From positions 1 through 43,117 of the forward strand of contig JAFZED010000038.1 in assembly GCA_017560825.1 (NCBI GenBank): a stretch of DNA of 43,117 nucleotides. Direction: 5' to 3'. The notes under the pieces are model-generated. The model was not told where the DNA came from. It saw only the letters and a program-made list of their open reading frames with translations, and made no database searches. Shown piece by piece: positions 1 to 43,117 of this stretch (positions are counted from its first letter, which is position 1; every line of letters starts with the position of its first letter). Origin of the DNA: Bacteroidales bacterium (GTDB taxonomy: Bacteria; Bacteroidota; Bacteroidia; Bacteroidales; UBA932). A program made the translations under genes and the position numbers.

Positions 1-150
1 CTCAAGTGTGGTATCTGCGGTGAGCACGGTGGTGATCCTGCATCAGTTGAGTTCTGCTACAAGATCGGTCTCAACTATGTATCTTGCTCTCCATTCCGCG
101 TTCCAATCGCACGCCTCGCTGCTGCTCAGGCTGCAATCAAGAATGCATAA
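1..150 (+). CDS. ppdK: Pyruvate phosphate dikinase, C-terminal end (partial)
   Basis: The window opens inside this gene; 49 codons and a TAA stop are visible. The segment [20 protein letters not shown] followed by [19 protein letters not shown] is the highly conserved C-terminus of pyruvate phosphate dikinase, the enzyme that interconverts pyruvate and phosphoenolpyruvate using ATP and phosphate in the cytoplasm. The Cys-Gly-Glu-His segment belongs to the PEP/pyruvate-binding TIM barrel and holds the proton-donating cysteine of the family. Codons are strongly biased (GGT, GCT, CTC), as expected for a highly expressed central-metabolism gene. A hairpin terminator follows 23 bases after the stop. 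The start and the rest of the gene lie outside the window. Confidence 0.93.
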
Positions 151-173
151 TCAGACGCAGTTCTATAAATAAT

Positions 174-210
174 GTGGTCTCGCTCAATCGAGCGGGACCA
201 CTATTTTTTT
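174..210 (+). terminator. Rho-independent terminator after ppdK
   Basis: GTGGTCTCGCTC (174-185) pairs with GAGCGGGACCAC (190-201) through 12 base pairs with one G-U, a four-base AATC loop, and a run of T at 204-210. The opposing gene's stop codon (184-186) lies inside the hairpin, so the structure serves convergent transcripts. Confidence 0.85.
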
Positions 211-2124
211 AAGGGCTTTATCTGCAAGATCGGTCTTGCTTGCAATATGTTCTCTGACTGATTTTACAAACGGGTCATCGTCAAATCCCGAAAGTCCGGC
301 CAAAGTAAATTCCTTTCTTGCATCTTCATAGATCAGGTTGTCCAGGTCTATGACAGATGAACGCCATCTTATGATCAGCTCTGAGAGTTTCTCCACTGTC
401 ACTGATTCAAGAGAGAGCCCATAGTACTCCTGGATCATATAGCAGGCCCACTTCCATTCATAGTTATAATAATTCGAATGAAGATCCGCGAAGAGTCTGC
501 CGAGCATCTTCACATCCGTGATCCTGCCATTCTCTATTGCATCCAGAACATCATCAACTGCCTTCTCCGGTGCAATCATACCGGCAAGATCCGTCCACTT
601 ACCATCGCCATACTCCTTGTCGGGAGTCAAGGCGTGGCGCAGCTGTCGGACAGAAAAGAAATCAGAGTTCATTAACCTGGTTATCAAGGAATTGCCCAAG
701 AATTTGTCTATAGCATAGCCATAGTACTGAAGTCCTTTTTCAAGCGAGCTTCTCTTGATTCTTCCTCCTTGATAATCATAGGTTTCAGCCATATCCCCAA
801 AGTCCTGCTTGAGTTTCTCAAGTATAGCGACCCCGTTAAGCATCTTCTGAATTGTATATGGACTCAAAAGATTGCAGTTGACACAGTCCAGCCGCTCAGG
901 ATCTTTGCGGGCGTCTCTCATCGGCCACTTCTTTGCGTCCCTTATAGTTCCGACACTCTTGAGATTTGCTCCCGGCATTATGTAAGTGGTGCTCTGCTGC
1001 TCGATAAGATAGGAGAACGGCAGATCAGACGTATCCTGATGACTCACGTGACGTCCCATAACCAACGAAAAGGCTCCGACTCTGGCAGGCCATAATATAT
1101 ATGAATCAGAGGCCGTCTTCGCTCCCCTCTCAAGAATGCCGTGATGAATAGGACCAAGCTTGTACATATGGTTACTCTGGTTCGAACCCGAACCGGCATT
1201 CATAAACGAGAACATTCCGGCTATCAGAAGGGTGGACTTATGATGGGTCACCGTGTACGGACCGGCGAATATTGAACAGGCTTCACCATTCTCACCCCTG
1301 CAGTTGCTGAAGAACAGAGAATCTGTCGCAGAATAGTTGCGCCCCAGATGGCAGGCCTGACCTATGAAGCAGCGCGAGAATGTAACGCCATCCTCAACCG
1401 ATGAACCGCTGGATATGATGAAGTCATCTCCTACCACACCCACACCTATGTGTACAGGAGCCTTTCGATTGCTGTTTATGCTTCCGTTCTTCAGACGGGA
1501 AGCGCCCTCGATCTGGCAGCAGTCCCCTATCCTGACATTCTTTATATATCCGGAATCTGCGATGACCACGTCTTCGCCGATATGACCGACAGAGGAAGTC
1601 ACTGAAGCGACATACGACTTCACCATTGATTTCAGGCGGGCAATCATTTCCGGTCTATGGCGATACATAGCCATAATATAGGCTGCCTGCGCAGATAGCG
1701 AATCATATATGATGACCTCGCGTCCTCCGGTTTCATTCAAGATCGAGACCTCGACTCCATTCCCGAAAGTGCTCTGGCCGTCTGTGAGGATTATATCGAC
1801 ATTCTCAATGAATGTCCCCCTACCTATATTATAATTAGCTATATAGTTCTTGACATTCTCGATGCAGCAGTCATCGCCGACCGTCACATTGTGAAGGGTC
1901 GCATAGTAGATGCCGGAATGTTTCCTCATTCCGCCGGGGAGTTCAAAGACTTTTCTGAAGGAGCCGAGCCTTATGTTGCCGGAGAATCTGACATAACGGA
2001 TGTTATCAGCCGTAAAATCCGGATCGACCTCTATCTGGTCCCAATCCGTTGCAGAGCACATCCGGGACTCCAGGAAAGAGATTTCTGAAGATGTAAGTTT
2101 TCTATAAGCTGTCGTCATTTTCAT
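184..2124 (-). CDS. DUF4954-family left-handed beta-helix protein
   Basis: This 646-residue protein has many imperfect hexapeptide-type turns (for example VTVGDDCCIENV, GEDVVIADSGYIKNVRIGDCCQIEG), the pattern of a left-handed beta helix as in acyl- and nucleotidyltransferases. The arrangement, with an alpha-helical C-terminal third, matches the DUF4954 family of Bacteroidetes, whose function is not established; a sugar-nucleotide or acyl-transfer role is only inference. There is no signal peptide, so it is cytoplasmic. I place the start at the ATG at 2124 (MKMTTAYRKL), which overlaps the end of recX by 23 bases; an in-frame ATG at 2118 is equally possible, and the open frame upstream of 2124 reads through recX. 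It is the last gene of the leftward operon rlmN-patatin-recX-DUF4954 and its stop sits in the shared terminator. Confidence 0.8.
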   Translation of the reverse strand: MKMTTAYRKLTSSEISFLESRMCSATDWDQIEVDPDFTADNIRYVRFSGNIRLGSFRKVFELPGGMRKHSGIYYATLHNVTVGDDCCIENVKNYIANYNIGRGTFIENVDIILTDGQSTFGNGVEVSILNETGGREVIIYDSLSAQAAYIMAMYRHRPEMIARLKSMVKSYVASVTSSVGHIGEDVVIADSGYIKNVRIGDCCQIEGASRLKNGSINSNRKAPVHIGVGVVGDDFIISSGSSVEDGVTFSRCFIGQACHLGRNYSATDSLFFSNCRGENGEACSIFAGPYTVTHHKSTLLIAGMFSFMNAGSGSNQSNHMYKLGPIHHGILERGAKTASDSYILWPARVGAFSLVMGRHVSHQDTSDLPFSYLIEQQSTTYIMPGANLKSVGTIRDAKKWPMRDARKDPERLDCVNCNLLSPYTIQKMLNGVAILEKLKQDFGDMAETYDYQGGRIKRSSLEKGLQYYGYAIDKFLGNSLITRLMNSDFFSVRQLRHALTPDKEYGDGKWTDLAGMIAPEKAVDDVLDAIENGRITDVKMLGRLFADLHSNYYNYEWKWACYMIQEYYGLSLESVTVEKLSELIIRWRSSVIDLDNLIYEDARKEFTLAGLSGFDDDPFVKSVREHIASKTDLADKALKKIVVPLD

Positions 2125-2593
2125 TATATAAAATCGTGTCAACCATCTTCGACACCTCATCGTAGCCATAGCCTCTTGAGAGGGCGAAGCGCTTGAGTTT
2201 CAAGCCTTTCTGCGGGTCATTCTTCAAAGAACGCGCCTTGGTTTCCAACAATTTATATAATTTTGAAGATGCTCGGTCATCATCGATGTCGGCAAGGGCC
2301 GAAGATATGTCCTCCTGAGATATCCCTTTGGCCTGAAGCATATACCTTATCTTGACGGCACCCCATCCGGCGATGGAAGACTTATCACGGGCATATGCGG
2401 ACGCATATCGACTGTCGTCGATATATTTTTCCGATATGAGCTGGTCCATCAGGCGCTGCGCCTGATCGCGGTCACCTTCCAACGCTGTCAGGAGTTTCTT
2501 CATTATATCACCGCGACAGTACTCGCGACGCGAGCACAGCACCCTCATCCGGTCAAGGACCTTGGCAGGATCTTTCTTTCCGTCTGTTGCCAT
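2102..2593 (-). CDS. recX: Regulatory protein RecX
   Basis: The product is a 163-residue, basic, all-helical protein with the RecX three-helix repeats: an N-terminal block (RMRVLCSRREYCRGDIMKKL), a central block with the family hallmark YIDDSRYASAYARDK, and GWGAVKIRYMLQAKGIS. RecX binds RecA filaments and limits recombinase activity. It is not directly next to recA here: it is the third gene of a leftward operon whose promoter region is shared, back to back, with recA (recA starts at 6262). That keeps the usual recA-recX linkage in divergent form. It is four bases downstream of the patatin gene, and its 3' end overlaps the DUF4954 start. Length is normal for Bacteroidetes RecX. Confidence 0.9.
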   Translation of the reverse strand: MATDGKKDPAKVLDRMRVLCSRREYCRGDIMKKLLTALEGDRDQAQRLMDQLISEKYIDDSRYASAYARDKSSIAGWGAVKIRYMLQAKGISQEDISSALADIDDDRASSKLYKLLETKARSLKNDPQKGLKLKRFALSRGYGYDEVSKMVDTILYNENDDSL

Positions 2594-2597
2594 ATCC

Positions 2598-4982
2598 TTA
2601 GAAATTATATCCTGCGCTGATGTATAGACCCAACTTGTTGGTCAGGTTCGACCAATGGATGTTGGCACTTAGCGGACCGAAGATTGTGTCGTACGAATAG
2701 CTCATACACGCACCGAAATAGCCCTTGCCCTTGAAATAGTCCTGCAACCTGTCGCTGTCATTGACATAGTTAAGCGACACTGAAACAAAGTGGTTATTCA
2801 TTACCTCCTGACGAAGCTCCGCGCCATACAATGTCAGGATGTTCTTCATTGCCACCAGATTAGTTATGCCGACGAACGGGATCTGCTGCTCCACATAACG
2901 TCCTGGCACAAAGCCTCCTATCGCGTTGAAGTAAGCTACAGGGATTTCTTTTCCGAACAGCATTCTCGTGCTGAAATAAGGTGTCAGACAGACATCATCC
3001 TTAAATGAGATCACACCGCGCACATCGGCTTCCAAAGAGTGGAAATTATTGAATCTGTGCGGGAATCCTCCAAGAGTCCAGGCATAGGAGAGGCCGGCCA
3101 TTATACCTTTTGAAGGGAAGTAGCCATCATCGAATGTGTCCGTCCTGGCATCAAGGAACATAGACACAAAGTCATTGGTCAGCTGGTCGAAATCGTAGTC
3201 ACCGATGATCTGTGAAGACTTTATGTTACGGATGTCAAAAATCTCGTTCCTGAGTCCTCCCTTTATGTCGAACTGCCTCCATTTCATATTGGACAGGTAC
3301 ACATCCTGAGTTGCACAGAAATAGTTGAGACTCAGATTGTTGTTTCCGAATCCAAGACGGTCCATATTGGCCCATCTGAAAGTGGCTGATGCGTTGACTG
3401 TCGGGATCTTCGGAACATCATAAGACCAGTGCACCTGCATAAACGGATTTGAGCTTATCCTTCCTGTGAAGTCAACGGTGTGACCGTAGAATTGGTGGGC
3501 ATTGAGGCCGACATTGACTAAAACAGACACCAGCTCCTCCGTGTCCGCACGCACTCCAAGACCGAACTGGTGGATAGGGCCTTTCTTGCAGTTGAAGACA
3601 AGTCTGTATGGCTCTTCCTGTCCCTGGAATTCGTATGTGACATAGTCATATGCCTGGGTGCCGTAAATCTGTGCTACAATGTCATCAAGGTCAGACTTCG
3701 TGATCCTGCCCTTGAGATTTACGTGGAGTCGGTCCATCAGGAGTTCCTTCTCCTTTGGGAGTACTCCTGTGACATCTATCTCCGAAATAAGTATCGAGTC
3801 CTCCTGGAAGTTCAGAGCAGGCTTCTTCTGCGCGACCTTGTACTTCCCGCTGGTGCGTGCCGCCACCTTGCGCAGGAGTGAATCCTGCGCCATAGCCGCC
3901 TCCGCACCTCGGATAAGGATGGTGTCTATGCTCTCCTTGGTGAAACTCAACATATTGAAGCCCTTGAGGTCAGGCTTGATCTTCACATCTGGAACATTGA
4001 CATTCTTTTCAAAGGCATCCATTCCGAGCATATCTATGCCCTGGCCTACTATGTCACCGATGTTGTTGACTTCCATATATGTCTTTCTTGCCTGCGAAAG
4101 ATCCACTCCGATGATGATGTCGGCCCCGAGATCTCGGGCAAGTGATGTAGGATAGTTGTCTCTCAGACCTCCGTCAACCAGCACCATACCGTCCACCCTG
4201 ACAGGGGCGAATATGCCCGGGATCGACATAGTCGAGCGCATAGCGTCGTTAATGCTGCCCTCATACCATATCTTGGCCTTTCCGGAAACCATATCGGCTG
4301 CCACGCAGACAAAAGGCTTCGGAAGGTCGATGAATTTCATCTTATCCTGATAACCGATGGTCAATGAGCTGATGAGATTACTTACATTCTGACCGTATAT
4401 GTAGCCGGACGGAAGGCTTCCCAGAAGGTTCTGCCTGAGAAAGTCCGCACCATTCTCACTGTCTGCGCCGATGTCGAGGATATCGTGCCTGTGCACGGGA
4501 TCGAAGCGGTTGTCATCGGCGAGCTTCATCTTGTAATAGTCCTTTTCGTAGTAGAAAGGAACGGATATGAGGTATTTCTCCTTATATTTCATATCCGCAT
4601 ATGAGGCATATTCACGAGGGAGTTCATCACTGAAGGCCCAGCCCCAATCGATGTTCCTTATCAGGGAATCCATCTGGTCAGGAGTGTAGCCCAAGGCGTA
4701 CAGACCGCCTACCAGGCCGCCCATACTTGTACCCAGAACCATATCTACAGGAATGCCGTAAGACTCCAGGACACGGATCACGCCTATATGCGCAGCTCCT
4801 TTGGCACCTCCTCCACTGAGTACAAGCGCCACTGTCGGTCTGTGCTTACGGATGCCTGCCATCTTCTTTTTGATCTGAACCGCGGAGAGCGAATCCGCAG
4901 CAGGATCGATTCCCTGGGCAGATACAGGCACAGCCGCTGCTGAGAGCAGGCATATACACACAAACAAAATAAATCTTCTCAT
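2598..4982 (-). CDS. Patatin-like phospholipase with Omp85-type barrel
   Basis: This 794-residue outer-membrane protein begins with a signal peptide (MRRFILFVCICLLSAAAVPVSA). The patatin domain spans about residues 48-290: oxyanion motif GGGAKGAAHIG at 57-67, nucleophile elbow GTSMG with Ser86, and catalytic Asp270 in VDGGLRDNYP. A short POTRA-like segment follows at roughly 395-470 (ISEIDVTGVLPKEKELLM), then a BamA/Omp85-type beta-barrel to the C-terminal aromatic residue (YISAGYNF). The PlpD family has this architecture: a secreted lipase joined to its own barrel. The likely role is phospholipid hydrolysis at the outer membrane, which is inference from the family. It lies 8 bases after rlmN and 4 bases before recX, so all are probably co-transcribed. 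Confidence 0.88.
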   Translation of the reverse strand: MRRFILFVCICLLSAAAVPVSAQGIDPAADSLSAVQIKKKMAGIRKHRPTVALVLSGGGAKGAAHIGVIRVLESYGIPVDMVLGTSMGGLVGGLYALGYTPDQMDSLIRNIDWGWAFSDELPREYASYADMKYKEKYLISVPFYYEKDYYKMKLADDNRFDPVHRHDILDIGADSENGADFLRQNLLGSLPSGYIYGQNVSNLISSLTIGYQDKMKFIDLPKPFVCVAADMVSGKAKIWYEGSINDAMRSTMSIPGIFAPVRVDGMVLVDGGLRDNYPTSLARDLGADIIIGVDLSQARKTYMEVNNIGDIVGQGIDMLGMDAFEKNVNVPDVKIKPDLKGFNMLSFTKESIDTILIRGAEAAMAQDSLLRKVAARTSGKYKVAQKKPALNFQEDSILISEIDVTGVLPKEKELLMDRLHVNLKGRITKSDLDDIVAQIYGTQAYDYVTYEFQGQEEPYRLVFNCKKGPIHQFGLGVRADTEELVSVLVNVGLNAHQFYGHTVDFTGRISSNPFMQVHWSYDVPKIPTVNASATFRWANMDRLGFGNNNLSLNYFCATQDVYLSNMKWRQFDIKGGLRNEIFDIRNIKSSQIIGDYDFDQLTNDFVSMFLDARTDTFDDGYFPSKGIMAGLSYAWTLGGFPHRFNNFHSLEADVRGVISFKDDVCLTPYFSTRMLFGKEIPVAYFNAIGGFVPGRYVEQQIPFVGITNLVAMKNILTLYGAELRQEVMNNHFVSVSLNYVNDSDRLQDYFKGKGYFGACMSYSYDTIFGPLSANIHWSNLTNKLGLYISAGYNF

Positions 4983-4990
4983 TCTTTATT

Positions 4991-6061
4991 CTATCTTTCC
5001 TCCTTATGCTGACCTGCAAGCATTCCGCAGGCTGCGAGGATGTCTTCACCGCGGGAAGCTCGTATGGTGGTCATCAGGCCGGAGTTGTTCAACCTTGTCT
5101 TGAAGTTTTCCATAATAGCGTCAGGTGAAGTCTCGTATGGGAAATCCGGAATCTTGTGGAACCTGATAAGGTTCATTCTGCACTCCAGTCCCTTCATCAT
5201 CCTTATCAAGGCATCGGCGTGGGCCTTTGTGTCATTGAAGCCCGCGAACATCGTGTACTCGAAGCTCACACGGCGTTGGCCTGTAAAGTCGTACTGCTTT
5301 ATCAGGTCGATGACCTCCTGTATCGGCCAGGCGCCCTGGACAGGCATCATACTCAGTCTCTCCGGTCCGAAAGGATTGTGGAGACTCACCGCCAGATGGC
5401 ACTTGCACTCATCCAGGAATCGTTTCAGGTTAGGAATCACTCCGATTGTAGAGAGCGTGATCCTCTTCGGGCTCCAGCCGAATCCCCAGTCCGCAGTGAG
5501 GATCTCGATTGCCCGCATCACGTTTTCGTAGTTGTCAAGCGGTTCTCCCATACCCATAAAGACGGCATTGGTAAGTCTGTCAGACTCATCGACCGCGATG
5601 AACTGGGATATGATGTCAGCGGCAGACATATGGCCGTGGAAGCCCTGCCTTCCTGTCATACAGAAGCGGCAGCCCATCCTGCAGCCGGACTGTGACGAAA
5701 CGCACAAGGTCGCACGGTCGTCGTCCGGAATCATCACTGCCTCCACTGCTCCTGCTTCCAGCTCTTCCTGAGGTACTCTCAGATTCAGTCCTCTCTTATG
5801 AGGGCACAACACCGGGAAAAGATACTTCTTGGTTCCGTCAGAGGAGATCTGAAGGCCTGCATATCCGGTCACTCCGACCTCGTACTTCTCTGACAATCTG
5901 GCCCTTGCGACTTTAGACAGATTGGTCATCTCATCTATTGTGCGTACTTTCTTGACATACAGCCACTGGGCAATCTGCTTGGCTGTAAAACCAGGCAGTC
6001 CCTCTTCAGACACGAGCTGCTTGAGCTCTTCAAGATTCTTTCCCAAAAGTTTTATCTTCAT
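4991..6061 (-). CDS. rlmN: 23S rRNA (adenine-2503-C2)-methyltransferase RlmN
   Basis: The product is a 356-residue radical-SAM enzyme that methylates C2 of A2503 in 23S rRNA (and of A37 in some tRNAs). The iron-sulfur motif CRMGCRFC gives Cys127, Cys131 and Cys134. The mechanistic cysteines are Cys120 (RATLCVSS) and Cys345 near the C-terminus (LAACGM), where the family carries the methylated Cys. GMGEPLDNYENV and SLHNPFGPERLSMMP are further family signatures. I chose the ATG at 6061 (MKIKLLGKN): it has an AGGGAT sequence just upstream and a TATTTTTG promoter box 27 bases before it; an open-frame extension upstream would run through that promoter. First gene of the leftward operon and divergent from recA. 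Confidence 0.95.
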   Translation of the reverse strand: MKIKLLGKNLEELKQLVSEEGLPGFTAKQIAQWLYVKKVRTIDEMTNLSKVARARLSEKYEVGVTGYAGLQISSDGTKKYLFPVLCPHKRGLNLRVPQEELEAGAVEAVMIPDDDRATLCVSSQSGCRMGCRFCMTGRQGFHGHMSAADIISQFIAVDESDRLTNAVFMGMGEPLDNYENVMRAIEILTADWGFGWSPKRITLSTIGVIPNLKRFLDECKCHLAVSLHNPFGPERLSMMPVQGAWPIQEVIDLIKQYDFTGQRRVSFEYTMFAGFNDTKAHADALIRMMKGLECRMNLIRFHKIPDFPYETSPDAIMENFKTRLNNSGLMTTIRASRGEDILAACGMLAGQHKEER

Positions 6062-6087
6062 ATCCCTTTTCCCTCTTAATTTATATA

Positions 6088-6095
6088 CAAAAATA
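6088..6095 (-). promoter_or_regulatory. -7 box of the rlmN operon promoter
   Basis: On the minus strand the sequence is TATTTTTG, an exact match to the Bacteroidetes TAnnTTTG element, placed 27 bases upstream of the rlmN start. No clear TTTG -33 element is seen. Confidence 0.5.
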
Positions 6096-6141
6096 GTGTT
6101 TTTTGGGGGTGTTTGTCCGCTGCTGGTCAGAAAATATTTAA

Positions 6142-6162
6142 TTGTGCCGCGACTTGGCACAA
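6142..6162. promoter_or_regulatory. Dyad TTGTGCC-N7-GGCACAA between rlmN and recA
   Basis: A perfect 7-bp inverted repeat (TTGTGCC at 6142-6148, GGCACAA at 6156-6162) ends 8 bases before the recA -7 box, so it covers the -33 region of recA, and it lies between the divergent rlmN and recA promoters. It has the shape of a dimeric repressor operator; SOS control is a natural guess for recA, but the sequence does not match a LexA site I can name. Confidence 0.45.
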
Positions 6163-6170
6163 AGTAATAA

Positions 6171-6178
6171 TAATTTTG
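6171..6178 (+). promoter_or_regulatory. recA promoter -7 box
   Basis: TAATTTTG matches TAnnTTTG exactly. Transcription would begin near 6184, giving a leader of about 78 bases before the recA ATG. A canonical -33 TTTG at the usual spacing is not evident; that region is occupied by the dyad at 6142-6162. Confidence 0.55.
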
Positions 6179-6214
6179 CCACCATAAAAGATTTTCATTA
6201 CATTTGTTGGACGT

Positions 6215-6229
6215 GCGGAAAAGTTCCGC
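6215..6229 (+). promoter_or_regulatory. Hairpin in the recA 5' leader
   Basis: GCGGAA (6215-6220) and TTCCGC (6224-6229) form a perfect 6-bp stem with a three-base loop, about 30 bases before the recA start codon and downstream of the predicted transcription start. It could stabilise the leader or affect translation; the role is unknown. Confidence 0.4.
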
Positions 6230-6261
6230 CGACACTTAAAAACATTATAAAATTTACATTT

Positions 6262-7287
6262 ATGGCTAAAGAAGTAAAGGAAAGTACCGGTATCAATGAC
6301 GCTAAACTTAAGGCGTTGCAGGCGACGATTGACAAGATTGAGAAAGATTACGGAAAGGGTACGATTATGAAGTTGGGAGATCAGCCAAAATGGGAGGTTT
6401 CGGTCATTCCGAGCGGTTCCATTGCGCTCGACGCCGCACTCGGCATCGGAGGCTACCCACGCGGAAGAGTAATCGAGATTTACGGACCGGAATCCAGCGG
6501 TAAGACAACTCTTGCCATCCACGCCATCGCCCAGGCACAGAAGCAGGGCGGCATTGCTGCCATCATCGATGCCGAGCACGCATTTGACAGGACTTATGCA
6601 AAGAACCTCGGAGTAGACCTCGAGACACTCTTGATCTCGCAGCCGGACAACGGTGAGCAGGCTCTGGAGATTGCAGACAACCTCATCCGCTCAGGCGCCA
6701 TCGACATCATCGTGATCGACTCAGTTGCAGCACTCACACCGAAGGCTGAGATCGAAGGTGAGATGGGAGACTCCAAGATGGGACTTCAGGCCCGCCTTAT
6801 GAGCCAGGCCCTCAGAAAGCTCACAGCAAACATCAGCAAGACCAACACCTGCTGCATCTTCATCAACCAGCTGCGTGACAAGATCGGCGTGATGTTCGGC
6901 AACCCTGAGACCACAACCGGTGGTAACGCATTGAAGTTCTATGCTTCAGTACGTGTGGATGTCCGCAGGACAACTCAGATCAAAGACGGTGACGAGGCTC
7001 TCGGAAACCGCACAAAGGTAAAGATCGTGAAGAACAAGATGGCACCGCCGTTCAAGAAGGCAGAGTTTGACATCGTGTACGGCGAGGGTATCTCAAAGAT
7101 CGGAGAGATCATCGACCTCGGTGTCGAGTACGACATCATCAAGAAGAGCGGCTCGTGGTTCAGCTACGGCGAAAGCAAGCTTGCGCAGGGTCGCGAGGCT
7201 GTGAAGCAGCTCCTTACTGACAATGTGGAGCTTTGCGAGGAGATCGAAGGAAAGATCCGCGAGGCACTTGCAAATTCGCAGGAATAA
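6262..7287 (+). CDS. recA: Recombinase RecA
   Basis: The 341-residue RecA forms ATP-dependent filaments on single-stranded DNA for strand exchange and SOS co-protease activity. Visible motifs are Walker A GPESSGKT (residues 75-82), Walker [11 protein letters not shown], loop L1 [20 protein letters not shown], and loop L2 [20 protein letters not shown]. The start at 6262 (MAKEVKEST) gives the normal family length; the open frame further upstream contains the promoter and leader. The C-terminal tail is short and acidic. It has a TAnnTTTG promoter, is divergent from the rlmN-patatin-recX-DUF4954 operon, and is followed 12 bases later by a small lipoprotein gene that is probably co-transcribed. 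Confidence 0.98.
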
Positions 7288-7299
7288 AGCCCACTCATT

Positions 7300-7689
7300 A
7301 TGAAAAAACTCTTCAACAACATAGCGATTTCATTGGCAGCAGGCCTTCTTGCCCTGCTGTCAATGACTTCCTGCGGCAACATAGACAGCGATTTTGATGA
7401 AAAAAGCTGTGAGGCGTTCCTGACCTGCTACTATGCAGGAGGCTTCGAAGCAGAAATGTCTGAAGAAACCTACCACATCAAGGGTTACCTCTCCAACAAG
7501 GAAATCGAAGACATCTTTTATGATCTCATCGAAGAAGTAACGCCAGGATTTTATGCTGCACTTTTAGAGATTGACTTTTACGACTGGATGGACGACTACT
7601 CTCACACCGATGTCTATGACTTCTGGTGGGAGCCGACAAACGACCTGACAGGCGAAGGCTACTATGCCTGGGATGAAAGAGACGACTAG
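7300..7689 (+). CDS. Small acidic lipoprotein of unknown function
   Basis: The 129-residue product starts with a lipoprotein signal peptide ending in SMTSC (lipid-modified Cys25). The mature part is short, very acidic and rich in aromatics (FYDWMDDY, FWWEPTND, GYYAWDERDD). I do not recognise a family. It begins 12 bases after recA on the same strand, so it is probably transcribed with it, although no functional link to recombination is evident. Its 3' end faces the helix-hairpin-helix gene with a 17-base gap and no obvious terminator. Codon use is like that of its neighbours. Confidence 0.75.
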   Translation: MKKLFNNIAISLAAGLLALLSMTSCGNIDSDFDEKSCEAFLTCYYAGGFEAEMSEETYHIKGYLSNKEIEDIFYDLIEEVTPGFYAALLEIDFYDWMDDYSHTDVYDFWWEPTNDLTGEGYYAWDERDD

Positions 7690-7706
7690 TCCCGCCAGGA
7701 CAGTGA

Positions 7707-8567
7707 TCATTCTGCCGGCAAGGCGATGACACATCTTTCCAGTCTTGAAGAAGACTCAAACGAGAGGACTCCCGCTTCGGTGAGTCCTTTTATTGTGCAC
7801 ATCGCCTTGGGATTGTTTTCTCTGAAAAGGACAATGGCCTTAGCTGTCTCCATATTGCTTATGTACGGGTGCTTGATCAGTTCATCAGCCGGGAGCGTCC
7901 ATAGCGGGTAGGGCTTGACATTCTCCGGTCTGACAACCACCAGATCAGCCAAGGCCTCATATTTTTCCTGATCGAAGCGATAAATGTCCATAAGCTGCTC
8001 CTTGCAGGAGTAGCCTCCAAGAGCAGTTCTATGCTCAATGATCTTTGACGCGAACCATCCCCCTATGCCTGGCAAGGCATCAAGGGCTGCCGAATCGGCG
8101 ACATTCAGGTCGACCAAAGGTATGTCTATATATGGTTCAAGACGCTTGAAAATACTGTCAGAGACCACAAAGGACTCAGCAAAGTCAGACTTCCGGTGAA
8201 AGGTTCCTCCCTTAGTCCGGTAGTTGACAATGCTCTGAGCCTGCTTCTGGCTGAAACCCAGACGACAGAGGTCATCTACAGAAACTGTGTTTGGATTGAA
8301 AGTGAAGTTCTCGACTTTCTTTCGTGGTGCATTTGCCCTGACATTTTCTGCCCGAGGACTATGAGGAGAGTTGCTGCGGACTGCTTCTGATGTCTGTGGA
8401 TACACATAGACCGTGTCCGGCTGGTCTCTGTCCGCCACAATCTTAGTAATGGCGGCGTTGTGTATGAAAAGGGCTGTCTGGTACCCCACAATGAGGAAGA
8501 CTATGGCTATGACCCCCATAATGAAAGACTCCGACAGCCCCGATTTCTGTTTGCTTTTCTTATCCAT
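7707..8567 (-). CDS. ComEA-like helix-hairpin-helix protein, membrane-anchored
   Basis: This 286-residue protein has one N-terminal membrane segment (IMGVIAIVFLIVGYQTALFI, about residues 17-36), a low-complexity linker, then helix-hairpin-helix units: TVSVDDLCRLGFSQKQAQSI, NVADSAALDALPGIGGWFAS (a classic LPGIG hairpin), and a third weaker unit near the C-terminus (HPYISNMETAKAIVLFR). ComEA-type proteins bind double-stranded DNA, in some species for DNA uptake; many Bacteroidetes have such a protein without a known transformation system, so the role is open. The start at 8567 (MDKKSKQKSG) places the positive residues before the membrane helix as expected; an upstream in-frame ATG at 8612 would add 15 residues and run into the terminator hairpin. 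Confidence 0.8.
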   Translation of the reverse strand: MDKKSKQKSGLSESFIMGVIAIVFLIVGYQTALFIHNAAITKIVADRDQPDTVYVYPQTSEAVRSNSPHSPRAENVRANAPRKKVENFTFNPNTVSVDDLCRLGFSQKQAQSIVNYRTKGGTFHRKSDFAESFVVSDSIFKRLEPYIDIPLVDLNVADSAALDALPGIGGWFASKIIEHRTALGGYSCKEQLMDIYRFDQEKYEALADLVVVRPENVKPYPLWTLPADELIKHPYISNMETAKAIVLFRENNPKAMCTIKGLTEAGVLSFESSSRLERCVIALPAE

Positions 8568-8600
8568 CCTTGCGAAATCTTTTAGGCAAAAGTGAATAAT

Positions 8601-8647
8601 GAAAAAGAGCAAAACAACGGCTGAAGCGAAGTTTTGCTCTTTTTTTA
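8601..8647. terminator. Bidirectional hairpin terminator
   Basis: AGAGCAAAAC (8606-8615) and GTTTTGCTCT (8631-8640) make a perfect 10-bp stem. T runs follow on both strands: 8641-8647 on plus, and the complement of 8602-8606 on minus. In the minus direction it ends rsmI transcription before the helix-hairpin-helix gene. Confidence 0.75.
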
Positions 8648-8666
8648 ACGAAATATTTCTCTTTTT

Positions 8667-9383
8667 TTAAAGTATGTCACTTTTCTTTAACTTTTTCTCC
8701 TTCTTTTTCTCTGGAGCACCTGCTACAATAATGACAATTTCACCCTTCGGCTCGTGTTCCTTGTACCAGGCAGCCACCTCTACAAGGCTTCCACGACGAT
8801 GTTCCTCGAACTTTTTCGAGATCTCTCTCGCCACAGAGCATTCTCTTTCCGGACCAAAGAACTCGGCCAGCTGCTCAAGCGTCTTGACAAGTCTGTAAGG
8901 AGATTCGTAGAAGATCATCGTGCGGGTCTCTTCTGCCAGCTCAGTCATTCTTGTCTGCCTGCCCTTCTTCTGCGGAAGAAATCCTTCAAAGCAGAATCTG
9001 TCACAAGGGTAGCCCGATGAGACCAGAGCCGGTACAAATGCAGTTGCTCCCGGCAGTGTCTGCACTTCGATTCCTTCCTGTACACAAGTACGGACAAGAA
9101 GGAAACCCGGATCCGAGATGCCCGGCGTGCCTGCGTCACTTATGAGAGCTACGTTCAGACCGGCAAGGATCCTCTCCTTTATCATTGAAGCGGTCTTGTG
9201 TTCATTGAACTTATGATGTGACTCGAGACGTCCTTTGATTTCGTAATGCTTGAGAAGGACAGAACTTGTCCTGGTGTCCTCTGCGAGGATGAGGTCAGCT
9301 TCCTTCAGGACTCTGATAGCCCTGAAAGTCATATCTTCAAGATTGCCGACAGGGGTCGGCACTATATACAGAATACCTGCCAT
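8667..9383 (-). CDS. rsmI: 16S rRNA (cytidine-1402-2'-O)-methyltransferase RsmI
   Basis: The 238-residue product has the tetrapyrrole-methylase fold of RsmI. Visible motifs are IVPTPVGNLEDMTFRAIRVL at the N-terminus, LAEDTRTSSVLLKHY, the SAM-binding loop SDAGTPGISDPG (residues 82-93) and LPGATAFVPALVSSGYP. RsmI 2'-O-methylates C1402 in the decoding centre of 16S rRNA. It is slightly shorter than many RsmI proteins (about 270-290), ending in a lysine-rich tail (APEKKKEKKLKKSDIL) instead of the usual C-terminal helical domain. It follows the acidic repeat protein gene by 5 bases and ends at a strong hairpin terminator. Confidence 0.93.
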   Translation of the reverse strand: MAGILYIVPTPVGNLEDMTFRAIRVLKEADLILAEDTRTSSVLLKHYEIKGRLESHHKFNEHKTASMIKERILAGLNVALISDAGTPGISDPGFLLVRTCVQEGIEVQTLPGATAFVPALVSSGYPCDRFCFEGFLPQKKGRQTRMTELAEETRTMIFYESPYRLVKTLEQLAEFFGPERECSVAREISKKFEEHRRGSLVEVAAWYKEHEPKGEIVIIVAGAPEKKKEKKLKKSDIL

Positions 9384-9388
9384 CCGGA

Positions 9389-10186
9389 TTATCTCACTTT
9401 ACGGCGTACCGCCATCATAAAGCGGTAGACGACTTCTGAATTAAGGTCCCACTCAGGGAAATCAGCGCACAAGTACTCCACTACCTGATCGAGGCTTTCC
9501 ATCTGATTGATCTTGGTAAGCGATTCCTGGAAGGCCATAGGATCCTCCTTGAAGAGGTAATTTATGAATATGATTCTGTCGTTAAGTGAAATCGCACTTC
9601 TGATGTCTCTTACCTGTGAGCCAGGCATATCCTTTCTCCAGGCCTGCTGCGCGGCCATCGCGTCATTGACAGTCGGCTTGGCAACACTCTCTGCCTTCTC
9701 AGCCACTGTGACAGGTGCCGGTTCGGCGACAGGAGCCTCTTCTGCAATAAGTACCGGTTCTTCAACAGGCGCTGGTTCTTCATCAAAGAACGGCAGGTCA
9801 TCCACCGGTGCTTCTTCTACAGGCAGATCCTCTTCAGGAAGATCGTCAACTTCCACTTCGGCCTCTACAACCTCCTCAACAGGCTCTTCAACCGATTCCT
9901 CGACTGGTTCTTCAACAGGTTCCTCAACAGGCTCCTCAGCCGGTTCCTCTGCAGCTTCAACCTCCTCAGCAAGAGGGATTTCCTGCTCCTGAACCATCTC
10001 TTCCACGACCTGCTCCGCAACAAGCGGCTCATCAATTTCGAGGTCAATAGATTCCGCCTCAAACTCTTCAGGATCCACCACCTGCTGCAACTCGGCCATC
10101 TTGGCGTCCAGCCTTTCAAGCTGCACCCTGATCGAAGCCATCATAGACTTGATTTCAGATAAAATCTGCTGCTCCTTATTTTCCAT
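9389..10186 (-). CDS. Acidic Glu/Pro/Val-repeat protein with conserved C-terminal domain
   Basis: This 265-residue protein has three parts: an N-terminal coiled-coil-like helix (about 1-37, [19 protein letters not shown]), a low-complexity acidic middle (about 38-160) with EEPVE-type pentapeptides at 80-105, and a well-ordered C-terminal part (about 188-265: [20 protein letters not shown] to [13 protein letters not shown]). The C-terminal block, with the RSAISLNDR sequence, resembles an uncharacterised conserved Bacteroidetes domain; I cannot name a function. No signal peptide or membrane segment is present. It is divergent from tdk (82-base gap) and 5 bases upstream of rsmI, so probably co-transcribed with rsmI. 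Confidence 0.75.
9872..9949 (-). repeat. In-frame 15-bp tandem repeat (EEPVE units)
   Basis: About five degenerate 15-base units encode residues 80-105 of the acidic protein ([26 protein letters not shown]...). The units differ mostly at synonymous positions. Unit number is likely to vary between strains. The opposite strand gives a spurious Ser/Gly/Thr-rich open frame. Confidence 0.7.
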
Positions 10187-10201
10187 AAAGCAATATTTGA
10201 C

Positions 10202-10209
10202 TATATTTG
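10202..10209 (+). promoter_or_regulatory. tdk promoter -7 box
   Basis: TATATTTG is an exact TAnnTTTG match, 60 bases upstream of the tdk start codon, in the divergent gap between tdk and the acidic repeat protein gene. Confidence 0.5.
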
Positions 10210-10268
10210 CGTTCCCCTTTCGAAGGGCTGTGATTATTTACGAAGAAGATAACATACAAAGTAAGGAA

Positions 10269-10847
10269 ATGTTTTTAGAAAACGCAAAAAAAGCAGGTTC
10301 TATTGAGGTAATCTGCGGTTCGATGTTCTCAGGAAAGACAGAGGAACTCATCAGAAGGATGAAAAGGGCACAGTTCGCAAAGCTCAACATAAAGATATTC
10401 AAGCCTTGTATCGACGTACGCTACTCTGAAGAGGATGTAGTTTCACACGATGCCCACAGCATTCCTTCCACACCCATTGACGCACCTGCAAAGATGCTTG
10501 AGATGATAGGTCAGGTAGATGTGATCGGTATCGACGAAGCACAGTTCTTTGACGGATCTATTGTCGAAGTGGTCCAGACACTTGCCAACAACGGTATCAG
10601 AGTGATAATCGCAGGTCTTGACACAGACTTCCTCGGCAAGCCGTTCGGCCCTATGCCAGCACTTATGGCAGTGGCAGAAGACATCCAGAAGGTTCACGCC
10701 ATCTGTGTAAAGTGCGGAAGCCCGGCCAACCACTCGCACAGACTTTCAAAGAGCAGCGAGCTTGTAGTTCTCGGAGAAACAGACATATACGAACCTCTCT
10801 GCAGGCACTGCTACAACTCAGCAATAAAAGAAGAAAAGGAAGCGTAA
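10269..10847 (+). CDS. tdk: Thymidine kinase (type II)
   Basis: The 192-residue enzyme phosphorylates thymidine with ATP in the salvage pathway. Visible are the P-loop [14 protein letters not shown] (residues 17-30), the Walker B-like DEAQFF, the lid region with zinc-binding cysteines (CVKCG and CRHC), and the thymidine-binding [19 protein letters not shown] place the start at 10269 ([10 protein letters not shown]), preceded by AAGGA; the longer open frame upstream passes through the promoter. The TAA stop lies in the loop of an 18-bp bidirectional terminator hairpin. Length is normal for bacterial TK1-type kinases. Confidence 0.95.
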
Positions 10848-10867
10848 CAGCTTCCTTTTCTTCTTTT
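10826..10867. terminator. Bidirectional terminator overlapping the tdk stop
   Basis: A perfect 18-bp stem (left arm 10826-10843, right arm 10850-10867) has a six-base GTAACA loop containing the tdk stop codon. The left arm encodes the last lysine/glutamate-rich residues of tdk, and the right arm reaches the stop codon of the opposing TSCPD gene. A/T-rich arms supply U-runs in both directions. Confidence 0.8.
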
Positions 10868-11240
10868 ATTTCAACGACTTAAGCACTTTGGCCAACTGAT
10901 CCGGACAGGACGTTCCCCTCTTTCCGCAGGTAATACCTTCGAGGCGCCTTATCGCCTCCTCTACAGTCATATCCTTGACCAAGGCTCCTATTCCTTTAGC
11001 ATTTCCTTCGCAGCCTCGTGTATATACCACCTTCTGGATCACTCCGCCTACAATCTCGATTTCGATCTTGTTCGAGCAGACCTTCGCGCTCGGCACTGCT
11101 GTAACATATCTGACACCTTCCACCAGCTCATCCTTTACGATGCTGAAGTCATTCCCATCAGAAGCGACCGCTGTCTGCTCCTGAGCCATTGCTGTAATAC
11201 TCATAAGTATAAAAGCAGTTAAGATAAGTAATCGTTTCAT
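10866..11240 (-). CDS. Exported TSCPD-domain protein
   Basis: The 124-residue product has an N-terminal signal peptide (MKRLLILTAFILMSITAMAQ) followed by a complete TSCPD domain (about residues 45-124). Its four conserved cysteines are Cys55 (KVCSNKI), Cys77 (TRGCEGNAKGIG), Cys105 (ITCGKRG) and Cys112 (TSCPDQLA), matching the TIGR03905 four-Cys proteins and the C-terminal domain of some B12-dependent ribonucleotide reductases. The domain is normally cytoplasmic and thought to bind metal or nucleic acid; here it appears to be exported. The start at 11240 places the signal peptide at the N-terminus; the open frame further upstream overlaps the next gene. It follows the small helical-protein gene by 31 bases. 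Confidence 0.8.
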   Translation of the reverse strand: MKRLLILTAFILMSITAMAQEQTAVASDGNDFSIVKDELVEGVRYVTAVPSAKVCSNKIEIEIVGGVIQKVVYTRGCEGNAKGIGALVKDMTVEEAIRRLEGITCGKRGTSCPDQLAKVLKSLK

Positions 11241-11271
11241 ATGATTTTGGATATAAAAATCGAAGCGGAGA

Positions 11272-11508
11272 CTAGAACAATGTAGGATGATTGTCATCCA
11301 GTTCCTTGAGTATCTTTTCCATAATCGCCTCTCTGAACAGCACAGCCTTCGTACCCACACGGAACTTGTCGCAGTACTGCTCAATGGCAGCCATCTCACT
11401 GTCATTCAAATAGATGACCTGTCTGTGCCTGCGTACCAGTGACTCCTTCTGTTTCTTGAGGTACTCCGGATCCACACCCTTCACGGTATTTTTCTTCTTC
11501 TTTGCCAA
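11272..11508 (-). CDS. Small basic protein, ribbon-helix-helix-like
   Basis: This 78-residue protein starts with a lysine cluster (AKKKKNTVKG), then a segment RRHRQVIYLNDSEMAAIEQYC with a short predicted strand followed by helices (VGTKAVLFREAIMEKILKEL). That layout (strand, helix, helix) resembles ribbon-helix-helix DNA-binding proteins such as MobC/Arc types, but I do not recognise a named family. The only plausible start is a TTG at 11508-11506 preceded by AAAGG; no in-frame ATG exists before residue 39. It has its own minus-strand TATTTTTG promoter box and heads a two-gene unit with the TSCPD protein, divergent from the arginine operon. Confidence 0.65.
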   Translation of the reverse strand: MAKKKKNTVKGVDPEYLKKQKESLVRRHRQVIYLNDSEMAAIEQYCDKFRVGTKAVLFREAIMEKILKELDDNHPTLF

Positions 11509-11531
11509 ACCTTTACATATTGATTGATTTG

Positions 11532-11539
11532 CAAAAATA
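11532..11539 (-). promoter_or_regulatory. -7 box for the small basic protein / TSCPD unit
   Basis: On the minus strand the sequence reads TATTTTTG, an exact TAnnTTTG match, 23 bases upstream of the TTG start. No convincing -33 element is seen. Confidence 0.45.
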
Positions 11540-11574
11540 GTAAAAAAAATCCTCCAACATATGCAGTATTTTCT

Positions 11575-11582
11575 TATATTTG
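11575..11582 (+). promoter_or_regulatory. Arginine operon promoter -7 box
   Basis: TATATTTG matches TAnnTTTG exactly. Transcription would start near 11588, leaving a leader of about 170 bases before the first gene at 11759. Confidence 0.5.
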
Positions 11583-11589
11583 CGTATTA

Positions 11590-11666
11590 TGTCAATTTCG
11601 ATTCAAATATTCGTCCGACTTTAGGAGGGGCTCTCAGAAGCGTTTCCCTCCCAATTGCAATTGACA
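11590..11666 (+). promoter_or_regulatory. Structured leader of the arginine operon (candidate)
   Basis: Outer arms TGTCAATT (11590-11597) and AATTGACA (11659-11666) are perfectly complementary over 8 bp and enclose an inner stem GGAGGGG (11624-11630) with TCCCTCC (11645-11651, one G-U). A 12-bp palindrome, CAATTGCAATTG, lies at 11652-11663. A short frame, ATG at 11589 to TAG at 11624 (MSISIQIFVRL), sits on the 5' side and holds one arginine codon. A further weak stem (TCCC/GGGA, 11703-11717) follows. I do not recognise a known riboswitch; the nested arrangement suggests leader-level control of arginine genes. Confidence 0.4.
11592..11605. promoter_or_regulatory. ARG-box-like operator
   Basis: TCAAT-TTCG-ATTCA agrees at 9 of the 10 half-site positions with the ArgR half sites TGAAT and ATTCA separated by four bases; the spacer has C and G where A/T are usual. 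It begins just downstream of the predicted transcription start, a suitable place for repression by ArgR. No argR gene lies in the window. Confidence 0.4.
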
Positions 11667-11758
11667 ATCTCGGTTTGTCTTGCCGTTAGGATCACTATCG
11701 ACTCCCAATTTTCGGGACATTCCACGAATCAAAAATATTAACCATATTTTAGACATCT

Positions 11759-12367
11759 ATGCAGATTGATGTATTGGTGGCTGATGCAAGCCACGTGACA
11801 TATGCCGATGAGATTTGCGAGGAAATCCTCGTTTCCGCACGCGAAAGAGGAACCGGTATCGCAAGAAGAACACCGGAATATATTATTGACAAGATGCTGG
11901 CAGGCAAGGCAGTGATTGCTGTAGCCGAAGACGGCAGATTTGCAGGTTTCTCATATATAGAGACCTGGGGAGGCAAACAGTATGTAGCCAACTCCGGCCT
12001 CATCGTCGCCCACGGATTCCGAGGACTCGGCCTGGCGATGAGGATCAAGAGCCGCATCTTCAAGCTTTCGCGAGAGCTCTACCCTCAGGCCAAGATATTC
12101 AGCATAACCACAGGAGCCGCCGTAATGAAGATGAATTACGAGCTTGGTTTCAGACCTGTGACATTTGCGGCCCTTACCGACGATCCCGAGTTCTGGAAAG
12201 GCTGCCAGGGCTGCCGCAACTACTCCATCCTCGAGGCAAACGAGCACAGGATGTGCCTGTGCACAGGCCTTCTCTACGATCCTTCCGAACACATCGACGT
12301 TATGGATCCGGCACATCCGGAACGCCTCGGTCTGAAGGACGGCGAACAGAAGACCCAAAATCTCTAA
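11759..12367 (+). CDS. GNAT acyltransferase, probable N-acylglutamate synthase (argA-like)
   Basis: This 202-residue GNAT-fold protein heads the arginine operon, which otherwise lacks the enzyme that acylates glutamate. The acyl-CoA pyrophosphate loop is FRGLGLAMRIK (residues 87-97), followed by a typical GNAT helix and MKMNYELGFRPV. The C-terminal part has a cysteine pair CQGC (149-152) and CLC (166-168), a possible metal site not found in classical ArgA. With a succinylornithine-type transcarbamylase in the same operon, the likely reaction is glutamate plus succinyl-CoA to N-succinylglutamate; this is inference from context. Similar proteins sit next to argG in Bacteroides arginine clusters. 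The stop is 34 bases before argG. Confidence 0.75.
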   Translation: MQIDVLVADASHVTYADEICEEILVSARERGTGIARRTPEYIIDKMLAGKAVIAVAEDGRFAGFSYIETWGGKQYVANSGLIVAHGFRGLGLAMRIKSRIFKLSRELYPQAKIFSITTGAAVMKMNYELGFRPVTFAALTDDPEFWKGCQGCRNYSILEANEHRMCLCTGLLYDPSEHIDVMDPAHPERLGLKDGEQKTQNL

Positions 12368-12401
12368 CCAGACAAGAAAATAAATATAAAGGTATATACA
12401 T

Positions 12402-13589
12402 ATGAACAACAAGGTTGTACTCGCCTTCAGCGGCGGACTTGACACATCATTCTGTGTCCCTTATCTGAAGAATGAAAAAGGACTTGAGGTCCACACCATA
12501 ATGGTCAATACAGGCGGTTTCTCTGAGCAGGAGGCAAAGGCCATCGAGGAGCGTGCCCTCACTCTTGGAGCAGCATCACACAAGACAGTGGATGCAGTTG
12601 ACACTTACTACAACAAAGGCATCAAATACCTGATCTATGGAAACATCCTCAAGAACGGCACCTACCCACTCTCAGTAAGTTCCGAGAGAGTGTTCCAGGC
12701 TCTTGAGGTTCTCAAGCACGTGCAGGAAATCGGAGCTGACTATGTTGCCCACGGCAGCACAGGCGCCGGCAACGACCAGGTACGCTTCGACATCGTGTTC
12801 GAGATCCTTGCACCTCAGGTACAGATCATCGCCCCTGTAAGAGAGCACAGCTTTACCCGTCAGTACGAGATCGAATATCTCCAGAAAAACGGCTTTGAGG
12901 CATCTTGGGAGAAAGCAAAGTACTCTATCAACCAGGGACTCTGGGGAACAAGTATCGGAGGAGTGGAGACACTCTCATCTGACGGCTACCTTCCTGAAGA
13001 GGCATACCCTGTACAGGTGACAAAGACAACTCCTGAGCACATCAAGATCGGTTTCCACAAGGGAGAGCCTGTTTCATTCAATGGAGTGGAAATGAGTCCA
13101 GTGGAAGTCATCAAGGCAATCCGCGAGGTAGCGGCGCCGTTCGGAATCGGACGCGACATCCACATCGGCGACACCATCATCGGCATCAAGGGCCGCGTAG
13201 GCTTCGAGGCCGCCGCACCGCTCATCATCATCAAGGCACACCACCTCCTCGAGAAGCACACCCTCACAAAGGGTCAGCTCTATTGGAAGGAGCAGATTGC
13301 AGGCTGGTACGGTCAGCAGATGCACGAGGCAATGTACCTTGACCCTGTGATGAGAGATATGGAGGCGATGATGGACAGCATCGAGCAGAATGTGACAGGA
13401 GAGGTAGAGGTTGCGCTTATGCCATACCACTTCTCGGTACTCGGCTGCAAGAGTGAACACGACCTTATGAGCAGCAAGTTCGGAGCATATGGCGAGATCA
13501 ACAAGTCATACACCGGTCAGGATGTGATCGGCTTTACAAAGGTGATAGCCAACCCTCTCAAGATCTATTATTCTGTAAATGAAAAATAA
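12402..13589 (+). CDS. argG: Argininosuccinate synthase
   Basis: The 395-residue enzyme joins citrulline and aspartate with ATP to give argininosuccinate. The N-terminal PP-loop is AFSGGLDTS (residues 8-16), followed by the nucleotide-binding region (VNTGGFSEQEA). Other family motifs are YVAHGSTGAGNDQVRF and the active-site segment NQGLWGTSIGG; the C-terminal SYTGQDVIGFTKVI is also visible. Second gene of the arginine operon. It starts at an ATG preceded by GGTATATACAT, a sequence that recurs in the palindrome before argH. A GTCATT-type intergenic repeat follows before argC. Confidence 0.96.
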   Translation: MNNKVVLAFSGGLDTSFCVPYLKNEKGLEVHTIMVNTGGFSEQEAKAIEERALTLGAASHKTVDAVDTYYNKGIKYLIYGNILKNGTYPLSVSSERVFQALEVLKHVQEIGADYVAHGSTGAGNDQVRFDIVFEILAPQVQIIAPVREHSFTRQYEIEYLQKNGFEASWEKAKYSINQGLWGTSIGGVETLSSDGYLPEEAYPVQVTKTTPEHIKIGFHKGEPVSFNGVEMSPVEVIKAIREVAAPFGIGRDIHIGDTIIGIKGRVGFEAAAPLIIIKAHHLLEKHTLTKGQLYWKEQIAGWYGQQMHEAMYLDPVMRDMEAMMDSIEQNVTGEVEVALMPYHFSVLGCKSEHDLMSSKFGAYGEINKSYTGQDVIGFTKVIANPLKIYYSVNEK

Positions 13590-13596
13590 TCTCTTC

Positions 13597-13631
13597 GTCA
13601 TTCAGACTGGACGAAGCGAATGGAGAAATCT
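13597..13631. repeat. GTCATT-type intergenic repeat (degenerate)
   Basis: In the 44-base gap between argG and argC the sequence begins GTCATTCAGACTGGACGAAG, continues with a GCGAATGGAG segment and ends in AAATCT. It resembles the GTCATT...AAATCT dispersed repeats common between genes in Bacteroidetes and elsewhere. CTTCGTC (13593-13599) and GACGAAG (13610-13616) form a 7-bp stem. It runs almost to the argC start codon at 13634. Relatives are at 36389-36430 and 41243-41303. Confidence 0.5.
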
Positions 13632-13633
13632 TT

Positions 13634-14620
13634 ATGAACAATAAAATCAAAGTAGCGATTGCGGGCGGAACCGGATACACAGGAGGCGAACTCTTCAGAA
13701 TCCTGCTCAACCACCCGAATGTAGAGATCGTTGCAGCGACAACGACATCATCAGCAGGCGTTCCTGTGGCACAGGTGCACAGGGACCTGATCGGTGAGAC
13801 CGACCTCTGCTTCGGCACTGAGCACAACGACCCTGACGTGATCTTCCTGTGCCTGGGACACGGCATTTCAAGACAGTTTGTGGACAGCAATGACATCAAG
13901 CCGTCGTGCCGTATCATCGACCTGGGCAACGATTTCAGACTTGACGGAGAGTATGCAGGAAGGAATTTCGTCTACGGTCTGTGCGAAAGTGCAAAGGAGG
14001 AAATCCGCAAGGCTCACAACGTAGCCAATCCAGGCTGCTTCGCGACAGCCATCCAGCTTGCCACATTGCCTTTGGCAGCAGCCGGACTGATAAATGACGA
14101 GATCCACGTGACTGCAATCACAGGTTCTACCGGCGCCGGAAAGAAGCCTGGTGAGACCACGCACTTCAGCTACCGCAACGACAACATATCCATATACAAG
14201 CTCTTCAGCCACCAGCACCTTGCGGAGATAAAGAAAAACATCGTTAAGGTCGGCTCGCTGGAGGCCGAACCGAAGGTGAACTTCGTGCCTCTTCGCGGCG
14301 ATTTCGCAAGAGGAATATTCGCAAGCGTATATACAAGGGCTGCAGAAGGTCTGACACTCGAAGATTATCAGAAGATATATGAGGACTACTATGCGTCGTC
14401 ACCGTTTGTCTTCCTGAGCAAGGAGGGCATCTCGATGAAGGAAGTGGTCAACACCAACAAGGCGCTGCTGCACGTGGAGCTTCACGACGGTTACATCCAC
14501 ATTGCCTCGGCAATCGACAACCTCATCAAGGGCGCCTCAGGTCAGGCAGTACAGAATATGAACCTTATGTTCGGCCTTCCGGAGGACACTGGCCTCCGCC
14601 TGAAGCCGTCAGCATTCTAA
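13634..14620 (+). CDS. argC: N-acyl-gamma-glutamyl-phosphate reductase
   Basis: The 328-residue NADPH-dependent reductase converts N-acylglutamyl phosphate to the semialdehyde; the acyl group is probably succinyl here. The nucleotide-binding motif is AIAGGTGYTGGEL (residues 8-20), the catalytic cysteine is Cys135 in ANPGCFATA, and the family motif GSTGAGKKPGETTHFSYRN follows. It starts 44 bases after argG and is 10 bases before argD. Length and motifs are normal. Confidence 0.95.
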   Translation: MNNKIKVAIAGGTGYTGGELFRILLNHPNVEIVAATTTSSAGVPVAQVHRDLIGETDLCFGTEHNDPDVIFLCLGHGISRQFVDSNDIKPSCRIIDLGNDFRLDGEYAGRNFVYGLCESAKEEIRKAHNVANPGCFATAIQLATLPLAAAGLINDEIHVTAITGSTGAGKKPGETTHFSYRNDNISIYKLFSHQHLAEIKKNIVKVGSLEAEPKVNFVPLRGDFARGIFASVYTRAAEGLTLEDYQKIYEDYYASSPFVFLSKEGISMKEVVNTNKALLHVELHDGYIHIASAIDNLIKGASGQAVQNMNLMFGLPEDTGLRLKPSAF

Positions 14621-14630
14621 ATCAAGGAAT

Positions 14631-15755
14631 ATGAATTTATTTGACGTTTACCCTCTTTGGGATATAGAGCCCGTAAAGGGCTCGGACACAACCCTTTGGG
14701 ATAAGGACGGGAATATATATACAGACCTTTACGGCGGTCACGCCGTCATATCCGTGGGCCATTGTCATCCTCATTATGTGAAGAAGGTGCAGGATCAGGC
14801 TGCGACGCTCGGTTTCTATTCGAACGCAGTCCAGAACTCTCTTCAGAAGGAGCTCGCCTCAAAGCTCGGCAAGCTCTGCGGCTATGATGACTATGCGCTT
14901 TTCCTCTGCAACAGCGGAGCCGAGGCAAATGAAAACGCCCTCAAGGTGGCGTCTTTCCACACCGGAAAGCCTAAAGTCCTTGCGTTCAACAAGGCATTTC
15001 ACGGAAGAACATCAGGCGCAGTGGCCGCAACCGACAACCCTAAGATCCAGGCTCCGTTCAACAAGACTGAGAATATCGTTTTCGCTCCTCTCAATGACCT
15101 GGCGGCTGTAGAGGCTGAACTCTCAAAGGGAGATTTCGCAGCAGTGATCATCGAAGGCATCCAGGGTGTGGCAGGAATATATGAACCTACAAAAGAGTTT
15201 ATGCAGGGTCTAAGAGAGCTTTGCGACAGACTTTCTGTAGTACTTATCCTGGATGAGATACAGTCAGGCTATGGCCGCACAGGAAAGTTCTTTGCGCATC
15301 AGCACTACGGCATCAAGGCGGACATCATAACTACCGCCAAGGGAATGGGCAACGGATTCCCTATCGGAGGCGTGCTCATCAGCCCTTCCATCAAGCCTTC
15401 CTACGGAATGCTCGGCACCACATTCGGCGGAAACCACCTCGCCTGTGCAGCAGCGACTGCAGTCCTGGAGATAATCGAGGAAGAGAACCTTGTCGAGAAT
15501 GCTGCCAGGATAGGCGAATATTTTCGACAGGAACTTTCATCGGACAAGGCTGTAAAGGAGTACCGTGGAAAAGGACTTATGATCGGTCTTGAGCTCAACG
15601 AGGAATATATAGGACTCCGCGACAGGCTTCTGTTCGAGAAGCATTTCTTCACTGGAGCCGCAGGAGCAGGAGTCATCCGCCTCCTCCCTTCACTGACAGT
15701 GTCCCAGGAGACTGCAGAATCATTTGTTAAAGCTTGGAAAGAACTTACACGATGA
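14631..15755 (+). CDS. argD: N-acylornithine aminotransferase (class III, PLP)
   Basis: The 374-residue fold-type I PLP aminotransferase makes N-acylornithine from the semialdehyde, with glutamate as donor. Motifs are CNSGAEANENALK (PLP phosphate contact), FHGRTSGA, LILDEIQSGYGRTGKFFA, and the PLP lysine Lys237 in TTAKGMGNGFPIGG. In this pathway the acyl group is probably succinyl. The TGA stop overlaps the ATG of the transcarbamylase gene (ATGA), so the two are translationally coupled. Confidence 0.95.
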   Translation: MNLFDVYPLWDIEPVKGSDTTLWDKDGNIYTDLYGGHAVISVGHCHPHYVKKVQDQAATLGFYSNAVQNSLQKELASKLGKLCGYDDYALFLCNSGAEANENALKVASFHTGKPKVLAFNKAFHGRTSGAVAATDNPKIQAPFNKTENIVFAPLNDLAAVEAELSKGDFAAVIIEGIQGVAGIYEPTKEFMQGLRELCDRLSVVLILDEIQSGYGRTGKFFAHQHYGIKADIITTAKGMGNGFPIGGVLISPSIKPSYGMLGTTFGGNHLACAAATAVLEIIEEENLVENAARIGEYFRQELSSDKAVKEYRGKGLMIGLELNEEYIGLRDRLLFEKHFFTGAAGAGVIRLLPSLTVSQETAESFVKAWKELTR

Positions 15756-16705
15756 GACATTTCACATCAATAACACAGCTGGGAGACCTCAAGGACGCGC
15801 TCCAGGCTGCAAAATACGTAAAGGAAAATCCTTTTGCAGATCAGGCACTCGGCAGAAACAAGACCCTGCTGATGATCTTCTTCAACTCAAGCCTCCGCAC
15901 CAGACTCAGCACACAGAAGGCCGCACTTAATCTGGGAATGAACGTGATTGTCCTGGATGTAAACCAGGGAGCTTGGAAACTGGAGACAGAACACGGAGTG
16001 ATTATGGACGGCGACAAGCCTGAGCACCTGCTTGAGGCTATCCCGGTGATGGGCTGCTATTGCGACGTGATCGGAGTCCGCGCTTTTGCCCAGTTCCAGA
16101 GCAAGGAAGACGATTACAATGAAGTGATTGTCAACCAGTTCATCAAATACTCAGGTAAGCCAGTGTTCAGTATGGAGGCAGCGACCAGACATCCTCTCCA
16201 GACATTTGCAGACCTGATCACCATCGAGGAGTACAAGAAGACCGACAGGCCTAAGATAGTGATGACCTGGGCTCCGCATCCGAAGGCATTGCCGCAGGCG
16301 GTGCCTAACTCATTCGCTGAAGGTATCAATATGACCGACTACGACTTTGTCATCACCCACCCTGAGGGATATGAGCTCGACCCTGCATTCACCGGCCGCG
16401 CACGCATTGAGTACGACCAGAGGAAGGCCTTCGAGGGCGCTGATTTCATATATGCAAAGAACTGGTCCGCGTACAAGGGCGAAAACTATGGAAAGGTGCT
16501 CTGCACCGACCGCGACTGGACTGTCGACGCAGAAAAGATGGCTCTAACGAACAACGCCTACTTTATGCACTGCCTCCCTGTCCGCAGAAATATGATCGTG
16601 ACTGACGAGGTGATTGAAAGTCCGCAGTCAATCGTGATTCCGGAGGCGGCAAACAGAGTGGTCTCAGCCCAGACCGTCCTGAAGGAAATCCTTCGTGAAT
16701 TGTAA
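15752..16705 (+). CDS. argF': N-succinylornithine carbamoyltransferase
   Basis: This 317-residue transcarbamylase carbamoylates N-succinylornithine to N-succinylcitrulline. The carbamoyl-phosphate motif is SLRTR (residues 47-51) instead of the STRTR of ornithine transcarbamylases. Residue 90 is proline (GDKPEHLLEA); published work on the Bacteroides fragilis enzyme shows Pro90 sets succinylornithine specificity, where acetylornithine transcarbamylase has Glu92. The C-terminal HCLPVRR motif is present. I chose the ATG at 15752 because it overlaps the argD stop (ATGA) and gives the expected N-terminus (MRHFTSIT); the in-frame ATG at 15734 lies inside argD. A two-hairpin repeat separates this gene from argB. 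Confidence 0.93.
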   Translation: MRHFTSITQLGDLKDALQAAKYVKENPFADQALGRNKTLLMIFFNSSLRTRLSTQKAALNLGMNVIVLDVNQGAWKLETEHGVIMDGDKPEHLLEAIPVMGCYCDVIGVRAFAQFQSKEDDYNEVIVNQFIKYSGKPVFSMEAATRHPLQTFADLITIEEYKKTDRPKIVMTWAPHPKALPQAVPNSFAEGINMTDYDFVITHPEGYELDPAFTGRARIEYDQRKAFEGADFIYAKNWSAYKGENYGKVLCTDRDWTVDAEKMALTNNAYFMHCLPVRRNMIVTDEVIESPQSIVIPEAANRVVSAQTVLKEILREL

Positions 16706-16724
16706 AGAGCTGCGAGACAAGCAC

Positions 16725-16786
16725 TTACACTGAATCACCTGCTCCATCTGCCGCAGGTGATTCAAAGCAAAATGTTGAATATCAGC
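16725..16786. repeat. Two-hairpin dispersed repeat, copy 1
   Basis: Stem I is perfect over 12 bp: TGAATCACCTGC (16731-16742) and GCAGGTGATTCA (16753-16764) with a ten-base loop. AAGCAA and two variable bases follow, then stem II, GTTGA-ATA-TCAGC (16774-16786, one G-U). The leading TTACAC is also shared with the copy at 22524-22585. The two copies differ in the loop of stem I, the two linker bases and the loop of stem II, while both stems stay paired. It lies between argF' and argB. Confidence 0.85.
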
Positions 16787-16803
16787 AAGATAGTGAGCAC
16801 AGT

Positions 16804-17667
16804 ATGATAAAAGTTGTCAAGATTGGAGGCAATGTGGTGGACAATCCCGAACTTCTGAGGGAGTTTGTCAGGGATTTTGCGGCAATGCCCGGAATGAAGG
16901 TTCTCGTGCACGGCGGCGGAGTGATGGCAAGCCAGATGCAGAAGGAGATGGGGATGGTTCCGAAGATGATCGAAGGCCGAAGGGTGACAGATGAGCAGAC
17001 GCTGAAGGTTGTGACTATGGTATATGCAGGTTGGTGCAACAAGAATATAACAGCCCTGCTGCAGGCTCAGGGGTGCAACGCGATCGGCCTCACTGGAGCG
17101 GACGGCAATGCCATCAAGGCAAGCAAAAGACCGCCGTTGCACGTGGAAAGCCTGGGGGAAGATGTAGATTATGGATATGTCGGAGATGTCTCGGCGCAGA
17201 GCGTAAACGCACCTTTCATATATTCGCTTCTGTCCAGAGGAATTGTCCCGGTGTTCAATGCAATAAACCACGATGGAAACGGTAACCTGCTGAACACCAA
17301 CGCTGACACGATTGCTTCATCAATTGCTGTAGCGATGGCGAATTACAGGTACCGCACACCACGTGAAGTATGCTGCCGCTGCGAGGAATGCACCCACTGC
17401 AGCGATGACGGCAGATTGACTCACGAGACCGAGCTGATATATTGCTTTGAGAAGGACGGAGTCCTGATGGACAAGGATGATGACAGCAGCGTGATTCCGG
17501 AAATCGACAAAGAGCAGTTTACTATGCTGAAGGAGAGAGGAGTAGTTGCAGACGGAATGATCCCGAAGCTGACCAACTCATTCAAGGCGATTGACAGCGG
17601 CGTAGCCAGAGTTGTAATCAAGCACGCACGGAACCTGCTGAACAGTAAAGGAACAACGTTATTATAG
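16804..17667 (+). CDS. argB: N-acylglutamate kinase with Cys-rich insertion
   Basis: The 287-residue amino-acid kinase phosphorylates N-acetyl- or N-succinylglutamate. Visible motifs are the N-terminal KIGGNV (residues 6-11), LVHGGGVMASQMQ (substrate and phosphate loop), RRVTDEQTL, TGADGNAIKASKR, and NTNADTIASSIA. It is longer than the usual ~258 residues because of an insertion at about 181-208 with five clustered cysteines (Cys190, 191, 193, 196, 199; CCRCEECTHC), just before the core strand LIYCFEKDGVL. The insertion looks like a small metal-binding knuckle; its role is unknown. The gene follows the two-hairpin repeat and is 4 bases before the deacylase. Confidence 0.93.
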   Translation: MIKVVKIGGNVVDNPELLREFVRDFAAMPGMKVLVHGGGVMASQMQKEMGMVPKMIEGRRVTDEQTLKVVTMVYAGWCNKNITALLQAQGCNAIGLTGADGNAIKASKRPPLHVESLGEDVDYGYVGDVSAQSVNAPFIYSLLSRGIVPVFNAINHDGNGNLLNTNADTIASSIAVAMANYRYRTPREVCCRCEECTHCSDDGRLTHETELIYCFEKDGVLMDKDDDSSVIPEIDKEQFTMLKERGVVADGMIPKLTNSFKAIDSGVARVVIKHARNLLNSKGTTLL

Positions 17668-17671
17668 GACA

Positions 17672-18835
17672 ATGATGACAAAAGTCGACGACATACAGAA
17701 ACTGACACAGGAAGCCGCAGCACTGCTCAAGGATATGGTAGCAGTCCCCTCTCCCTCGTTCCACGAGGCCGAGGTCTGCTCTCTGATATGCAGATGGCTG
17801 AGTGAAAAGGGAATAGGACACGAGCGTATCGGCAACAACATCGTTGCCGAGAGGATCATCGACTCTTCACGTCCGACCTTTATGCTGTGCGCTCACATCG
17901 ACACTGTTGAGGCCAGTCTCGACTATAGCTTCGACCCATACAGGCCCGACTATCCGGTTGCCGCAAAGGTTGTAAGCAATCTGGCAGACATTGAGTGCAA
18001 TGAAAATGACATCGTCGCCGGTCTGGGCAGCAACGACGACGGAGCATCAGCTGTGGCTATGATTGCAGTCTACAGACACTTTATCAAAAAGGCAGCAGAG
18101 GATTCCTGTCCTAATGTTGTCCTCGTCCTGACGTGCGAGGAAGAGAGGTCCGGGAAAGGCGGAATGACAGGCCTCTGGGGGAAAAGATTATGCAGAAGAG
18201 ATGAAAGGATAACAGGATGTACACCAATCGATTATGCAATCGTAGGTGAGCCGACCGGAATGAGGGCCGCCATAGCTGAAAGAGGACTTCTGGTCATCGA
18301 TGCAAGAGCCTATGGAGTCAGCGGACACGCTGCAAGAAACGAAGGTAAGAACGCCTTGTACATTGCGCTTGAGGACATAGACAGGCTGCGCCATCACACA
18401 TTTGAGAAGGTCTCTCCGATAATGGGTAAAGTCAGCATCAATGTCACACAGATCTATGCCGGAAGTGCCCATAACGTAATTCCTGACCAGTGCGATTTCG
18501 TCATAGACATCAGACCTACAGAGCAGTATACGAACGAGGAGATTCTACGCGAACTGCAGTACATATGCAAAAGCGACCTTATCCCGCGTAATCTCTCCAA
18601 CCTGTCAAGCGCCACTGAGCCGGACTCGCCTCTTATCGAAGCTGCAGAAGATCTCGGAATAGACACATTCTCATCGCCGACAACATCCGACTGGATGCGC
18701 ATAACCTGCGATGCAGTCAAAATGGGACCGGGCGAATCATCCCGCTCCCACCGCAAGGACGAATATGTCCTGGTAGAAGAAATACACAAAGGCATAAAGA
18801 CATACATCAAATATATAAACCACATCATTAAATAG
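17672..18835 (+). CDS. M20-family N-acylornithine/citrulline deacylase (argE-like)
   Basis: This 387-residue dinuclear zinc hydrolase of the M20/ArgE/DapE group has its metal ligands in the expected places: His75 in LCAHIDTV (with Asp77), Asp122 in GLGSNDDGAS, and the catalytic/metal pair Glu156-Glu157 in TCEEERSGKGG. A dimerisation-domain motif VSGHAARNEGKNA follows. In this operon it most likely removes the succinyl group from N-succinylcitrulline to free citrulline; an alternative is deacylation of another intermediate. It begins 4 bases after argB (two adjacent ATG codons), and its stop lies within a 24-bp palindrome. Confidence 0.85.
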   Translation: MMTKVDDIQKLTQEAAALLKDMVAVPSPSFHEAEVCSLICRWLSEKGIGHERIGNNIVAERIIDSSRPTFMLCAHIDTVEASLDYSFDPYRPDYPVAAKVVSNLADIECNENDIVAGLGSNDDGASAVAMIAVYRHFIKKAAEDSCPNVVLVLTCEEERSGKGGMTGLWGKRLCRRDERITGCTPIDYAIVGEPTGMRAAIAERGLLVIDARAYGVSGHAARNEGKNALYIALEDIDRLRHHTFEKVSPIMGKVSINVTQIYAGSAHNVIPDQCDFVIDIRPTEQYTNEEILRELQYICKSDLIPRNLSNLSSATEPDSPLIEAAEDLGIDTFSSPTTSDWMRITCDAVKMGPGESSRSHRKDEYVLVEEIHKGIKTYIKYINHIIK

Positions 18836-18855
18836 GTATATACGTATATACCTAT
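18832..18855. promoter_or_regulatory. 24-bp perfect palindrome between argE-like gene and argH
   Basis: The half-site is ATAGGTATATAC (18832-18843), followed directly by its reverse complement, with no spacer. It overlaps the TAG stop (18833-18835) and ends 14 bases before the argH ATG. GGTATATAC also lies just upstream of argG (12391-12399). It could be an operator or an RNA hairpin; the function is not known. Confidence 0.5.
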
Positions 18856-18869
18856 ATAGAACAGATATT

Positions 18870-20195
18870 ATGAGTACATTATGGAGCAAAGGGACACAGG
18901 CTACTGTGTTGGTTGAGGATTTTACGGTAGGTAACGATCGGATTCTTGATATGCGTCTTGCAAAATACGACGTGATCGGATCAAAGGCACACATCAGGAT
19001 GCTCGAGTCAATCGGCCTGCTGACTGAAGAAGAACTCAAGACATTGACAGCTGCTTTGGATCAGATTCTCAGCGAGATCGAGGCAGGAGAATTCATTCTC
19101 GAAGACGATGTCGAGGACATCCACTCGCAGGTAGAGCTTCTTCTTACCCGCCGCCTCGGCGACATCGGCAAGAAGATTCACTCGGGCCGCTCACGCAACG
19201 ACCAGGTGCTTGTAGACGTGAAGCTCTTCCTCAAGGACGAGGTCCTCACCCTGCGCAATGAAGTCCTCGAGCTCTTCCACACCCTCCAGAAACTCAGCGA
19301 GCAACACAAGGACATCCTCCTTCCAGGCTACACCCACGGCCAGGTCGCTATGCCGTCATCGTTCGGACTCTGGTTCGGAGCCTACGCAGAAGCCCTTGCT
19401 GACGATATGTATATGCTCCGCGGAGCCTACAACGTCACAGACCAGAATCCGCTCGGATCTGCAGCAGGCTACGGAAGTTCCTTCCCTCTGGACCGTCAGA
19501 TGACCACCGACCTTCTCCAGTTCGGAAGCCTTGACTACAATGTGGTTGCAGCCCAGCTCAGCCGCGGCAAGTCAGAGCGCGCAGTAGCCTCAGCGATGGG
19601 AGCCATCGCACTCACCCTCAACAAGTTCGCCGCAGACTGCTGTATGTATATGAGTCCTAATTACGGCTTCATCAAATTCCCTGACGAGCTCACTACCGGC
19701 TCAAGCATTATGCCTCACAAGAAGAACCCTGACGTGTGGGAGATAATGAGAGGAAACTGCAACAGGATTATGTCTGCAGAGACTCAGATCTCTATGCTCT
19801 GCAGCAATATGCCGCACGGCTACCACCGCGAGTTCCAGCTCCTCAAGGACATTCTCTTCCCTACCCTTGAACTTATGCACAAATGCCTCCGGATGGCGGA
19901 TTATATGCTCCAACATATCACCGTGAAGGAAGGCATCCTCGACGCCCCTATATATGACTACCTCTTTACCGTCGAGGAAGTCAACCGCCGCACCCTCAAC
20001 GGTATGCCGTTCCGCGACGCCTACAAGACAGTGGGCATCGAAGTGAACGAAGGCCGTTTCTGCTACCAGGGAGCGGAAGGAAAGACAAACGGCCAGCTTA
20101 CGCCGGCCGATCTGAATCATACATCCCTCGGCAGCCTGGGCAACCTCTGCACAGAAAATATCTGCACAAAAATGCAGTCCGCCGCCGAATTCTGA
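18870..20195 (+). CDS. argH: Argininosuccinate lyase
   Basis: The 441-residue enzyme of the fumarase/aspartase superfamily cleaves argininosuccinate to arginine and fumarate. Visible are HSGRSRNDQV, the catalytic histidine His156 in PGYTHGQVAMPSS, and the superfamily signature GSSIMPHKKNP with catalytic Ser278/Ser279. It is the last gene of the arginine operon; its TGA is directly adjacent (no gap) to the stop of the convergent SGNH hydrolase gene, and no terminator hairpin is evident there. Confidence 0.96.
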   Translation: MSTLWSKGTQATVLVEDFTVGNDRILDMRLAKYDVIGSKAHIRMLESIGLLTEEELKTLTAALDQILSEIEAGEFILEDDVEDIHSQVELLLTRRLGDIGKKIHSGRSRNDQVLVDVKLFLKDEVLTLRNEVLELFHTLQKLSEQHKDILLPGYTHGQVAMPSSFGLWFGAYAEALADDMYMLRGAYNVTDQNPLGSAAGYGSSFPLDRQMTTDLLQFGSLDYNVVAAQLSRGKSERAVASAMGAIALTLNKFAADCCMYMSPNYGFIKFPDELTTGSSIMPHKKNPDVWEIMRGNCNRIMSAETQISMLCSNMPHGYHREFQLLKDILFPTLELMHKCLRMADYMLQHITVKEGILDAPIYDYLFTVEEVNRRTLNGMPFRDAYKTVGIEVNEGRFCYQGAEGKTNGQLTPADLNHTSLGSLGNLCTENICTKMQSAAEF

Positions 20196-21287
20196 TTATC
20201 TTATGCCATATTTCCTGAAGATCTTCAGGATTTTAGGGGATATGCTTTCCAGCATATATGTGAAGCCGAGGTCTGTCGGATGGGATCCGTCGGATGTTGC
20301 GATGTGCTCGTCACCGAGGAATTCGTCTGACGGAAGAAAGTATATATGCTTGTCTGTCTTCATCCTTTCGCGGATCTCCTCTTCTGCTGCGGCCTGCTTC
20401 TTCGCCTCAAAGTCCTCACGCCAGGTGTCGAAGTTGCGGCTTTCGCGACGCTCTGTCTGCATAAATATGAGAGGAACGTCCGGATGGGCTGCGCGGATTA
20501 TGTCTACAAAGGTGTCAAAATCTTCGTGGATTATTTCTGCTGACGGGTTGGAGAAGGCGTCAAAGATGAAGGCGTCTACATCCTCAATGTCTGCAAGGTA
20601 TTGGGCGAACTCTTTCTGAAGCTTAGACTTGCCGCTGAAGCCCAGATTGAAGGTGTAGAAACCGTTGTCACGGCCGAATCTTGCCGCATAGCTCATTCCC
20701 GGACGGGAAGCTGCAAGACCGTGGGTCACGCTTGAGCCCTTGACCACGATACGGTACTTGAACGGATTCTCGACAGGCTCGACATATGAGCCCTCTTCCA
20801 CTCCGATGAAAAGCGAATCGAGGCTGTCAAACAGCGGAAGATAAAGGAGACACTCCTTTCTGCCCGGAGCCATAGACTTTACTATTGTTCCCTCGTGCTG
20901 ATCGTAAGCCGGTCCCTTACTCATATTCGGTCTTCCGACTCCGGCAAAAACCCATTCGCCATCCTTCTTTATATAAAGGTCAAGGCCTTTCTGGGCGATG
21001 GCAGTAAAGTTCTCTTCAGCATTCTTCTGCGAAGTCTGCCATCTTGCCTTTATTATAGGGCTGTCTGTCGCAAAGAGCACTGCAAGACCTGTCGAGTGGC
21101 AGGCATATTCCTCGATCACCTTGTCATTGAACTTATAGGCCGCAGTGTCGATCCTCGTAAAATCTTTTGCGGTCGGGATCGCCTTACCTATCACATTAAG
21201 TTCAGCAGCATTGAAATAACGGATCTCCTGTGCCCCAAGAGACAGGAAAACAAGCATTGCCAGAGCGGCAGTCAGAATCTTTTTCAT
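20196..21287 (-). CDS. Secreted SGNH/GDSL hydrolase with GxDLY N-terminal domain
   Basis: This 363-residue protein has a signal peptide (MKKILTAALAMLVFLSLGAQ), an N-terminal beta domain with the GxDLY hallmark (GLDLYIKKDGEWVF, residues 101-114), and a C-terminal SGNH esterase domain. The nucleophile is Ser185 or Ser186 in KGSSVTHG, and the catalytic pair is Asp333-His336 in SDGSHPTD. Such Bacteroidetes enzymes are predicted carbohydrate or lipid deacylases acting in the periplasm or outside; the substrate here is unknown. It converges with argH with zero gap and is divergent from the C-S lyase gene. It might contribute to deacetylation of glycans imported by the nearby PUL, but it is not part of that operon. 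Confidence 0.85.
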   Translation of the reverse strand: MKKILTAALAMLVFLSLGAQEIRYFNAAELNVIGKAIPTAKDFTRIDTAAYKFNDKVIEEYACHSTGLAVLFATDSPIIKARWQTSQKNAEENFTAIAQKGLDLYIKKDGEWVFAGVGRPNMSKGPAYDQHEGTIVKSMAPGRKECLLYLPLFDSLDSLFIGVEEGSYVEPVENPFKYRIVVKGSSVTHGLAASRPGMSYAARFGRDNGFYTFNLGFSGKSKLQKEFAQYLADIEDVDAFIFDAFSNPSAEIIHEDFDTFVDIIRAAHPDVPLIFMQTERRESRNFDTWREDFEAKKQAAAEEEIRERMKTDKHIYFLPSDEFLGDEHIATSDGSHPTDLGFTYMLESISPKILKIFRKYGIR

Positions 21288-21308
21288 ATATGTTCGATTT
21301 GTTCAGGG

Positions 21309-21316
21309 CAAAGATA
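21309..21316 (-). promoter_or_regulatory. -7 box for the SGNH hydrolase gene
   Basis: The minus strand reads TATCTTTG, an exact TAnnTTTG match, 21 bases upstream of the start codon. Confidence 0.45.
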
Positions 21317-21327
21317 AAGAAATTAGT

Positions 21328-21335
21328 TAGATTTG
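21328..21335 (+). promoter_or_regulatory. -7 box for the C-S lyase gene
   Basis: TAGATTTG matches TAnnTTTG and lies 15 bases before the ATG, implying a very short leader. It is only 11 bases from the minus-strand box of the divergent SGNH gene, so the two promoters overlap. Confidence 0.45.
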
Positions 21336-21350
21336 TGGCGGATATAAGAT

Positions 21351-22532
21351 ATGCCAGAGATGAAAATATATGACTTCGACAAGGTGATCGACCGCCGGGG
21401 AAGCGGTGCGGTCAAGACCGACGCACTTAAGAATGTATATGGAAAGGAAGATCTCGTCCCCCTTTGGGTGGCCGATATGGATTTCGAGACTCCTGACTTC
21501 ATAGTGGATGCCCTCCGCAAGAGACTGGAGCATCCTGTTTTCGGCTACACTGTGCTGCCTGAGGATTATTGGGTAACAGTGCAGAAATGGATTCTCGAAC
21601 ACCACGGCTGGCAGACCGAATGCTCGTGGATGACCTTCATTCCGGGAATAGTCAAAGGCATAGGAATGGCCGTCAATGCCCTTCTTGAAAAGGGAGACAA
21701 GGTCATAATCCAGCCTCCTGTCTATCATCCTTTCCGTCTTGTTCCGCAGAAGAACGGGGTTGAAGTCGTGTTCAATCCTCTGAAAGAGCTGCAGGGCGGT
21801 TCCTATGAGATTGATTTCGAGAACCTGGCTGCTGTCTGCGATGACAGATGTCGTATGCTCATTCTCTCCAACCCACATAATCCTGCTGGCATCGTGTGGC
21901 CGCGCGAGACTCTGGAAAAGCTTGCCGACTTCTGTCACGAACGGGGAATCATTGTGATTTCAGACGAGATCCACTGCGATATGGCCCTGTTCGGAAACAA
22001 GCATATCCCTTTTGCGAGCGTTTCTGAAAAGGCAGCCTCCTGCAGCATAACTTTCGGGGCTCCTTCCAAGACCTTCAACATAGCAGGCATAGTGAGTTCA
22101 TATGCTATAGTTCCGGATCAGGAACTCAGAGCAAAGTTCTTCGGCTGGCTGGAAGCCAGCGAGTTAGGCGCACCTCACCTGTTTGCTCCGATTGCGACCA
22201 AGGCCGCCTTCGAACACGGCGAGCAGTGGCGCAGGCAGATGTTGGAATATATCGAAGGCAATATCATATATATAGAAGAATTCTGCAGTCAATATATCCC
22301 TCAGATCCGTCCTCTGCGACCTCAGGCCTCCTTCCTGGTGTGGCTCGACTGCCGCGGGCTCGGCCTCACGCACGAAGGTCTCATCGACCTCTTCGTGCAC
22401 AAAGCCGGCCTCGCCCTGAACGACGGTGAAATGTTCAATCCCGGCGGCGAGGGCTTTATGCGCCTGAACGTCGGCTGTACCCGCGCAACAATCGTGCGCG
22501 CGATGACCTTGATAGCCAACGCTTTACACTGA
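21351..22532 (+). CDS. PatB/MalY-type C-S lyase (cystathionine beta-lyase-like)
   Basis: This 393-residue fold-type I PLP enzyme has the MalY/PatB sequence pattern: PLWVADMDFETP at 37-48, HPVFGYTVLPEDYW, FIPGIVKGI, LSNPHNPAGIVW, ISDEIHCDMALFG, and the PLP lysine Lys240 in FGAPSKTFNIAG. Family members cleave the C-S bond of cystathionine or cysteine conjugates to give a thiol, pyruvate and ammonia. No methionine genes lie nearby, so the physiological substrate is open. The last codons and stop (TTACACTGA) lie inside the second two-hairpin repeat, which separates it from the convergent sensor gene. Confidence 0.9.
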   Translation: MPEMKIYDFDKVIDRRGSGAVKTDALKNVYGKEDLVPLWVADMDFETPDFIVDALRKRLEHPVFGYTVLPEDYWVTVQKWILEHHGWQTECSWMTFIPGIVKGIGMAVNALLEKGDKVIIQPPVYHPFRLVPQKNGVEVVFNPLKELQGGSYEIDFENLAAVCDDRCRMLILSNPHNPAGIVWPRETLEKLADFCHERGIIVISDEIHCDMALFGNKHIPFASVSEKAASCSITFGAPSKTFNIAGIVSSYAIVPDQELRAKFFGWLEASELGAPHLFAPIATKAAFEHGEQWRRQMLEYIEGNIIYIEEFCSQYIPQIRPLRPQASFLVWLDCRGLGLTHEGLIDLFVHKAGLALNDGEMFNPGGEGFMRLNVGCTRATIVRAMTLIANALH

Positions 22533-22585
22533 ATCACCTGCGTCCACTGGAGCAGGTGATTCAAAGCAAGGTGCTGATAATCAGC
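22524..22585. repeat. Two-hairpin dispersed repeat, copy 2
   Basis: It has the same layout as 16725-16786: TTACAC, stem I TGAATCACCTGC (22530-22541) with GCAGGTGATTCA (22552-22563), AAGCAA, two variable bases, and stem II GCTGA-TAA-TCAGC (22573-22585). Stem II has G-C where copy 1 has G-U, so pairing is kept. The repeat supplies the end of the C-S lyase gene, including its TGA, and reaches the first base of the sensor gene's stop codon, filling the whole gap between two convergent genes. Confidence 0.85.
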
Positions 22586-25500
22586 TATTTTACATATTCG
22601 CTTGGTGAGACGCCAAACTGTTTCTTAAAGCTTGTGGAGAAGTGTGAGAGGGTGCTGAATCCTGTCATATCCGCAATCTCCGACACATTGTGCTTGCGTT
22701 CCTGAAGCAACTGGGCCGCACGGTTGAGCTTATAGCGCTTGAAGAATACACTCGGGTTCTCTCCCGTGAGTCCCTTGACCTTATAGTAGAACTTGGTTCG
22801 GGAGATTCTCATCATTTCAGTCATTCTTGCCACATCCAGTTCTGAGTTAGACAGTTCATTCTCCATAAGCTGATAGAGTTCTGTCATAAAGGCATTGTCC
22901 TGAGGTGAAAGGGCATTTTCCTCGAGCTCCTCAATGTCCGTCGAGTGGCTGAGCATCTGACGCACCTTCTCCCTGTTTCTCAACTGCGAGGCTATCAATG
23001 CCAGAATGTACTGCGGCTCGAACGGCTTGGTGACATAGGCATCAGCACCGCAATCGAGTCCCTGGACCTGATCTTCCACCATAGCCTTGGCAGTCAGGAG
23101 GATGACAGGAATATGCGACATCTGGATGTTCTCCCTGATTTTGCGGCAGAGGTCATATCCCGTCTTGCCAGTCATCACAACGTCTGAGATGACGACATCC
23201 GGAGCGTGCTCCTTGATGAGGGTATAGGCATCATCTGCATTGAATGAACTGATCACCTTGTACTTTGTCGAAAGCAGTTCCCTGAGATAATGGATGATGT
23301 CCGCATCGTCATCGACAACGAGCACTGTCTTTCTGTTTTCCATATCATCCATTTCTTCCGCCGCCTCGAACTTGATTTTGGTCACATCGAGTTTTGGCTG
23401 CTTGGCGGCATCCACCTTGACCTTTTCTGTTTCCGCATATGACGAAGCACTGACAGGAATCACCAGCGTAAATGATGCTCCTGCCGAGGTGGTCCTGTTA
23501 GCCGCCTTTATATATCCGTGATGCATCTCTGCCAGAGTCTTGGCGAAGTACAGGCCGATTCCAGTTCCCAGATTGCGTGTTGCACTGCCGTTCTCTACCT
23601 GATAGTAACGCTCGAAGATTTTCTCAAGCTGATCCTCAGGGATACCCGGACCATTATCCTTCACCTGGATCTTGAGCCAGCGGCTGTCTGTATCTGTCTC
23701 CTTCAGATTGAAATCACCCTGCACATCCTCACGGGTAACGACGTCCATAATAAGGTCCACCTTACCTCCGTTCGGAGTGAACTTCATTGCATTGGAAAGC
23801 AGATTAAAGCAGATCTTATCAATCTTGTCATCATCAGCCCAGACTGCAAACTTCTCATCCAGACCATATGTGTGGAAAAGTATGCCTTTTTCCTCCGCAT
23901 TGACCTTGAATATGTCAGACAAGTCGTTCAGATGAGCCACGACGTCAGTCTCCTTGACCTTCAGTTTGAGAGTGTCGTTTTCAAGCTTGTTGAAGTCCAG
24001 AAGCTGATTCACCAGACGAAGCATACGATAGATGTTTCGCTGTACTATATTGAGGAGTCTCTTGTTTTCCTTGGTCATAGAAGCCGAATCTGCCATCTGG
24101 CTCACAGGTCCCATAATCATTGTAAGAGGAGTGCGGAATTCGTGTGAGACATTGGCAAAGAAGGTCATATTCATCTGGTTCACCTTCTGTTCCTGATCCT
24201 TTTCCTGCTGGGCCTTGAGCTTTGCGGTCTTCTCCGCCACAATCTGCTTTCTCGCCTGCGAGATCAGATTGATGATGGCAGCGGCAATGATTACATACAC
24301 TATGAAAGCCCACCAGGTGAACCACACGGAAGGGCCCACCTTGACCGATATTCCCTTCTCTGCAAGGACACCTCCCGACCTGTCCTGGTTCAGGATCCTC
24401 ACCTTAAAGGTATACCTTCCGGCCGGGATATTGGAATAATATGCCTCCCTGTTCTTATGAGCATCGATCCAATGGGCATCGAATCCGTCAAGCATATACT
24501 GGTACTCGACTCTTTCATACTCTCCGTACTCAAGTGCGGCAAACGATATGCTGAAACAGTTCTGCGAGTGTTCGAGATTGATGAGAGGGTCATATGCCAA
24601 AGATTTCTCAATGCACTCACCCTCACCCGGACGCACCAGGACGTTATGAATCTTCAGATCTTCGAAATAAAGAGGTATCTCCCTTATCTGTGTCACGTGC
24701 TCAGGGTCGAATACAGTAAGTCCGTGAGTGCCTCCGAAGACGAGTCTTCCGTCTGAAAGAGTGCAGGAAGCCCTGTCATAGAACTGGTTACCGCCGATTC
24801 CGTCATCCGCGAACCAGTTGGTAAAATCGTCGCTATCTCTGTCATATTTGCCAAGACCGTACTGTGTGCTGATCCAGAGGCAGCCTGACTCATCTTCCTC
24901 TATAGCTGTGATATCAAGACACGGTGCTCCGGAAATATGCACAAGTTCGTTCTCTTCGAGGTCATAGCGGAACAGGCCGTTTGCCAATGTTCCGATCCAC
25001 ACAGTACCGTCCTTACTCTGATGCATGCAGACAGGGACAAACACCGATCTTCTGATACAATCCTTCCACTGGGCTTCAGGCACAGAGATCTGACGTGAAT
25101 GGCTGGTCCTGCCGTCGAGTTGGGCCAATCCGTGTTCGAATGAGGCCGACAGCACAGTTCCGTCATTGAGCGGAAGACAGAACGGAGTGAAAGTAAAAGG
25201 TGCCACCACTGTCTTCATGGTACGCACCTGATCGTCCTCAGGTGATATGTAATAGACATTCTCACCCATACATCCTATCCATATCCGTCCGCCCGCATCC
25301 TCCGACATAGCCATCGGAGAAAAGAGCGGCCAGGACTTCTCGACCACAAGGTTATTGTCCTTCACACGGCACCTTGAGACACCGCCGCTTCCGGTAAGCC
25401 AGACCTTGTCCCTGCTGTCCACAAAGACATAAGTGATGTCAAGATGATCTGCGGCTTCATAATTATACAGGCGGCTCATATCTATCTTCTTGAACAAGGC

Positions 25501-26628
25501 AAGGTCCGCATTATACATATACAGACCATCCTTCAGAGTCGATATCCACAGGTTGTCATTGCTGTCCGCATCCACGGAAACCACCGACTTCTGGCCGAGG
25601 CTTGTCTTGAGCCAGCTGTCATTGTTGAATAGTTCTTCGTATGCGTAGATGACGTGATAGCCCTGGTCGTATGTTCCAAGCCACAGATTGTCATTCGAGT
25701 CAAGATACATTGTCGTGATCTTGGCATCAGGCACCTCGAACGGGAAACCTTTCTCGCTCTGATGGAAAAGCATATCTTCGGCCGGATCATATATGAACAT
25801 TCCGTGCTTCTCGGTATTGAACAGCACTCTGTCTCCGTAGCTGTAGATATGTGAAACCTGAGCCTTGCTGAAGAGCTTATGGGATGTCAGTCCGGCCGGC
25901 GTATCGGCAAACCTGCCATTTACCGTATCATAGATGATTACGGTTCCCACTCCTCCCATATAGAGCATTCCGTCATCAAGGACATTGAAAGCTGTCGTGT
26001 ATTTCTCAAGCGGGATGAACTCTTTTACCTCGAAAGCAGCGAGGTCATATTTCAGAAGATGGGTAGAAGCGACGAACCATATCGACTGATCCGAATCCTG
26101 GATGAAGGCCTGAGTCGCCAAAGGCATCTTTCCGTCCACAGAAGAAAGGACGGTCTTGAAAGTACCGGACGCCTCATCATACTTGGCAAGCTCGACAAAT
26201 GTATTTATATATATATCACCTCCTGCCGTTTCGAAAATCTGTGCCGTGTTGCGGCTCATCGTCTCCATAGGGATCCTCTGAAAATCGTCCTGCTCTGTGT
26301 AAAGGGCCATTCCGTTTACGGTGGAAACCCACAATCTGTCACGTGAATCCTTGTACAGGCACTGGACCTGGTTGTCAGGGAGAGTAGACAGATCGCTTGT
26401 GCAGAAATGCTGTTGGAATTCGTGTACATTGTGACGGTTCAGGCCTCGGAAGGTACCGATCCATATGTGTCCTTGCGCGTCCTCGGCAAAAGATGTGACC
26501 TTCTGGTTGGAGATGTCACCTGTCAGTACAGGGGTCTCGATATTCAGACGCTGCACATCGTGCTCGTGTACTGTACACGCAGCAGCCAGACAGCATGAGA
26601 TTGCAATAATTAAGGGAAGTTTTTTCAT
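22585..26628 (-). CDS. Hybrid two-component system regulator (HTCS) of the PUL
   Basis: This 1347-residue one-protein signalling system has these parts in order: an N-terminal signal with a lipobox-like LAAAC; two periplasmic seven-bladed Reg_prop propellers (about 30-690; repeated IWIGT, LWVST, LWLGTYDQG); a Y_Y_Y domain (about 700-760); a membrane helix (about 768-792); HisKA with phospho-acceptor His829 in NVSHEFRTP; HATPase_c (NAMKFTPNGGK, DNGPGIPED, GTGIGLYFAK); a receiver with Asp1149 in ISDVVMTG; and an AraC-type HTH at the C-terminus. Such HTCS proteins bind oligosaccharides in the periplasm and activate a neighbouring PUL. I use the ATG at 26628 (MKKLPLII); another is at 26637. It is divergent from the esterase-susC operon it probably controls. 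Confidence 0.95.
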   Translation of the reverse strand: MKKLPLIIAISCCLAAACTVHEHDVQRLNIETPVLTGDISNQKVTSFAEDAQGHIWIGTFRGLNRHNVHEFQQHFCTSDLSTLPDNQVQCLYKDSRDRLWVSTVNGMALYTEQDDFQRIPMETMSRNTAQIFETAGGDIYINTFVELAKYDEASGTFKTVLSSVDGKMPLATQAFIQDSDQSIWFVASTHLLKYDLAAFEVKEFIPLEKYTTAFNVLDDGMLYMGGVGTVIIYDTVNGRFADTPAGLTSHKLFSKAQVSHIYSYGDRVLFNTEKHGMFIYDPAEDMLFHQSEKGFPFEVPDAKITTMYLDSNDNLWLGTYDQGYHVIYAYEELFNNDSWLKTSLGQKSVVSVDADSNDNLWISTLKDGLYMYNADLALFKKIDMSRLYNYEAADHLDITYVFVDSRDKVWLTGSGGVSRCRVKDNNLVVEKSWPLFSPMAMSEDAGGRIWIGCMGENVYYISPEDDQVRTMKTVVAPFTFTPFCLPLNDGTVLSASFEHGLAQLDGRTSHSRQISVPEAQWKDCIRRSVFVPVCMHQSKDGTVWIGTLANGLFRYDLEENELVHISGAPCLDITAIEEDESGCLWISTQYGLGKYDRDSDDFTNWFADDGIGGNQFYDRASCTLSDGRLVFGGTHGLTVFDPEHVTQIREIPLYFEDLKIHNVLVRPGEGECIEKSLAYDPLINLEHSQNCFSISFAALEYGEYERVEYQYMLDGFDAHWIDAHKNREAYYSNIPAGRYTFKVRILNQDRSGGVLAEKGISVKVGPSVWFTWWAFIVYVIIAAAIINLISQARKQIVAEKTAKLKAQQEKDQEQKVNQMNMTFFANVSHEFRTPLTMIMGPVSQMADSASMTKENKRLLNIVQRNIYRMLRLVNQLLDFNKLENDTLKLKVKETDVVAHLNDLSDIFKVNAEEKGILFHTYGLDEKFAVWADDDKIDKICFNLLSNAMKFTPNGGKVDLIMDVVTREDVQGDFNLKETDTDSRWLKIQVKDNGPGIPEDQLEKIFERYYQVENGSATRNLGTGIGLYFAKTLAEMHHGYIKAANRTTSAGASFTLVIPVSASSYAETEKVKVDAAKQPKLDVTKIKFEAAEEMDDMENRKTVLVVDDDADIIHYLRELLSTKYKVISSFNADDAYTLIKEHAPDVVISDVVMTGKTGYDLCRKIRENIQMSHIPVILLTAKAMVEDQVQGLDCGADAYVTKPFEPQYILALIASQLRNREKVRQMLSHSTDIEELEENALSPQDNAFMTELYQLMENELSNSELDVARMTEMMRISRTKFYYKVKGLTGENPSVFFKRYKLNRAAQLLQERKHNVSEIADMTGFSTLSHFSTSFKKQFGVSPSEYVK

Positions 26629-26688
26629 TTGATACATTTTCTTGTACTAAGGTAGCAAAAAATACCCATAGAGGCAATACACAGGGGG

Positions 26689-26741
26689 CATTTGAACAAA
26701 TCAGCAAACATTTGAACAAACAGAAAATACGCTTAAACAAA
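26689..26741. promoter_or_regulatory. Phased direct repeats, candidate HTCS operator
   Basis: CATTTGAACAAA occurs at 26689-26700 and again at 26709-26720, exactly 20 bp apart. A degenerate third unit, CGCTTAAACAAA (9 of 12 matching), is at 26730-26741. Two-turn phasing on one face of the helix is typical of AraC-type HTH dimers, and the site lies between the HTCS gene and the divergent PUL operon. A near-match promoter box GACATTTG is at 26791-26798. Confidence 0.5.
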
Positions 26742-26838
26742 GTTGAAAACAAAAAAACACTACGACAATACCAAATCCGGGAAAAATTTCGACATTTGCA
26801 GAATAGTAACGCGCACACGTAAACACAACCTGAAACTG

Positions 26839-28491
26839 ATGACCAAAAAAGCACTTGTATTCTTTGTTTTCGCCGGTATTGCAGCCGCAAGCAGCTGCAA
26901 CTGCGTTTCAGAAAAACAATGCCGTGACGCAGGAGCCTCGGAGCTCGTCACATCCGCAGAAGCGACTGTTGTCCGAACAGTCAGTGGAAAAGTAGCCGGA
27001 TACGTTGATGACGGCATCTTCACCTACAAAGGCATCCCGTATGCAAAAGCTGAAAGATTTATGCCACCTGTTCCGGCAGATCCGTGGGAAGGGGTGAGAA
27101 GCAGCAGGGCTTATGGCCCGACCTGCCCTCAGGAAAAAAGAACAGGCTGGTACAGCGATGAGCAGGCATTCGCTTACGATTGGAACGACGGATTCCCTGA
27201 CGAAGACTGCCTTAGGGTCAACATATGGACTCCTGGCATAAATGACGGCAAAAAACGTCCCGTTATGGTCTGGTTCCACGGAGGCGGCTACGCACAGGGT
27301 TCAGGTCAGGAGCAGCCGTCCTACGACGGACGCAACCTTGCGGCAAAAGGAGATGTGGTAGTGGTGACACTCAATCACAGACTCAATGTTCTCGGTTTCC
27401 TTGACCTCTCGGAGTTCGGTGAAAAGTATGCAGAATCCGGAAACGCCGGCCTTCTTGACCTCGTAGCAGCACTTGACTGGATACAGGAGAACATATCGGA
27501 TTTTGGCGGCGACGCATCAAATGTAACGATCTTCGGCCAGTCGGGAGGTGGCGGAAAGGTGACTACACTCCTCGCGACTCCATCAGCGGAAGGAAAATAC
27601 CACAAGGCGGTAGTACAGAGTGGTGCGATGATGACCACTATGGAGTCAAAATGGTCCCGCAAGATAGGTGCAGCTGTGGTTGAAGAACTTGGCATTGCTC
27701 CCTGCAAGATAGACGAAATACAGAAGGTTCCTTATGAAAGACTCCTTGAGGCGGGTACAAAGGCTATCGCTAAGATAAGGCCAGAAGCTCTTGAAGCCGG
27801 ATACAGCTCGTTCATCTTCGGATGGGCTCCGACTGTAGACGGAAACGTACTTCCACGTCAGCCGTTTGCTCCTGATGCTCCGGAGCAATCCAGAAATGTA
27901 CCTATGATGATAGGAACGACCATTCACGAATTCACAATGAGCTCATACATCCCTCAGCTCAAGAACGCCTCTCGCGAAGATGTGATTTCATTCGTCAGGA
28001 CAACGTATGGTGAAAAGACTGACGAATTCGTAAGTCTTTTCGAAAAGACCTACCCGGACCACCAGCCGATCGACATGATTGATGTGGACTTCATCTTCCG
28101 TCCAGGCACAATCGGTCAGGCAGGACTGAAGGCTGATCAGGGCGGTGCTCCTGTATATATGTATATGTTCGCGTGGGAATCACCGGTTCTTGACGGCATA
28201 TTCAGAAGCAACCACTGTATGGAGATACCTTTCGTCTTCTACAATACAGATGTACACTCATCTATGACAGGAGGTGGAAAGGATGCTATGAAGCTTGCAG
28301 AGAAGATGAGCCAGGCGTGGATTAACTTCGCATACACCGGTAATCCTCAGGTAAAGGGACTTCCTGAATGGCCGGCATATGACAGTGAAAACGGCGCTGC
28401 CATGATTTTCAATAACAAGTGCGAGGTGAAGTTCAACCACGACAAGGAACTGATGGAGTTTATGAAGCAATTCCCTTTCCAGGGATTTTAG
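26839..28491 (+). CDS. Type-B carboxylesterase, exported
   Basis: This 550-residue alpha/beta hydrolase belongs to the carboxylesterase type-B family. The N-terminus is a signal peptide with a possible lipobox (AAASSC, Cys20). Visible are the oxyanion loop HGGGYAQGSG (147-156), the nucleophile Ser235 in FGQSGGGGK (GQSGGG in place of the common GESAGG), a likely catalytic Glu in GTTIHEFT, and a catalytic His in SNHCMEIPFVF. I chose the ATG at 26839 because the signal peptide begins there; upstream codons of the same frame are in the promoter region. It lies 73 bases before susC and is probably first in the PUL operon. It likely removes acyl groups from the target glycan; the exact ester is unknown. 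Confidence 0.85.
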   Translation: MTKKALVFFVFAGIAAASSCNCVSEKQCRDAGASELVTSAEATVVRTVSGKVAGYVDDGIFTYKGIPYAKAERFMPPVPADPWEGVRSSRAYGPTCPQEKRTGWYSDEQAFAYDWNDGFPDEDCLRVNIWTPGINDGKKRPVMVWFHGGGYAQGSGQEQPSYDGRNLAAKGDVVVVTLNHRLNVLGFLDLSEFGEKYAESGNAGLLDLVAALDWIQENISDFGGDASNVTIFGQSGGGGKVTTLLATPSAEGKYHKAVVQSGAMMTTMESKWSRKIGAAVVEELGIAPCKIDEIQKVPYERLLEAGTKAIAKIRPEALEAGYSSFIFGWAPTVDGNVLPRQPFAPDAPEQSRNVPMMIGTTIHEFTMSSYIPQLKNASREDVISFVRTTYGEKTDEFVSLFEKTYPDHQPIDMIDVDFIFRPGTIGQAGLKADQGGAPVYMYMFAWESPVLDGIFRSNHCMEIPFVFYNTDVHSSMTGGGKDAMKLAEKMSQAWINFAYTGNPQVKGLPEWPAYDSENGAAMIFNNKCEVKFNHDKELMEFMKQFPFQGF

Positions 28492-28564
28492 ATCACAAGA
28501 ACACCCGTAGAAATGTTCTACAATTTATGATATTATTAACACTAACCATTAACCATCAAAAAAA

Positions 28565-31500
28565 ATGAGAACCAATTCAACATTCTCAAGAATGATAAGC
28601 ACTGCATTGGCAATGCTTCTCATTCTGGCCGGCTCTCTCACAGTTTCTGCACAGAACCTGGTGAAGGTGACCGGTAAAGTCATTGATGAACTGAACAGCC
28701 CAATGGTCGGCGTCAGCGTCATCGAGAAAGGAACTCAGAACGGCGTCATGACTGACGGTAACGGTATGTATGAAATTACCGCTAACGCAGGCTCGACACT
28801 CGAGTTCTCTTACATCGGCTATCTTACAGTCGATAAAACTGCCATCAACGGCACAATCAACGTAAACATGGAGCCAGACAACGAGATGCTCGAGGAGACA
28901 GTCGTTGTCGGATACGGTGTCCAGAAGAAGAGTTCCCTCACAGGATCTGTGACTCAGGTAAAGTCTGAGGACATCACTGGACGTACAATCACTAACCCAG
29001 CTCAGGCTCTCCAGGGTAAGACTTCAGGTGTGCAGGTGCTTACAAGCTCTGCTAAGCCAGGCGCTTCACCATCTATCCTCGTCCGCGGTATCGGTTCTAA
29101 CGGATCAAGCAGCCCGCTCGTAGTAGTTGACGGCCGTATCGGCAGCCTTGCAGGTATCGACCCTAACGACATCGAGTCTATGGAGGTTCTCAAGGACGGT
29201 GCATCTGCAGCAATCTACGGTGCTGAGGCAGGTAACGGTGTCATCCTCGTTACTACAAGAAAGGGTAAGGGTAACGGTAATATCACTTACGATTATCAGT
29301 ACACAAGCCAGAGCCTTGCACGCGTACCTCAGATGATGAACGCAGAGCAGTATATTGACTACTATACTGAGGCTGGCCTTATCTCTCTCGAGAACTTCTA
29401 CAACAACTGGGATTTCGAGACTAACACAGACTGGACAAAGGTAGGTTTCGAGAACTCTAACATGCAGCGTCACAACTTGACATTCTCTGCAGGTGACATG
29501 AACAAGTCTATCTATGTTTCTGGTTCATACCTCAACAACAACGGTATCGTTGCCGGAGATAAGGACTTCTACGAGCGCCTCACAGGTATGGTGAACGCAT
29601 CTTGGAAGATCAAGCCTTGGCTCGAGATCGGTACTAACAACCAGGTTGAGTACTACAAGTCAAGCTCAGTTTCTGAGGGTTCAGAGTACGGTTCATACCT
29701 CCTCGCAGTCCTCAACCTCGATCCTCTCACAAAGCCTCTCTACTCTGTAGACAACCTTCCTAAGCACATGGCTGACATCTACTACGGTGATCACGCTCCA
29801 ATGCTCGGCGACGGTAAGGGCAATGTATACGGTGTCTCTAACTTCAACACTTCAGAGAACCAGAACCCATTCATCATGCGCGACTCAAGCGATAATGATT
29901 CAAGAGGTTACAATCTCAACGGTACTACTTACATCAACTTCATGCCTATCAAGGGCCTGACTATCACATCACGCCTTGGTTACCGCCTTACTAGCTCAGA
30001 GTCATATTCAATCGGACATGACTATTATGCTAACGCTATGCACCACCAGAACTACATCTCTGTAAATGCTAGCACATACGCAAGCACATACTGGCAGTGG
30101 GAGAACTTCCTCAACTACAACAAGAGCTTCAAGGGCCACGACTTCGGCGTAATGCTCGGTACCAGCTTCACTGAGAGCAGAAGCTTCGGCGTAAGCGGTG
30201 GAAAGCACGGTAGCGACGGCGACCTCGGTTTCAAGAAGGACGATCCTCTCTTCCTCTACTTCGCATATGCAACAGCAAATGCTGAGGACGACATCAGCGG
30301 TGGTGAGGCAAGCTTCTCAAGAAAGAATTCATACTTCGGACGTCTCAACTACGAGTACAAAGGCAAGTATCTCCTCCAGGCATCTCTCCGTGCCGACGCA
30401 GCTGACAGCAGCGTTCTTCCAGTTGAGACACGTTGGGGTTACTTCCCTGCAGTTTCTGCCGGTTGGGTTATCTCAAATGAAAGCTTTATGATGGACACTA
30501 AGGCATGGCTCTCACACTTGAAGTTCCGTGCATCTTGGGGTCAGAACGGTTCACTTTCTGCACTCGGTGGATATAGATATGCAACAGTTATCGGCGGTAC
30601 AGGTTCATACCCAACAGGTAACGGTACTGAGTACATCGACGGTTACGCACCTTCAGCAACAGGTAACAAGGAGCTTAAGTGGGAGACTGCTGAGCAGACC
30701 AACATCGGTATCGACTCACGTTTCCTCAACAACCGCCTCTCATTCAGCGCTGACTGGTTCCTCAAGAACACTAAGGACCTCATCGTGACTGGTATCACTC
30801 CTTCAACTGTAGTAGGTAACACTGCATCTCCAGTGAACGCAGGTAACATCACCAACACTGGTCTCGAGTTTGAGCTCGGATGGCAGGATCACATCGGCGA
30901 CTTCTCTTATGGAATCCGCGGTAACCTCTCTACTATCAAGAATAAGGTAACTTACATCCACGAGACTCTCGACGCTATCGACGGTCAGTCATTCCACACT
31001 TATGGTGCTATCACTCGTTTCGAGGTTGGCAAGCCAGCTTGGTACTTCTACGGATATGAGTTCGACAGTATCGACGCTGCAACAGGTAACCCTACATTCA
31101 AGGATCTCAACGAGGACGGTGCTATCACTGACGCCGACAAGACTATGATCGGTAAGGGTATTGCTGACTTCACATACGGTATCACCCTCACAGCTGCTTG
31201 GAAGGGTCTCGACCTCATCGTATTCGGTACAGGTTCTTACGGCGCTGACATCTACAGCTGCCTCAACCGTCCTGACTACACTCTCAACAAGCTCACTTAC
31301 TTCACTGAGAACAGATGGACTCCAACCAACACTGACGCTACAATGCCTAGAGCAGGTGCTACAGACATGGACAAGTACTATACTTCAAGCGCTTCAGTAT
31401 TCAACGGTTCATTCTTCAAGATCAAGCAGATCCAGTTCGGTTACACATTCCCACAGAAGTGGATGAAGACTGTCAAGGTTGACAACCTCCGCGTTTACGC

Positions 31501-31630
31501 ATCACTTGATGACTTCTTCACAGTTTCTAACTATCCTGGTTTCGACCCTGAGGTTACTAACATGGGTATTGACAAGGGTACATTCCCAACTTCTAAGAAG
31601 GTTGTTGCTGGTGTAAGCATTACATTCTAA
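28565..31630 (+). CDS. susC: SusC/RagA-family TonB-linked outer-membrane transporter
   Basis: The 1021-residue outer-membrane receptor has a signal peptide (residues 1-29, ending LTVSAQ), a carboxypeptidase-regulatory-like domain (about 34-103, VTGKVIDELNSPMVGVSV), a TonB-box region EETVVVGYG (110-118), a plug domain (about 120-235, VVVDGRIGSLAGIDPNDIES, GAEAGNGVILVTT) and a 22-stranded barrel. It imports oligosaccharides with its SusD partner. The symbol denotes the family only. A 6-bp hairpin (GTAGAA-ATG-TTCTAC, 28507-28521) lies in the gap after the esterase gene. Codons are strongly biased (GGT, GCT, TCT, AAC), as for highly expressed outer-membrane proteins, and CATG, missing from the first 25 kb of the window, is frequent here. 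Confidence 0.97.
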   Translation: MRTNSTFSRMISTALAMLLILAGSLTVSAQNLVKVTGKVIDELNSPMVGVSVIEKGTQNGVMTDGNGMYEITANAGSTLEFSYIGYLTVDKTAINGTINVNMEPDNEMLEETVVVGYGVQKKSSLTGSVTQVKSEDITGRTITNPAQALQGKTSGVQVLTSSAKPGASPSILVRGIGSNGSSSPLVVVDGRIGSLAGIDPNDIESMEVLKDGASAAIYGAEAGNGVILVTTRKGKGNGNITYDYQYTSQSLARVPQMMNAEQYIDYYTEAGLISLENFYNNWDFETNTDWTKVGFENSNMQRHNLTFSAGDMNKSIYVSGSYLNNNGIVAGDKDFYERLTGMVNASWKIKPWLEIGTNNQVEYYKSSSVSEGSEYGSYLLAVLNLDPLTKPLYSVDNLPKHMADIYYGDHAPMLGDGKGNVYGVSNFNTSENQNPFIMRDSSDNDSRGYNLNGTTYINFMPIKGLTITSRLGYRLTSSESYSIGHDYYANAMHHQNYISVNASTYASTYWQWENFLNYNKSFKGHDFGVMLGTSFTESRSFGVSGGKHGSDGDLGFKKDDPLFLYFAYATANAEDDISGGEASFSRKNSYFGRLNYEYKGKYLLQASLRADAADSSVLPVETRWGYFPAVSAGWVISNESFMMDTKAWLSHLKFRASWGQNGSLSALGGYRYATVIGGTGSYPTGNGTEYIDGYAPSATGNKELKWETAEQTNIGIDSRFLNNRLSFSADWFLKNTKDLIVTGITPSTVVGNTASPVNAGNITNTGLEFELGWQDHIGDFSYGIRGNLSTIKNKVTYIHETLDAIDGQSFHTYGAITRFEVGKPAWYFYGYEFDSIDAATGNPTFKDLNEDGAITDADKTMIGKGIADFTYGITLTAAWKGLDLIVFGTGSYGADIYSCLNRPDYTLNKLTYFTENRWTPTNTDATMPRAGATDMDKYYTSSASVFNGSFFKIKQIQFGYTFPQKWMKTVKVDNLRVYASLDDFFTVSNYPGFDPEVTNMGIDKGTFPTSKKVVAGVSITF

Positions 31631-31649
31631 CCATATAAATAATACTGAA

Positions 31650-33203
31650 ATGAAAGCAAAAAATATATTTATGGCTCTTGCTGCGACTACTGTCGCATTG
31701 AGTTCTTGCAACCATCTGCTGGACATTCCACAGCACGGTGTGCAGAACTATGAGACCTACTATCAGACCGATGAGGAGGCTGAGGCAGCCATCATTTCCT
31801 GCTACATCCAGGTAAAGGGAAATGAGATGAACTATGTGCTCGGTAAGAATATGCTTACTGACGACTTCTGGGCAGGCGGCGGCGGACGTAACGACAACGC
31901 TGACCTCGAAGGACTTAACGAGTTCACATTCAACACAGACCAGGGATACCTCGAGGGTATGTTCACCGCATACTACGGTATCATCTATAAGGCTAACGTA
32001 GTTCTCGGACACGTTCCTGATGAGAGCGAGATCCAGAAGCGTGCTAGAGCTGAGGCTAAGGTTTTCCGCGCATGGTCATACTTCGAGCTCATCTCAATGT
32101 GGGGTAACCCACCACTCGTAGACCACGAGCTTGAGCCATCTGAGTACCACAAGCCAAACGGAACTACTGAGGAGCTTTGGGCACTCGTAGAGAAGGACCT
32201 CAACGAGGCTATCGAGTCAGGTCTCCTCACTGAGAAGGCTAACGCTGACGACAAGACTTGGAGAGTTACAAAGCAGTTCGCTCAGGCACTCCTCGGAAAG
32301 GCATATCTCTGGCAGAACAAGTATGAGGAAGCAGCAGCTGAGTTCGACAAGATCATCAATAGCGGTCTTTACAGACTCTACGCTGACTACGAGAACGTTA
32401 TCGCTTTCACTACAAAGCAGAACTGCGAGAGTATGTTCGAGAGCGTGAAGATCTCAGACCCTAACAACGTCTGGAACAACTTCACAATGCTCCACCTCAT
32501 GACTCACTACCGTACTGATAAGCTCGTTGACAACTGCTGTACTAACGCAGGTCTCGCAGGTCTCGGATGGGGCTTCCTTAGCCCACAGAAGAACCTCTAC
32601 GATGATTTCGTAGCAGTAGAGGGTGAAAACGGATATCGTCTCAACGCTACTATGAAGACTTGGGAGCAGATGGTTGACATGGGTATCAACGTGAAAGAGG
32701 GTAACACTATCATCAACGAGGGTTACTTCATGTGGAAGACCAGAATCACTGCTGAGCAGGTTCCAGCTGCAGGTTCTAACTTCGTAGACGACGCCAACAG
32801 ACAGTGGATGCGTTATGCTGAGGTTCTCCTCTGCGCTGCTGAGGCTCACTTCGAGGCAGGCAACCAGGGCAAGGCTGACGAGTACATGAACATGATCCGT
32901 ACACGTGCTCAGGCTCCTACAAAGAGCGGCTACACTCAGGATGAGATCAGAAGAGAGAAGAGAATCGAGCTCTGCCACGAGGGTACACGTTTCCAGGACC
33001 TCCTCCGTTGGGGCATCGCTGAGGAAAGAATGAAGGATCAGGGCGCTTACTGTCCACTCCTCAACCACAATGGTCAGATCGAGAACAAGGTTTACAACAC
33101 AGACCCTGCTAAGTTCGGTTTCAAGCCTAAGCACAATCTCCTTCCTTACCCAGGAACTGAGATCCGTCTTAATCCTAACATCGTTCAGAACCCAGGTTGG
33201 TAG
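31650..33203 (+). CDS. susD: SusD/RagB-family surface glycan-binding lipoprotein
   Basis: The 517-residue protein begins with a lipoprotein signal (ALSSC, Cys20) and shows the SusD pattern: an N-terminal helical part with LLDIPQHGVQNYETYYQTDE, the TPR-like region (RARAEAKVFRAWSYFELISMW, FAQALLGKAYLWQNKYEEAA), and the C-terminal signature YAEVLLCAAEAHFEAGNQ, IRREKRIELCHEGTRFQDLLRW. It caps the SusC barrel and delivers glycan. It is separated from susC by 19 bases. Aromatic residues for sugar binding cannot be assigned with certainty. Confidence 0.97.
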   Translation: MKAKNIFMALAATTVALSSCNHLLDIPQHGVQNYETYYQTDEEAEAAIISCYIQVKGNEMNYVLGKNMLTDDFWAGGGGRNDNADLEGLNEFTFNTDQGYLEGMFTAYYGIIYKANVVLGHVPDESEIQKRARAEAKVFRAWSYFELISMWGNPPLVDHELEPSEYHKPNGTTEELWALVEKDLNEAIESGLLTEKANADDKTWRVTKQFAQALLGKAYLWQNKYEEAAAEFDKIINSGLYRLYADYENVIAFTTKQNCESMFESVKISDPNNVWNNFTMLHLMTHYRTDKLVDNCCTNAGLAGLGWGFLSPQKNLYDDFVAVEGENGYRLNATMKTWEQMVDMGINVKEGNTIINEGYFMWKTRITAEQVPAAGSNFVDDANRQWMRYAEVLLCAAEAHFEAGNQGKADEYMNMIRTRAQAPTKSGYTQDEIRREKRIELCHEGTRFQDLLRWGIAEERMKDQGAYCPLLNHNGQIENKVYNTDPAKFGFKPKHNLLPYPGTEIRLNPNIVQNPGW

Positions 33204-33232
33204 TCATCTGTAAATAATACAAGAAGATTATT

Positions 33233-35176
33233 ATGAAACTTATCTATAAAATATTTGCTGCAGCTGCCTCAATCCTGGCACTCAGCTCTTGCGTGGAGAA
33301 CGCAATCGAGGACTTGACCGGCAAATATGAGAAGCCAGTTGTTCACGAGATGAACACACTCGCATCTCAGTCGGTTGAAAAGGGCGAAAAGACCCGCACA
33401 TTCACAGTGGAGATTACCGGTGATAACGCAGCTCTCACTATGGTGATGGTAGGTGACAAGTATTTCCTTGCTGACGGCAGCTACACTCCAGCTACTGCTG
33501 ATCAGGCAAAGAAGAACACTTATATCGTAGGTAACGGTGGCACAACTTTCAACAACATTCCTGTTGAAGGCGGTTCAATCAAGGTTACTCAGGGCGAAGG
33601 CACATACTCATTCGCTGGTATCCTTTGGCTTGCCGACGAGTCTGTAATCGAGGTTAAGTCTACTGTCGCACTCGTTTACGAGGCTGATCCAGAGCCAGTT
33701 AAGCTTACAACTCTCCTTTCTGCTACAAGCAACGTTGCAAGCGGTACTAACTCTCTCACAATCAACCTTGGAACTGACGGTATCTCTTCAACTACAGACC
33801 CAACTACTTGGCAGACTGTATGGACAGGAACAGGTAACTACCTCGCACTCGACATCTACTCAGCTGACGGATACCTCCATGAGGGTACTTACACTGCTTG
33901 CGCAGTAGGTGGTACAATAAACGAAGGTGAGTTCGGTATCGGTTGGGATCCAGGTGACCTCTGGGGTATCGGTATGGTATTCGAGAACTGGGGTACTTGC
34001 TGGTGGGATGTTGCTAACGGTGCAGCAGTAGTAAACCAGAAGGTAACTGAAGGAACTGTAACTGTAACAAGAAAGGGTTCTAAGTGGGTTATCGAGCTCG
34101 TATCCGGCGAAGGAAAGGGTATGCTTTGGACTAAGTTCGAGGGTGCTATAGACGCTCTTACTGACCCCGCTCTCGGCGGTGGCGGAAACGTTGACGACAC
34201 TGACTATGTTGAGCTTACTAACCTCCTTTCAGCTACAAGCAATGTAGCAAACGGCACTAAGTCTCTTACTATCAATATGGGACAGGAAGGTCTTTCTTCT
34301 ACTACTGATCCTACTACATGGGCTACAGTATGGGAAGGCGAGGGTAACTACCTTGCTCTCGACATTTACTCTGAGGATGGCAAACTTTATACTGGTACTT
34401 ACACTGCTTGTGCAACTGGCGGCGCAATCAACGCTGGTGAGTTCGGTATCGGTTGGGATCCAGGTGACCTCTGGGGTATCGGTATGGTATTCGAGAACTG
34501 GGGTACCTGCTGGTGGAATGTTGCCGGTGGTGCAGCTGTTGCAGCCGGCAAGGTAACAGACGGTACTGTTCAGGTGCTCGTCGAGGGTACTGACCTTGTA
34601 ATCAAGCTGAAGTCTACTCTTGTCAATGCTAAATTCACTTATCCAGTAGCACAGTTCGTTGACGGTACTGGCGCTCCTATCGAAGTAGTAAACCTTGGTG
34701 GTGGTGAAGAACCTGAATTCGAAGGCACAGAGCTTTCTGTTCTCCTTTCTGCAACAAGCAATGTAGCAAACGGCACAAACTCAGTTACAATCAACCTCGC
34801 TGAGGAAGGAATCTCTTCAACACAAGACCCTACTACATGGCAGACCACATGGGAAGGTGAGGGACACTACCTCGCACTCGACGTTTACTCTGCTGACGGT
34901 AAGCTTGCTCCTGGTACTTACACTGCTTGTGCAGCAGGTGGTCAGATCGCAGAGGGCGAGTTCGGTATCGGCTGGGACCCAGGTGACCTCTGGGGTATCG
35001 GTATGGTATTCGAGAACTGGGGTACTTGCTGGTGGAATGTTGCCGGCGGTGCAGCCGTTTGCGAGGCTAAGGTACTCGACGGTACTCTTACTGTAGCTGT
35101 TGACGGTGACACTTACACTATCACTCTCGAGAGCTCAGAAGTTAACGCACGCTATGTAGGTCCAATGACCCTTTAA
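33233..35176 (+). CDS. Surface lipoprotein with three tandem Trp-rich domains (SusE/F position)
   Basis: The 647-residue product has a lipobox (ALSSC, Cys20), a unique N-terminal domain (about 24-150), and three tandem domains of about 150-170 residues starting near 158, 328 and 501. Each opens with LLSATSNVA, continues through SSTxDPTTWxTxW, YLALDxYSxDG and GTYTAC, and contains an almost invariant 26-residue block, EFGIGWDPGDLWGIGMVFEN followed by WGTCWW, at 233-258, 403-428 and 576-601. I recognise no named family. The position after SusD points to a surface glycan-binding protein; the exposed Trp/Tyr could stack on sugar rings. A hairpin that may terminate or attenuate transcription follows. 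Confidence 0.85.
   Translation: MKLIYKIFAAAASILALSSCVENAIEDLTGKYEKPVVHEMNTLASQSVEKGEKTRTFTVEITGDNAALTMVMVGDKYFLADGSYTPATADQAKKNTYIVGNGGTTFNNIPVEGGSIKVTQGEGTYSFAGILWLADESVIEVKSTVALVYEADPEPVKLTTLLSATSNVASGTNSLTINLGTDGISSTTDPTTWQTVWTGTGNYLALDIYSADGYLHEGTYTACAVGGTINEGEFGIGWDPGDLWGIGMVFENWGTCWWDVANGAAVVNQKVTEGTVTVTRKGSKWVIELVSGEGKGMLWTKFEGAIDALTDPALGGGGNVDDTDYVELTNLLSATSNVANGTKSLTINMGQEGLSSTTDPTTWATVWEGEGNYLALDIYSEDGKLYTGTYTACATGGAINAGEFGIGWDPGDLWGIGMVFENWGTCWWNVAGGAAVAAGKVTDGTVQVLVEGTDLVIKLKSTLVNAKFTYPVAQFVDGTGAPIEVVNLGGGEEPEFEGTELSVLLSATSNVANGTNSVTINLAEEGISSTQDPTTWQTTWEGEGHYLALDVYSADGKLAPGTYTACAAGGQIAEGEFGIGWDPGDLWGIGMVFENWGTCWWNVAGGAAVCEAKVLDGTLTVAVDGDTYTITLESSEVNARYVGPMTL
33713..35173 (+). repeat. 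Three in-frame long repeats in the surface lipoprotein gene
   Basis: Units begin at 33713, 34223 and 34742, so the offsets are 510 and 519 bases. Inside each is a 78-base core (33929-34006, 34439-34516, 34958-35035). Copies 1 and 2 differ at one base and copy 3 at two to three, although flanking parts of the units have diverged at many positions. The encoded core residues are identical in all three. Confidence 0.9.
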
Positions 35177-35192
35177 TCTAAATACACTTATT

Positions 35193-35224
35193 GCAGGCCG
35201 TCTATCTATGGGCGGCCTGTATTT
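35193..35224 (+). terminator. Hairpin after the triplicated lipoprotein gene
   Basis: CAGGCCG (35194-35200) and CGGCCTG (35213-35219) form a 7-bp GC-rich stem, extended by a G-U pair, with a 12-base loop and followed by ATTTAA. The T run is weak, so it may attenuate rather than stop transcription between the binding-protein genes and the enzyme genes. Confidence 0.55.
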
Positions 35225-35241
35225 AACCACATAAGACAACA

Positions 35242-36387
35242 ATGAAAAGAATCCTTATTGCCCTTGCATCACTAGCAATGGCATCAGGCGCTCTTTGCGC
35301 GCAGGAGCTGACAAACTTCGCTTTCTGGGGACAGAAGCCTGTTGTTTCTCCTGAAATTCAGAATGACAGCGTAACATTCAGACTTAAGGCTGATTACGCT
35401 ACAGTAGTGAAGCTCAGTGGCTCATGGATGCCAAACCCTTGGGGTGGTACAATCGACATGACTCGTGGCGAGAACAACGTTTGGGAAGTAACTATCCCAC
35501 TCCCAGAGCCAGAGATCTATACTTATAACTTCATCGCTGACGGCGTTTCTGTAAACGACCCTCAGAATGTGATGGTTCAGCGTGACGGTTCACGCTACCT
35601 CAGTATGCTCCTCGTTGACGGAGAACGTACTGAGAACTACAAGTCTGCAGAGCAGAGAGGTACAATCAGCCATCCTTGGTATGACAGCAAGATCCTCGGC
35701 ATCAACCGTCGTCTCACTGTCTACACTCCTTACGGATATGAGGCTAACCCTAAGGCAAAGTACCCTGTTCTTTACCTCCTTCACGGAGCAGGCGGAGACG
35801 AGGAGGCTTGGTCATCAATGGGCCGTACAGCTCAGATTCTCGACAACCTCATCGCAAAGGGTCTTGCGAAGCCTATGATCGTGGTTATGCCTAACGGCAA
35901 CCCTAACCAGCAGGCAGCTCAGACTTTCGGTCTTCCTACAACTGAGATGGACTGGAGAAACCCAGACAACCGCAACAACTACGTAAGAAGCCTTGTTGAG
36001 GAGATCGTTCCTTTCATCGAGAAGAACTACCGCACAGTTGCTAAGAAGTCTCACAGAGCTATCGCAGGTCTTTCTATGGGTGGCGGCCACACAATCGCTG
36101 CTTCCGGAATGTATCCTGAGGCATTCGACTACATCTGCCCTCTTTCAATGGGTGCACAGAGAACTCCTGAGCTCGATGCTCAGCTCCAGGGTATCAAGAA
36201 GGCCGGCTACAAGCTTTACTGGCTTGCTTGCGGTAACACAGACTTCCTCTTTGAGAACGCTAACGAGCTTGATGCAGCTCTCACAGCTAACGGTCTCGAG
36301 CATACATATTTTGTAAGCGAGGGTGGCCACGTATGGGCTAACTGGAGACTCTATCTCAACACATTCGCTCCGCTTTTGTTTAAATAA
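35242..36387 (+). CDS. CE1-family esterase with N-terminal CBM48-like domain (1)
   Basis: The 381-residue exported protein has a signal peptide (to about residue 20), an early-set/CBM48-like beta domain (about 25-125: VTFRLKADYATVVKLSGSW, YTYNFIADG), and a C-terminal alpha/beta-hydrolase domain of the CE1 feruloyl/acetyl-xylan esterase family. The triad is Ser278 in AGLSMGG, a probable Asp334 in GNTDFLF, and His363 in EGGHVWANW; the oxyanion motif is LLHGAGGDEEAW. It probably removes ferulate or acetate from arabinoxylan-type oligosaccharides. Three CE1-like paralogues follow. It differs from the next paralogue by lacking the insertion before the triad serine. A GTCATT-type repeat follows the gene. 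Confidence 0.9.
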   Translation: MKRILIALASLAMASGALCAQELTNFAFWGQKPVVSPEIQNDSVTFRLKADYATVVKLSGSWMPNPWGGTIDMTRGENNVWEVTIPLPEPEIYTYNFIADGVSVNDPQNVMVQRDGSRYLSMLLVDGERTENYKSAEQRGTISHPWYDSKILGINRRLTVYTPYGYEANPKAKYPVLYLLHGAGGDEEAWSSMGRTAQILDNLIAKGLAKPMIVVMPNGNPNQQAAQTFGLPTTEMDWRNPDNRNNYVRSLVEEIVPFIEKNYRTVAKKSHRAIAGLSMGGGHTIAASGMYPEAFDYICPLSMGAQRTPELDAQLQGIKKAGYKLYWLACGNTDFLFENANELDAALTANGLEHTYFVSEGGHVWANWRLYLNTFAPLLFK

Positions 36388-36388
36388 A

Positions 36389-37646
<1,258 letters not shown>

Positions 37647-37657
37647 TTTAAGAACTT

Positions 37658-38875
37658 ATGTTCAAGAAGATTTCTATAATATTGTCTTCTCTGCTGCTCA
37701 TCTGCGCATGCGGAGAAGACAATAAGACTCCTCAGAATCAATTGCCTACCGGATTTGATTTCAATATGGTGACAATAGAAAACGTTTCCGAACCGGCCGA
37801 TGATGGTCTCAGGACAATCGTTCTGAACTTCAAGGACAAGGAAGGAAATGCTCTGAAGCTTACTGCAATGAGCTGGTATTGTCATCTTGAGACCGGAAGA
37901 TACGAGATTGCTTCGGAGCCAGATGCAAAGCATAAGGCTTCAGCAGAGCTCTCGCTCGGCGAGGAGAAGGTAACTGTTACCGGAGGTACAATTGCAGTCA
38001 GCAAATGGAACTACGAATACGATATCGTATTCAATCTGGAGACAGAAAAGGGACATTTTGCAGGAATCGCAGATAACAAGAAGCTCTATTTCGAGACTCA
38101 GAAGTACAGTTCGCTTTCAAAGGGAGCCAATGAAATCTATCAGAAGGATCTTACTGTACGAAGCGAACTGATGAATACTAATGTAAAGTATTCGATATAT
38201 CTGCCTGAAAGCTATGACGGCACGAAGAAATATCCTGTACTTTACATGCTGCATGGATATGGCGGAAACAACAACGACTGGCTCCAGGACAACACTGGTT
38301 CAATCTGGGCAGGCGGCGGAACAATGCCTGCATATGCAAGGGAATATGCTGAAAAGACTGGCAAGGAACTGATCATCGTAGCACCAGACGGTGGAAACAA
38401 TTTCTACTGTGATGGATTCAACGGAGGTCCTAAGTACATGTCGTTCTTCTTCCAGGAATTCATTCCTTACATCGAGTCTACTTACGCCATCAAGGCAGAG
38501 AAGAAATCGCGTGCCATCGGCGGCCTTTCAATGGGAGGATATGGATCACTCTATTACGGTTCCCTCCATCCTGAGATGTTCTGCTATGTTTACGCTTGCT
38601 CTGCTGCTGTAAATGTCAGTGGTTCACCTGATCCTGCAGTGCTTATCGCTCAGAGTGTAAGCGCAGGAAAAATCAACGAATTGCCGGGATTTACGCTCGA
38701 AATCGGAACAGAAGACACAACTGTACCTGTCAGCAGCAATAATTCATTCATAAACATGCTTGCAGGCTACGGAATCCCATATGAGTACATCACTCGCCCA
38801 GGATCTCATGACTGGCCATTCTGGAATGCTTGCAGTCCTAAGATCATCCAGAAGGTCATGACAATATTCGAATAA
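37658..38875 (+). CDS. Lipoprotein CE1-family esterase
   Basis: The 405-residue lipoprotein (signal ending CACGED, Cys16 or Cys18) has an unrecognised N-terminal beta domain (about 30-150) distinct from the CBM48-like module of its neighbours, and a CE1 domain from about 170. The triad is Ser291 in GGLSMGG, Asp353 in GTEDTTV, and His384 in PGSHDWPFW; the oxyanion loop is MLHGYGGNNNDW. Lipid anchoring puts it on a membrane, possibly the cell surface, where it could remove acyl groups before import. Its divergence from the other three CE1 enzymes suggests a different bond or glycan position. 16 bases before the GH3 gene. Confidence 0.88.
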   Translation: MFKKISIILSSLLLICACGEDNKTPQNQLPTGFDFNMVTIENVSEPADDGLRTIVLNFKDKEGNALKLTAMSWYCHLETGRYEIASEPDAKHKASAELSLGEEKVTVTGGTIAVSKWNYEYDIVFNLETEKGHFAGIADNKKLYFETQKYSSLSKGANEIYQKDLTVRSELMNTNVKYSIYLPESYDGTKKYPVLYMLHGYGGNNNDWLQDNTGSIWAGGGTMPAYAREYAEKTGKELIIVAPDGGNNFYCDGFNGGPKYMSFFFQEFIPYIESTYAIKAEKKSRAIGGLSMGGYGSLYYGSLHPEMFCYVYACSAAVNVSGSPDPAVLIAQSVSAGKINELPGFTLEIGTEDTTVPVSSNNSFINMLAGYGIPYEYITRPGSHDWPFWNACSPKIIQKVMTIFE

Positions 38876-38891
38876 ACACAAACAATAACTA

Positions 38892-41234
38892 ATGAAAAAA
38901 ATCATTTCAATCGGAGCTATGCTCCTCGGTTCTGTGGCTATGTTTGCGCAGCCGCAGCTTACAAAAGACAACATCGACGAGGTTATCGCTGCGATGACTC
39001 TCGAAGAGAAGGCAACACTGCTCGTTGGTAGCGGTTGGGGCAGCATGACAGCAGGTAGTATGACTGCTTCTGCAACTGCCCTCGTACCAGGTGCAGCAGG
39101 TACAACACGTTCTATCGAGCGCCTCGGCATTCCTTCAACTGTCCTCGCTGACGGTCCTGCAGGTCTGCGTATCTCACCTAGACGTGACAACGATCCAAAC
39201 ACTTATTTCTGTACAGGTTTCCCTGTAGGTACAGTGCTCGCAAGTATGTGGGACACTGAGCGCGTTGAAGAGCTCACTACAGCAATGGGTAACGAGGTTC
39301 TCGAGTACGGTGCTGACGTTCTCCTCGCTCCAGGTATGAACCTTCACAGAAACCCTCTCTGCGGACGTAACTTCGAGTACTTCTCAGAGGACCCATTCCT
39401 TACTGGTAAGACAGCTGCCGCTTACATCAACGGTATCCAGAGCAACGGTGTCGGCGTAAGCGTTAAGCACTTCGCTGCAAACAGCCAGGAGGTTAACCGT
39501 ATGGAGAATGACTCACGCGTGAGCCAGAGAGCTCTCCGCGAGCTTTACCTCAAGGGATTCGAGATCGCAGTGAAGGAGTCTGATCCTTGGACTGTGATGT
39601 CATCATACAACAAGCTTAACGGCGAGTACACTCAGCAGTCACACGGTCTCCTAACAACTGTCCTTCGTGATGAGTGGGGATTCGACGGTATCGTAATGAC
39701 AGACTGGGGTACAAAGGAAGGTACAGTTAAGGCTGTAAACGCTGGTAACGACCTTATGGAGCCAGGTATGCAGGTTGAGATCGACCGCATCATCGCAGCT
39801 GTTAAGGCTGGCGAAATCTCTCAGGAGCAGCTCGACAAGAATGTTCGCAACATGCTTACATACATCGTGAAGACTCCACGCTTCAACAAGTACAACTACT
39901 CAAACAAGCCTGACACTAAGGCACACGCTGAGCTCGTTCGCGCAGCAGCTCCAGAGGGAATGGTTCTCCTCGAGAACAACGGTGTGCTTCCACTCAACGG
40001 TGTGAAGACTGTAGCTCTCTACGGAACAGGTTCTTATGACTTCATCGCCGGTGGTACCGGTTCAGGTAACGTGAACAAGCCATACATCCGCAATGTAGCT
40101 GAGGGTCTCACTGTAAACGGATTTGAGGTAAATCCTGAAATCCAGAAGTGGTACGAGCAGTACATCGCATTGGCTAAGACTAACCTCAGAAACAACGGTG
40201 CAGGCGGTTCATCAGTTCTTCTTGGTGACCCTGTAATCTCTGAGATGGAAGTAAGCCGCGACTATATCGAGAGAATGGAGCGCGCAACTGACGTCGCTAT
40301 CTTCACACTTTCAAGAAATGCAGGTGAGGGTGGAGACCGTTACGCACTCGACGGTGACTGGACTCTTACAGGTCAGGAGCGTCAGCTCATCCAGACCCTT
40401 GCTGACGTTTACCACGCAGCTGGCAAGAAATTCATCGTTGTCCTCAACATCGGTGGTGTGATCGAGACTGCATCTTGGAAGCACATTCCAGACGCTATCC
40501 TTCTTGCTTGGACTCCAGGTCAGGAAGGCGGTTATGCTGTAGCTGACATCCTCTGCGGCAAGGCTAATCCTTCAGGTAAGCTCCCTATGACTTTCCCTGT
40601 AAGCTACCTCGATATTCCTTCATCAGCTAACTTCCCTTACAACTACAAGAATGTACAGACCGGCATGTGGGATTTCCTCTGGGGCGGTCAGAAGAGACAG
40701 ACAAAGGATGTTGACTACACTGAGTATGCTGAGGGCATCTATGTAGGCTACAGATACTTCCAGAGCGCTGGTGCTCCTGTTTCTTACCCATTCGGCTATG
40801 GTAAGTCTTACACAACATTCGAGTACAGCAAGCCTGTTGTAAAGGCAACTGCAGACGGTTTCACAGCTACAATCACTGTAAAGAACACAGGTAAGGTTGC
40901 AGGTAAAGAGGCTGTTCAGCTTTATGTTGCCGCTCCTGCAGGTGGTCTTGAGAAGCCAGCGTTCGAGCTTAAGGGCTTTGCAAAGACTAAAGAGCTTGCT
41001 CCAGGTGAGGCACAGACTCTTACGATCAACGTTGACAAGTACACTCTTGCTTCATTCAACGAGGCGACTTCAGCTTGGGAGACTGCAGCTGGTACTTACA
41101 AGGTGATGTTCGGTGCAAATGCTGCTGACATCCGCGGTACTGCTGACTACAAACTCAAGAAGGCTGAAAGCTGGAAGGTGAACAACGTTCTTGCTCCTGA
41201 GCAGCCGATAAATGAACTTTCTCTTGTAAAATAA
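38892..41234 (+). CDS. Glycoside hydrolase family 3 (beta-glucosidase/xylosidase type)
   Basis: The 780-residue exported enzyme (signal ending AMFAQ) has a GH3 N-terminal TIM barrel, an alpha/beta C-terminal domain and a fibronectin type-III-like tail (about 690-760: VKATADGFTATITVKNTGK). The nucleophile is Asp271 in IVMTDWGTKEG. Substrate-contacting motifs are DGPAGLR, RNPLCGRNFEYFSEDP and VKHFAANSQE; the acid/base Glu is not assigned with certainty. Substrate is an exo-cleaved beta-glycoside, with xyloside or glucoside not distinguishable here. In an esterase-rich PUL a xylan-type substrate is plausible. A GTCATT-type inverted repeat follows its stop. Confidence 0.93.
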   Translation: MKKIISIGAMLLGSVAMFAQPQLTKDNIDEVIAAMTLEEKATLLVGSGWGSMTAGSMTASATALVPGAAGTTRSIERLGIPSTVLADGPAGLRISPRRDNDPNTYFCTGFPVGTVLASMWDTERVEELTTAMGNEVLEYGADVLLAPGMNLHRNPLCGRNFEYFSEDPFLTGKTAAAYINGIQSNGVGVSVKHFAANSQEVNRMENDSRVSQRALRELYLKGFEIAVKESDPWTVMSSYNKLNGEYTQQSHGLLTTVLRDEWGFDGIVMTDWGTKEGTVKAVNAGNDLMEPGMQVEIDRIIAAVKAGEISQEQLDKNVRNMLTYIVKTPRFNKYNYSNKPDTKAHAELVRAAAPEGMVLLENNGVLPLNGVKTVALYGTGSYDFIAGGTGSGNVNKPYIRNVAEGLTVNGFEVNPEIQKWYEQYIALAKTNLRNNGAGGSSVLLGDPVISEMEVSRDYIERMERATDVAIFTLSRNAGEGGDRYALDGDWTLTGQERQLIQTLADVYHAAGKKFIVVLNIGGVIETASWKHIPDAILLAWTPGQEGGYAVADILCGKANPSGKLPMTFPVSYLDIPSSANFPYNYKNVQTGMWDFLWGGQKRQTKDVDYTEYAEGIYVGYRYFQSAGAPVSYPFGYGKSYTTFEYSKPVVKATADGFTATITVKNTGKVAGKEAVQLYVAAPAGGLEKPAFELKGFAKTKELAPGEAQTLTINVDKYTLASFNEATSAWETAAGTYKVMFGANAADIRGTADYKLKKAESWKVNNVLAPEQPINELSLVK

Positions 41235-41242
41235 TTCATAAC

Positions 41243-42504
<1,262 letters not shown>

Positions 42505-42510
42505 GACTTT

Positions 42511-42534
42511 ATCCCCGGCCTGACCGGGGATTTT
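42511..42534 (+). terminator. Rho-independent terminator after CE1 esterase
   Basis: ATCCCCGG (42511-42518) and CCGGGGAT (42524-42531) form a perfect 8-bp stem with a five-base loop, followed by TTTT. Confidence 0.75.
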
Positions 42535-42550
42535 AACGAAATAAATATAT

Positions 42551-43117
42551 ATGAAGACATTGAAACTATTGGCGGCAGCTGCCCTGATGAGCTGCTTTAC
42601 AGCGAATGCCCAGGAGCTGGTCATCAGAATCGATGATATGGGAGCCCTGCACTCCGTAAACGAAGCAAGCATCGACACCTACAAGAACGGAATCGCACAA
42701 TCGGCAGAAGTACTGGTTGTAGGTTCCTGGTTCCCGGAGGCCGTAAAGATGCTGAAGGAGAATCCGGGACTTGATGTAGGCGTACATCTTGCCATCACAA
42801 GCGAATGGGAGAACGTAAAGTGGAGACCACTTACAGACTGTCCCAGTCTTGTGGATGAGAACGGCTACTTCTTCCCAATGATGGGCCCTAACGCCGCTTA
42901 TCCCGGACAGTCGATAATGGAGAATATGGCCAATTTCGACATCAACGAGATCGAGAAGGAGTTCCGCGCCCAGATCGAACTGGCCCTCAAGAACATCCCG
43001 CAGGTTACGCATATATCAGGTCATATGATGTCCACAGCATTCAACCCTCAGGTGATGGAGGTCGTACAGAAGCTCTCGGAAGAGTACAACCTTCCGTCAA
43101 TTGACCGCGGAGAGGCA
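42551..43117 (+). CDS. YdjC/ChbG-family carbohydrate deacetylase (partial)
   Basis: The first 189 codons are visible and the gene runs off the right edge. A signal peptide (MKTLKLLAAAALMSCFTANA) precedes the YdjC/ChbG fold. The metal-binding pattern is Asp28/Asp29 in RIDDMGALHSVNEA, His79 in VGVHLAITSEW and His158 in HISGHMMSTAFNP. Members of this family deacetylate N- or O-acetylated oligosaccharides (chito-oligosaccharides in the case of ChbG). Here the role is probably glycan deacetylation within the PUL, though the terminator at 42511-42534 separates it from the upstream gene. The start at 42551 is the first ATG after that terminator and begins the signal peptide. Confidence 0.85.
   Translation, partial: MKTLKLLAAAALMSCFTANAQELVIRIDDMGALHSVNEASIDTYKNGIAQSAEVLVVGSWFPEAVKMLKENPGLDVGVHLAITSEWENVKWRPLTDCPSLVDENGYFFPMMGPNAAYPGQSIMENMANFDINEIEKEFRAQIELALKNIPQVTHISGHMMSTAFNPQVMEVVQKLSEEYNLPSIDRGEA

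Follow-up and report, generated by a model that had tools for sequence, protein, structure and literature searches.

The stretch of DNA analysed here (the window, 43,117 nt) falls into three parts when read for the tetranucleotide CATG. Native DNA at 1..25020, with core genes that include recA, recX and those for arginine biosynthesis, is free of CATG (0 against 113 expected), and a two-state segmentation places a CATG-bearing tract at 25021..40670 (41 sites against 79 expected) that comprises the N-terminal part of a regulator, a carboxylesterase and a PUL core. The left CATG boundary, at 25,024, lies inside the regulator gene (22585..26637, minus strand), which by Pfam encodes a hybrid two-component protein with sensor, kinase, receiver and AraC regions. 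On the plus strand follow the carboxylesterase (26743..28491), which has two CATG and 70–74% identity to relatives in the 27-kb bin, and then, assigned by gene family, a SusC-like TonB-dependent receptor (28565..31630), a SusD-like protein (31650..33203), a 647-aa ORF with no Pfam match (33233..35176), three esterases (35242..38875; singly 35242–36387, 36441–37646 and 37658–38875) and a GH3 glycosidase (38892..41234) that holds the last CATG of the window at 40,664. The CATG-free right end (40671..43117) includes a fourth esterase (41320–42504).

Direct counting gives 41 CATG between these outermost sites. Positions 1–25,000 contain none, where a Markov expectation from their own trinucleotides is 113 and composition alone predicts 98; a preliminary description of this DNA had reported no CATG up to about 25,020 and some 98 missing sites, and both statements agree with the computed values. 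Its single-site positions were correct within 2 bases (25024, 25216, 26594, 28074 and 28401), and its CATG-free right end from 41,235 is confirmed, with 0 against 9 expected in 41,236–43,117. It had also placed about thirty CATG at 28.7–40.7 kb and called the word common in the susC–GH3 block; the cluster is there, with an exact count of 36 (28,747–40,664), but this is still fewer than the 59 expected for 28,701–41,235. Synonymous codon shuffling, repeated 500 times and proposed in the same description alongside the Markov expectation, predicts 88.4 CATG for the 20 left genes (sd 7.2, minimum 65; 0 observed) and 60.0 for the 8 genes of 26.7–41.2 kb (sd 5.2, minimum 40; 38 observed). Since 38 lies below the shuffle minimum, the CATG-"rich" block is mildly depleted too. 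The context of Met codons differs as had been claimed: C precedes 0 of 195 ATG codons in the left genes, although C is the most frequent third base there, and 25 of 124 in the genes of 26.7–41.2 kb. The remaining 14 palindromes in the left part stand at 0.61–1.25 of expectation; CTAG is at 0.09 and is also low in relatives (<0.6 in 75 of 80 loci).

Avoidance of CATG is not limited to the window: it holds throughout the quarter of the genome that was sampled, in line with the earlier suggestion that it is genome-wide. The sample covers 514 kb of the 2.06-Mb MAG to which the window belongs (G000, 77% complete). Its native DNA holds 22 CATG against 1,921 expected (Markov, ratio 0.011), a count that may overlook native sites because tract calling moves CATG clusters into tracts by construction; ten segments, two of them tiny with 1 and 2 sites, hold 160 against 250 expected. 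Several of these segments lie on separate contigs; integrases occur in three, another surrounds purH/purM, and the tracts also hold defence genes. CATG is the sole tetranucleotide below 0.35 in the pooled sample among words with at least 30 expected (CTAG set aside). Against a background in which only about 1% of CATG remains, a group of intact sites marks recently imported DNA. The genome thereby displays a map of its gene transfers (PUL, purH/purM, defence islands) with kilobase resolution, one that is largely independent of base composition.

Replacements were scored at CATG sites of six normal relatives and split by codon phase. In phase 1 CACG replaces CATG at 80 of 138 sites, in phase 2 CCTG, CTTG or CGTG does so at 57 of 75, and in phase 3 TATG, GATG or AATG at 200 of 241; the replacement falls on the synonymous position in every phase, indicating selection against the word itself. 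Together with the codon shuffling, this supports the earlier claim that avoidance acts at synonymous positions. CATG sites common to normal outgroups are retained at 0 of 74 in this genome, 14 of 71 in the sister L049 and 35 of 50 in L117, and for ten other words 0.19–0.65 of outgroup-shared sites are retained in this genome. Observed/expected CATG is about one half in the closest sister (86–87% identity) and close to 1 in normal relatives; the purge took place at least partly after this genome and its sister had separated.

The similarity of 25–41 kb to other species, within approximate tract edges, exceeds the genome background and runs against core kinship. Over 2.6 kb, susC shares 82–92% identity with eight other genomes, the top value being reached in species whose identity elsewhere is 77–80%. 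Identity reaches 91–94% at 29–33 kb with G544 and 84–91% at 29–37 kb with G551, compared with about 77–83% in core bins. This out-of-line similarity bears out the earlier suggestion of a transferred PUL core, and the susC–GH3 block, judged by sequence, appears to be a transferred PUL that has been partly purged. In the other avoiders G544, G680 and G600 the PUL genes have kept 0/34, 0/44 and 0/44 of the CATG sites in common.

No cognate restriction-modification (R-M) system was found in the assembled 77% of this genome: its contigs gave no D12, N6_N4, C5, ICEA, R or M2 match (the PF02384 and PF07669 families being left out genome-wide), and no R-M gene lies beside ilvE (on C19) or lptG (on C57). 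An NlaIII-type operon would thus be unassembled or recently lost, or another system is acting. Relatives do carry such an operon. In G482, G319, G324, G429 and G334 an NlaIII-family M-R-M arrangement includes an endonuclease (R) that matches ICEA (PF05315) over its full length (E 8.5e-114) and adjoins a D12 adenine methylase; a search by sequence found no solved structural relative of it. ICEA/NlaIII enzymes cut CATG, and this family membership, with depletion in carriers as indirect support, makes CATG the probable target of the relatives' operon. Four of the 400 genomes searched in the genus carry R (G319, G429, G482 and G657, the last identical in its contigs to G334, as G544 is to G023 and G448 to G022), and G324 has it as well; G544 and G680, both in the genus draw, are presumably among the 400. 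Avoidance is associated with R-M genes in these relatives, CATG being strongly depleted in four of the five genus genomes with the endonuclease (observed/expected 0.01 in G319, 0.06 in G429, 0.08 in G324 and 0.13 in G482, or 0–0.02 outside the PUL stretch L218 of the last), whereas G334/G657 has the entire operon yet weak depletion (0.45–0.93 overall, 0.61–0.93 for G657). The frequency of avoiders is biased, since relatives were partly chosen for matching the window. Two further candidates for the purge were rejected. An MmeI-like enzyme lies in tract L019, which has 15 CATG of its own, and such enzymes recognise asymmetric sites; a SacI-like pair in G023 has another target, which we take to be GAGCTC.

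A CATG-aimed DNA-cutting defence enzyme, past or still present, is most likely behind the near-complete erasure of the word in this gut bacterium. The reading we favour, and hold to be probable, is a purge by a CATG-specific orthodox Type II R-M system, with the surviving CATG in later imports from species that do not avoid the word. The agent would most probably be of the NlaIII (ICEA) kind, as in same-genus relatives. An occasionally unmethylated CATG would be cut at a cost to growth, so that synonymous site-losing mutants would win, and imports such as the susC–GH3 block would keep CATG by having arrived too recently for purging. We infer that an NlaIII-type enzyme acted in this lineage, that it cut CATG and that it was either not assembled or very recently lost. 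The CATG-targeting restriction system named in the preliminary description is accordingly kept as likeliest cause because relatives carry the NlaIII-family operon, though a candidate for the methyltransferase or endonuclease gene it proposed to look for was found in them and not here. Several observations count against the favoured reading: the assembled 77% of this genome gave no match to the R-M families named above; G544, at 95% completeness, shows avoidance over most of its stretches with no R, M2 or any D12 match; depletion is weak in G334/G657 despite the operon and partial in some genomes lacking R (G001 0.08–0.34; G645 0.12–0.53; G003, G010 and G011 0.65–0.66); G600 has a C5 methylase, adjoined by a 273-aa ORF with no Pfam match, at the NlaIII-type site of its relative G482; and the PUL block is mildly depleted. 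In H. pylori, moreover, the cited part of PMC3849833 gives CATG, the site of HpyI, as over-represented (1.25).

Under the favoured reading the operon may have been deleted, leaving a lone methylase in some lineages while CATG has not yet returned, a version we put at somewhat under an even chance. At the ilvE|lptG junction, occupied by M2-R-M1 in G482, G680 retains M2 alone, but it holds 8 CATG against 322 expected; G335 keeps M2 alone where G334 has M1-R-M2; in G000 neither ilvE nor lptG has an R-M gene next to it; and traces of lost R-M systems are already described in the portion of PMC4687349 drawn on here. Native CATG at only 1.1%, against a turnover of ~45% in other words between this genome and its sister, would however place the loss in the very recent past and make it recur in several lineages. 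It is also possible, but rather less likely, that G000, G544 and G600 have a different, non-homologous system specific for CATG. Such a system would fit the negative searches for an NlaIII-type operon in these avoiders, the several changes that the avoider label needs on the argD–otc tree (at least three forced by starred branches) and the genes at the G600 junction, but no such gene was found in G000 and the C5 system of G600 is a candidate only. It is improbable, though conceivable, that avoidance in genomes without a found endonuclease is kept up by restriction in neighbours: DNA-trading species gain when their own DNA survives entry, so the word would be purged across an exchange network and not in one cell. 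That idea starts from G680 with its solitary M2 and from finding no CATG endonuclease in 95%-complete G544 or in G000.

Other explanations dispense with selection by restriction or with transfer. Deamination of methylated cytosine in CATG, or another directed mutation, would suit TATG as the most frequent phase 3 replacement (140/241), but the change is T to C in phase 1 and A to C, T or G in phase 2, moving with the synonymous position; with no C-to-T/G-to-A dominance in all phases, we reject it as having next to no chance. Equally little credence can be given to the earlier alternative that highly expressed genes escape avoidance and the PUL keeps CATG through its distinct codon usage. Among the 80 ORFs with the most susC-like codons in the sampled stretches, which included 0 of 7 ribosomal-protein genes tried, the 71 outside CATG tracts hold 6 CATG against 435 expected, and the explanation is rejected because the same PUL is CATG-free in G544, G680 and G600. 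Sharp CATG boundaries in a MAG could point to a chimeric contig or a binning error, but this is very unlikely: similar segments recur on different contigs, with integrases or purH/purM, and in G551, G482, G680 and G600 one and the same stretch matches the regulator as well as the PUL.

Restriction-site avoidance is already known, and the window's genome displays much of its Type II form: under-representation of a palindromic restriction site, other words not depleted, synonymous selection and R-M genes in relatives. As far as the cited part of Rusinov et al. 2015 (PMC4687349) extends, its cases share with ours a palindromic word, a link to Type II systems, lifetime dependence and traces in relatives lacking the genes. 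Its avoidance threshold is an observed/expected ratio of 0.78 (Karlin expectation), compared with 0.011 (Markov expectation) in native DNA here, and ours differs from the cases in that part in having a sister at about half, normal relatives near 1 and imports visible as tracts. The relatives' operon resembles NlaIII/HpyI in pairing an ICEA-family endonuclease with a D12 adenine methylase, and differs in its two methylase genes flanking R, its location between housekeeping genes and its reduction to M2 alone in two genomes, with no copy found in the window's genome. What is of interest here is how nearly complete the purge is, that import tracts can be read and that some remnants are methylase-only; a literature search by title found none devoted to so thorough a loss of CATG in this group. 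Such systems appear to have come and gone among species of the clade, which could serve to measure rates of word removal and return and show which part of an R-M operon goes first.

Within this group, nearly all cases of extreme word depletion concern palindromes. Across 101 sequence sets, at least one pair of which (G055, L126) was apparently counted twice, observed/expected values under 0.35 came from 38 of 1,339 tests of palindromes, with depleted CTAG not scored as a hit, compared with 4 of 11,985 tests of non-palindromic words. The survey pooled chosen stretches and left out, among others, L222 of G544 with 40 CATG against 43 expected, L031 and L035, as well as L032, L033, L041, L195 and L227, which had no readable bases. 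The link between R-M genes and depletion recurs with another word and other genes in G029, where a DpnII operon, the endonuclease with methylases, accompanies GATC at 1 against 75 expected; G028, G324 and G429 have similar gene sets and GATC at 0.24–0.33.

The contig belongs to a 2.06-Mb genome, G000 (82 contigs, 77% complete), and the relatives named here are mostly Bacteroidales MAGs, many of animal-gut origin and several of them Candidatus Cryptobacteroides. Counting agreed with the preliminary description, which placed no CATG left of ~25 kb and a cluster in the susC-GH3 block: the window holds 41 sites, all within 25,024–40,664, with none before or after. Positions 1–25,000 contain none where 113 (Markov) or 98 (composition) are expected. 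When 20 genes were shuffled 500 times with proteins and codon usage fixed, 88.4 CATG were expected (sd 7.2, minimum 65), and in these genes C precedes 0 of 195 ATG codons. CTAG is also low in the window and most relatives (<0.6 in 75/80 loci), irrespective of their other palindromes.

The avoidance reaches beyond the window. Across 31 stretches of G000, including the window (514 kb, 25% of the genome), CATG observed/expected is 0–0.05 in 22 and at most 0.56 (L028). Two-state segmentation of this sample assigns 459 kb to native DNA (22 CATG versus 1,921 expected) and 55 kb to ten CATG-bearing segments (160 versus 250 expected), two of which are tiny. The larger tracts are compact: contig C57 carries 16 CATG at 9,878–14,043, over purH, a purM-like gene and two others, and 0 in the remainder of that 20 kb, and C77 has 44 inside its first 12.6 kb. 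Tract genes encode tyrosine integrases, a resolvase, an MmeI-like Type IIG enzyme, an AbiD protein, a HamB-like helicase, a TIR-like protein and an acyltransferase; this gene content and compactness give the tracts the appearance of imported DNA. The MmeI-like gene, truncated by a contig end, adjoins the AbiD gene (L019, 1–3778).

Comparison with the closest sister species (L049, argD-otc 87% identical) bears on the timing and mode of loss. Over 18.8 kb syntenic with G000, L049 still has 44 CATG where 97 are expected; its 41 aligned in-gene sites all read as another word in G000. Among CATG sites common to ≥60% of normal outgroups, G000 keeps 0/74, L049 14/71, and the other loci L050 0/39, L051 0/14, L054 6/11 and L117 35/50; ten other words under the same test are kept at 0.19–0.65 in G000. 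Because L049 retains such sites, part or more of the loss in G000 postdates their split. Replacements follow codon phase, with CACG in phase 1, CCTG, CTTG or CGTG in phase 2 and TATG, GATG or AATG in phase 3. This use of synonymous escapes points to selection on the word CATG itself and, with the missing C before ATG, bears out the claim that avoidance acts at synonymous positions. On the argD-otc tree, CATG-depleted genomes (avoiders) fall at several places, and well-supported branches force at least three changes.

The suggestion that the PUL core was transferred is supported by its identities. SusC is 92% identical in G544, 89% in G551, 88% in G554 and 87% in G645, versus 77–80% for the arg region in the first three; G645 (89% complete) gave no arg-region match at all, which may be an assembly gap. 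Identity is raised over ~29–40 kb of the window (81–91% in G551). Where the import begins on the left is uncertain, since the 23–27-kb bins (regulator, carboxylesterase) show 67–74% identity and CATG is sparse at 25.0–28.7 kb (5 versus 22 expected). Separately, the CATG-free window positions 20000–23000 reach 92% identity to L221 (G321), well over the usual 77–80%, perhaps through an older exchange.

The preliminary description also proposed relaxed avoidance in highly expressed genes, which the data rule out as what shields the PUL. In the sampled G000 stretches, with ribosomal-protein genes outside the sample, 71 ORFs outside tracts with susC-like codon usage hold 6 CATG versus 435 expected, and the same PUL is purged in three avoiders: shared PUL sites are kept at 0/34 in G544 and 0/44 in both G680 and G600, so PUL genes are open to complete purge, versus 19/45 in G000 and 15/44 in G482. 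Other words in the PUL of those three are kept at 0.33–0.75, except AGCT (0.11 in G680, 0.19 in G600). Time since arrival, rather than expression, is thus the better explanation of CATG in the PUL. In G600 (L220 and the PUL), few shared AGCT sites of the PUL are kept (7/36), though AGCT is at 0.71–1.09 in the four other G600 stretches; the source of this PUL may be a relative that avoids AGCT, G680 for example.

The proposal of a CATG-targeting restriction system draws support from the relatives, in which most carriers of a probable system of this kind are depleted. Over 101 sequence sets, with depletion set at observed/expected <0.35 and CTAG uncounted, 38/1,339 palindrome tests were depleted versus 4/11,985 for non-palindromes, every one CTAA; the word varies by species (CATG, GATC, AGCT, ACGT). 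This near-confinement to palindromes is a signature of Type II restriction. ACGT is lacking in L072, AGCT in L073, L086 and L094, and TCGA in the short stretch L106; G010 (L043) lacks both ACGT and AGCT, and G680 (L281, L287) is a double avoider (AGCT 0.00–0.06, CATG 0 in these stretches).

Of 299 family genomes screened for ICEA, three scored above the cut-off (G217, G324, G319) and one matched weakly (G146, CATG 0.44–0.65); the G324 endonuclease matched four of 400 genus genomes (G429, G482, G657 and G319, the last truncated by a contig end). The operon comprises M1 (N6/N4 methylase), R (ICEA, E 8.5e-114) and M2 (D12 methylase, E 1.2e-48). CATG is at 0.01 in G319, 0.08 in G324, 0.06 in G429 and 0.13 pooled in G482 (0–0.02 excluding PUL stretch L218), with weaker depletion in G217 (0.23–0.51) and G334, which is G657 (0.45–0.93). 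Four genus members sampled in parallel and absent from the search matches (G055, G074, G091, G105) are at 0.79–1.02, but non-carriers are not all normal (G001 0.08–0.34, G645 0.12–0.53, G003/G010/G011 0.65–0.66). For a second word, G029 carries a DpnII operon and has GATC at 1/75; similar gene sets occur in G028, G324 and G429, where GATC is at 0.24–0.33.

No such gene was found in G000 itself, whose assembled contigs gave no D12, N6_N4, C5, ICEA, R or M2 match. No operon was found in G544 (95% complete) either: three of its stretches have 0 CATG (32, 50 and 68 expected), a fourth has 22 versus 93, and two contigs are CATG-rich (53/65 and 40/43 expected). The ilvE/lptG junction holds the NlaIII-type genes M2-R-M1 in G482 (L188, 8867–11652), M2 alone in its relative G680 (L281, 9837–10838), and a C5 methylase accompanied by a 273-aa ORF in G600, sister of G680; in G544 the ilvE and lptG matches lie ~130 bases apart. 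A second junction, between genes that by eye resemble a deoxynucleoside-kinase-type kinase and an acyl-CoA synthetase, holds M1-R-M2 in G334 (L196, 688–3157) and M2 alone in G335 (L194, 8923–10068). From these arrangements, the operon seems to have been reduced to a lone methylase on two occasions. With 8 CATG versus 322 expected in G680 (G335, 0.33–0.53), strong avoidance seems able to persist past the endonuclease at the junction concerned. If G000 has lost its system, the loss was recent, because native CATG is at 1.1% of expected, against a turnover of 45% for other words between G000 and its sister; if not, the system sits in the quarter of the genome that is missing or represents a different family.

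Rusinov et al. 2015 (PMC4687349) describe restriction-site avoidance, how it depends on system lifetime and the traces it leaves once a system is lost, and the purge in G000 appears to be the same kind of phenomenon. Specialists may find use in the degree of purge (about 1% left), the import tracts readable from surviving CATG and, perhaps, the recurrent loss, at fixed junctions, of all operon genes but one methylase. CATG is at 0.15–0.36 in five loci from rumen or omasum MAGs (L111–L115); in G343, to which L114 belongs, a D12 methylase gene lies next to a 424-aa ORF (L260). The G600 C5 methylase bears an N-terminal HTH domain and the accompanying 273-aa ORF is without a Pfam or PADLOC match (L320, 3881–5149; L303, 646–1464); the pair may include an undescribed restriction enzyme.
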